From assembly GCA_017455845.1 (NCBI GenBank), contig JAFSYY010000024.1, positions 1 through 38,736 of the forward strand: a DNA stretch of 38,736 nt, read 5' to 3'. The notes beneath the pieces were generated by a model. That model was not told the DNA's origin and did not search any database. It saw only the letters and a list, made by a program, of their open reading frames with translations. Shown here one piece after another: positions 1-38,736 of the stretch (its first letter is position 1; each line of letters opens with the position of its first letter). The position numbers and the translations under genes were made by a program. Origin of the DNA: Prevotella sp. (lineage in GTDB: Bacteria; Bacteroidota; Bacteroidia; Bacteroidales; Bacteroidaceae).

Positions 1-9
1 CCGCAGCAA

Positions 10-140
10 CAAGCCGCATGGCACTCCCCTCCCATGTAGGGGAGGGGTAGGGGTGGGGTGACTAACTTTTTCAGTGGCAGGAAGATACAGACCCCACCCC
101 TGCCCCTCCCCTTGAAGGGAGGGGAGTGCCATGCGGCTTG
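10..140. repeat. Long G-rich inverted repeat, about 50-bp arms
   Basis: Arms 10-59 and 91-140 are reverse complements at 46 of 50 positions, with a 31-bp loop between them. Each arm also has its own small inverted repeat built on GGGGAGG/CCTCCCC. The left arm plus the adjacent loop (10-84) recurs in inverted orientation at 36418-36492. The sequence after the right arm (tttttaaagt with ctca) recurs after the copy at the other end of the window. This looks like a dispersed palindromic element rather than a terminator, as no T-run follows it. Confidence 0.85.
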
Positions 141-181
141 TTCGCTTGCGATAGCGGACTTTTTAAAGTGGGCTCACTACT

Positions 182-298
182 TTAACTACTTTAACTCCCT
201 TAACTACTTTAACTCCCTTAACTACTTTAACTCCCTTAACTACTTTAACTCCCTTAACTACTTTAACTCCCCTAACTCCCTTAACTACTTTAACTACT
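182..298. repeat. 9-bp tandem array, 13 units
   Basis: Thirteen consecutive 9-mers without indels, mostly alternating TTAACTACT and TTAACTCCC (one unit begins CTAAC). The stretch is open in one frame, but the predicted peptide is only the repeat (Asn-Tyr-Phe-Asn-Ser type), so I do not call it a gene. Confidence 0.9.
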
Positions 299-432
299 AT
301 TAAGACACGGACAACGGAGGCTAAATGTATGATTTTTTTACCCCAAAAACAGGGGTCTGAAAAATATCATTCTAGAGTAAAACGGAACCAAAAATGCCTC
401 GTTTGGACCCCAAAAATAGCAGGCAAGGTGCA

Positions 433-586
433 ACGGAGGCTCCGCCAAGGTGCGACGGAGCCAGTTTTGAACAGCGACGGAGCCAGTTTTGAACAGCAAC
501 GGAGCCTTGATTGAAGTTCAACGGAAAAAGCGTTGCACCATGGCGGAGCCTCCGTTGCACCTTAACGGAGCCTCCGTTGCAAACCG
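433..586. repeat. 22-bp period array (left array 1), 7 units
   Basis: Units begin at 433, 455, 477, 499, 521, 543 and 565, exactly 22 bp apart. Six of the seven begin ACGGAG or GCGGAG; the unit at 521 has ACGGAA. Units 2 and 3 are nearly identical (GGAGCC then GTTTTGA), and units 6 and 7 share GGAGCCTCCGTTGCA. The others have diverged while keeping the register. A partial unit may precede at 411. The same GGAGCC unit type occurs at 36300-36409. Confidence 0.85.
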
Positions 587-808
587 AAAAAATGGCCATT
601 TTTCGATATGTCTGATTATCAGATGGTTACAAAACCCTCTAGAATCGCGTATTTTCGACCGTAGAAACAGTTGGTGGATTTCGTTGAAATCTAGGGGGTG
701 GTTAATCGTACTTTTTGTAAACTATTTTCCTAACTGCCACCAAATCTTCGACATGGCTGAAAATTTTTTCCTACACGTCGTCGTCTAAGTCGTCGCAGAG
801 TGTAAACC
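587..808. other. Gene-free stretch, nothing recognised
   Basis: AT-rich sequence between two repeat blocks. The only structure seen is a perfect 16-bp palindrome at 588-603 centred on GGCC. No open frame with protein-like composition was found. Confidence 0.5.
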
Positions 809-857
809 CCTGTTTTCCGTGTTGGGACACCCAAGTTGTCCCAACGCGGAAAACAGG
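809..857. repeat. Strong hairpin, 20-bp stem
   Basis: Stem 809-828 with 838-857 is complementary except for one possible G-U pair, around a 9-nt loop. No run of T follows on either strand, so it is not a standard intrinsic terminator. It could stabilise an RNA end or be another dispersed palindrome. Confidence 0.6.
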
Positions 858-871
858 AAAAATTGTAGTCA

Positions 872-981
872 GTGACCTAGGTCGACAGATCGATTGACCT
901 AGGTCACTCGATAGCGAAGGAGGCTCCATCGCATTGCGGTGGAGCCTCTTTCACGTTGCAAAACGGCCTTCTTCAACCTGC
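872..981. repeat. 22-bp period array (left array 2), 5 units
   Basis: Units begin at 872, 894, 916, 938 and 960. The first two contain the palindrome GACCTAGGTC. The next three are of the GGAGCC or related type and each ends in TGC. The array switches unit type without leaving the 22-bp register, as the array at 36168-36409 does. Units 916-959 also form a hairpin (921-932 with 936-947) downstream of the methylesterase gene on its coding strand, but without a T-run. Confidence 0.7.
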
Positions 982-1028
982 AAGGACATGGGAATCATGG
1001 CGACAGGTTTTTGTATGACACATTCGGT

Positions 1029-4000
1029 CTACTTGATGACCATCATCTTTCTGATGGTGCCGTCGCCGCTGCGCACGATATTCAGACCGTAATGCATGGC
1101 GGTAGCACGGCGACCGTCAAGGGTGAAGACGGCTGCGGGCTGACCATTGGAAGCCGGCGTCTGCGTGTTGATGCCGGTAGAAACACTGGCTGTTGTCTTC
1201 TTGCTCAGTCCACCATACTCGTTGACAGCCTGCACCTGCCATTGAGGATTGGAGATTGAAGATTGGCCATTAACCATTGAACAGTCGTGCTCTGTCGCTG
1301 TGGTGAAGCCTACCACCTCATCATTACAGGTGATGACGTAGCAGATGGCGTAGGGCACGGCCTCCCATGAGAGTTTGCCGTTGGCCAGGGTGACAACGGG
1401 TGCATCGCAAGCCTCGCACATCAGGTCGGGCTGCCAGTTATCGTCGCCGCCGCAAACGTTCTTGATGGTGTACTGTGCTGCCTCCTCGTCGGTGAGGTAG
1501 TTCTTCACGTTGAACTTCTCCACCTTCTCGCCAGTGCTGCTGTCTGTATAATAGTAATATGACTCACGCTGCGAGAGATCCACTGGATTGCCGCTGCCAT
1601 CCACGGTGTTGTAGTCGGCCCAGAGAGCGGGCAGTCCGCCCATGGTGTTGTACCAGCCCTTGGCGGGGATGTTGACGTAGGTCTGTGTGTTGATGAACAC
1701 GGTCTTCGGCTCTCCGTGCCAAGGCCGGCCCAGCCACACGTCGCTGACGGTGACACCCTTATGCGGACGGATGACGTTGTTCTGGAACACATAGCCCCAC
1801 TTCGTGTCGGCAGTATGCCAGGGAGCGACGATATATCCGCCCGACGGACGGTTGATCTCCAGTGTGTCGCCGTCAAGGTAGACATCACCGCCGTTGTAGA
1901 TGAAGTCCACGGCACCCTCGATGAGCGAGTTCTTGATGTAGTGGCGGTTCTTCTGCGTGGAGGTGGTGATCCAGGTGTCCTGATAGGAGAGCAGTGCCAC
2001 GCCGTTCAGGGCGATGCGGTCGCCAATGGTGTTGAGGGCCAGTGCCTGCGGGCCTGCCTGCTGCTCATGACCGTAACTGTTCTCCATGGTGAGGTTCTCG
2101 AAGAAGCAGTTGTCGCTGTTCACCACGACGGTGGCACCCACGCTGACATGTACGGCATTCTCACCGCCGGAGAGACGGTTGTCCTTGATAACGGTCTTAT
2201 CGCGATCCTGACCGATGAGGTGTATATAGGGCTTCGTCTTTGGAATGTCGACGTGCTCCTTATAGTCGCCGTTCTTGATGAAGATGAGCCAGGGGCGGGC
2301 ACTGCCTGCCGGGGCAGCATCGATAGCGGCCTGTACGGTGGTGTAGATATTCTCGACGGGGAAACCGTCGAGCACGGAACCGGCGGCATCGACGATGGCA
2401 TCGTAGAGGCGCATCTCGGGCTGCTTGCGCTCCATGGTGGTGAAGTTCAGCGTGACGGCGGCCACGGGCTCACCGCTGCGCGATGTCAGCACGCCCTCGG
2501 GCATCTGGAAGGTATAGGCGGTGTTGTATTTCAGGCCGCTATACTTGAAGATGGCGCTCTTACCGCTTATGATGGGGGTGAGGGTCTCGACGGGGGAACC
2601 GTCGAGCACAAGGGTGGCGGTGATACCCGAAGTAGAACCTTCGGAAACGGCGGCTGCCTTCACCTTGCCGTCGAAGTTGAGGATGATGCTGCCGTTGGCG
2701 CTCACGTCGGTGGCACCCTCGACGGGATTGCTGCTGACGAGTGTTGCCGTCTGCTGCTGTCCGCCTACGGCATCGGCCAGGACGAAGATCTCGGCAATCG
2801 AGGTGCCGTCGTAGTCGCTGGCAACGCCCACCTTCTCAGAGGTGCGGTCTGGCATCCAGCGGATCCATACGCGCTGCTGGTCGTTGGCCTCGGCAGGCAG
2901 GGCAAACTCCTTCGGGCCGTCCCAGCCGCGTGCGGGCGGGTTGAAGGTGCCGATGGTGGTGAAGTTCTCGCCGTCGATGGAGTATTGCACATTGTTCACC
3001 GAGTAGGTGTTGTAATCATCGCCGAGGCACGACGAGATGCTCAGGTTCTCATAGCCCTTCGAGGAGAAAGATATTTCGAAGTACCACTCCTCGGAGAGGT
3101 ATTTCCAGATGCGCGCAGCAAACTTACCGTTCTCCTGACCGTTGCCGATGCCACGTGTGAGCCAGCCCGTGGTGCTGCCCTCTGCGTTGCGCAGCGACAG
3201 CATACCGGCGTTGTCGCTCTCGGCCTTATAGTCGGCGGCGCGGTCTTTGGCAGGCTGGTCGTAGTAGAGGTCCCAGCCCACGATATAGTCAACGGCAGAG
3301 AAGTTGGCGGTGACGCTCTTCTCGCCCGTCATCTTGATTTCGCACTCGGCGTTAGTGCCCGTGGCATCGCCCTCCCAGCCGATGAAGGTCAGGATGCGGT
3401 TGTTCAGGGCGGTGAGTTTTACGACGGTGCCTTCTTCGTAATAATGTACACCATCGACCACGTTACCCGTCGGGGCATACTGCACGAGGTTGTCGTTCAC
3501 GCCCTCTGAGCGTGTGAGGTTCAGGGCATAGACGTTGTTCTTCGTATAGGTGGCAGTCAATATCGTGTTGGCGGCAATGTCGAAACTGTAGGGATTCTCG
3601 GTCGAGACGGTCTCGCCACTCTCGTCGACCCATGCCACGAAGTGATAGCCGAAGTTCTCGGTGGCCGAGACGGTGATGTGCGTGCCCTCGTCGAACTCGC
3701 TGCCCACGGGGTTCGTCGACACTTTACCAGCACCTTCGGTGCCCAGGCTCACGCTGAGCGTATAGACAGGCACGGCCTCGATCTGACCCTCCACGTCGCC
3801 GGTGACCACCACGTCGCTGAAGGCATACTGCTTGTTGGTGGCCAGTCCGCGGATGTAGATCTTCAACTCGACGGGGGAACCGTCGAGCACAGTGCCGAGG
3901 CTCGTGAGGTCGTAGTTATACTCGGTGAAATAGGGTGACTCCTTCACCAACTGCGGACGCTCGTCCTTGGCCAGTTCGACGGGAGAACCGCCGAGCACAG

Positions 4001-4391
4001 TGGCCACCACGTCGAAGTTACCGCCGTTGGTGCCCACACGGCTGGCATGGAAGGCGAACGACTTCGGCGCGAAGGTCAGACCCTTCTTCGGTTTCAGGGT
4101 GAAGATAATGGCACTGGCATCGTCTTGTGTGCCAGCCTGTTCGGTGGGCTGGAACATGGTCTCACAGATGCCGCCGTCGGTGCGTGTGCCGTTCATGGTG
4201 AGTTTCTCGCCCACGGTCATCTCGGCCACGGAGAACAGGCCCTCTTTCGATGCCACGGCTGTTGTGGCACTGGCGGCACCGTCTTTCAAGGGCCACGAGA
4301 GGGTGAAGCCCTTCTCGCTGACGGGCTCGGCATTGACGGTCATCATGCCGAGGAGTGCCAGCAAGGTCAGGAAAAAGTTTGTTTTTTTCAT
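1029..4391 (-). CDS. Secreted multidomain pectin methylesterase (CE8)
   Basis: A 1120-residue protein with an N-terminal signal peptide (about residues 1-21). Two InlB/bacterial-type beta repeats lie at roughly 207-362, a jelly-roll-like region at 365-540 and an Ig-like domain at 555-650. The right-handed parallel beta-helix pectinesterase domain follows at about 670-960, then a fibronectin-like stretch and a C-terminal tail (FTLDGRR through MMVIK). Catalytic signatures are visible: YQDTW near 802, GAVDFIYNGG near 825 and LGRPW near 890. CE8 enzymes demethylate homogalacturonan. It is the third gene of a minus-strand unit, 39 bp after the CE7 esterase. Four copies of a short palindrome encoding V-L-D-G-S-P-V-E-like peptides, and a heptamer array at 1241-1282, are inserted in frame. 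The family call is secure; the accessory domains are approximate. Confidence 0.93.
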   Translation of the reverse strand: MKKTNFFLTLLALLGMMTVNAEPVSEKGFTLSWPLKDGAASATTAVASKEGLFSVAEMTVGEKLTMNGTRTDGGICETMFQPTEQAGTQDDASAIIFTLKPKKGLTFAPKSFAFHASRVGTNGGNFDVVATVLGGSPVELAKDERPQLVKESPYFTEYNYDLTSLGTVLDGSPVELKIYIRGLATNKQYAFSDVVVTGDVEGQIEAVPVYTLSVSLGTEGAGKVSTNPVGSEFDEGTHITVSATENFGYHFVAWVDESGETVSTENPYSFDIAANTILTATYTKNNVYALNLTRSEGVNDNLVQYAPTGNVVDGVHYYEEGTVVKLTALNNRILTFIGWEGDATGTNAECEIKMTGEKSVTANFSAVDYIVGWDLYYDQPAKDRAADYKAESDNAGMLSLRNAEGSTTGWLTRGIGNGQENGKFAARIWKYLSEEWYFEISFSSKGYENLSISSCLGDDYNTYSVNNVQYSIDGENFTTIGTFNPPARGWDGPKEFALPAEANDQQRVWIRWMPDRTSEKVGVASDYDGTSIAEIFVLADAVGGQQQTATLVSSNPVEGATDVSANGSIILNFDGKVKAAAVSEGSTSGITATLVLDGSPVETLTPIISGKSAIFKYSGLKYNTAYTFQMPEGVLTSRSGEPVAAVTLNFTTMERKQPEMRLYDAIVDAAGSVLDGFPVENIYTTVQAAIDAAPAGSARPWLIFIKNGDYKEHVDIPKTKPYIHLIGQDRDKTVIKDNRLSGGENAVHVSVGATVVVNSDNCFFENLTMENSYGHEQQAGPQALALNTIGDRIALNGVALLSYQDTWITTSTQKNRHYIKNSLIEGAVDFIYNGGDVYLDGDTLEINRPSGGYIVAPWHTADTKWGYVFQNNVIRPHKGVTVSDVWLGRPWHGEPKTVFINTQTYVNIPAKGWYNTMGGLPALWADYNTVDGSGNPVDLSQRESYYYYTDSSTGEKVEKFNVKNYLTDEEAAQYTIKNVCGGDDNWQPDLMCEACDAPVVTLANGKLSWEAVPYAICYVITCNDEVVGFTTATEHDCSMVNGQSSISNPQWQVQAVNEYGGLSKKTTASVSTGINTQTPASNGQPAAVFTLDGRRATAMHYGLNIVRSGDGTIRKMMVIK
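1241..1282. repeat. In-frame heptamer array in the methylesterase gene
   Basis: Six consecutive 7-mers in plus orientation: ATTGAGG, ATTGGAG, ATTGAAG, ATTGGCC, ATTAACC, ATTGAAC. The total of 42 bp is a multiple of three, so the minus-strand frame stays open and reads through as a Ser/Asn/Gln-rich loop in the fibronectin-like part. Confidence 0.75.
2352..2375. repeat. Short GC palindrome in CDS (copy 4)
   Basis: CTCGACGG with a short A-rich centre and CCGTCGAG, followed by CAC. It encodes a V-L-D-G-F-P-V-E peptide in the methylesterase just before the catalytic domain. Confidence 0.75.
2586..2609. repeat. Short GC palindrome in CDS (copy 3)
   Basis: Same 24-bp element as at 3867, encoding V-L-D-G-S-P-V-E inside the Ig-like domain of the methylesterase. 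Confidence 0.8.
3867..3890. repeat. Short GC palindrome in CDS (copy 2)
   Basis: CTCGACGG / CCGTCGAG palindrome followed by CAC, encoding V-L-D-G-S-P-V-E near residue 170 of the methylesterase. Identical to copy 3. Confidence 0.8.
3975..3999. repeat. Short GC palindrome in CDS (copy 1, diverged)
   Basis: A diverged copy of the same element, encoding V-L-G-G-S-P-V-E near residue 135 of the methylesterase. Confidence 0.7.
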
Positions 4392-4430
4392 TTTGTTTTA
4401 GTTGATTAGTTGTTAAGTTGATAAAATAGG

Positions 4431-5828
4431 TTATTCTGATAATTGTTTCTTCAGCCATAGCATCTGGCCGTGGTTGGTGTCCTCGCTGGTCCAGTGCTCG
4501 TTGACGGGCGTGATGAGCGACTCCTTAGGAGCGCTGATAAGGTTCCAGACGATATAGGAGGTGGTGGGCGGACAGACGTTGTCGTTGTAGCCCCAGGTCA
4601 TGTAGACAGGACAGGTGATGCGGCGGGCGAAGTTCACCACGTCGTAGTAGGCGAGGGTCTTCACCTTCTCCGGTACGAGCATGTTGTTCATCTTGTTGAA
4701 GTGGGGATAGCCTCCAGCACGGTTGTCAAGGTAGCCGGCCATGTCGGATAATGCCGGGTGGTTGGCCACGCAGGCGGTGACGCGGCGGTCGATGGCGGCG
4801 GTGATGAGCGAGAGGGCACCACCCTGGCTGCCACCCTGCACGAAGACGTTCGTGCCGTCCCACTGAGGCAGCGAGCAGAGGTAGTCGAGGGCACGAACGC
4901 AGGCCACGTAGACATGCTTCATATAGTAGTTGTCGCGGTCGTCGAGGCCGTTGCACAGGTAGCCGTTCTCATGGTCAAAGGCACTGCTCACCTCCTTGAA
5001 CTGCTCGGTGGTCATCTCAGGGTTCAGGCCGTGGATCTCCATCTCCAGACGTATGAAGCCGTTGCGGGCGTAGTAGAGGTTGCGCATGGGCTCCTTGATG
5101 GTCTTCACGCCGGCGCCGGGAGGACAGAGAACAACGGGATATTTTCGATTTACGGATTTTCGATTTACGGACTTTCGATTTACGATTTCCTGCCCCGCAG
5201 TAGGTGAAGCGTCCATGTTTTGCATCACGCCCTTCGGCACCGACAGGTAGCCATAGATGCTGTGGTGCTGGTCGGTATGTAGTTTCAGCAGATACATATC
5301 GGTCTCGTCGGTGCAGTAGTCGTCTATCCTCTCACTTCTCACCTCTAACTTCTCGGCACTCACCTCCTTACGGGCCGCCTCGATGGCAGCCTGCCAGAAG
5401 GTGTCGAAGTCGGCGGGATTCTTAGTAAAGGGCTTCAACTGCTCTGGCGAGAAGCCCACCTTCACGTGGTGCTTGTACGTCGGGGATTGCAAATCGCCTT
5501 CAACGGTTGCCCTCAGCCGAAGGTCTAGGAAGCCGGGAGTCTTCATCGTGCCCATGTCGATGACGGCACGTCCGCCTTTCAGCATCACCTTGCCTGAAGA
5601 CGTGGGCGGCATCATGTCGGGGCCTATCTCGTAAGTCACCTCCACATCCTGCGGAACGCCGTAGCGGTAGAGGCTCACCTCGACCTTGGCGTTCTCGCCC
5701 GTCTTATAGAGCCAGTTGGCGTGGTTGGGAACGGTGAGCCACAGATAGTCGCTGCGGTAGGGATAGTTCTCGGCCTGCGTACTGATACCCAGCAACAGCA
5801 GGCCTAATAATAGAATGGTTCTCATCAT
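4431..5828 (-). CDS. CE7-type acetyl (xylan) esterase, secreted
   Basis: A 465-residue alpha/beta hydrolase with a signal peptide (MMRTILLLGLLLLGISTQA). An N-terminal beta region precedes the CE7 core, where PADFDTFW marks the usual domain start. The nucleophile motif GGSQGG lies near residue 330, an acidic residue in GYNDN near 413 and a histidine region NEHWTSEDTNHG near 450. CE7 enzymes remove acetyl groups from xylan, pectic or small acetylated sugars; the exact substrate is not visible. Its start codon overlaps the stop of the upstream acetylesterase as TGATG, implying translational coupling. Two repeat insertions lie in frame: a heptamer array (5324-5365, peptide K-L-E-V-R-S-E-R) and three 15-bp units (5142-5186, V-N-R-K-S). 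Both sit in stretches not expected in the core fold. Confidence 0.9.
   Translation of the reverse strand: MMRTILLLGLLLLGISTQAENYPYRSDYLWLTVPNHANWLYKTGENAKVEVSLYRYGVPQDVEVTYEIGPDMMPPTSSGKVMLKGGRAVIDMGTMKTPGFLDLRLRATVEGDLQSPTYKHHVKVGFSPEQLKPFTKNPADFDTFWQAAIEAARKEVSAEKLEVRSERIDDYCTDETDMYLLKLHTDQHHSIYGYLSVPKGVMQNMDASPTAGQEIVNRKSVNRKSVNRKYPVVLCPPGAGVKTIKEPMRNLYYARNGFIRLEMEIHGLNPEMTTEQFKEVSSAFDHENGYLCNGLDDRDNYYMKHVYVACVRALDYLCSLPQWDGTNVFVQGGSQGGALSLITAAIDRRVTACVANHPALSDMAGYLDNRAGGYPHFNKMNNMLVPEKVKTLAYYDVVNFARRITCPVYMTWGYNDNVCPPTTSYIVWNLISAPKESLITPVNEHWTSEDTNHGQMLWLKKQLSE
5142..5186. repeat. In-frame 15-bp array, 3 units
   Basis: Three 15-bp units built on TTTCGATTTACG, each adding five residues (V-N-R-K-S) to the CE7 esterase. 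The same motif occurs at 5880-5912 near the C-terminus of the neighbouring acetylesterase. Confidence 0.8.
5324..5365. repeat. In-frame heptamer array in the CE7 esterase gene
   Basis: Six 7-mers in register on the plus strand: CTATCCT, CTCACTT, CTCACCT, CTAACTT, CTCGGCA, CTCACCT. On the coding strand the other two frames contain TGA or TAG, while the used frame is open. Confidence 0.7.
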
Positions 5829-7738
5829 CAGTAGATTATCTTCTTGAACGTACCGTCTGACTGTCGCACGATGCCAAATGATTTACGATTTACTGATTTA
5901 CGATTATCTATCTGTCGTCCGCACAGGTCGTAGGTAGCAGAACCATCCCATCGTGAATTGTCAGTTGGTAAATCGTCAATGCCCGTGGAAGAGGCATCGC
6001 TGGCCATGCCGTGGATAGTAAGGTCAGAGAGGCAGATGGTCTTGCCCGTGGCGGCACCGTTGTACCAGGGATAGACACGTACCAGGAGTTCCTGTCCCTC
6101 GCTGAGTTTGACGACGGGCTTGGCCTCCACGTACTGCATGTTGTTGGCCGGCATCTTCTTCATCTCGAAGATGGTGGTGCGTGTCTCGAAGTTGTCGGTG
6201 CTGTAGTAGATGTGCGAGCACATGCCGTTGCCGCCGCATCCGCACACAAAAAGGCTGATTTCATCGATACTTAGCGTCGTGCCCGTGGCGGGCTTGATGC
6301 CCCACTGGATATAACGGCTGGGGTTGTCGTCGATCTCGTCGGCAGGCCAAGCGTCGCCGGTGAGAAGGTTGCGCTGGGTCTTACGGCTGGCATCGAAGCC
6401 TGTCCACTCCGGCCACGTGGTGTTGGCGTTAGGGTTGGAGTAGCGCTGCACATACATGCCCGTCCAACTCTCTGGTATGACAGTGGCAGGGCCTGTCAAC
6501 TCGTAACTGTCGTCACTCTCCAAGCGCCAGTAGACCTTTACTTCCGTGCCGCCCTCGAGGACGATGGCGGTGGCGGTGACGGGTATCTCGATGGTGCTTC
6601 CTGCGGGCGAGGCAGCAGCGCTGCCATTGGCACTGACGGTGATAGTGCCGGTGAACTGGCCGTTCTCGGCCAGCGTCACCTGGGCGTAGAAGGTCTGCAC
6701 GAGCGTCGAGGCGGCGTAGGTGGCGGTCAGCGCATCGGTCCAGTCTTTCTTGTTGGTGGAGAGGGTGATGCCCTCGGTGGCGGTGATGGTCACGGTGCCG
6801 CTCTCGGGTGTCAGGCCGAAGCCGTTGAGCGTGAACTCCTTGGTCAGCGTCTGACCTCTATAGGCTTCGCCGAAATCACCGTTGGCAGGTGTCACAGAGA
6901 GGTCGGTAGGCAGCACGATGTCGTCGGCCATGATGCCCTGTGCCTTCATCAGACGGGCACACTCGCGGGCCACGAGCAGCGCACCCGTGGTGTTGAAGTG
7001 AGTAGAGCCTTCACCGTCGAAGAGATATTCATGGCACTTCGCATCGCCATAACTCTCGTAGAGGGCGGCGGTGGCGGTGGTCAGGTCGACGAAGGATATG
7101 CCCTTCTCCTTGGCCAGTTGCTCTGAGTGGTAGGCATAGTCCATGGTATGGTCGCTGGCGGGCACGCTATTGCCTGCCTTGGGCCCATCGGCAGTCAGGA
7201 TGCTGAACGAGTCGCCCAGGTCGTGACGGCCGTTGCGGCGAATCTTGCCGCCACTGAAATAACTGCGGCACACGGGCGAGCAGATAATCGGCGTGGCACC
7301 GAGGGCGATGGACTCATCGACAATCTTGCCCAGGTTCTCCTTATAAGTAGAATAAGGTATAGAGCCGCGCAGTTCGCTCCATGTCTGGCCGATGCTCTCG
7401 TAGTAGTCTTTCAACTGATAGCCGTCCATGCCGTCGTTCTTCTCGTCGTTATGGGCGAAGGAGATGATGACGTAATCGCCGGCCTCGACGTTTTTCTTCG
7501 CCGTCTGCCATAGTTCGTTGTATCCGCCGCGTGAGTCGCGGCCGCCACGGGCGTAGTTGACGCAGGTCCATCCGTTGGTCAGGAAGTTGCCGAAGTACAT
7601 GCCCCAGCCCCGTGTCACGGTGGCGTTCTCATCGTAGGGTGCCATGGTCGAGTCGCCCAGTGTGTGTACCTTCTTGGCACTCGATGCAACAAAGAGCATC
7701 GAGGCCAAGGCGAGGAAAAAGAAAAATTTTGATTTCAT
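5828..7738 (-). CDS. Rhamnogalacturonan acetylesterase (CE12-like, SGNH hydrolase)
   Basis: A 636-residue secreted protein. I place the start at 7738 (MKSKFFFFLALASM) because it gives a clean signal peptide and lies about 40 nt after a TAnnTTTG box; upstream in-frame codons fall across the promoter. The SGNH blocks are visible: GDST with Ser30, GGRDS, AHNDE and GSTHFN with the terminal catalytic His. The hydrolase spans about residues 22-270, followed by Ig/BACON-like and jelly-roll-like regions. The tail YDLCGRQ through FKKIIY matches other secreted proteins in this window. CE12 enzymes deacetylate rhamnogalacturonan I. A V-N-R-K-S repeat interrupts the tail. First gene of the three-esterase operon. 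Confidence 0.92.
   Translation of the reverse strand: MKSKFFFFLALASMLFVASSAKKVHTLGDSTMAPYDENATVTRGWGMYFGNFLTNGWTCVNYARGGRDSRGGYNELWQTAKKNVEAGDYVIISFAHNDEKNDGMDGYQLKDYYESIGQTWSELRGSIPYSTYKENLGKIVDESIALGATPIICSPVCRSYFSGGKIRRNGRHDLGDSFSILTADGPKAGNSVPASDHTMDYAYHSEQLAKEKGISFVDLTTATAALYESYGDAKCHEYLFDGEGSTHFNTTGALLVARECARLMKAQGIMADDIVLPTDLSVTPANGDFGEAYRGQTLTKEFTLNGFGLTPESGTVTITATEGITLSTNKKDWTDALTATYAASTLVQTFYAQVTLAENGQFTGTITVSANGSAAASPAGSTIEIPVTATAIVLEGGTEVKVYWRLESDDSYELTGPATVIPESWTGMYVQRYSNPNANTTWPEWTGFDASRKTQRNLLTGDAWPADEIDDNPSRYIQWGIKPATGTTLSIDEISLFVCGCGGNGMCSHIYYSTDNFETRTTIFEMKKMPANNMQYVEAKPVVKLSEGQELLVRVYPWYNGAATGKTICLSDLTIHGMASDASSTGIDDLPTDNSRWDGSATYDLCGRQIDNRKSVNRKSFGIVRQSDGTFKKIIY
5880..5912. 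repeat. In-frame V-N-R-K-S repeat, second location
   Basis: Two copies of GATTTACG-type sequence encoding N-R-K-S-V-N-R-K-S in the C-terminal tail of the rhamnogalacturonan acetylesterase. It is related to the three-unit array at 5142-5186 in the next gene. Confidence 0.75.
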
Positions 7739-7778
7739 TTTTACGTAGTTTGTTTTTGAAGTTATTAAAATCTGGTTG

Positions 7779-7786
7779 CAAAAGTA
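7779..7786 (-). promoter_or_regulatory. Promoter -7 box of the esterase operon
   Basis: TACTTTTG on the minus strand fits the Bacteroidetes -7 consensus TAnnTTTG and lies about 40 nt before the acetylesterase start. The -33 element is weak. Confidence 0.6.
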
Positions 7787-7832
7787 GCAAAAAAATACCG
7801 ATGGAATGGGGGAAAATTGGGTCAATGAGGTG

Positions 7833-7868
7833 AAAAAACGCGTCAAACATGGTGTTTGACGCGTTTTT
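7833..7868 (-). terminator. Intrinsic terminator after the regulator gene
   Basis: A 12-bp perfect stem (7838-7849 with 7853-7864, ACGCGTCAAACA) with a 3-nt loop is flanked by an A-run and a T-run. On the minus strand it ends in six T, just downstream of the regulator stop. It separates the regulator transcript from the esterase promoter. Confidence 0.9.
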
Positions 7869-7880
7869 ATACCCTATAAC

Positions 7881-7908
7881 TATGAATTATGAACTATGAA
7901 CTATGAAC
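7881..7908. repeat. Heptamer array over the regulator stop codon
   Basis: Four 7-mers on the coding (minus) strand: GTTCATA three times, then ATTCATA. The regulator stop TAG at 7896-7894 is formed at a unit junction, and the preceding units encode its last residues. Confidence 0.85.
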
Positions 7909-10404
7909 TCCCTTAAACTCTGTCGGACTCTTTCCTGTGCTCTGTTTGAAGCAGCGGCTGAAATATTTTGGGTCGGTGAAGCCACAGGCGTAGGCCACCT
8001 CGCTGACGGTTTTCTCCGGCAGGAGCAACAGTTGACCGGCACGTTTCATGCGGGCCTCGTTGAGCAGTTCCAGCGGGGTGACACCCATCTCCTGCTTCAG
8101 TTTGCGCTGCAGCACCGAGCGGCTGACGGCGGCCGCTGCCGCCATGTCGCCAATATTGGCATCGCTGTTGGCGATGTTTTCCTCCACAAACTGCATCACG
8201 CGCTTCAGCATGGGGTCGACGGCTTCCGGCCTGTCACTGTCGGCGACAGGCTGCGCACTGGCGGGCGCGGTAAGGTCGGAGCCTGGTGGCGGCAGGTTCC
8301 TGTCCTGCCTGATGTCATGCAGCAGGGCGAGGTAGGCCTCCAGCGTCTCGTGCTGCTTGCGTTTGATGCGCCTTATATATAATAAGGTATAGATGATAAC
8401 GGCAACAACCATGAGCAGACAGCCGACCATCAGCAGTTGGCCGTACCACGCCTCCCAGAACGCAGGCTCCACGATGATGGTCAGCGTGCGCCGGTTGGGC
8501 TGCCACTGCCCGTCGGCGTTGGTAGAGCGGATGTCCAGACGGTAGGTGCCGGGCTTCATGTCGAGGAGCGTGGCCGTGCGGCTATGGTCAATGACGTTCC
8601 ATGCCACGCTGTCGTGCCGGCCGTCGGCGGTGAGCCGGAAGGCGTAGATGATGCGCTCCGGGGCCTGATAGTCCAGGGCGGCAAAATGCACGGTGATATT
8701 GCGCTCGCCGGGGTGCAGCGTCAGCGTGTCGCCATATTCCACGGCCCACAGGCTGCTGTCGCCGCCAATGGTGATGGCGGTCAGCACGACAGGCGGCACA
8801 TAGGCCAGGCTGTCGACCACATCAAGCGAGGCCATGCAGGCACCGTCGCTGAGCCCCAGCAGCCAGCGTCCGTCGGGAAGTTGCAGCGGACGTGCCTCAC
8901 TGAAACGGTAGTCTTCGTGGAAGAAATGAGCGTCGTAGATGCGATGCGTTCCCCCGCCGCTGACCACGCTGAGCAGATGGCCGCCCACAACAAGGATCCT
9001 GCCATCGGCAGTCGCAGCCATCGACAGTGCCATGTCGCTGGGCAGCAGATGGTTGGCGGTGTTCAGATGGCGAAACACCGGGTGTTCGTTGAGCAGGTCG
9101 TGCCCGCTAACGATGTTCACTCCTCCGCTCTCTGTGCTAATGAACAGGCCGCCATTGCCATCGTCCAGGATATCCATGATGGCACTGCTGCTGAGGCTGC
9201 CGCCACGGTCGTACTCACGCCGATGATGGGTGAACACCATGTCGTCGGCATCGGCTGTCAGACGTGCCGTCACCAACCCGTCGGTGGTGGCGGCCATCAG
9301 CACACCGTCCTTGGCATCCCTGCTTCCGTCTTCCGGCTGCGGGGATTTGCTGTCACCATCGAGCCATGCGAAGTGGATATAGCGCACACGCTGTCCGCTG
9401 TCGGCGGGATAATGCTTGGGGATATGGAACGTGGGCTCCACGGCTTTGCTCTCGCGGGTATAGAAGAGACCGTTGTGCATGGTGGCCACCCACAGCCTGC
9501 CGTAGCAGTCTTCACGGATGTCGTACACATCCTGGCCACTCATGGCTGGCAGCCTTTCCACGGTGAAACGCCCCGACGCCACCTCATGCAGCCGGAACAG
9601 GCCGTAGGGCTTCGACCCCAGCCAGATTGTGCCGTCGGATGTCTGGTAGATGCAGTAGATGGGTGCACCAAACGAGGTGTATGCCACATGAATGGTGCCG
9701 TCGCTGCCCAGGAAGCCCAGCAGGTTCATCTGGGCATCGTAGATGCGCACGGCGGCATCTTCGCGGGTGGTCAGCCAATAGCGGCCCTCGCTGTCACGAA
9801 ACAAACATTTCACCTCGGCCGACGGGGCAATAGGCAGCCGTTGCGCATGCTGCTCCTCGGTGATACAAAGGTTGATGCGCCCATTGTCCAGCACCCAACG
9901 GTTGCCCTGGCGGTCGCAATATTCGAAGGACACGTAATGCTTCGGAAGACTGTCTTTCAACGCCTTGCTCTGACGGTATCTTATCAGGTCGGAGGCAGCC
10001 TGCTCCTTATCTTCCGTTCCTACCCTGCTGAAGCGGCAGGCACGGGTGTCGAAAAGGAAAAAGTCGTCTTCGTCTGCCCGGCAGACAATCATCCCGTCAG
10101 GACGCAGGCTGATGCCACGGATGCGGTCCGTGGGCATGTTGCAACCGTCGCCGGGCTGCGACTTGAAGGTGTGAAACTCGTAGCCGTCGAAACGACACAG
10201 GCCGTTCCACGTGGCGAACCACATGAAGCCACGCTCGTCTTGCAGCAACTGGGTGATATGGTTGGACGGCACACCGTCTTCCTCGTCATACTGGATGACA
10301 CGGCAGGGAGACTGAGCCAGCAAGCCTTTCTGCATCAAAGGGATTGCCGTCAGGGTGAGCAATATGAAAAAAACAGTCCGTTTGAAGTCCATGTGAGTAG
10401 TCAT
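7894..10404 (-). CDS. Membrane-spanning propeller/AraC regulator lacking kinase and receiver domains
   Basis: An 836-residue protein with an N-terminal membrane/signal segment and a periplasmic two-component-regulator-type beta-propeller (repeats such as GFMWFATWNGLCRFDGYEF and GTIWLGSKPYGLFRL). A Y_Y_Y-type domain ends near residue 640 and one transmembrane helix lies near 655-680 (LLMVGCLLMVVAVIIYTLLY). A C-terminal AraC helix-turn-helix domain occupies about 735-830, with AYACGFTDPKYFSRCFKQSTGKSP as the second helix-turn-helix. Hybrid two-component systems of Bacteroidetes normally have histidine kinase and receiver domains between the helix and the AraC domain; here only about 55 residues intervene. 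By position it probably senses pectic fragments and activates the esterase operon. It has its own promoter and terminator. Confidence 0.88.
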   Translation of the reverse strand: MTTHMDFKRTVFFILLTLTAIPLMQKGLLAQSPCRVIQYDEEDGVPSNHITQLLQDERGFMWFATWNGLCRFDGYEFHTFKSQPGDGCNMPTDRIRGISLRPDGMIVCRADEDDFFLFDTRACRFSRVGTEDKEQAASDLIRYRQSKALKDSLPKHYVSFEYCDRQGNRWVLDNGRINLCITEEQHAQRLPIAPSAEVKCLFRDSEGRYWLTTREDAAVRIYDAQMNLLGFLGSDGTIHVAYTSFGAPIYCIYQTSDGTIWLGSKPYGLFRLHEVASGRFTVERLPAMSGQDVYDIREDCYGRLWVATMHNGLFYTRESKAVEPTFHIPKHYPADSGQRVRYIHFAWLDGDSKSPQPEDGSRDAKDGVLMAATTDGLVTARLTADADDMVFTHHRREYDRGGSLSSSAIMDILDDGNGGLFISTESGGVNIVSGHDLLNEHPVFRHLNTANHLLPSDMALSMAATADGRILVVGGHLLSVVSGGGTHRIYDAHFFHEDYRFSEARPLQLPDGRWLLGLSDGACMASLDVVDSLAYVPPVVLTAITIGGDSSLWAVEYGDTLTLHPGERNITVHFAALDYQAPERIIYAFRLTADGRHDSVAWNVIDHSRTATLLDMKPGTYRLDIRSTNADGQWQPNRRTLTIIVEPAFWEAWYGQLLMVGCLLMVVAVIIYTLLYIRRIKRKQHETLEAYLALLHDIRQDRNLPPPGSDLTAPASAQPVADSDRPEAVDPMLKRVMQFVEENIANSDANIGDMAAAAAVSRSVLQRKLKQEMGVTPLELLNEARMKRAGQLLLLPEKTVSEVAYACGFTDPKYFSRCFKQSTGKSPTEFKGVHSS

Positions 10405-10420
10405 CTTTAAGTTTCCTGTG

Positions 10421-10428
10421 CAAAGATA
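10421..10428 (-). promoter_or_regulatory. Promoter -7 box of the regulator gene
   Basis: TATCTTTG on the minus strand, 17 nt before the ATG at 10404. Good match to TAnnTTTG. Confidence 0.65.
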
Positions 10429-10480
10429 GTAAAAAAAATGAAATATTACAGCCCGAGGCCATTTTTTTTCGCAAAAGCCA

Positions 10481-10510
10481 TTGCAGTATTCAGGAAATTT
10501 TGTACCTTTG
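10481..10510 (+). promoter_or_regulatory. nrdD promoter
   Basis: TTG at 10481-10483 and TACCTTTG at 10503-10510 are separated by 19 nt, matching the Bacteroidetes -33/-7 arrangement. The leader to the nrdD start is about 150 nt. Confidence 0.7.
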
Positions 10511-10530
10511 CATCCGATTCCGGTTTTCAG

Positions 10531-10589
10531 AAACGGAAAACTTTTGAACGACGAAAAAGAAAAAAGTTGTCCAAAACGGAAAACATTTG
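10531..10589 (+). promoter_or_regulatory. Direct repeat in the nrdD leader
   Basis: A 16-bp sequence, AAACGGAAAACTTTTG, at 10531-10546 recurs with one mismatch at 10574-10589. It lies between promoter and start codon, so it could be an operator or RNA element. No known NrdR-box pattern was recognised. Confidence 0.3.
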
Positions 10590-10661
10590 CCTGCCGCAGT
10601 TCATGAGACAGGGCAGAAACAAGACAGACAAAAACCTAAACGAAGGAAACAACATACAATA

Positions 10662-12755
10662 ATGGAAATCAAGAACTTTACCATCACGAAGCGGGATGGT
10701 TCAAAAGACCGCTTCTCACTTGACAAGATCATGAACGCCATCACCAAGGCGTTCGAGAGTGTGGACGAGCCTGCCGACCTGAGCACTATCTCAAAGATTA
10801 TCAGCCACTTGAACATGAAAGACGACATCAAGGTGGAGGATATTCAGAACCAGGTTGAGGAGGCACTGATGCGCGAGGGCTACTATAAGGTGGCCAAATC
10901 GTTTATCCTCTACCGACAGGAACATGCCGAAGACCGTGAAACGCTGGAGAAGATGATGTTCCTCTCCGAATACATGGAGTCGGTCAATGCGGCCACCGGT
11001 TCGAAGTACGATGCCAACGCCAATGTTGAACATAAAAACATTGCCACGCTGATAGGCGAGTTGCCAAAATCGAACTTCATCCGCCTGAACCGGCGACTGC
11101 TCACCGACCGCATCAAGAAGATGTATGGCAAGCAGTTGGCCGATGAATACATCGACAAACTGACACACCACTTTATATATAAGAACGACGAGACCTCGCT
11201 GGCCAACTACTGCGCCTCCATCACGATGTACCCCTGGCTCATCGGAGGCACACTGAGTATCGGCGGCAACTCCACGGCTCCCACAAACCTGAAGTCGTTC
11301 TGCGGCGGATTCGTCAACATGGTCTTCATGGTGTCGTCGATGTTGAGCGGGGCCTGCGCCACGCCAGAGTTCCTGATGTACATGAACTACTTCCTGGGCA
11401 AGGAGTACGGACAGGACTACTGGAAGCACGCCGACATGCAGGCTGACATGAGCCTGAAGAAGCGCACCCTCGACAAGATCATCACCGACTACTTCGAGCA
11501 GATTGTCTATACGCTGAACCAGCCCACCGGCGCACGTAACTACCAGGCCGTGTTCTGGAACATTGCCTACTACGACAAATACTATTTCCAGAGCATCTTC
11601 GGAGAGTTCTATTTCCCCGACGGCTCTCAGCCCGACTGGGACGGTCTCTCCTGGCTGCAGAAGCGCTTCATGAAATGGTTCAACAAAGAGCGCACGAAGA
11701 CGCTGCTCACCTTCCCCGTGGAGACGATGGCCCTGCTGGTTGACGAAAACGGCAACTGCAAGGACCCCGAGTGGGGTGAGTTTACAGCCGAGATGTATAG
11801 CGAAGGGCACTCCTTCTTCACCTATATGAGCGACAACGCCGACTCGCTGTCGTCGTGCTGCCGACTGCGCAACGAGATTACCGACAACGGCTTTTCATAT
11901 ACCCTCGGCGCAGGCGGCGTGAGCACAGGCTCGAAGTCAGTGCTCACCATCAACCTGAACCGCTGCATACAGTATGCCGTGAACCATCAGATGGACTACC
12001 TGGAGTATCTGGGCGGCATCATTGACCTCTGCCATAAGGTGCAGACGGCCTACAACGAGAACCTGAAGGAACTGCAGGCCCACGGCATGCTCCCCCTCTT
12101 CGATGCCGGCTATATCAACATCAACCGCCAGTACCTCACCATCGGCATCAACGGACTGGTAGAGGCTGCCGAGTTCATGGGACTGAAGATAACGCCTAAC
12201 GATGAATACAAGAAGTTTGTGCAGGGCATCCTGGGCCTGGTGGAGAAATACAACAAGCAGTACCGCATCAAGGAAATGATGTTCAACTGCGAGATGATTC
12301 CTGCGGAGAACGTGGGCGTGAAGCACGCCAAATGGGACCGCGAGGACGGCTATTTCGTGCCACGCGACTGCTACAACTCATATTTCTACGTCGTGGAGGA
12401 CGACTCGCTCACCGTCATCGACAAGTTCAAACTGCACGGCGCACCCTATATAGAGCACCTCACCGGCGGCTCCGCCCTGCACATGAACCTGGAGGAGCAC
12501 CTGTCGAAGGAACAGTATCTGAAACTCCTTCAGGTGGCAGCCAAGGAAGGCTGCAACTACTTCACCTTCAACATCCCCAACACCGTGTGCAACGAGTGCG
12601 GATATATAGACAAGCGCTATCTGCACCAGTGTCCGAAGTGCCACTCCAAGAACGTGGACTACATGACCCGCATCATCGGCTACCTGAAGCGCGTCTCGAA
12701 CTTCTCGCAGGCCCGTCAGGAAGAGGCAGCAAGGAGATATTACGCTCACGCGTAA
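10662..12755 (+). CDS. nrdD: Anaerobic ribonucleoside-triphosphate reductase
   Basis: A 697-residue class III ribonucleotide reductase. An ATP-cone domain occupies about residues 1-95, followed by the ten-stranded barrel. The cysteine pair SCCRLRNEI lies in the active-site region. A C-terminal zinc site has Cys643, Cys646, Cys657 and Cys660. The glycyl-radical loop reads RIIGYLKRVSNFS with Gly673. I start at 10662 (MEIKNFTITKRDG) because the ATP-cone begins there; the upstream in-frame extension is low-complexity leader. The enzyme makes deoxyribonucleotides without oxygen. It is followed 186 bp later by its activase. Confidence 0.97.
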   Translation: MEIKNFTITKRDGSKDRFSLDKIMNAITKAFESVDEPADLSTISKIISHLNMKDDIKVEDIQNQVEEALMREGYYKVAKSFILYRQEHAEDRETLEKMMFLSEYMESVNAATGSKYDANANVEHKNIATLIGELPKSNFIRLNRRLLTDRIKKMYGKQLADEYIDKLTHHFIYKNDETSLANYCASITMYPWLIGGTLSIGGNSTAPTNLKSFCGGFVNMVFMVSSMLSGACATPEFLMYMNYFLGKEYGQDYWKHADMQADMSLKKRTLDKIITDYFEQIVYTLNQPTGARNYQAVFWNIAYYDKYYFQSIFGEFYFPDGSQPDWDGLSWLQKRFMKWFNKERTKTLLTFPVETMALLVDENGNCKDPEWGEFTAEMYSEGHSFFTYMSDNADSLSSCCRLRNEITDNGFSYTLGAGGVSTGSKSVLTINLNRCIQYAVNHQMDYLEYLGGIIDLCHKVQTAYNENLKELQAHGMLPLFDAGYININRQYLTIGINGLVEAAEFMGLKITPNDEYKKFVQGILGLVEKYNKQYRIKEMMFNCEMIPAENVGVKHAKWDREDGYFVPRDCYNSYFYVVEDDSLTVIDKFKLHGAPYIEHLTGGSALHMNLEEHLSKEQYLKLLQVAAKEGCNYFTFNIPNTVCNECGYIDKRYLHQCPKCHSKNVDYMTRIIGYLKRVSNFSQARQEEAARRYYAHA

Positions 12756-12763
12756 TATCTCAA

Positions 12764-12833
12764 ATGAGAAATGAGAAATGAGGAATGAGAAATGAGAAAT
12801 TATTAATTAGTAATGAGTAATTAGTAATTATGA
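12764..12833. repeat. Heptamer array after nrdD, 10 units
   Basis: Ten 7-mers in perfect register: four copies of ATGAGAA and one ATGAGGA, then ATTATTA, ATTAGTA, ATGAGTA, ATTAGTA and ATTATGA. It starts 8 bp after the nrdD stop and supplies TGA or TAG in all three frames. Its distal half is the left arm of the inverted repeat below. Confidence 0.9.
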
Positions 12834-12921
12834 TTACCTTGCAAGCCAATTGTCAGCACGTCTTTCATGCTTGTTTCAGCAGCAATTCTAATCATAATTA
12901 CGAATTACTCATTACTAATTA
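12804..12921. repeat. Inverted repeat in the nrdD-nrdG spacer
   Basis: Arms 12804-12836 and 12889-12921 match at 32 of 33 positions and enclose 52 bp of unrelated sequence. In the transcript this forms a long AT-rich hairpin just before nrdG. Both arms are made of heptamers. Confidence 0.85.
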
Positions 12922-12941
12922 CTCATTAAGAAATAGGAATC

Positions 12942-13418
12942 ATGCTTAAATACGTCAACACCGGCATTGTCTTTCAGGAGATACCCGATGAGGTGACGCT
13001 GGCCATCAACATCAGCGGATGCCCCTGCCGATGCCCGGGCTGCCACAGCCACTATCTCTGGGAGGACATCGGACTGCCGCTCAACACCGAGGCGCTCGAC
13101 GATTTCGTGGAGCGCTTCGGCAACGACATCACCTGCTTCGCCTTCATGGGCGGCGACGGCGACCCGAAAGGAGTCAACATCCTGGCGCAGTATCTGCACG
13201 AGACCTACCCGCAGTTCAAGGTGGCCTGGTATAGTGGCAGGCTGCGCATACCCTCCAACATCAAAAAGACCGACTTCGACTATATCAAGATCGGCCCGTA
13301 TATCCGTCATCTCGGCCCACTGAAGAGCCCCACCACCAACCAGCGGCTGTACCGTCAGGCGGCTGATGGCACCTTCGAGGACATCACCCATCGCTTCTGG
13401 CACAAGATAGCATTATAA
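12942..13418 (+). CDS. nrdG: Anaerobic ribonucleotide reductase-activating protein
   Basis: A 158-residue radical-SAM activase, the usual size for NrdG. The iron-sulfur cluster cysteines are Cys27, Cys31 and Cys34 (C-x3-C-x2-C, within GCPCRCPGC). The glycine-rich SAM motif appears as FMGGDGD. It generates the glycyl radical on NrdD and lies directly downstream of it, probably on the same transcript. The intervening hairpin could adjust the ratio of activase to reductase (inference). Confidence 0.95.
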   Translation: MLKYVNTGIVFQEIPDEVTLAINISGCPCRCPGCHSHYLWEDIGLPLNTEALDDFVERFGNDITCFAFMGGDGDPKGVNILAQYLHETYPQFKVAWYSGRLRIPSNIKKTDFDYIKIGPYIRHLGPLKSPTTNQRLYRQAADGTFEDITHRFWHKIAL

Positions 13419-13433
13419 CGGCTCCTCTGCAAT

Positions 13434-14843
13434 TCAGCGAAGCCTCTCAGGGTGTCGTGACTTGTATTCCTTGATACGCTCGGCATACGCCCGGTCTTTC
13501 CTTCGGGAGAGGTCGGGCGTAAACTCCAGGTATTCGGGGATGGCGCAGCCGTAGTCCTCTATGAGGACACGGGGAGCGGCATCTTCGGACGGGGAAAACC
13601 CGTCCGCACGGACATTTTTGATGATGCGGAGGGAGTCGTAGAGGGTGTGGTGGTACACCTCGTAGGCCGCCATGGTCAGCGTGTCGGCTTTGATGCTGAC
13701 GGTCTGGTAATAACGGCTGGAGATGCCGAACTTGTCGAAGCGGTCGTCAAACTGGATGAAGTAGTTCTTGGGCGAGCAGTGGCTCACGGTATAGACGGGC
13801 GTGGTGCGCTTGGTCGGGGAGGAGGCACTTGAGGTCATGCGGGCGTAGGCGTGCTCATGGCCTTGGAGCACGAGATCTACGCCGTAGTCCTCGATTAAGT
13901 CGTTGAACACCCAGCGCTGAATCAGGTTATTGTTGCCTCTGATAGAGAAGAGCGGATGGTGCAGGATGACGATTTTCCAGGGAGCGGTGCTGCGGCTGAG
14001 TTGCTCTTCCAGCCAGCGGCGCTGGGTCAGCAGGTAAGGCAGTTCACGGTTACTGTCCAAGAGGAAAAACTGCGCAGAGCCATAGCGGAGCGTATAGACC
14101 TGGTTGTCTTCAACCTTTGAGTCGAGGAAATAGGAGAAGACCAGCGGAAAACGGCGTTCCAGCGATACGGGAAGTCCCTTCAGGTAGTCGTGGTTACCCG
14201 TGACGTTGAGCAGGGGCATGGCCTGACAGACGCTGTCGATGTCGCGGAAGGTCTCGGCCCAGTGGGCATCGACGGGGCGCTCGGTCAGGTCGCCGCCACA
14301 TATCAGGAACTCGCTCTGCGGATGTCGGCTCAGGGCTTCGCGCAGGAAGCGGTTGGCCTCGCCGCCGATACTGTCCTGCACATCGCCTACATAAAGGAAC
14401 GACAGGCTGTCGCGGCCTTGGGCATAAGTATGGAAATGATACCAGGGCGAAGTCTTTCCGTTGGTCACGGCACGGTAGGCATAGCACGCCTCGGGCTGTA
14501 ACTGGCGCAGGCGGGCCACATAATAGGCGGCCTGTCCGCTGCGCGAGCGAAACACCTCACCATAGGCCTCGATGCTGACAGTGTCGCCATCGGGCAGCAG
14601 TGCCAGTTCCAGATGGGAGGGATGGAGGATGCTGTCGGCTTGCCAACTGACGTTTCTCGACATCTCCAGGCTGTCGCCAAAGGTGAGTAGCACCCTATGG
14701 GGCGCGGTCTCTGAGATATAGGGAGGTTCCTCAGGATTGCGAAACCACACGTCCCAACGGCTATAGACCCAGACGAGGAGGCCGACTAAAAGGAGCATCA
14801 CGAGGGCAAAAGTCGCCCTTTTTCTTGTTTTTTTATGTATCAT
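13434..14843 (-). CDS. Membrane-anchored purple-acid-phosphatase-like metallophosphoesterase
   Basis: A 469-residue protein with a single N-terminal transmembrane anchor (about residues 10-28), a fibronectin-like N-terminal domain and a calcineurin-type phosphoesterase domain. Metal-binding blocks in order: GDVQD near 152, GGDLTE near 184, GNHDYL near 214, LHHP near 294 and GHEHAY near 326. I start at 14843 (MIHKKTRKRATFALVM) because the anchor begins there and a TACTTTTG box lies only 4 nt upstream; longer starts run through the divergent promoter region. The substrate is unknown. It is convergent with nrdG and divergent from the envelope locus. A short GC palindrome is inserted in frame at 13586-13606. 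Confidence 0.85.
   Translation of the reverse strand: MIHKKTRKRATFALVMLLLVGLLVWVYSRWDVWFRNPEEPPYISETAPHRVLLTFGDSLEMSRNVSWQADSILHPSHLELALLPDGDTVSIEAYGEVFRSRSGQAAYYVARLRQLQPEACYAYRAVTNGKTSPWYHFHTYAQGRDSLSFLYVGDVQDSIGGEANRFLREALSRHPQSEFLICGGDLTERPVDAHWAETFRDIDSVCQAMPLLNVTGNHDYLKGLPVSLERRFPLVFSYFLDSKVEDNQVYTLRYGSAQFFLLDSNRELPYLLTQRRWLEEQLSRSTAPWKIVILHHPLFSIRGNNNLIQRWVFNDLIEDYGVDLVLQGHEHAYARMTSSASSPTKRTTPVYTVSHCSPKNYFIQFDDRFDKFGISSRYYQTVSIKADTLTMAAYEVYHHTLYDSLRIIKNVRADGFSPSEDAAPRVLIEDYGCAIPEYLEFTPDLSRRKDRAYAERIKEYKSRHPERLR
13586..13606. repeat. Short GC palindrome in CDS (phosphoesterase copy)
   Basis: CGGACGGG and CCCGTCCG around a short A-rich centre, followed by CAC. It encodes R-A-D-G-F-S-P-S in the C-terminal part of the phosphoesterase. 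Same architecture as the methylesterase copies. Confidence 0.7.
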
Positions 14844-14847
14844 ACTG

Positions 14848-14855
14848 CAAAAGTA
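14848..14855 (-). promoter_or_regulatory. Promoter -7 box of the phosphoesterase
   Basis: TACTTTTG on the minus strand, 4 nt before the ATG at 14843. If transcription begins at the usual distance, the mRNA has almost no leader. Confidence 0.5.
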
Positions 14856-14909
14856 GTACAAATTATTGAAATAAAGCCTTTTCTCCGCTGCTTTTTCGTA
14901 TTTTTTTTG

Positions 14910-14917
14910 TAATTTTG
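14910..14917 (+). promoter_or_regulatory. Candidate -7 box of the envelope locus
   Basis: TAATTTTG, about 60 nt before the first gene of the plus-strand locus. The -33 match is weak. A 12-bp direct repeat ATGCGGGCTTCG follows at 14926-14937 and 14941-14952. Confidence 0.4.
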
Positions 14918-14957
14918 CCGCAATTATGCGGGCTTCGCGGATGCGGGCTTCGTCCTT

Positions 14958-14985
14958 ATGAAGAATGAAGAATGAAGAATGAAGA
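14958..14985. repeat. Heptamer array over a start codon
   Basis: Four ATGAAGA units place an ATG every 7 bp (14958, 14965, 14972, 14979), cycling through all frames. Only the last opens the following gene; the first reads five codons to a stop. Confidence 0.85.
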
Positions 14986-17132
14986 GTGAAAAAATAAAAA
15001 TATGGAATCATCCGGTGGTGGCTTTGGTGAGCAACCTGGCGGTTGCCTACGTGCTGTTCACGCTCTGCAGGCTGGTGTTCCTGGTGATGAACTGGGGACT
15101 GTATGCCGACACGATGACGTGGAGTCACGGCTTGGACCTCTTTGCTGCCGGACTGATTTTCGACACCTCCGCCATCCTTTATACCAACGCGCTGGTCATC
15201 CTGATGATGCTCTTTCCCCTGCACTGGAAGGAGTGTGCAGGCTACTACAAGGTGGTACGCTGGATCTATGTGGTGTGTAACAGCGTGGCACTGTGGGCAA
15301 ACCTGTGCGACTGTGTCTATTTTCCCTATACCGGCAAGCGCACCACGACAACAGTGTTCTATGAGTTCAGCAATGAGGGCGCTGGCGGCATGGCAAAGAT
15401 TATGGGCGAGCAGTTCCTGGCCAACTGGTACCTGGTGCTGCTGGGCTTTGGGCTGTCGTGGGTGCTGTGGCGGCTGTTTTTACCGAGAGAGAGCAAACAG
15501 GGCAAACAGGGCAGAGAGAGCAAACAGGACGAACAGGCGGGGAAAACCCGCCTGCACGGACACAACGAAGGACACGGACACAACGAAGGACACGGACAAA
15601 ACGAAGGACACGGACACAACGAAGGACACGGACGCAACGAAGGACACGGACAAAACGAAGGACACGGACACATTATACGTTATTATGCAGTGCAGACGGT
15701 GGCGCTGCTGTTGACGATACCACTGTGTGTGGCCGGCATGCGTGGCGGCTTTGCTACTGCCGTGCGCCCCATCACCATCAGCAACGCCAACCAGTTTGTT
15801 GACCGGCCGGCGGAGACTGGCATCGTGCTGAACACACCCTTCAGCATCTACCGTACACTGGGCAATGAACCACTCATCACGCCCGACTACATGAGCGACG
15901 AGGAAGCCGAAGCCCTCTTTTCGCCTATCCATGAGCCTGCCGACTCCGTGGCCTTTACACCAAAGAATGTGGTGGTGTTTATCCTGGAGAGTTTCAGCAA
16001 ACAGCACTTCGGGTATTATAATGGAGGAAAGACGAAGGAGAAAGGAGGAAGGAGTGTGGGCTTCACGCCTTTCCTCGACTCACTGATAGCCAACCATGCC
16101 ATGACGTGGCAATACTCGTATGCCAACGGCCGCAAGAGCATTGAGGGCATGCCGTCAACCCTATCGTCGCTGCCCAACTATGTAGAGCCGCTCTTCCTCA
16201 CACCTGCCTCACTGAACCGCATGTCGGGACTGGCCCGCGAACTGGGTGAGCAGAAGGGCTATACGACGGCTTTCTTCCACGGTGCACAGAACAACTCCAT
16301 GGGTTTCCAAGCCTTTGCGCGTGCCACCGGTTTCCAGCGTTACTATGGCAGGACGGAATACAATGAAGACCCGCGTTTTCATGGCGATGACGACTTCGAC
16401 GGTACGTGGGCCATCTGGGACGAGGAGTTCCTGCAGTTCTTTGCCTTGCAGATGAGTGCCATGCAGCAGCCCTTTATGACGGCCGTGTTCACGGCCTCGT
16501 CGCATACGCCTTTCGACCTGCCCGAACGCTATAAGGACGTGTTCCCCAAAGGCGAGAAAGAGATACAGGAGGCTATTGCCTATACCGACCATGCCCTGCG
16601 TCTGTTTTTCGAGAAAGCCAGCCATGAGCCATGGTATAAAAACACCCTCTTCGTCATCACGGCCGACCATTGCAGCACGCATATCGACCCCTTCTACATG
16701 ACGTCGCTGGGCTATTTCAACGTTCCCATCATCTTCTATGCACCAGGCGACAGCACCTTGCATGGTTATGACATGCAGCGCGTAGTAGAACAGACTGACA
16801 TCATGCCCACGGTGCTGTCGTATCTGCATTACGACAAGCCCTATCTGGCCTTTGGTAAGGATATGCTGCACACGCCAGCAGAAGAGACCCACGCCCTGCA
16901 CTGGGTGCCCGAGAGCAGCGGCTATGAGTTTGTGAAGGGACCGTATGCCCTGGAGTTCGACGGTCAGGAAGTGACGGCGGCCTACTGCTACCGCACCGAC
17001 TCTGTGTTTGCGCATGATGTGTTGCACACCATGCCTGCCGATACGCTGGACATGATGACCCGTCAGATGAAGTCCATCATCCAGCAGTATATGAAACGTA
17101 TGAACAACGACCAGTTGGTGGTGGAGAAATGA
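14979..17132 (+). CDS. LTA-synthase-type phosphotransferase (alkaline phosphatase superfamily)
   Basis: A 717-residue membrane protein with about five transmembrane helices in residues 1-260, then an extracytoplasmic sulfatase-fold domain. Motifs: NVVVFILESFS (metal aspartate/glutamate region, near 328), NGRKSIEGMPS with a Ser at the nucleophile position near 387, and ITADHCS for late metal ligands. This family moves phosphoglycerol or phosphoethanolamine onto envelope glycans or lipid A; the donor is not visible here. The cytoplasmic loop before the last helix contains a short GC palindrome and six 18-bp units giving a His/Gly/Asn/Glu-rich stretch. A heptamer array (16023-16057) sits near the catalytic domain start. 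The last two codons and the stop come from a GAGAAAT array. Confidence 0.85.
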   Translation: MKSEKIKIWNHPVVALVSNLAVAYVLFTLCRLVFLVMNWGLYADTMTWSHGLDLFAAGLIFDTSAILYTNALVILMMLFPLHWKECAGYYKVVRWIYVVCNSVALWANLCDCVYFPYTGKRTTTTVFYEFSNEGAGGMAKIMGEQFLANWYLVLLGFGLSWVLWRLFLPRESKQGKQGRESKQDEQAGKTRLHGHNEGHGHNEGHGQNEGHGHNEGHGRNEGHGQNEGHGHIIRYYAVQTVALLLTIPLCVAGMRGGFATAVRPITISNANQFVDRPAETGIVLNTPFSIYRTLGNEPLITPDYMSDEEAEALFSPIHEPADSVAFTPKNVVVFILESFSKQHFGYYNGGKTKEKGGRSVGFTPFLDSLIANHAMTWQYSYANGRKSIEGMPSTLSSLPNYVEPLFLTPASLNRMSGLARELGEQKGYTTAFFHGAQNNSMGFQAFARATGFQRYYGRTEYNEDPRFHGDDDFDGTWAIWDEEFLQFFALQMSAMQQPFMTAVFTASSHTPFDLPERYKDVFPKGEKEIQEAIAYTDHALRLFFEKASHEPWYKNTLFVITADHCSTHIDPFYMTSLGYFNVPIIFYAPGDSTLHGYDMQRVVEQTDIMPTVLSYLHYDKPYLAFGKDMLHTPAEETHALHWVPESSGYEFVKGPYALEFDGQEVTAAYCYRTDSVFAHDVLHTMPADTLDMMTRQMKSIIQQYMKRMNNDQLVVEK
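15534..15554. repeat. Short GC palindrome in CDS (sulfatase-like copy)
   Basis: CAGGCGGG and CCCGCCTG around an A-rich centre, followed by CAC. It is the only copy in sense orientation relative to its gene and abuts the 18-bp array. Confidence 0.7.
15555..15662. repeat. 18-bp tandem array in CDS, 6 units
   Basis: Six exact-length 18-bp units (CACGGACACAACGAAGGA type) plus a half unit to 15671. They encode repeated G-H-x-N-E-G-H residues in a predicted cytoplasmic loop. Unit number can change without breaking the frame. Confidence 0.9.
16023..16057. repeat. In-frame purine heptamers
   Basis: Five 7-mers: GGAGGAA, AGACGAA, GGAGAAA, GGAGGAA, GGAGTGT. They encode the G-G-K-T-K-E-K-G-G stretch between the metal-binding ESFS block and the catalytic region. 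Confidence 0.6.
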
Positions 17133-17151
17133 GAAATGAGAAATGAGAAAT
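17124..17151. repeat. Heptamer array over the stop of the LTA-synthase-like gene
   Basis: Four GAGAAAT units. The stop TGA at 17130-17132 lies at the first unit junction. Further TGA/TAA triplets at 17137, 17144 and 17151 cover all three frames. Confidence 0.9.
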
Positions 17152-17156
17152 AAAAG

Positions 17157-19061
17157 ATGAAAGAATTTATGTATGTACTGAGGCGCTTTGTGCCTCCCTA
17201 TAAGAAATACCTGGCCCTGTCGGTGTTGTTCAACATCCTCTCGGCCGTGCTCAACATCTTCTCGTTTGCCGCGCTGATACCTATCCTGCAGATTCTGTTC
17301 CAGACAGGCGAGGCAGAGCAGGCCACCAGTGTGATGGCATGGGACTGGAGCAACGTGCAGGGCGTGCTGATGAACAACCTGAACTACTATGTCAACGGAC
17401 TGATTGCCGACTACGGCCCTACTACCACCCTGCTGCTGATAGGGCTGTTTCTGACCGTTACCACCATGCTGAAGACAGGTTCTTATTTCCTGACATCGGC
17501 CTGTATCGTGCCCATCCGAACGGGTGTGGTGCGCGACATCCGCAACCAGTTGTACCAGAAAATCACAGCACTACCACTGGGTTTCTTCTCCGAAGAGCGC
17601 AAAGGCGACATCATTGCCCGCATGAGCGGCGATGTGCAGGAGGTGGAAAACTCCATCATGTCGTCTATCGAGATGCTGTTCAAAAATCCCATCCTCATCA
17701 TCGCCTATTTCTCCACCATGCTGTTCGTGTCGTGGCAACTCACCCTGTTTACCCTGATCATCGTGCCTATCATGGGCTGGATCATGGGATTGGTAGGACG
17801 TAAGTTGAAGCAGGCATCGGCCAAGGCGCAGAGCCTATGGAGTGACACGATGAGCCAGGTGGAGGAGACACTGGGCGGCCTGCGCATCATCAAGGCCTTC
17901 TGTGCCGAGGAGAAGATGAACCGGCGTTTCGACCAGATCAACTCTTCCTATCGCACACATCTGATGAAAGTGAATATCCGTCAGTCGTCGGCCCATCCCA
18001 TGAGTGAGTTTCTGGGCACGGTGATGATTGTCATCGTGCTTTGGTTCGGTGGCATGCTGGTGCTCAATAACCAGGCTATCACGGGTCCGACGTTCATCTA
18101 CTACATGGTGATCCTCTACTCCATCATCAACCCGCTGAAGGAATTCTCGAAAGCCAGTTACAACATCCCCAAGGGTCTGGCCTCGATGGAGCGTATCGAC
18201 AAGATCCTCCTGGCCGAGAACACCATCAAGGAGGTGCCCAACCCCAAGCATATCGCCTCGTTTGAGCACCAGATAGAGTTCCGCCATGTGTGGTTCGGGT
18301 ATAGAGAAGCCCCCCTTTCGTCCCCCGAGGGGAACACGACAGTCACTAAAGAAGCCCCCTCGGGAGCCGTAGGGGGGGCTGTCAACTGGGTGTTGAAGGA
18401 CATCAAACTGGTGATTCCCAAGGGAAAGACCATCGCACTGGTAGGACAGAGTGGCGGCGGCATGTCCACGCTGGTGGACCTGATACCCCGTTATTACGAT
18501 GTGCAGAAAGGTGAGGTGCTTATCGATGGCATCAACGTGAAGGATCTGGGCATCCACGACCTGCGACAGTTGATAGGCAACGTCAACCAGGAGGCCATCC
18601 TGTTTAACGACACCTTCAGGAACAACATCGCCTTCGGCGTGGAGAGTGCTACCCAGAAGCAGGTAGAGGAAGCCGCCCGCATTGCCAATGCCTACGACTT
18701 CATCATGCAGTCGGAACATCAGTTTGAGACAAATATCGGTGACCGTGGCGGACGACTGTCGGGCGGCCAGCGCCAGCGCGTCAGCATTGCCCGTGCCATC
18801 CTGAAGAACCCGCCCATCCTGATTCTCGACGAGGCCACCTCGGCACTCGACACCGAGAGCGAGCGACTGGTGCAGGATGCCCTGGAGCGCCTGATGAAGA
18901 CGCGCACCACCGTGGCCATTGCCCACCGCCTTTCGACCATCAAGAATGCTGACGAGATATGCGTATTGCACGAAGGACAGATAGTGGAACGAGGCACTCA
19001 CGACGAACTGCTGGGCATCAATGGCTATTACAAGAAACTGAACGACATGCAAAGCCTTTAG
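17157..19061 (+). CDS. MsbA-like ABC exporter half-transporter, Walker A lysine replaced
   Basis: A 634-residue fused permease-ATPase. Six transmembrane helices occupy about residues 1-330 and the nucleotide-binding domain runs from about 370. The signature LSGGQRQR, Walker B ILILDEATSALD, Q-loop NVNQE and H-loop AIAHRLST are intact. Walker A reads GQSGGGMST: Met436 (ATG at 18462-18464) stands where the invariant lysine is expected. A palindromic element at 18308-18380 adds about 24 residues between the A-loop tyrosine (WFGY) and Walker A. Members such as MsbA flip lipid A or other lipid-linked glycans. It lies between two LTA-synthase-like genes. If the residue is genuine, ATP hydrolysis should be strongly reduced. 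Confidence 0.9.
   Translation: MKEFMYVLRRFVPPYKKYLALSVLFNILSAVLNIFSFAALIPILQILFQTGEAEQATSVMAWDWSNVQGVLMNNLNYYVNGLIADYGPTTTLLLIGLFLTVTTMLKTGSYFLTSACIVPIRTGVVRDIRNQLYQKITALPLGFFSEERKGDIIARMSGDVQEVENSIMSSIEMLFKNPILIIAYFSTMLFVSWQLTLFTLIIVPIMGWIMGLVGRKLKQASAKAQSLWSDTMSQVEETLGGLRIIKAFCAEEKMNRRFDQINSSYRTHLMKVNIRQSSAHPMSEFLGTVMIVIVLWFGGMLVLNNQAITGPTFIYYMVILYSIINPLKEFSKASYNIPKGLASMERIDKILLAENTIKEVPNPKHIASFEHQIEFRHVWFGYREAPLSSPEGNTTVTKEAPSGAVGGAVNWVLKDIKLVIPKGKTIALVGQSGGGMSTLVDLIPRYYDVQKGEVLIDGINVKDLGIHDLRQLIGNVNQEAILFNDTFRNNIAFGVESATQKQVEEAARIANAYDFIMQSEHQFETNIGDRGGRLSGGQRQRVSIARAILKNPPILILDEATSALDTESERLVQDALERLMKTRTTVAIAHRLSTIKNADEICVLHEGQIVERGTHDELLGINGYYKKLNDMQSL
18308..18380. repeat. Palindromic element inside the ABC exporter gene
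   Basis: Imperfect inverted repeat with arms of about 25 bp (18308-18332 and 18355-18380; AGCCCCCC and CGAGGGG motifs). It adds a Ser/Pro/Gly/Ala-rich segment to the nucleotide-binding domain without a frameshift. Confidence 0.8.
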
Positions 19062-19063
19062 AA

Positions 19064-19126
19064 GTGAAGAGTGAAGAGTGAAGAGGGAAGAGTGAAGGGT
19101 GAAGAGTGAAGGGTGAAGAGTGAAGA
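19064..19126. repeat. Heptamer array after the ABC exporter, 9 units
   Basis: Nine units in perfect register, six GTGAAGA, two GTGAAGG and one GGGAAGA, starting 3 bp after the stop TAG at 19059-19061. TGA occurs in all three frames. Confidence 0.92.
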
Positions 19127-19144
19127 ATTTGCTACCGCTGCAGA

Positions 19145-20935
19145 GTGAAAGGACGATTATTATATCTGATTAGGTTTTACCTGCTGACAGTGCTGGTGTT
19201 CATGGCCGCCAAATGGGCGTTCATGCTCTGCAACCATGCAGAGGGGACGTTTGACTTGGGCGACATGTTCGCCGTGCTATGGCATGGACTCACGCTCGAC
19301 CTGTCAACAGCCCTCTATGTCCTCATCCTGCCATTCCTGGTTACTATGGCAAGCATCTGGGTGACACTGCCCAGATGGCTGATGAAGCCCTACTATGCCG
19401 TGATAGCCCTGGCCTTTGCCCTGGCCTTTGTTGTCGATACCAGCATGTATCCCTTCTGGCATTTCAAACTGAATGGCTCGTGGCTGCAGTATCTGGAGTC
19501 GCCGACAGAGGCGATGGCCAGCGTCACGACAGGCTATCTGATAGTGCGGACACTCATCGTCATCGTTACTGCCCTGCTGCTCTTCCTGGCCTATAACAGG
19601 ATAGCCGGCATGCCCGCTTTTTCACGTGGCAACTGGAAGGAACAAATGCTCTATATCGTTATGATACCCCTGATGGTGATTGGCATCCGCGGCGGGTTAA
19701 GACAGTCAACAACGAATATCGGTCAGGTGTACTTTTCGCAGAATCAGTTCCTGAACCATTCGGCTGTAAATCCGTTGTTCAGTTTCCTGGCCTCTTTGAC
19801 GTTATCCTTGGACGATCTCACCCAGTATCAGTTCTACGACATGGAGGAGTGCGAGGCAATGACACAAGGAGTATATACCACAGAAAGCCTGCATGGTGAC
19901 ACCCTGCTTACTACCGAGAATCCTAATATCCTGATCATCCTTCTGGAGAGCGCAGGAGAGCAGTTCGCCGCCTCGATGCCTCATCTGCAGGAAATGAAGA
20001 AAGAGGGCATCTGTTTCAGCCGATGCTATGCCAACTCATGGCGTACCGACCGTGGCACACTCTGTACGCTGAGCGGCTACCCGTCGTTTCCAACCATCTC
20101 GGTGATGAAGATTCCGGAGAAGAGCCGCACCATGCCAAGTATTGCTTTGACCCTGAAACAGCGGGGCTATAAAAGCAGTTATCTGTATGGAGGCGACATC
20201 AACTTCACCAACATGCGGTCGTATCTCATCGCTACCGGCTGGGAACAGATCAAGAGCATGGAGGATTATACGCTGAAGGAGCAGCACACCAATGAGTGGG
20301 GCGTGCGTGATGACATCACCTTTGCCACTGTCTATCAAGACATCACGGAGGCCGATGCAGAAAAGCATTATCTTTGGGGCTATAGCACACTCTCCAGCCA
20401 CGAGCCATGGGACGTTCCAACCAAGAAACTGGACGACGAGGTGGAGAATGCCTTCTGCTATTTGGACGACTGCCTGTACGACTTTGTCAGCCGGCTGAAA
20501 CAGACACCGCAATGGGACAACCTGCTCATTGTGATGCTGGCCGACCATGGCATCATTCATGGAGACATTGACCAGACGACACCCTTGCAGAAAAACCATA
20601 TCCCCATGCTATGGCTGGGTGGTGCCATCCGCCAGCCACGCACCATCAATGTGCTCTGCAACCAGAGCGACCTGCCCGCCACGCTGCTGGGCCAGTTGCA
20701 CCTTGCCCACGACGAGTTTACCTTCAGTCGCGACGTGCTCTCGGCAACCTATACCGCTCCTACCGTTGTACATAATTATAATAATGTACAGTGGATATGC
20801 GACTCCACCGGCCATGTGCTCTATGATTTCGACCTGCAGCGGCTTATCATCAATGAGAGCCGCGATGCAGAACGCTTGGAGCGTCTTGACAAGGCAATGA
20901 TACAGTTGACAGCAGAAGACTTGATGGAGAGGTGA
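19145..20935 (+). CDS. Second LTA-synthase-type phosphotransferase
   Basis: A 596-residue member of the same superfamily as the gene at 14979 but clearly diverged from it. About five N-terminal helices (residues 10-190) precede the extracytoplasmic catalytic domain. Motifs: NILIILLESAGEQ (metal site), SWRTDRGTLCTLSGYP with a Thr nucleophile candidate near 302, and MLADHGI. I use GTG at 19145 because it gives the first transmembrane helix directly; the only upstream in-frame alternative is the unusual ATT before a stop. It probably transfers phosphoglycerol or phosphoethanolamine to a cell-surface glycolipid. The C-terminal E-R-stop is formed by a GAGAGGT heptamer. Confidence 0.85.
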   Translation: MKGRLLYLIRFYLLTVLVFMAAKWAFMLCNHAEGTFDLGDMFAVLWHGLTLDLSTALYVLILPFLVTMASIWVTLPRWLMKPYYAVIALAFALAFVVDTSMYPFWHFKLNGSWLQYLESPTEAMASVTTGYLIVRTLIVIVTALLLFLAYNRIAGMPAFSRGNWKEQMLYIVMIPLMVIGIRGGLRQSTTNIGQVYFSQNQFLNHSAVNPLFSFLASLTLSLDDLTQYQFYDMEECEAMTQGVYTTESLHGDTLLTTENPNILIILLESAGEQFAASMPHLQEMKKEGICFSRCYANSWRTDRGTLCTLSGYPSFPTISVMKIPEKSRTMPSIALTLKQRGYKSSYLYGGDINFTNMRSYLIATGWEQIKSMEDYTLKEQHTNEWGVRDDITFATVYQDITEADAEKHYLWGYSTLSSHEPWDVPTKKLDDEVENAFCYLDDCLYDFVSRLKQTPQWDNLLIVMLADHGIIHGDIDQTTPLQKNHIPMLWLGGAIRQPRTINVLCNQSDLPATLLGQLHLAHDEFTFSRDVLSATYTAPTVVHNYNNVQWICDSTGHVLYDFDLQRLIINESRDAERLERLDKAMIQLTAEDLMER

Positions 20936-20968
20936 GAAGGGAGAAAGGAGAAGTGAGAAGGGAGAAGT
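20927..20968. repeat. Heptamer array over the stop of the second LTA-synthase-like gene
   Basis: Six units: GAGAGGT, GAGAAGG, GAGAAAG, GAGAAGT, GAGAAGG, GAGAAGT. The stop TGA spans the first junction. Only two frames receive stops shortly after, unlike most other arrays here. Confidence 0.88.
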
Positions 20969-20985
20969 TTAGGAAGATAATTAAG

Positions 20986-21035
20986 AATTGATATAAATGG
21001 GTGTAAATTGATGTGAATTGATATGAATTGATATG
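20986..21035. repeat. 10-bp array ending at a start codon
   Basis: Five decamers, the last three AATTGATGTG, AATTGATATG and AATTGATATG. The final ATG (21033-21035) is the start codon of the acyltransferase. Confidence 0.75.
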
Positions 21036-21974
21036 AAGAAGATAACATACAGATTGGTTTATGGCATAGCCTACGGCATCTCGCTCCTACCCTTTGGAGT
21101 GCTCTACCTCCTGTCCGATTTCTTGTTTCTGATTGTCTACTATATAGTGGGATACAGGCGAAAGGTGGTTGTGAAAAACCTGAAGGCATCATTTCCAGAG
21201 AAGTCGGAACAGGAACAGAAGGCTATTGAACGGCAGTTCTATCACTGGTTCTGCGACTATATCGTGGAGACCATCAAACTGCTGAGTATCTCTAACGACA
21301 AACTGCTCCGGCACATCGAGTTCCGGGGCGTGGAGGAAATTGAGAAAGCATTTGCCCGCGGGCAGAACTGCTCGGCCCTCCTGGGGCATTACTGCAACTG
21401 GGAATGGCTGTCAGCCACCGGACTGGCCTTTAAGCGCTACCCACAGGCCGTCATGGGACTTATATATCACCCACTTTATAGCGAGGTCTTCGATCAGTTG
21501 TTCGTCAAGTTGCGCTCCACCCATGGCGGCGTTTGCGTGCCAAAGAAAGACATCCTGCGCTATCTGGTGACCTATAAGCGTGAGGACCGCCGCACGCTGT
21601 TCGGCTATATCTCCGACCAGGCCCCCTGGTGGACGAATATCCACCTGTGGCTGGACTTCATGAACCAAGAGACACCCGTCTTCACCGGTGGTGAGCGCAT
21701 CATGCGGAAGATGAACGAAACCGTGTTCTACCTTGACATGGAGCGCCCTTGCAGGGGGAAATACATCTGTACCTTCCGGCTGATGGCTCCCGAGGCTGCG
21801 AAGACCGAGGAGTACGACCTCACCAAGCAGTTCTTCAAGATGTTAGAACAGTCTATCCGCCGTCAACCGCCGTTCTACCTGTGGACTCACGACCGCTGGA
21901 AGCGCACGCATGCCGAGTTCGACAAGCGTTATGAGGTCATCGATGGGAGAATCTATGAAAGAAAAGACAAATAG
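21033..21974 (+). CDS. Lipid A-type lauroyl/myristoyl acyltransferase family protein
   Basis: A 313-residue member of the LpxL/HtrB family with an N-terminal membrane segment (residues 10-40) and the H-x4-E catalytic motif as GHYCNWEW near residue 112. A second conserved block reads YISDQAP. These inner-membrane enzymes add a secondary acyl chain to lipid A, or to aminolipids in some Bacteroidetes. It sits right after the exporter and phosphotransferases, which supports a lipid A role. Confidence is high for the family and moderate for the exact acceptor. Confidence 0.88.
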   Translation: MKKITYRLVYGIAYGISLLPFGVLYLLSDFLFLIVYYIVGYRRKVVVKNLKASFPEKSEQEQKAIERQFYHWFCDYIVETIKLLSISNDKLLRHIEFRGVEEIEKAFARGQNCSALLGHYCNWEWLSATGLAFKRYPQAVMGLIYHPLYSEVFDQLFVKLRSTHGGVCVPKKDILRYLVTYKREDRRTLFGYISDQAPWWTNIHLWLDFMNQETPVFTGGERIMRKMNETVFYLDMERPCRGKYICTFRLMAPEAAKTEEYDLTKQFFKMLEQSIRRQPPFYLWTHDRWKRTHAEFDKRYEVIDGRIYERKDK

Positions 21975-22011
21975 TCAATCCTATTGTTTTAATGCCAACA
22001 GTGAAGCAGTG

Positions 22012-23124
22012 ATGATACAATTCCTGGATCTGAAAAAGGTTACACAACTAAACGAGCATGAGATACACGAGGCTGTGACACGCGTGGTTCAGTCTGGCTG
22101 GTATCTCCAGGGACTTGAGAACCAACGTTTTGAAGCCGACTATGCCGCCTTTATAGGCAGCAAGTATTGCGTGGGATGCGGCAACGGACTCGATGCCTTG
22201 ATATGGATATACAGGGCATACATCGAACTGGGCGTGATGCAGCCCGGCGACGAGGTTATCGTGCCGGCCAACACCTATATAGCCTCTATCCTGGCCCTGA
22301 CGGAAAACGGGCTGGTGCCTGTATTGGCAGAGCCACACTATGACACGCTGGAACTGGACGACTCCCGCATAGAGCCGCTTATCACACCCAAGACGCGCTC
22401 TATCCTGTTGGTGCACCTCTACGGCCGCTGCGCCTATACGGAAGAGATAGAGCGTTTGTGCCGGAAATATCACCTGAAACTGGTTGAGGACAACGCACAG
22501 GCTCATGGCTGCCGCTATACCGACGGTCGCAGGACGGGCTCACTGGGCGATGCTGCCGGACATAGTTTCTATCCAGGTAAGAATCTGGGGGCACTGGGCG
22601 ACGGCGGTGCAGTGACTTGCAACGACCCGCAACTGGCCGACAGCGTGCGTGCCCTAGCCAACTATGGCAGTCAGCGCAAGTATGTCTTTAAGTACACGGG
22701 CCGTAACAGTCGTTTGGACGAGATACAGGCCGCTGTGCTCAACGTGAAACTGAAACACCTTGATGAATATAACCGTACACGTCAGGCTATTGCAAAGACC
22801 TACTATGAAGGCATCAACAATCCGCTGATCACACTGCCTGCACGCCTGGACGATCATCAGAACGTGTATCATCTCTTCCCCGTGTTTTGCGAGCGGAGGG
22901 ATGCCTTTCAGGAATATCTGAAGCAGAACGGCATTCAGACGCTCATTCATTATCCCATTCCCCCTCACAAACAGGAGTGCTATCGGCAGTGGAACCATCT
23001 GTCGCTTCCCATCACGGAAAAGATACACAAAGAGGAACTAAGCCTGCCCATAGGACCGGCCATGACGCAGGACGAGGCCCGCGAGGTGGTGAGAGTGGTC
23101 AACGCTTTTGCGGTTGGCGGGTAA
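22012..23124 (+). CDS. DegT/DnrJ/EryC1-family sugar aminotransferase
   Basis: I start at 22012 (MIQFLDLKKVTQ), giving 370 residues as usual for FdtB/QdtB-type proteins; an ATG at 21955 would overlap the previous gene by 20 bp. PLP-binding features: CGNGLDALIW, EDNAQAHG with the ring-stacking aspartate, and the Schiff-base lysine in SFYPGKNLGALGDGG. Such enzymes make 3-amino- or 4-amino-dideoxy sugars for surface glycans. The companion nucleotide-sugar isomerase and dehydratase genes are not in the window, so the sugar cannot be named. Confidence 0.88.
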   Translation: MIQFLDLKKVTQLNEHEIHEAVTRVVQSGWYLQGLENQRFEADYAAFIGSKYCVGCGNGLDALIWIYRAYIELGVMQPGDEVIVPANTYIASILALTENGLVPVLAEPHYDTLELDDSRIEPLITPKTRSILLVHLYGRCAYTEEIERLCRKYHLKLVEDNAQAHGCRYTDGRRTGSLGDAAGHSFYPGKNLGALGDGGAVTCNDPQLADSVRALANYGSQRKYVFKYTGRNSRLDEIQAAVLNVKLKHLDEYNRTRQAIAKTYYEGINNPLITLPARLDDHQNVYHLFPVFCERRDAFQEYLKQNGIQTLIHYPIPPHKQECYRQWNHLSLPITEKIHKEELSLPIGPAMTQDEAREVVRVVNAFAVGG

Positions 23125-23127
23125 CCG

Positions 23128-24186
23128 TCAATGGAACATATATTTGTATTTCTGAGTGAGGTGCAGTATAACGTCGTTAGAGTAAACCAGCACCTTCCAT
23201 CGTAGAGGGAACTTATAGTGCAGCGGGTCCTTCCTCCAATGGTGAATGTAATTATAGGAAGAAAACATGAACTTCTTCCTGTTGGCCACCTCGTTGTAGA
23301 TCTCTGGACACAAAGCCTTCAAGCGGTCGTCAAGTTCTTTCATCTCATCGTTTGTCAGACTGTTGTACATGATGCCGAACTTCAGCGTGTTGCCCTCGTT
23401 TTGAATCAGTTGGTCTTCCATGAAAGAATAGGCTCCTGGCGATAGCCTGTCCTTTACCTGTTGCCAGATGTCGAGTTTGTGGTTGGCTATCTTCAGGTAG
23501 TGGGCTGCATGCTTGCGCATCACATAGCGATCCATCGACTGCCCCTCGCGCCCCAAACGGTAGCAATACACCGTCTTATCCAGGAAACTGACGGTCTTCA
23601 CGACCTGCATGGGCGTGAAACGCCACACATCATCGGTATAGAGGACACCCTCTGGCTGGAAATAGTTAATATCCCTAAGCAGTTGGGTGCGGTAGGTCAT
23701 ATAATGCATGGCGATGCCCTTGAACTGGCCATTAAGGCCTATTTCGTCAATACCAAACGTCTTGCCATGGAAATCAGAGTAGGAGCCCCGCTTATAGATT
23801 TTGCCCTTGATAGTAACCCTCATCACGTCTGTCACCACAAGGTCGTCGGAACAGTGATGGAGATAGGTGAGATAATCGTCTAGATCTGGGGTATTGAAGA
23901 AGTCATCGCTGTCCAGAATTTTCACATACTTACCTGTTGCTATCTTCAATCCGCTGTTGACGCACGACCCGTAGTGCCCGTTGCTTTTGTCTATGACCCT
24001 GAACAAGGTGGGATATTGCTGGGCAAACTGGTGGGCAATGGCAGAGGAAGAGTCGGTGCTGCCGTCATTGACGACAATGACCTCCAGCAGTTCCTTGCTC
24101 TTCTCGGTTATCATTGATGCCAGGCATTCGCCTAAATATTGCTCCATGTTAAAGGTAGGAACAATGACTGTTAACACTTTTTCCAT
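23128..24186 (-). CDS. Glycosyltransferase family 2 protein
   Basis: A 352-residue GT-A enzyme. The N-terminal VIVPTFNMEQYLGECLAS and VNDGSTDSS match GT2. The metal-binding D-x-D is KILDSDDFF near residue 95. A C-terminal extension with basic/aromatic residues follows, with no transmembrane helix. It likely adds a sugar to an LPS or exopolysaccharide chain. It lies convergent to the aminotransferase with a 3-bp gap and downstream of another GT2 gene on the same strand. Confidence 0.88.
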   Translation of the reverse strand: MEKVLTVIVPTFNMEQYLGECLASMITEKSKELLEVIVVNDGSTDSSSAIAHQFAQQYPTLFRVIDKSNGHYGSCVNSGLKIATGKYVKILDSDDFFNTPDLDDYLTYLHHCSDDLVVTDVMRVTIKGKIYKRGSYSDFHGKTFGIDEIGLNGQFKGIAMHYMTYRTQLLRDINYFQPEGVLYTDDVWRFTPMQVVKTVSFLDKTVYCYRLGREGQSMDRYVMRKHAAHYLKIANHKLDIWQQVKDRLSPGAYSFMEDQLIQNEGNTLKFGIMYNSLTNDEMKELDDRLKALCPEIYNEVANRKKFMFSSYNYIHHWRKDPLHYKFPLRWKVLVYSNDVILHLTQKYKYMFH

Positions 24187-24203
24187 AGGTTTCTCGGTGA
24201 GTG

Positions 24204-25007
24204 TTAATATTGGTCTAAACCCTTGTCGGCTCTTGTCTTCCGCAAGCGTTCCGTCTCCTCGCGGATGCTGATATTGGCCTTGTGGGTCTCGTAGTTCTCG
24301 GCGGCCTTAGGGTGATACAAGTGTACGCAGGGAGCCAGCCCCTTGATGTTCTTGCGTTTCACGCCTATATGGTAGAGGCGGTCCACCAGTTCGGTGTCTT
24401 CGCAACCCCAGCCCGTGATACGCTCCTCGAAGCCATTGACAGCCACAAGATCCGATTTCCAGAACGACATGTTGCAACCCCTGATCTTGTCTATGCCTGT
24501 GGCACCCTTGGCCAGGCGGTGCAGCCAGGGCATGCGCAGCATCACCAACGGACGCCTGAGGCCTGGCGTAAAGACCGTGATGCGGGGGTCGAGAGAAGCA
24601 CAATGTCTGCGTGTGGCCTCCTCCGAGAGCCGGGCACGGCTGCCGTTGATGAAATAGCCCCGTTCGCGTGCCAGCACATGATCGCCCACAAACGATGGCC
24701 CCAGCACGATGTCGCCGTCGATAACAATAATGTAATCGCCCTTGGCCTTGGCAATAGCCACATTACGCGACATAGACAGGCGGAAGCCCTCGTCGGGAAT
24801 CCAGGAGTGAACGAGGGGGACAGGGAAGAGCGTCTGGTAGCGTTCTATCAGTTCCCTTGTCTCGGCGGCAGAGCCGTCGTCGGCCACAATGACCTCGGCA
24901 GGCAGGGTGTGCTGCCTTAACACACTCTTGAGTACCATCTCAAGAAAGACGGGCTTGTTGTATGTGGTGATAATCAGCGTGGTGTCGCCGGCTCTGTTCT
25001 GTCTCAT
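24204..25007 (-). CDS. Glycosyltransferase family 2, galactosyltransferase-like
   Basis: A 267-residue GT2 protein. I start at 25007 (MRQNRAGDTTLIITTYNK), close to a promoter box, because the longer reading frame crosses that promoter. Motifs: VIVADDGSAAETRELI, VIDGDIVL as the D-x-D site near 115, and a C-terminal GWGCEDTELVDRLYHIG of the type found in the galactosyltransferase-like C-terminal domain. Probable role in outer glycan assembly. Likely co-transcribed with the following GT2 gene (17-bp gap). Confidence 0.88.
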   Translation of the reverse strand: MRQNRAGDTTLIITTYNKPVFLEMVLKSVLRQHTLPAEVIVADDGSAAETRELIERYQTLFPVPLVHSWIPDEGFRLSMSRNVAIAKAKGDYIIVIDGDIVLGPSFVGDHVLARERGYFINGSRARLSEEATRRHCASLDPRITVFTPGLRRPLVMLRMPWLHRLAKGATGIDKIRGCNMSFWKSDLVAVNGFEERITGWGCEDTELVDRLYHIGVKRKNIKGLAPCVHLYHPKAAENYETHKANISIREETERLRKTRADKGLDQY

Positions 25008-25045
25008 TCTTGTCTTGTTTTTCTGTATGCTACATATATTTATTG

Positions 25046-25053
25046 CAAAGGTA
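25046..25053 (-). promoter_or_regulatory. Promoter -7 box of the GT2 pair
   Basis: TACCTTTG on the minus strand, about 40 nt before the GT2 start at 25007. Divergent from the kinase promoter. Confidence 0.65.
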
Positions 25054-25107
25054 AACATAAAATATGAGAAAAAAGGTGTTTTCAATGTTTTTTTCAGTAT
25101 TATTTTG

Positions 25108-25115
25108 TATCTTTG
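25108..25115 (+). promoter_or_regulatory. Promoter -7 box of the kinase operon
   Basis: TATCTTTG, 34 nt before the kinase start at 25150, with a T-rich -33 region. Good consensus match. Confidence 0.65.
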
Positions 25116-25149
25116 CATCAAAAATGTGTGCAAGAGGTAGCAAAAGCCT

Positions 25150-25899
25150 ATGAAACTCATTGTCAGTCCTGAATATCAGAGCCTCAGCGAATGGCTGGCG
25201 CAGGTGCCTCGGTTGTTTGACGACAATCAGGGTGAACTGCTGTATAAGGGGCGCAATCAGATCAGGTTGTTTGTGGTTGGCGACAAGAAGAAAGTGGTGG
25301 TGAAGCGCTACAAGAGACACGACATCATCAAGACGCTGGCCTATACCTTCTTCAGGAAGAACAAGGCCCGACGCTCGTATGAGAATGCCGTAAGCCTCAC
25401 GCAGCGCGGCTTCCATACCCCACAGGCGGTGGCCTATATGGAATGTACTACGGCAGGGCTGATGACACAGGTCTATTATGTCTGCGCCTATACCGACAGC
25501 GAGCCCATCCGCCCGCGCCTCATCGAGCAGGAGCCTTTCGACGAGGCTTTGGCCGTGGCCTACGCCCGCTATGTGGCCCGTCTGCATGAAGCGGGCGTGC
25601 TGCACCGCGACCTGAACCCCACGAATGTGCTGTTCAGGCATGAGCACGGCGGATACGATTTTGAACTCATCGACATCAACCGCATGCAGTTCTTCGACAG
25701 CCCCGTGCCCAAGGCAGCATGTATGGAGAACCTGACGCTCTTCTATTGGCTCACCCCTGCCTACCGCTTTATTCTCAACGAATATGCGCGTCAGCGCGGC
25801 TGGACGGAAGCCGATATTGCCGAGGCCATCCGCGTAAAGGAACGTCATGACAGACGATGGGTGCGCCGGAAAAAGATAACGCATCCGTTTAGGAAGTGA
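25150..25899 (+). CDS. LPS core heptose/Kdo kinase-like protein (WaaP/RIO fold)
   Basis: A 249-residue protein-kinase-like fold. The ATP-anchoring lysine lies in KKVVVKRYK near residue 55, the catalytic loop HRDLNPTNVL starts at His152 and the metal-binding IDINR lies near residue 174. These match the Kdo/WaaP family that phosphorylates inner-core sugars. It leads a plus-strand operon with two glycosyltransferases and a LicD gene. Its last codon and stop fall in the first heptamer of the following array. Confidence 0.85.
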   Translation: MKLIVSPEYQSLSEWLAQVPRLFDDNQGELLYKGRNQIRLFVVGDKKKVVVKRYKRHDIIKTLAYTFFRKNKARRSYENAVSLTQRGFHTPQAVAYMECTTAGLMTQVYYVCAYTDSEPIRPRLIEQEPFDEALAVAYARYVARLHEAGVLHRDLNPTNVLFRHEHGGYDFELIDINRMQFFDSPVPKAACMENLTLFYWLTPAYRFILNEYARQRGWTEADIAEAIRVKERHDRRWVRRKKITHPFRK

Positions 25900-25944
25900 G
25901 AGGTGAGGGGTGAGAGGTGAGAGGTGAGGGGTGAGAGGTTAGAA
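25896..25944. repeat. Heptamer array over the kinase stop codon, 7 units
   Basis: Units in register: GTGAGAG, GTGAGGG, GTGAGAG, GTGAGAG, GTGAGGG, GTGAGAG, GTTAGAA. The stop TGA is in the first unit and TGA recurs in all frames. The reverse complement of this heptamer type forms the in-frame array at 26567-26636. Confidence 0.92.
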
Positions 25945-25957
25945 AAATTCTAGTGCA

Positions 25958-27031
25958 ATGAAATATTATATTGAAGTAGGTACTGTAAACAAGGCCAAGC
26001 AAGATATCGACGAGATATGCCGCAGGGAAGGATTTACGAATCTGACCCACCGTAACTTTGGCAATGGCGGCGTAGGCCGCTTCCTGACAAAGTTGGTCAG
26101 CGTGACCAGCATCTTGTGGTGTATGAAGAAGGGCGACATGCTTTTCCTGCAATACCCCATGAAGAAGTTCTATTATATGGCCTGTGTATTGGCAAAGATG
26201 AAAGGCGCCAAGGTTGTGACGGTTATTCACGACCTTGGCGCCTTTCGTCGTCATAAACTGACACCCGAGCAGGAAAACAGCCGACTCTCGAAGACTGTTT
26301 TCCTCATTGTCCACAACCCCACCATGCGCGACTACCTGATAGAGCACGGCTATAAGGGCGGCATCCACTGTCTGCAGATCTTCGACTATCTGGCTCCCTG
26401 TCAGCCTGCCGACTATGCTGCGCCCCACCAGCCATGGCGTATCGTCTATGCCGGCAACCTGGCACGATGGCGCAATGAGTTCCTGTATCATATCGAAGCA
26501 GTGATGAAGGGTTGGCAGATGGTTCTCTATGGCAAAGGCTTCGAGATGCCCGCCTCTCCCACCCCACCCCTCACCTCTCACCCCTCAGACCAAACCTCTC
26601 GCCCCTCACCGCTCACCCCTCACCCCTCATCCCTCACCTACCGCGGCTTTATCGCCAGCGACGATTTCATTGCCCATGCAGAGGCCGACTTCGGTCTGGT
26701 GTGGGACGGCGACTCCATGGATGAGTGTACCGGCGACTGGGGAGAATACCTGCGTATCAACGACCCGCACAAGACCTCCTTCTACCTGCGTGCCGCCATC
26801 CCTGTCATCGTATGGAAGGAGGCCGCCATGTCACCGTTTATAGAGGAGCAGAAATTAGGCATCAGCGTTGGCTCGCTGTCAGAGATCGGCGAGCGTATTG
26901 CCGCCCTTTCTCCCGCCGACTATCAAGTGCTGAAGCAGAACGCCCTCGCCATGAGTCAGCGCCTGAACGAAGGCTATTATATTAAAGAAGGTATGAAAGC
27001 AGCCGACGATTATTTGAACAGCCATGTATAA
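25958..27031 (+). CDS. Beta-1,6-galactofuranosyltransferase-like GT-B enzyme
   Basis: A 357-residue protein resembling the WbbI-like galactofuranosyltransferase group. The N-terminal half has FLQYPMKKFYYMACVLAKM and VVTVIHDLGAFR. The C-terminal half has IVYAGNLARW, a Rossmann-type segment and FGLVWDGDSMDECTGDWGEYLRINDPHKTSFYLRAAIPVIVW, typical of this family. Between GKGFEMP and YRGFIASDD lies a Pro/Ser/Thr/His-rich stretch encoded by a heptamer array, which is not part of the fold. It overlaps the next gene by 8 bp. The transferred sugar is inferred from the family only. Confidence 0.82.
   Translation: MKYYIEVGTVNKAKQDIDEICRREGFTNLTHRNFGNGGVGRFLTKLVSVTSILWCMKKGDMLFLQYPMKKFYYMACVLAKMKGAKVVTVIHDLGAFRRHKLTPEQENSRLSKTVFLIVHNPTMRDYLIEHGYKGGIHCLQIFDYLAPCQPADYAAPHQPWRIVYAGNLARWRNEFLYHIEAVMKGWQMVLYGKGFEMPASPTPPLTSHPSDQTSRPSPLTPHPSSLTYRGFIASDDFIAHAEADFGLVWDGDSMDECTGDWGEYLRINDPHKTSFYLRAAIPVIVWKEAAMSPFIEEQKLGISVGSLSEIGERIAALSPADYQVLKQNALAMSQRLNEGYYIKEGMKAADDYLNSHV
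26567..26636. repeat. In-frame heptamer array in the glycosyltransferase gene, 10 units
   Basis: Ten 7-mers in register (CCCCTCA, CCTCTCA, CCGCTCA, TCCCTCA and one diverged unit GACCAAA). Three heptamers equal seven codons, so the protein shows a seven-residue repeat (P-L-T-S-H-P-S / P-L-T-P-H-P-S). The orientation is antisense to the TGA-containing form seen after stop codons, so no stop arises. Confidence 0.88.
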
Positions 27032-28082
27032 GATACGATTCATGCCCTATCGCGAGGGTCTGGCCACCATCATGCACCGCCAGACGCCAGGCCATAACCT
27101 CCGTTCACAGGACGGACGCTATGAGTTCTGTCTGGACGACTCGATGGAGGAAGCCGACTTCTGGGTAGTGCAGGGTAAGGGTGTGCGTGAAGTACAGACC
27201 TGCCGCGTGGCACCTGAGAACACTATCCTGCTCACCACCGAGCCACGTTCCGTGCTGGTATATCCGCAGCGATATATCGACCAGTTCGCACTGGTGGTCA
27301 GTTGTCAGCAGCAGATGCACCACCGTAACATCAACTACGGGCCTGCCATCCTTCCCTGGTTCGTGGGCTATAAGCCGGCACCGCCGTCATCACCCGTCCC
27401 TTATACCTTCTCGCAGGACTATGACTCATTGAGCAAGGCGTCCGGACCGATGGAAAAGACACGCCTCATCTCTGTCATCACCAGCAACAAGGCCTTTTCC
27501 CGCGGCCATCTGGACCGTATCAGGTTCGTTGAGAAACTGAAGACTCATTTCGGCAGCCAGATAGACGTCTTCGGCCGTGGCTTCCGTCCGTTCGACGACA
27601 AATGGGATGTGCTGCGTCCGTATAAGTATCATATTGCCATCGAGAACTCCTCCGAGCCTTATTACTGGACTGAGAAAATCAGCGACTGCTACCTCACGGG
27701 CACCTTCCCCATCTACCATGGCTGTACCAACCTGGCCGACTATTTCAGCAGCGAAGCCTTTGTGCCTATAGACATCCGCAAGCCCGAGGAGGCTATCAGC
27801 ACGATAGAGAAGGTTATCAAGGCGCAGCGTTATGAGCAGTCCGTGGCTGTCCTCGACGAGATGAAACGCCGCGTGCTGGGCGAGTATAATATGTTTGAGT
27901 ACACTGCACGGCTCTGCGACCAGATGAATCCCGATGCACCTAAGCAGCAAGTAACCATCAAGCCCTGCCGCTCCGGCCTCGACTGGCACAACTTCATCAA
28001 CTATACCTTCTGCCAGAACTATTACAAACTACGCACGAAAATGCATTTCATGAGATATGGCAACCAACTACAGTCCAAATGA
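27024..28082 (+). CDS. GT10 fucosyltransferase-like protein
   Basis: A 352-residue protein whose C-terminal half carries the GT10 donor-binding signature: HIAIENSSEPYYWTEKISDC followed by YLTGTFPIYHG. Earlier blocks SVITSNKAFSRGHLDRIRFVEKL and VFGRGFRPFDDK also match the family. GT10 enzymes transfer fucose (alpha-1,3/1,4) to N-acetylglucosamine-containing glycans. No GDP-fucose synthesis gene is in the window. Starts 8 bp inside the preceding gene and overlaps the LicD gene by 26 bp, indicating tight coupling. Confidence 0.87.
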   Translation: MYKIRFMPYREGLATIMHRQTPGHNLRSQDGRYEFCLDDSMEEADFWVVQGKGVREVQTCRVAPENTILLTTEPRSVLVYPQRYIDQFALVVSCQQQMHHRNINYGPAILPWFVGYKPAPPSSPVPYTFSQDYDSLSKASGPMEKTRLISVITSNKAFSRGHLDRIRFVEKLKTHFGSQIDVFGRGFRPFDDKWDVLRPYKYHIAIENSSEPYYWTEKISDCYLTGTFPIYHGCTNLADYFSSEAFVPIDIRKPEEAISTIEKVIKAQRYEQSVAVLDEMKRRVLGEYNMFEYTARLCDQMNPDAPKQQVTIKPCRSGLDWHNFINYTFCQNYYKLRTKMHFMRYGNQLQSK

Positions 28083-28878
28083 GCAGACAAAAGAGGTGCA
28101 GGCCCGTCTGCTGGAAATACTGAAAGTCATAGACCGCGTGTGCCAGGAGCACGGACTGACGTATTACCTGCTGTGCGGCACCATGCTCGGTGCCGTGCGT
28201 CACGGCGGCTTTATTCCCTGGGACGATGATGCCGACGTAGGTATGCCCCGCAAGGATTACGAGACGCTGCTGGCCCATGCCCATGAGTGGATGCCAGAGG
28301 GTTATGAACTGGTGAGCGGCGACCGCAACCCCCGCTACCCTTATTTCTTTGCACGTATTCAGGATGCCCGCACCACCTATATCCTGCGCCGACAGTTTGA
28401 CTTCGTGGGCGGCCTGCCCGTAGACGTCTATCCTCTTGACGGCATGACCGCCAGTGCGTGGAAGCACCGGTGGCACTACCTGCGCCTGAGCATTGCCAAG
28501 AAACTCTTGTATTTCTGCCTGGTGGATCCCTATAAGCATGGCCACGGCCTGCGCAGCCTCCTGCCCAGGACCGTGCGCACCCTGTTCTCGCCGGCCTCGC
28601 TCCATCGCCGTATTCAGCATATACTCCGTGAATACAGCCATGCAGGCACCTCGTTGCTGGCCGACCATGACTACAAGCCCCGCAAAGGCGTGATGCCCGT
28701 AGCCTTCTATGGCAAGCCGCAGCGTGTCAGGTTCGAGGATACCGAACTCAACGGCGTGGCCCGCCCCGACGACTATCTGCGGCAACTCTACGGCAACTAC
28801 ATGGAGATGCCCAAGGACCTTCCGCCCCAGAACTACCGCTACCTCGACCTCAACAAGCCTTGGCGTCTTTCTGTCTGA
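28057..28878 (+). CDS. LicD-family phosphotransferase
   Basis: A 273-residue protein with the LicD core: YYLLCGTMLGAVRHGGFIPWDDDADVGM near residues 38-65 and FVGGLPVDVYPLDGM near 115-130. The family attaches phosphocholine or similar groups to surface glycans, or in fungi mannosyl-phosphate. Last gene of the kinase/glycosyltransferase operon. Its 3' end overlaps the convergent acyl-CoA synthetase gene by 29 bp. No choline uptake or activation gene (licA-C) is visible, so the transferred group is uncertain. Confidence 0.9.
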   Translation: MATNYSPNEQTKEVQARLLEILKVIDRVCQEHGLTYYLLCGTMLGAVRHGGFIPWDDDADVGMPRKDYETLLAHAHEWMPEGYELVSGDRNPRYPYFFARIQDARTTYILRRQFDFVGGLPVDVYPLDGMTASAWKHRWHYLRLSIAKKLLYFCLVDPYKHGHGLRSLLPRTVRTLFSPASLHRRIQHILREYSHAGTSLLADHDYKPRKGVMPVAFYGKPQRVRFEDTELNGVARPDDYLRQLYGNYMEMPKDLPPQNYRYLDLNKPWRLSV

Positions 28879-30604
28879 TCTCCACACGGCGTATCTTGCC
28901 GCTGATGGTCTTGGGCAGTTCGTCGACAAACTCTACGATGCGGGGGTATTTATAGGGTGCCGTCTCTTTCTTGACGTGCTGCTGCAACTCCTTCACCAGG
29001 TCGTCGCCAGCCTTCGACTTCCATTCCTTGCCAAGTACCACGGTGGCTTTCACCACCATGCCACGGATATCGTCAGGCACGCCGGTGATGGCACACTCCA
29101 CCACGGCGGGATGGGTCATCAGGGCCGATTCCACCTCGAAGGGACCGATGCGATAGCCGCTCGACTTGATGACATCGTCGATGCGGCCCTCAAACCAGTA
29201 GTAGCCGTCCTCGTCGCGCCAGGCCATGTCGCCCGTATGATAGACACCGTCGTGCCAGGCCTCGCGCGTCTTCTCCTCGTCGCGATAGTAGCCCTTGAAA
29301 AGTCCTACGGGCTTCCTATCGCCTACACGTATCACTATCTCACCCTTTTCACCGTCTTCGCAGGAAGTTCCGTCGGCACGCAGCAGGTCGATGTCGTACT
29401 GGGCGTTGGGGATGCCCATGCTGCCGGGCTTTGGTGTCATCCAGGGGAAGGTGCCGAGAGACATCGTGGTCTCGGTCTGGCCAAAGCCCTCCATGATGTT
29501 GAGGCCAATCAGTTCCTTGAGTTTATCGAAGACGGCGGGGTTCAGTGCCTCGCCGGCGGTGCAGCAGTATTGCAGCGACGAGAGGTCGTACTTCGACAAG
29601 TCCTCGCGAATCATGAAGCGGTAGATGGTAGGCGGTGCACAGAACGAGGTCACGCGGTATTTCTCCATCTGGCGCAGCAGCGTGTCAGCGTTGAACTTCT
29701 CGTGGTCGAAGACGAAGACCGTAGCCCCGGCGAACCACTGTCCGTAGAACTTACCCCAGACGGCCTTGCCCCAGCCGGTGTCTGCCACGGTGAGATGGAG
29801 GCTGCCTTCATGCAGGTTGTGCCAGAACACGCCAGTGGTCAGATGCCCCATGGCATAGAGGAAGTCATGAGCCACCATCTTCGGCTCGCCACTGGTGCCT
29901 GAAGTAAAGTACATCAGCATCGTGTCCTCGTTGTTGTTGACGAAGGCGGGGCGTACGAACTTCGGAGCCTGCTGCCACTCGCTCTGCCAGTCGTGGAAGA
30001 GGCCCTCCCCCTGCCCCTCCCTGTGAGGGCGGGGAGTAGATAGACCTACCGTCTCTTCGTACTGGGAGTAATTGCTCCCCTCCCTCACAGGGAGGGGTAA
30101 GGGGGTGGGTCTGACGGTGATATACACTTTCACCGTAGGACTTTCCGGCATCGCCAGTTTGATTTGTTCCGTCACGTAGGGGTCGTCCACACAGATGATA
30201 GCCTTCACGCTGGCACGTGTGTTACGATACACAATGTCGTGCTTGGTCAGCATGTGGGTGGCAGGGATGACCACAGCACCCAGTTTATGCAGGGCCAGCA
30301 TGACGATCCACCACTCGTAGCGGCGCTTCAGGATGAGCATCACGGGGTCGCCCTTGCCTATGCCAAGGCTCTGCAGATACGAGGCGGCCTGGTCGCTCTG
30401 CTCCTTCAGTTGCTTGAAGGTGGCCCGTATCTCCACGCCCTGGTCGTTAGTCCAGAGCAGTGCCAGTTTCTCCGGAGCCTCCTCTGCCCATGCGTCCATC
30501 ACGTCGTAGGCAAAGTTGAAGTGCTCGGGGATGATAAACTCCAGGTTCTTATTGTAATCCTCAACAGACTCGAAATGTGTCTGCTTCAAAAATCTTTCTA
30601 CCAT
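28850..30604 (-). CDS. AMP-forming acyl-CoA synthetase (acetyl/medium-chain type)
   Basis: A 584-residue adenylate-forming enzyme. Core motifs: YFTSGTSGEPKM (A3), GFGQTETT (A5), YHTGDMAWRDEDGY (A7), FEGRIDDVIKSSGYRIGP (A8) and the catalytic lysine in PKTISGKIRR (A10). It activates a carboxylic acid to acyl-AMP and then acyl-CoA; chain length is not determinable. About 36 residues near positions 165-200 (T-P-L-P-L-P-V-R-E-G through H-R-E-G-Q-G-E-G) are encoded by a palindromic element inserted in frame. It follows the XRE/cupin regulator gene by 40 bp, suggesting shared transcription. Confidence 0.92.
   Translation of the reverse strand: MVERFLKQTHFESVEDYNKNLEFIIPEHFNFAYDVMDAWAEEAPEKLALLWTNDQGVEIRATFKQLKEQSDQAASYLQSLGIGKGDPVMLILKRRYEWWIVMLALHKLGAVVIPATHMLTKHDIVYRNTRASVKAIICVDDPYVTEQIKLAMPESPTVKVYITVRPTPLPLPVREGSNYSQYEETVGLSTPRPHREGQGEGLFHDWQSEWQQAPKFVRPAFVNNNEDTMLMYFTSGTSGEPKMVAHDFLYAMGHLTTGVFWHNLHEGSLHLTVADTGWGKAVWGKFYGQWFAGATVFVFDHEKFNADTLLRQMEKYRVTSFCAPPTIYRFMIREDLSKYDLSSLQYCCTAGEALNPAVFDKLKELIGLNIMEGFGQTETTMSLGTFPWMTPKPGSMGIPNAQYDIDLLRADGTSCEDGEKGEIVIRVGDRKPVGLFKGYYRDEEKTREAWHDGVYHTGDMAWRDEDGYYWFEGRIDDVIKSSGYRIGPFEVESALMTHPAVVECAITGVPDDIRGMVVKATVVLGKEWKSKAGDDLVKELQQHVKKETAPYKYPRIVEFVDELPKTISGKIRRVEIRQKDAKAC
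30003..30109. repeat. G-rich palindromic element inside the acyl-CoA synthetase gene
   Basis: Arms 30003-30036 and 30075-30109 are imperfect inverted repeats sharing CCCCTCCCTGTGAGGG and GGGGAG. The arms resemble the intergenic G-rich element at 10-140 and 36418-36492. The insertion keeps the minus-strand frame open. Confidence 0.85.
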
Positions 30605-30615
30605 TTTCTTCTTTT

Positions 30616-30647
30616 CGATATCTCGATATATCGTTATTACGAAACTA
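30616..30647. repeat. Octamer array over the stop of the XRE/cupin gene
   Basis: Four 8-mers on the plus strand: CGATATCT, CGATATAT, CGTTATTA, CGAAACTA. On the coding strand the stop TAG is the first three bases of the first octamer. Confidence 0.65.
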
Positions 30648-31202
30648 TTCTACTGTAAAGGCGAGGAATTTCACGGCCTTGTCGCCAATGGCGAGCATGC
30701 CGTGGGGCTTGGCAGAGTCGAAATAGATGCTGTCGCCCTCCTCCAGCACGATGGTCTTGCCGCCGATATACAGTTCCATCTTTCCCTCCAGCACGAGGTT
30801 GAACTCCTGGCCGGGATGACTGTTCTTATAGATGGTATGTGCATCGGGCTTCGGTTCTACGGTGACGATAAACACGTCGGCCTTATGGTTCACGAAGCCG
30901 CCCACGAGCGACTGGTACTTGTATGCCTTCGTCCGCTCGATGGACATGCCCTGCCCCTTGCGCACCACGAAGTACGACTTCATGTGTGGCGACTCGGCGA
31001 AGATAAGTTCCTCTGTCGACACACCATACTTATGTGCTATCTTCATCAGGTTGGAGATGGTGATGTCCAACTCGCCTTTTTCTATCTTCTCGTATTTCTC
31101 CGTATCGATGCCGATGGTCTCTGCCATCTCGCTCACGGGGATGTCGAGCACGTCGCGCAGTCCACGCAAGCGCTCACCAATCTGTTTCAGTTGTTCGTCC
31201 AT
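30645..31202 (-). CDS. XRE-family regulator with C-terminal cupin
   Basis: A 185-residue protein. A helix-turn-helix of the XRE type lies at about 8-65 (MAETIGIDTEKYEKIEKGELDITISNLMKIA). A cupin_2 sensor domain occupies about 105-182 (SHPGQEFNLVLEGKMELYIGGK, GDSIYFDSAKPHG). Such proteins act as small-ligand-sensing regulators. The pairing with a downstream acyl-CoA synthetase suggests it controls that gene. It is separated from proC by a TTAAGAG-type heptamer array, so it may be read with the arginine/proline genes. Confidence 0.9.
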   Translation of the reverse strand: MDEQLKQIGERLRGLRDVLDIPVSEMAETIGIDTEKYEKIEKGELDITISNLMKIAHKYGVSTEELIFAESPHMKSYFVVRKGQGMSIERTKAYKYQSLVGGFVNHKADVFIVTVEPKPDAHTIYKNSHPGQEFNLVLEGKMELYIGGKTIVLEEGDSIYFDSAKPHGMLAIGDKAVKFLAFTVE

Positions 31203-31213
31203 AATTCTAAGCC

Positions 31214-31241
31214 CTTAACTCTTAACTCTTAACTCTTAACT
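31214..31241. repeat. Heptamer array over the proC stop codon
   Basis: Four CTTAACT units on the plus strand (AGTTAAG on the coding strand). The proC stop TAA overlaps the array, and further TAA triplets every 7 bp cover all three frames. Confidence 0.9.
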
Positions 31242-32023
31242 TACTTCGCTCCCGCTTTCAGCCCTCGGATAACGGCCGAGGTGAAGCCGGCATGCTCCAT
31301 CTCGTTCAGACCTTTGATGGTCACGCCACCAGGCGTCGTCACCAGGTCGATGGCAGCCTCGGGGTGCAGTCCGCTGGCTTCCAGCAGTTTCACGGCGCCC
31401 AGCATGGTCTGCATCACGATGTCCTTGGCTTGGTCGGCCTTGAAGCCCAGTTCCACACCACCCTCAGAGGCTGCACGGATATATCGCATGGCATAGGCAA
31501 TGCCGCACGAGGCAAGGGTAGTACCTGCTGCCAGGTGTGCCTCGTCAGTGATCAGCGTGTTGCCCATACTGTCGAAGATGGCCTTCACCGTTTCTGTTTG
31601 TTGCTGTGCCTCGGCGCCACACGGAACGAGGAACGACATTGAAGCCAACTGGGCGATGGCGATATTGGGTATGCAGAGGAATAGCGGGGGGCACTGTGTG
31701 CCCAGCCATTCCTGGATGCTTGTCGACCGGATGCCAGCAGCAATCACGATGAGGATCTGCCTCTCCGGATTCAGGGCGTCCTTAATACCTTTCAATACTT
31801 GCTCCACCAACCAAGGTTTGACCACCACCATGACGACGTCAGCCTCTTTGGCAGCCTGGGCGTTGTCTGTCGTGGTACGGATGCCTTGCTCAGAGAATTT
31901 CTTGAGTACGACCTCGCTGGGGTCGCTCACGATGATGTCTTTATGGTCAAAGCAGGTGGCTTTCATCATGCCCTCTACTGTGGCGCCGCCCATGGCGCCA
32001 GCACCTATCACTGTTATTTTCAT
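31241..32023 (-). CDS. proC: Pyrroline-5-carboxylate reductase
   Basis: A 260-residue protein, normal size. The Rossmann motif is VIGAGAMGGATVEGM at the N-terminus. The C-terminal dimer/active-site region contains LAAGTTLASCGIAY and DLVTTPGGVTIKGLNEME, the ProC signature. It reduces pyrroline-5-carboxylate to proline with NAD(P)H. I start at 32023 (MKITVIGAG); a longer frame begins inside the octamer array. It follows argD in an arginine/proline gene group. Confidence 0.94.
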   Translation of the reverse strand: MKITVIGAGAMGGATVEGMMKATCFDHKDIIVSDPSEVVLKKFSEQGIRTTTDNAQAAKEADVVMVVVKPWLVEQVLKGIKDALNPERQILIVIAAGIRSTSIQEWLGTQCPPLFLCIPNIAIAQLASMSFLVPCGAEAQQQTETVKAIFDSMGNTLITDEAHLAAGTTLASCGIAYAMRYIRAASEGGVELGFKADQAKDIVMQTMLGAVKLLEASGLHPEAAIDLVTTPGGVTIKGLNEMEHAGFTSAVIRGLKAGAK

Positions 32024-32032
32024 TTTGTTTTT

Positions 32033-32080
32033 TCGAGATTTCGGCATTTCGAGATTTCGGCATTTCGAGATTTCGATTAT
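32033..32080. repeat. Octamer array between argD and proC, 6 units
   Basis: Six 8-mers in register: TCGAGATT and TCGGCATT alternating, ending TCGATTAT. The argD stop lies 3 bp beyond the array, and the proC start follows about 10 bp after its other end. Confidence 0.85.
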
Positions 32081-32083
32081 CCC

Positions 32084-33211
32084 TCACAACGCTGCCTGCA
32101 GCCGCTTGACGAACTCATCGGCCAGTTCTTTGGTGAAGGTCAATGGCGGCAACAGGCGGAGGACATTCTCGCCCGAACAGCCCGTAAAGACATGCTGCTC
32201 ATAGACCAGACGCTCGCGCACAGGCTTCTGCGGCGTATAGAGTTCGATGCCGATCATCAGGCCGCGACCGCGCACCTCTTTAATTTTATCATTATTTAAT
32301 TTTTTAATTTTATCCATCAGGTAGTCGCCCACCTCACGGGCGTTCTCCACCAGGTTCTCCTGCTCCATCACGTCGAGCACCGACAGGGCGGCGGTGCAGG
32401 CCAGATGGTTGCCGCCGAAGGTGGTGCCCAGTTGTCCATAGACCGCCTTGAACTCCGGCGAGATCAGCACCGCACTCATGGGGAAGCCGTTGCCGATGCC
32501 CTTCGCCACGGTGATGATGTCGGGCTTGATGCCCAGCCACTGGTGGGCGAAGAATTTTCCGCTGCGGCCGTAGCCACACTGTATCTCGTCGCAGATGAGC
32601 ACGGCGCCGTAGCGCTTGCAGGCGTAGGCCAGTTTCTGTGCAAACTCGGGCGTAGCCATCTGTATGCCGCCCACGCCCTGTATGCACTCCAGGATGACGG
32701 CGGCGATGCCCTCACGCGTCAGTTCGCGCACCCACGGCTCTATGTCGTTCAACGGCAGGAAGCGCACGTGGTGGTTGTCGTTGATGGGTGCCACGATCTT
32801 CGGGTTGTTGGTCACCTCGACGGCCAGGCTGGTACGGCCGTGGAACGCCTTCTCGCACGACAGCACGCGCACGTAGCCCGTCTTGAACGATGCCAGTTTC
32901 AGGGCGTTCTCGTTGGCCTCGGCACCGCTGTTCACCAGAAACAACTGGTAGTCCTCGTAGCCGCTGGCCTTGCCCAGCCGTTCGGCCAGTTGCTGCTGCA
33001 ACTTGTTCTGTACGGAGTTGGAGTAGAACCCCAGCGTCTGCATCTGCTCGCTCATCTTCTCCACATAGTGCGGATGGCAGTGGCCGATGCTGATGACGGC
33101 ATGGCCGCCATAGAGGTCGAGGTACTCCTGACCTTTGTCGTCCCACACTTTACAGTCTTTGCCCTTCACGATGTTGATGTTGAAGAGCGGGTAAACGTCG
33201 AATAGTTTCAT
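32084..33211 (-). CDS. argD: Acetylornithine (or succinylornithine) aminotransferase
   Basis: A 375-residue class III aminotransferase. Motifs: YLDLYGGHAVISIGHCHP, LVNSGAEANENALKLA, AFHGRTSLA, ICDEIQCGYGRSG with the PLP aspartate, and the Schiff-base lysine in ITVAKGIGNGFP. It transaminates N-acylglutamate semialdehyde to N-acylornithine. Some Bacteroides use succinylated intermediates, so the acyl group is left open. It lies between argC and proC, and short spacers imply one transcript. Confidence 0.94.
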   Translation of the reverse strand: MKLFDVYPLFNINIVKGKDCKVWDDKGQEYLDLYGGHAVISIGHCHPHYVEKMSEQMQTLGFYSNSVQNKLQQQLAERLGKASGYEDYQLFLVNSGAEANENALKLASFKTGYVRVLSCEKAFHGRTSLAVEVTNNPKIVAPINDNHHVRFLPLNDIEPWVRELTREGIAAVILECIQGVGGIQMATPEFAQKLAYACKRYGAVLICDEIQCGYGRSGKFFAHQWLGIKPDIITVAKGIGNGFPMSAVLISPEFKAVYGQLGTTFGGNHLACTAALSVLDVMEQENLVENAREVGDYLMDKIKKLNNDKIKEVRGRGLMIGIELYTPQKPVRERLVYEQHVFTGCSGENVLRLLPPLTFTKELADEFVKRLQAAL

Positions 33212-33240
33212 AATTACTTATTCTTAATCGCCGAAAGCGA

Positions 33241-33275
33241 CAATTCTTAATTCTTAATTCTATATTCTATATTCA
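33241..33275. repeat. Heptamer array over the argC stop codon
   Basis: Five units on the coding strand: TGAATAT, AGAATAT, AGAATTA, AGAATTA, AGAATTG. The argC stop TGA is the first three bases of unit one. TAG/TAA triplets follow in the other frames. Confidence 0.9.
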
Positions 33276-34262
33276 GAAGGCACTGGCTTTCAGCCGCAGA
33301 CCGGCGGTCTCGTCGATGCCAAACATCAGGTTCATGTTCTGGACAGCCTGCCCCACGGCACCCTTCAAGAGGTTGTCGATGCAGGAGGTGACGAGCAGTT
33401 TGTTATCGTATTTCTCGCAGTGCACCAGGGCCTTGTTGGTATTCACCACCTGCTTCAGGTCCAGGGGCTTGTCGCTGTAGTGCGTAAACGCGGCATCACG
33501 GTAGAAGTCCTTGTAAGCCTCGATGATGTCGTCGATGGGCGCGGGTGTCCTGACCACGGCTGTACAGAAGATGCCGCGGGCAAAGGGACCGCGATAGGGT
33601 ATGAAGTCGATGCTGGCATCCAGATAGCCCTGCACCTGGCGGAGCGACTGGCGTATCTCTGCGACGTGCTGGTGCTGGAAAGGCTTGTAGATGCTCAGGT
33701 TGTCGGCACGCCAGGAGAAATGCGTGGTGGCACCGGGCTTCTGACCGGCACCCGTAGAGCCGGTGATGGCGTTGACGCTCACATCCTCCTTCAGCAGGTT
33801 CAGATAGGCAGCCGGCAGCAGGGCCAGTTGGATGGCGGTGGCAAAGCATCCGGGATTGGCTACATGCTGCGCCTTCCGTATCTCCTCGCGGTTGATCTCG
33901 GGCAAACCATAGACGAAGTCATAATTCTTGATGATTAATGCTTCATTCTTAACTCTGAAGTCCTGCGCCAGGTCGATCATCTTCACATGTTCAGGGATGG
34001 TGTGCTCCTTGAGGAAGGCCTCGCTCTTGCCATGGCCGAAGCAGAAGAACACCACATCGACATCCTCGAAGGGCATCTGGTCGGTGAACGTCAGGTCGCT
34101 ATCGCCCACGAGTCCTTCGTGCACGTCGCTCACCATATTACCGGCATTGCTCTCGCTGTTGGCAAACACAATCTCGGCCTGCGGATGGTTCAGCAGCAAC
34201 CGCAGCAGTTCGCCGCCCGTATAGCCGGCGGCCCCTAATATTCCAATCTTTATTCTTTCCAT
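33273..34262 (-). CDS. argC: N-acetyl-gamma-glutamyl-phosphate reductase
   Basis: A 329-residue protein with the NADP-binding GAAGYTGGELLRLLLNHP at the N-terminus and the catalytic cysteine in VANPGCFATA near residue 150. It reduces N-acyl-glutamyl phosphate to the semialdehyde used by ArgD. The start could be 34262 (MERIKIG) or 34268 (MKMERIKIG); I use 34262. First gene of the argC-argD-proC group, with a good promoter just upstream. Confidence 0.95.
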   Translation of the reverse strand: MERIKIGILGAAGYTGGELLRLLLNHPQAEIVFANSESNAGNMVSDVHEGLVGDSDLTFTDQMPFEDVDVVFFCFGHGKSEAFLKEHTIPEHVKMIDLAQDFRVKNEALIIKNYDFVYGLPEINREEIRKAQHVANPGCFATAIQLALLPAAYLNLLKEDVSVNAITGSTGAGQKPGATTHFSWRADNLSIYKPFQHQHVAEIRQSLRQVQGYLDASIDFIPYRGPFARGIFCTAVVRTPAPIDDIIEAYKDFYRDAAFTHYSDKPLDLKQVVNTNKALVHCEKYDNKLLVTSCIDNLLKGAVGQAVQNMNLMFGIDETAGLRLKASAF

Positions 34263-34293
34263 CTTCATTTTCAATCTTCAATCTCTTGCGCTG

Positions 34294-34301
34294 CAAAGGT
34301 A
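34294..34301 (-). promoter_or_regulatory. Promoter -7 box of the arginine/proline operon
   Basis: TACCTTTG on the minus strand, about 32 nt before the argC start. Good match to TAnnTTTG. Confidence 0.7.
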
Positions 34302-34391
34302 ATTAAAAATTTGCGAAATGGAAAGATAATTTTCAAAAATATATCATTTTTGTTACAGAACAGGTATTTTTTTGAAATAAATCATCATTTT

Positions 34392-34423
34392 TTTGGTATT
34401 CATTATTTTTATTTGTACTTTTG
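34392..34423 (+). promoter_or_regulatory. GH30 gene promoter
   Basis: TTTG at 34392-34395 and TACTTTTG at 34416-34423 are separated by 20 nt, a near-ideal Bacteroidetes promoter, with a 29-nt leader to the ATG. Confidence 0.75.
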
Positions 34424-34452
34424 TCACCTCTTATTAATATAACCATTTAATC

Positions 34453-35955
34453 ATGACAAGACTATTTACTACAATGATTCTCATGGCCGCTGTACTTGCC
34501 AGTCAAGCAGCGAAGCCACGCTCTTCCCTGACAGTGTACGACACCCGCAAGCAGACCATCACCGGCTTTGGCGGCGCATGCTGCGACGGTGCCATGAAAC
34601 CCTTCGGCAGCGACAACGCATGCGTGGGTAAACTTTACGGCGCAAAGTCGAAGATTGGACTGAACATCCTGCGTATGGAGATCTCGCCGAGTTTCACGGG
34701 CGACAACTGGGGCGACTACGACTGGAACGGCTCGCTGCCATCGGCCAAGACGGTGAAGAACCGCGGCGGCATCGTCTTTGGCACACCATGGTCGCCCCCA
34801 GGGGAATACAAGACCAACGGCACGGCGCAGGGCGGCAACGCCGAAGACCAGGGCTACCAAAAAGGTAAGTTGCGCGAGGACTGCTACGAGAAATTCTTCC
34901 CCTGGCTGAACACCTTCCTGAAATGGATGAAGGACCACGGCGTTGCCGTAGATGCCGTGTCCATACAGAACGAGCCCGACTGGTGGGTGAGTTATTCCGG
35001 CTGCCTCTATGACCCGGAGGACGAGGTGAAACTGGTCAAGAACTATGCCCACATGCTCGACCGCGAGACCTTTGCGGGCGTGCGCCTGATCAGCGGAGAG
35101 CCGCTGGGCTTCACACAGAACTATACCGACCCGCTCATGAAAGACCCCACATGCCGCGAGCAGATCGACATCGTGGCCGGACACCTCTATGGCCATGCAC
35201 CCCTTATCTACATGAAGGAGGCAGCAAAACTACCACTGGAATACGGCAAGGAGGTATGGATGACGGAGCACTCGGTGACCGACAATATAGGTGAACGCCT
35301 GCCCACCTGGCACGAGAACCTCATCTTTGCCGAGGAACTCAACGAGTGTATGCTGGCTGGCTGCACGGGCTACATCTACTGGTACCTGCGTGCACACTGG
35401 GCCTTTGCTGGTACTGGCGAGTCGAAATATGGCTCGGCCAACAAAAAAGACGAACTGCTGCCCCGCGCCTTCGTGATGTCGCATTTCTCGAAGAATGTCA
35501 CCGGCTCCACACGCCTGACCACCTCGCTCGACAAGACCACGGGCGAAGGCAACCCCTACGAGTTCTCGGCATATATCAAAGGCGACTCGCTCATCGTCAT
35601 GGCTATTGACACACTCGACACCCCGCGCGACCTGAAAATCAAGTTGCCATACAAAGTGAAGAGCGGCACGCTATGGCAGTCGACGGGCAACGAGACAGAG
35701 AACCTCTGCCAGAAGTCGGACATCGACATCACCGAACCGACAGACGAGTTCCTCTTCGAGATGCCGGCACGCAGCCTGAACACCTATATATTTATGATCG
35801 ACGACGGCGATGCGGCCATCAGCAACCTGCAGCCCGTCAGCGACGACACGAAGACTTACTTCGACCTGCAGGGCCGCCGTCTGCCGGAGCCACAAGGCAT
35901 CTGCATAGAGCGGTCGGTCAACGGCACCTCCAGGAAGATTCAGGTCTGGAAGTGA
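34453..35955 (+). CDS. Secreted GH30 glycoside hydrolase (xylanase/glucuronoxylanase-like)
   Basis: A 500-residue protein with a signal peptide (residues 1-19) and a (beta/alpha)8 GH30 catalytic domain starting at TITGFGGACC. The acid/base glutamate is in SIQNEPDWW near residue 175 and the nucleophile in VWMTEHSV near 270. YIYWYLRAHW is a typical aglycone-side block. A beta-domain and a C-terminal tail (FDLQGRRLPEPQG through RKIQVWK) follow. Motif spelling favours the XynC-like subfamily, which cuts glucuronoarabinoxylan; other GH30 specificities are possible. It stands alone with its own promoter and is divergent from argC. Confidence 0.88.
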   Translation: MTRLFTTMILMAAVLASQAAKPRSSLTVYDTRKQTITGFGGACCDGAMKPFGSDNACVGKLYGAKSKIGLNILRMEISPSFTGDNWGDYDWNGSLPSAKTVKNRGGIVFGTPWSPPGEYKTNGTAQGGNAEDQGYQKGKLREDCYEKFFPWLNTFLKWMKDHGVAVDAVSIQNEPDWWVSYSGCLYDPEDEVKLVKNYAHMLDRETFAGVRLISGEPLGFTQNYTDPLMKDPTCREQIDIVAGHLYGHAPLIYMKEAAKLPLEYGKEVWMTEHSVTDNIGERLPTWHENLIFAEELNECMLAGCTGYIYWYLRAHWAFAGTGESKYGSANKKDELLPRAFVMSHFSKNVTGSTRLTTSLDKTTGEGNPYEFSAYIKGDSLIVMAIDTLDTPRDLKIKLPYKVKSGTLWQSTGNETENLCQKSDIDITEPTDEFLFEMPARSLNTYIFMIDDGDAAISNLQPVSDDTKTYFDLQGRRLPEPQGICIERSVNGTSRKIQVWK

Positions 35956-35957
35956 TA

Positions 35958-35985
35958 GCGAGGGGCAAGGTACGAGGTACGAGGT
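35958..35985. repeat. Heptamer array after the GH30 stop
   Basis: Four units: GCGAGGG, GCAAGGT, ACGAGGT, ACGAGGT, starting at the TAG that directly follows the TGA stop. Unlike the others, these heptamers contain no stop codon. Confidence 0.75.
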
Positions 35986-35993
35986 CAGTTTTA

Positions 35994-36123
35994 GGTTTTT
36001 ATCTGTTTTTTTGGTTTTTATCTGTTTTTTTAAAGTGACGCTTTAGCGTAATCATATATACCGCTACGCGGTTACTTAGAAAAACAGATAAAAACCAGAA
36101 AAACAGATAAAAACCATTTTTTT
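35994..36123 (+). terminator. Large hairpin terminator after the GH30 gene
   Basis: Left arm 35994-36031 has two tandem copies of GGTTTTTATCTGTTTTT. The right arm 36080-36115 has two copies of the complement. A run of seven T (36117-36123) follows. The size and duplicated arms suggest a repeat-derived structure that could end the GH30 transcript. Confidence 0.6.
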
Positions 36124-36167
36124 GTGACCTACAGAAAAAACTATTGTAACGGCTGTCACCTTACCTA

Positions 36168-36409
36168 TTGACCTAGGTCGACAAATCGATTGACCTAGGT
36201 CGACAAATCGGTTGACCTAGGTCGACAAATCGGTTGACCTAGGTCGGCAGATCGGTTGACCTGGGTCGGCAGATCGGTTGACCTAGGTCGACAACTTGGA
36301 AAGGAGCCTGTTTTGACTTGGAAAGGAGCCTGTTTTGACTTGGAAAGGAGCCCGCTTTGACTTGGAAAGGAGCCCGCTTTGACTTGGAAAGGAGCCTCCG
36401 TTGACCTGC
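36168..36409. repeat. 22-bp period array (right array), 11 units of two types
   Basis: Eleven units begin every 22 bp from 36168 with no indel. Units 1-6 carry TTGACCTAGGTCG (palindrome GACCTAGGTC). Units 7-11 carry AAAGGAGCC followed by TTGAC. Unit 6 has the ending of type two (CTTGG), so the types grade into each other while the register is kept. Both unit types also occur at 411-586 and 872-981. There are no spacers, so this is not a CRISPR array. Confidence 0.92.
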
Positions 36410-36417
36410 ATTTCTTT

Positions 36418-36492
36418 CTTCCTTTCACTGAACAAGTTAGTCACCCCACCCCTACCCCTCCCCTACATGGGAGGGGAGTGCCATGCGGCTTG
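36418..36492. repeat. 75-bp G-rich element, inverted copy of 10-84
   Basis: The reverse complement matches 10-84, with 58 consecutive identical bases (right 36435-36492, left 10-67) and only a few mismatches in the rest. It directly follows the 22-bp array. The stretch to about 36530 resembles 141-178 as well. Confidence 0.92.
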
Positions 36493-36527
36493 CTTGCAGG
36501 CAGTAGCAGGGTTTTTAAAGTAGACTC

Positions 36528-36591
36528 AAAGATGTTGTCTTAAAAAATCGAAAGGTGTTTCTTAAAAGACAAAAGGTGTTTCTTAAAAGAC
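36528..36591. repeat. Approximately 21-bp direct repeat, 3 units
   Basis: AAAGGTGTTTCTTAAAAGAC at 36551 and 36572, preceded by a diverged unit at 36528. No function recognised; the remaining sequence to the terminator at 36646 shows nothing else. Confidence 0.75.
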
Positions 36592-36645
36592 AACAATGAC
36601 AACAAAAACAACATTTTCGGTCTAAAGACCGATGTGGGTTAATAT

Positions 36646-36675
36646 CAAAAAAAAGGCTGCACATTGCTGTGCAGC
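36646..36675 (-). terminator. Intrinsic terminator of the starch-binding protein gene
   Basis: A perfect 9-bp stem, GGCTGCACA / TGTGCAGCC (36654-36662 with 36667-36675), has a 4-nt loop. On the minus strand eight T follow. It lies 30 bp after the stop of the minus-strand gene. Confidence 0.95.
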
Positions 36676-36704
36676 CCAAATTATTCAGTGCTTTTCTTTT
36701 TCGC

Positions 36705-38736
36705 TTACTTCACCACAACCTTCTTGCCGTTGACGATGTACAGACCCTTCTGGGCACTCATCACACGCTGGCCGGCCATGTTGTAGATGGTGGTCTCCTG
36801 AGCGGTGGCAGCATTGACGGTGCTAATGCCAACAGTGACTCCCTCTATCGAGATGGGCAGCAACTGGTTGGCAGTGGCACTCTTGGCCACGAGGATGGCT
36901 ACGATGGTTACATCCTCCATCTTGGTGCCATTAGCCCAGTCGGCAATCTTGTGCAGTTGCTGGTTGGCGGTCTCTGTACCGTTGTTCACGTCGATGGTCT
37001 CCTCGCCGATGGTCAACTTGCCAGCCGTTGCGCTGGTCTCCTCGAGCGTTGCACCGGTGAGTTTCACCACGCGGTTCAGGTTCTCGGCGGTGTTCACGGC
37101 AGCGATGGTCGAGCCCTCAATGACGGTGTAGTCACTGATTTTTTCGGCATTAATCTCGCTATTCAGAGTGCCCTCGGCCTCCTTCATCTGCGTGTTGCCG
37201 CTGGCAACGCGCTTGATGGTGTAGATGGTGCCGTTGACCTTGGTGTTCTCACTCAGTTTGTCGTTCAGCGAGGTGTACTGAATCCAGCAGCCGCCGGTGG
37301 CATCCTGGATGAATACGGTGCTGTAGCCGTCGGCACTCTTGCCGATAACCTCTGCGTCGGTCAGTGTCACCTTGGCGTAGGTGCCGGCCTCAAGGGCGTT
37401 GAAGGCGGCGATGCTGGGGCACTCAACGTACTCTATGGCAGCGAGTTGCTCGGTGGTGGCAGAAACAGCCTCCAGCGTGACGACGGCGTTGGCCAAGTAA
37501 CTGGTGCCGCCCTGCTGGAAGCGCACACCGTCGGCGTTGCCCGTCCAGGTCATGTCCTTGATAGTGCCGGAAGAAGCCGTGAAGTTATTGATGTTGCTGT
37601 TACCGGCAGCGGTGAACTCAATCTTCGTGATGGCCTTGCCCTCGGGAGCACGGAAGGTCAGCGTGGTGTACTCCTTGTAGGTGACGAGATTCTGTCCATG
37701 GTTTGCGTCCTTGTAGATGCGCGAAGGAGCGGAACCGGCAATAATCTGCAGGGTGGTGCCCTCAGCGGTGAAGGTTTCGTTGTAAATCCAACCCTTCGTG
37801 TCGGCCATGTTCTCACCTATGTTCTCGCGGATGTTCGGGTCAGCGAAGTTGAAGGTGACATCGGTAGTCTGTGCCTCGTACTTATAGTCGAATCCGAAGA
37901 AGCCGAGTTTCGAGCCGTCGCACCAGATCTTGTAGGTGCTGCCGGCCTTTACGTCGAAACTGAACGTGGTGTTGGCAGCGTCGGTGATGGTGATGCCGGC
38001 GTAGTCAGCCATGTCGGTGCCGTCCTCGTTGATGTGCATCTTCTTGCCACCGTTGAGGCGCACGCCGATAGTGATGGTGCCGTTGTATTTGGGAACGATG
38101 GTGTAGACGGTACCTGTTTCAGCACCTCCGTTCTCACCGTTACCGGCCGTCATGTATTCGAATCCGGCATAGTCTTCGTTAACGGCTGCGGAGGCTGCTC
38201 CGAAGTCTGCACCGCCCTCAACGCCGTAGGTGATAGTGGCATCGGTCAGGTCGACGGTAGTGCCGGCAGGGAAGGTGTCGCCTTCCTTCAGTGCATAGAA
38301 CGGGGTAGCGATAATCCACTTGTAAGCCTTGCCATCAATGAAGGGAAGGTCTGCGGTCTTGCCCTCGTCGGTACCATTGTTGAACAGAATGTTGTTAGGT
38401 GCGTTGAAAGCCTTGACTGAGAAGGCGTATGCATCGTTGGTGGCAGATTTTTCGAGTTTTATGCCGGGCCATGGGCCTACAAATTCCTTTACAGCCGTTT
38501 CGCTGCTGGTCCAGGCGTATGCATAGATGTCAGTCCATTCGGCATCGGTGGTGAAGGTAGCAGTGTATTCGTTCAGGTTGTACTCATAAGCCTTACCGTC
38601 CTCAAAGGTCCAGTCGGGAGTCTGGTCGCCGGCGTTGTTGTGGAAGATGATGAACTTAGGAGCCTCCTCGGCCTGGATAGCCACGGTGTATACACCGTTC
38701 TCTGCAGTAAGCTGAGTTCCGGGCCACTCTCCGAGA
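36705..38736 (-). CDS. Secreted starch-binding (CBM26-like) multidomain protein, 5' end outside the window
   Basis: At least 676 residues are encoded and the frame stays open to the edge, so the start and signal peptide are missing; an internal GTG at 38684 is not the true start. Two tandem modules are seen: W-P-G-T-x-L through FEDGKAYEY at the edge, then GPWPGIKLEK through LPFIDGKAYKW. Both match starch-binding CBM26-type repeats (aromatic W, P-W-P-G, F-N-N-G). A jelly-roll-like region (about 110-240), a second beta domain and an OB-like stretch (NTKVNGTIYTIKRV) follow. The C-terminal tail reads IYNMAGQRV through KKVVVK. No catalytic domain is seen. It probably binds alpha-glucan at the cell surface or after secretion. 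Confidence 0.75.
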   Translation of the reverse strand, partial: LGEWPGTQLTAENGVYTVAIQAEEAPKFIIFHNNAGDQTPDWTFEDGKAYEYNLNEYTATFTTDAEWTDIYAYAWTSSETAVKEFVGPWPGIKLEKSATNDAYAFSVKAFNAPNNILFNNGTDEGKTADLPFIDGKAYKWIIATPFYALKEGDTFPAGTTVDLTDATITYGVEGGADFGAASAAVNEDYAGFEYMTAGNGENGGAETGTVYTIVPKYNGTITIGVRLNGGKKMHINEDGTDMADYAGITITDAANTTFSFDVKAGSTYKIWCDGSKLGFFGFDYKYEAQTTDVTFNFADPNIRENIGENMADTKGWIYNETFTAEGTTLQIIAGSAPSRIYKDANHGQNLVTYKEYTTLTFRAPEGKAITKIEFTAAGNSNINNFTASSGTIKDMTWTGNADGVRFQQGGTSYLANAVVTLEAVSATTEQLAAIEYVECPSIAAFNALEAGTYAKVTLTDAEVIGKSADGYSTVFIQDATGGCWIQYTSLNDKLSENTKVNGTIYTIKRVASGNTQMKEAEGTLNSEINAEKISDYTVIEGSTIAAVNTAENLNRVVKLTGATLEETSATAGKLTIGEETIDVNNGTETANQQLHKIADWANGTKMEDVTIVAILVAKSATANQLLPISIEGVTVGISTVNAATAQETTIYNMAGQRVMSAQKGLYIVNGKKVVVK

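Follow-up and report, generated by a model that had tools for sequence, protein, structure and literature searches.

REP elements are short palindromes dispersed in spacers and occur with RAYT transposases, whose genes are usually flanked by their own repeats. The STRR heptamers are 7-nt tandem repeats of filamentous cyanobacteria, a phylum other than that of Prevotella. Several further systems have been described in other bacteria or in Prevotella itself. Heptameric repeats with the unit GGGNATC or GGGGA(C/T)T occur in Xanthomonas and Nostoc (Rehm et al. 2015, PMC4692102) and are described there as lying mostly between aligned genes, either in sense within 50 bp of a stop codon or antisense upstream of a start codon. 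The same account gives 70 convergent pairs in X. campestris and 75 in X. axonopodis, and gene overlaps, partial ones included, of 11% and 7% (PMC4692102). The TAACTGA repeats of Beggiatoaceae, cyanobacteria, and five Bacteroidetes are described as having one unit, placed mostly just upstream of start codons, with one inverted pair reported (MacGregor 2015, PMC4679880). The Rickettsia palindromic elements, as presented in a review of MITEs (PMC10969869), are short, lie in frame within unrelated genes, and encode a recurrent peptide. PINSR is a 188-bp repeat with 177 and 184 copies in Prevotella intermedia and P. nigrescens (Naito et al. 2015, PMC4755523).

We analysed a window of 38,736 nucleotides (the whole stretch of contig JAFSYY010000024.1 of a rumen-type Prevotella sp., assembly GCA_017455845.1), its source genome, relatives, and genomes of the genus. 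Like the repeats of Xanthomonas and Nostoc, the Prevotella repeats are 7-nt tandem arrays in spacers, with convergent pairs and some copies in genes. They differ from that description in their RTGARRR-like unit, in the many unit families within one genome, in having a cap and a preferred start, in their copies in viral contigs, and in that 37% of the arrays lie wholly in genes (PMC4692102). None of the Prevotella units listed has the form GGGNATC or GGGGA(C/T)T with its quadruplex-forming G-tracts; most are devoid of GGG, and a few contain it (e.g., GTGAGGG and GAAGGGA). With the TAACTGA repeats they share dispersed 7-mer direct repeats that are patchy among relatives, forward units giving stops in three frames, and some overlaps with the upstream stop; the single unit and the placement on the start-codon side set the TAACTGA repeats apart, as far as they are described (PMC4679880). 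Compared by description, the Rickettsia elements also have in-frame copies in unrelated genes and a recurrent peptide, but in Prevotella the arms consist of 7-bp units in tandem, most elements are single-armed, many are at gene ends, and the palindrome that spans a whole Rickettsia element is missing in the 103 of 126 arrays with no gapless partner arm. The terminal inverted repeats of MITEs are found in paired copies only. PINSR is likewise a short repeat highly amplified in the spacers of one Prevotella lineage; it is described as 188 bp long and devoid of terminal inverted repeats, and that description makes no mention of heptamer arrays (PMC4755523). A literature search, mostly outside subscription journals, gave among the matches listed no paper on such arrays in Prevotella.

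Arrays of the window and their stop codons

The arrays and associated features of the window are as follows.

7881–7909, minus strand: AGTTCAT/ATGAACT-family array at the end of the AraC-type hybrid regulator gene (7894–10404, minus strand), whose stop it overlaps
12762–12830, plus strand: ATGAGAA array passing into TTAGTAA units, beginning 6 bp past the nrdD stop (12755)
12896–12928, minus strand: inverted partner array preceding nrdG (12942)
14958–14990, plus strand: ATGAAGA array where the first LTA-synthase-like gene (14979–17132) begins
17124–17164, plus strand: GAGAAAT array within which the first LTA-synthase-like gene ends (TGA stop, 17132)
19063–19126, plus strand: AGTGAAG array 1 bp past the ABC exporter stop (19061)
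19121–19138, plus strand: cap TGAAGAATTTGCTACCGC terminating the ABC exporter array, one of 100 copies in the genome
20927–20967, plus strand: GAGAAGG array with the end of the second LTA-synthase-like gene (20935), stop codon included
25896–25943, plus strand: GTGAGAG array that takes in the end of the Kdo/WaaP-type kinase gene (25899) with its TGA stop
26553–26639, minus strand: GTGAGGG-family array, read antisense and stop-free, within the gene at 25958–27031
31214–31241, minus strand: AGTTAAG array directly past the proC stop, with an overlap of 1 base
33242–33274, minus strand: AGAATTA/AGAATAT array sharing 2 bases with the argC stop (33273)
35968–35985, plus strand: short array of 2.6 ACGAGGT copies, under the detection score, 12 bp beyond the GH30-like gene’s stop (35955)

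The sequence-only reading of this window had named nine genes followed by such arrays, and all nine are present at these genes; eight pass an independent period-7 detector, which the GH30 array fails. It had also anchored most of them on stop codons. The stop is indeed inside or overlapping the array for the regulator, both LTA-synthase-like genes, the kinase, proC, and argC, and just ahead of it for the ABC exporter (1 bp) and nrdD (6 bp). Reading the arrays confirmed that seven of the nine carry stops in all three frames, including that of the regulator (TAG or TAA in three of three frames of the sense strand); the GAGAAGG array has TGA only every 21 bp and the ACGAGGT array has no stop. That each array has its own sequence is true within the window and not genome-wide, where units and one cap recur. 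The second half of the nrdD array is the left arm of a hairpin (12798–12927, arms 39, loop 52) made with the inverted partner before nrdG, and the GAGAAAT array extends to the ABC exporter start (17157). The nrdG partner, the in-gene array at 26553–26639, and the gene-start array at 14958–14990 had been absent from that reading.

We extended the search to 396 kb of the source genome (G000, 2.43 Mb), taken as whole stretches from contigs with GAGAAAT matches, so that array densities in this sample may be high. Genes were called as hexamer-scored open reading frames rather than by a standard caller. The sample contains 112 period-7 arrays, against none in a first-order Markov control; 0–8 arrays were found at each other period between 4 and 20, except the multiple 14 (79), and period 22 gave 22. 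Arrays are not placed at random relative to stops: 44 of the 59 tandem-spacer arrays lie within 15 bp of one, compared with 28.7 ± 3.0 for permuted positions. Among these 44, three-frame stops are found in 37 on the sense strand (15.2 expected from shuffling) and in 12 on the antisense strand; they are present at 12 of 74 array-free gene ends. The anchoring recurs in two further genomes, with 15 of 24 arrays in G075 (7.1 ± 1.9 expected) and 9 of 12 in G096 (4.8 ± 1.4 expected, in regions partly picked by matches). Counting arrays nearer a stop than a start in G075 gives 16 against 11.9 (P = 0.08), and period 7 in G096 is barely above period 8 (17 vs 15 arrays).

Capped family and a clean empty site

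The best-resolved family has the structure (TTA)AGTGAAGA-(RTKAAGA)n-ATTTGCTWCCGC, with a preferred start, a variable count of 7-bp units, and a cap in about half of the cases. In the 396-kb sample, the cap GAATTTGCTWCCGC directly ends 12 of the 26 arrays of this family, leaving 14 without it. Genome-wide (2.43 Mb), TGAAGAATTTGCTWCCGC has 100 copies with at most two mismatches, compared with 1 for the reversed control. The arrays also have a preferred start phase: 17 of 23 (RTKAAGA) arrays begin at one base (chi-square, 3e-13). The capped family is thus, by its recurrent cap and preferred start phase, a dispersed element. The start phase is also biased for ATGAGAA arrays (7e-4) and weakly so for GTGAGAG (0.05) and GTGCGAG (0.04); families other than (RTKAAGA) showed no clear cap. 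By eye, TAA or TTAA often directly precedes (RTKAAGA) arrays, and TTAA may be part of the element because it also precedes in-gene copies.

Relatives provide one clean empty site. In G007, the proC stop is followed directly by TTATGGACGAAC, with no insert, and the window array is wedged between the two; no target-site duplication is readable at this single site. The nrdD–nrdG gap is 0–7 bp in 30 of 80 named relative loci (8 more seem, by eye, to overlap), and 10 of the 80 have a period-7 run there, with units that differ between species. The AGTGAAG array past the ABC exporter stop is absent in 23 relative loci, two of which are the same place counted twice. An insert in the GlnRS gene is found in decayed form in G013 as well and is absent in the other 21 aligned relatives. 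The start phase, the cap, its approximately 100 copies, the proC empty site, and the short nrdD–nrdG gaps uphold, for the capped family, the element process that the sequence-only reading had offered as one option.

A gapless inverted partner arm accompanies 23 of the 126 arrays, in 14 convergent hairpins; a looser rule applied to 108 random places gave 5. Since the other 103 arrays are unpaired, ‘palindromic’ describes a minority. Twenty loci picked for elements entered the tests of paired copies, hairpin mismatches, GTGAGAG/GTGCGAG orientation, and TGA-breaking units; they were excluded from the counts of periods, stop anchoring, pair frequency, start phase, and stop/start orientation, and from those in G075 and G096.

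Copies inside genes, orientation, and viral contigs

As many as 46 of the 126 arrays lie wholly within genes, 28 in number, which include GlnRS, PurL, and ABC-F. Further paired copies, at loci picked for the cap, are in the L178 gene, an FKP-type gene, and a TPR/OmpA-type gene; a RecQ-type gene (L182) was dropped because its open reading frame call begins inside the element. In-frame copies encode the recurrent peptide SEELRVKSEEFATA...NSSLFTLHSSL. In the two TGA-bearing families, a unit that breaks TGA is present in 18 of 18 sense in-gene arms and in 2 of 16 antisense ones (Fisher, 9e-8). The absence of in-frame stops from sense arms is partly true by definition, and the information lies in how they are avoided. 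GTGAGAG arrays within genes are antisense in 15 cases and sense in none; the stop-free GTGCGAG arrays are divided 5:5, some sharing a gene. Pooled by unit class over three genomes, in-gene orientation did not differ (13:26 for stop-bearing vs 7:8 for stop-free units; Fisher, 0.53).

Orientation is strongly biased at stops (61:9, with 12 ambiguous) and weakly at starts (19:11). The three arrays of exceptional orientation that overlap the stop have TAA or TAG in the sense strand. The unambiguous arrays 6–60 bp upstream of starts are antisense 11:0, which stop supply does not explain. Selection for three-frame stops, the other option of the sequence-only reading, is supported as a filter on survivors, both by the contrast between the strong bias at stops and the weak one at starts and by viral contigs, where the opposite orientation also persists if the stop is the cap’s TAG. 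In 53 distinct viral-contig copies, some in related genes, the gene ends in this TAG in 19 and at the array in 14. An up/down asymmetry of 81:18, against 361:277, was also seen in viral contigs, among pairs that are not independent.

Proposed insertion with survival, and its rivals

We favour, with a probability of roughly 0.65, the reading in which the arrays are arms of short, dispersed, heptamer-armed insertion elements, mostly single and at times paired in inverted orientation on either side of a short variable core, seen through a survival filter. Survivors would be of three kinds: elements in very short operon gaps, with the gene’s stop inside or just ahead of them; elements among a gene’s final codons, with the stop supplied by their RTGA units or by the TAG of an inverted cap; and, within genes, elements with an orientation or variant that permits read-through. 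The copies would arise by transposition-like insertion, and selection, rather than target choice, would make the position bias. The stop-anchored three-frame-stop pattern would then reflect which insertions survive; it would not mark stop codons as the target and need not be a function. Slippage may change the number and sequence of units within an array; as the cause at stops it is improbable.

The elements could be moved by a RAYT-like Y1 transposase, as RAYTs are thought to move REPs; we regard this as unlikely, even if it fares best among the alternatives. As in REP/RAYT systems, many array-rich Prevotella genomes have a RAYT-like gene, noticed through weak PF01797 matches; one such gene lies at G000:C35:4050–5129. 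Its best NCBIfam match is the REP-associated tyrosine transposase, at 32–36 bits, under the cut-off of 80. The profile A1 (E ≤ 1e-30) finds it in 62 of 120 genus genomes, and among the 58 genomes at least 90% complete, array matches occur in 22 of 24 with it and 16 of 34 without (Fisher, 5.7e-4), a post hoc association whose statistics ignore phylogeny. Copy number also correlates with array count (Spearman, 0.50), a link that the DDE_Tnp_1 control does not show. However, A1 at this threshold is absent from 15 of the 56 genomes with at least 20 array matches, including G096, which is 99% complete and has 163. The tandem heptamer arms are also unlike REPs, and the elements are not beside RAYT-like genes: 20 such loci (78 kb, up to 1.5 kb on each side) contain 3 arrays, none of them RTGARRR, and no caps.

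Slightly less probable is replication slippage, by which short seeds near stops would expand in sevens and be tolerated where the protein sequence is free; a polymerase-footprint effect, cited in PMC4692102, has been proposed for bacterial heptameric repeats. The dominance of period 7, the variable unit number, and the absence of a directly adjoining cap in several families and in 14 of the 26 arrays of the best one fit such a process. It is disfavoured for the capped family by the cap at about 100 loci, the start phase, and the proC empty site; the inverted pairs and the falling of all 126 arrays into 17 unit clusters also speak against it. Expansion from a local seed could account for other families, since these have no clear cap.

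It is doubtful that an insertion enzyme favours stop-codon-like or TAA/TTAA sites and so hits gene ends directly. The bases before (RTKAAGA) arrays and the anchoring in three genomes would suit this, but TTAA also precedes copies in genes, and in viral contigs it is often the cap side that adjoins the stop. Targeting of gene ends, which the sequence-only reading had suggested, is not needed, given the 46 arrays within genes and the 0–7-bp nrdD–nrdG gaps of 30 relatives.

Still more doubtful is a selected gene-end cassette acting through all-frame translation stop, hairpin-mediated RNA decay or termination, or RTGA reinitiation. The sense-strand three-frame stops and the hairpins at some junctions accord with it, but copies inside genes require no such role, 30 of 120 genus genomes have no match to RTGARRR ×3, with uneven presence between species, and no Rfam family matched in six sources (66.8 kb). 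Selection on RNA structure was rejected as unconvincing: of 33 hairpins, 7 unclassed ones were left out, and G-U to A-C arm mismatches stand at 21:10 in the 14 hairpins from spacers and at 9:21 in the 12 from genes. It is least probable that the elements are gene-end adaptors shared by Prevotella and its phages. As short homologous sequences with stops for either direction of reading, RTGA units for one and the cap’s TAG for the other, they would let recombination join unrelated genes and keep proteins unfused in any frame. The one direct test gave this no support: pairwise alignments of viral contigs break at elements in 101 of 122 pair tests and at other gene ends in 674 of 813, with no excess of breakpoints at elements, and a recombination hot-spot there was rejected as well.

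These results recast a long-standing question, what makes heptamer arrays cluster around stop codons in unrelated bacteria, as a testable model of insertion plus filter. They add, besides Rickettsia, another apparent case of core enzymes into which short elements have spread in frame. Caution is called for with some Prevotella protein sequences, parts of which may derive from elements. The uneven presence of the arrays among species of one genus offers natural comparisons with and without them.

Period-7 arrays anchored on stop codons

The nine heptamer arrays linked to gene stops in the window, as named in the sequence-only reading, are borne out by Tandem Repeats Finder and our ORF list, and most of the accompanying gene names were matched by Pfam. 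The window corresponds to a single 38.7-kb contig (C85) from a genome (G000) of 2.43 Mb that is 68% complete. In a 396-kb sample of this genome, made up of the window and 20 further stretches, drawn from contigs matching GAGAAAT and hence possibly rich in arrays, we found 112 period-7 arrays at score 14, against none in the Markov control and 0–8 for each of the other periods from 4 to 20 (except for period 14). Period 22 is also elevated in the sample (22 arrays), and longer tandem repeats of 22 bp lie close to both contig ends (window 452–581 and 36168–36405). At score 12, the sample has 126 period-7 arrays, with 71 intergenic, 46 well inside genes, and 9 at gene edges.

Within tandem spacers, 44 of 59 arrays lie ≤15 bp from a stop (28.7 ± 3.0 by permutation, with none of 2,000 rounds reaching 44), and 42 of 59 are closer to the stop than to the start (29.6 expected, P = 0.001). 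The sense strand of 37 of the 44 stop-near arrays has stops in all three frames, as does the antisense strand of 12; shuffling predicts 15.2 of 44, and array-free gene ends give 12/74. These counts and their controls uphold the earlier claims of stop anchoring and three-frame stops. The 15-bp anchoring was repeated in two other genomes, G075 (where the excess nearer to stops than to starts has P = 0.08) and G096 (where period 7, with 17 arrays, is barely above period 8, with 15). The stop codon is within the array in 49 of the 82 stop-nearest arrays of the three genomes.

Arrays at stops have their purine-rich strand in sense (61:9, 12 ambiguous, P = 1e-10); of the exceptions, the three that overlap the stop carry TAA or TAG on their sense strand. 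At starts, this strand points into the spacer in 19:11 cases (9 ambiguous, P = 0.2). Unambiguous arrays 6–60 bp upstream of starts are antisense (11:0) in the samples of G000, G075, and G096, perhaps through avoidance of purine-rich, RTG-bearing leaders, and those overlapping a start are sense in 6:2.

Unit families, caps, and empty sites

All 126 arrays fall into 17 greedy clusters, the largest with 24, 21, 18, and 12 members. Many arrays of the best-resolved family, (RTKAAGA), are followed by the cap GAATTTGCTWCCGC; the sample has 12 such cases among 26 arrays, a count that becomes 34 of 57 once loci chosen for elements are included. With ≤2 mismatches, TGAAGAATTTGCTWCCGC has 100 copies in G000, against 1 for its uncomplemented reverse; the same search gave 18 in G007, 6 in G013, and 0–2 in the rest. 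The start phase of (RTKAAGA) arrays is strongly non-uniform (17/23 begin at one base, P = 3e-13), as is that of ATGAGAA arrays (P = 7e-4) and, more weakly, that of two more families (P = 0.04–0.05). Had the arrays originated by independent local slippage, recurrent units, a cap, and a preferred start phase would not be expected, and together they argue against this origin.

A recurrent module stands between array and cap at L009:16382–16515, L185:1460–1593, L186:1376–1440, and L187:687–760; it contains a small palindrome and opens with GCGCTCGACCTCTGGTCGCTTGCT (one base off in L185). Capped arrays also occur less than about 200 bp from contig ends of G000 (C3, C4, and C28; loci L113, L125, L188, and L177), as if the assembly had broken off at these repeats.

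Some arrays form facing pairs with a short core between them, e.g., at L018 15137–15271 and in the nrdD-nrdG spacer of the window. Nine listed pairs are capped on both sides; the left half of the one in L022 is ordinary gene sequence. A gapless partner arm was found for 23 of 126 arrays, giving 14 hairpins (purine-rich arm left in 13); with a less strict rule, 5 of 108 random places had one. The remaining 103 arrays are single arms by this test.

Relatives provide sites lacking the arrays. In the window, the proC stop is followed by the array and then by TTATGGACGAAC; in G007, TTATGGACGAAC comes directly after the stop. The array of the ABC exporter is absent after that stop in all 23 relative loci shown (two being the same place twice), and G014 has there an array of a different unit. 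Among 80 retained loci of named genomes, the closest NrdD proteins are mostly from Prevotella MAGs, many from rumen (RUG12087 at 95%). In these 80 loci, two of which gave no nrdG start, the nrdD-nrdG gap is 0–7 bp in 30, a short gap that we infer to be ancestral, and has a period-7 run (score 10) in 10, with units varying between species. Two single-arm copies in this gap, at L049 and L082, terminate with a version of the (RTKAAGA) cap.

Copies inside genes and in viral contigs

The 46 in-gene arrays occupy 28 genes, among them genes that read as GlnRS, PurL, and ABC-F, the latter two with three arrays each; PDB matches support the first two identities. The GlnRS insert, SGSKLFTLHSSLLTYQGP, occupies a variable loop; G013 has a diverged form of it in this position, and the remaining 21 aligned relatives have no insert. 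Additional loci, selected because they contain the cap, have paired copies in the L178 gene, where the element replaces a variable loop, and in FKP-type and TPR/OmpA-type genes (names from reading translations). Long open frames in G006 and G001 likewise match the element peptide. Among in-gene arms of the two TGA-bearing families, a unit with broken TGA occurs in 18/18 sense versus 2/16 antisense arms. GTGAGAG is sense in 0/15 in-gene cases, and the stop-free GTGCGAG is split 5 to 5, some copies lying within one gene. Pooled over three genomes, in-gene orientation does not differ significantly by unit class (13:26 versus 7:8).

The 57 viral-contig pieces, from IMG/VR, which may contain bacterial sequence, represent 53 distinct copies. 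An opposite-strand gene stops in the cap's TAG in 19 (18 as ...R-stop), a sense gene stops at the array in 14, and the others are inside genes (3), in other spacers (15), or at edges (2). Their common factor is a gene stop within the element, with no single orientation. Of ten proteins from these contigs, five have PHROGs matches (reverse transcriptase, SbcC-like protein, head maturation protease, and two of unknown function) and five have none. Related genes in L306, L309, L321, and L333 all end ...NPWV(F/Y)AY(T/E)FEL(V/T)R-stop in the cap; neighbouring genes differ among the first three.

Candidate mobiliser and known systems

RTGARRR x3 is present in 90 of 120 genus genomes, in very uneven numbers. 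Its reversed control is also elevated in array-rich genomes (1,964 versus 5,857 matches overall), probably through matches to purine-rich arrays of other kinds. Across these genomes, a RAYT-like Y1 transposase profile (A1) correlates with arrays; no such correlation is seen for a DDE transposase family. A1 was not found in 15 of the 56 genomes with ≥20 array matches, and we found no such arrays or caps flanking RAYT-like genes at 20 loci, leaving this protein a candidate only. Some RAYT-like proteins (340–424 aa; L254:2048–3154, L255:1653–2675, L260:1682–2956) have a long C-terminal extension, with up to 10 matches per genome; L254 and L260 contain internally repeated peptides, and L255 and L256 are followed by tandem repeats of other kinds.

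None of the titles listed in a literature search on Prevotella concerned heptamer arrays. As excerpted, published accounts describe Xanthomonas heptamer arrays that follow the placement rule seen here and also form convergent pairs (PMC4692102), TAACTGA heptamers in Beggiatoaceae and a few Bacteroidetes (PMC4679880), in-frame palindromic elements within Rickettsia genes (PMC10969869), and a 188-bp spacer repeat of P. intermedia that differs from the present arrays (PMC4755523). The heptamer array phenomenon is real and widespread in the genus. The case is not proven for families lacking a cap; overall, the arrays are best read as dispersed heptamer-armed elements, of which the copies at gene ends would be those that survive.
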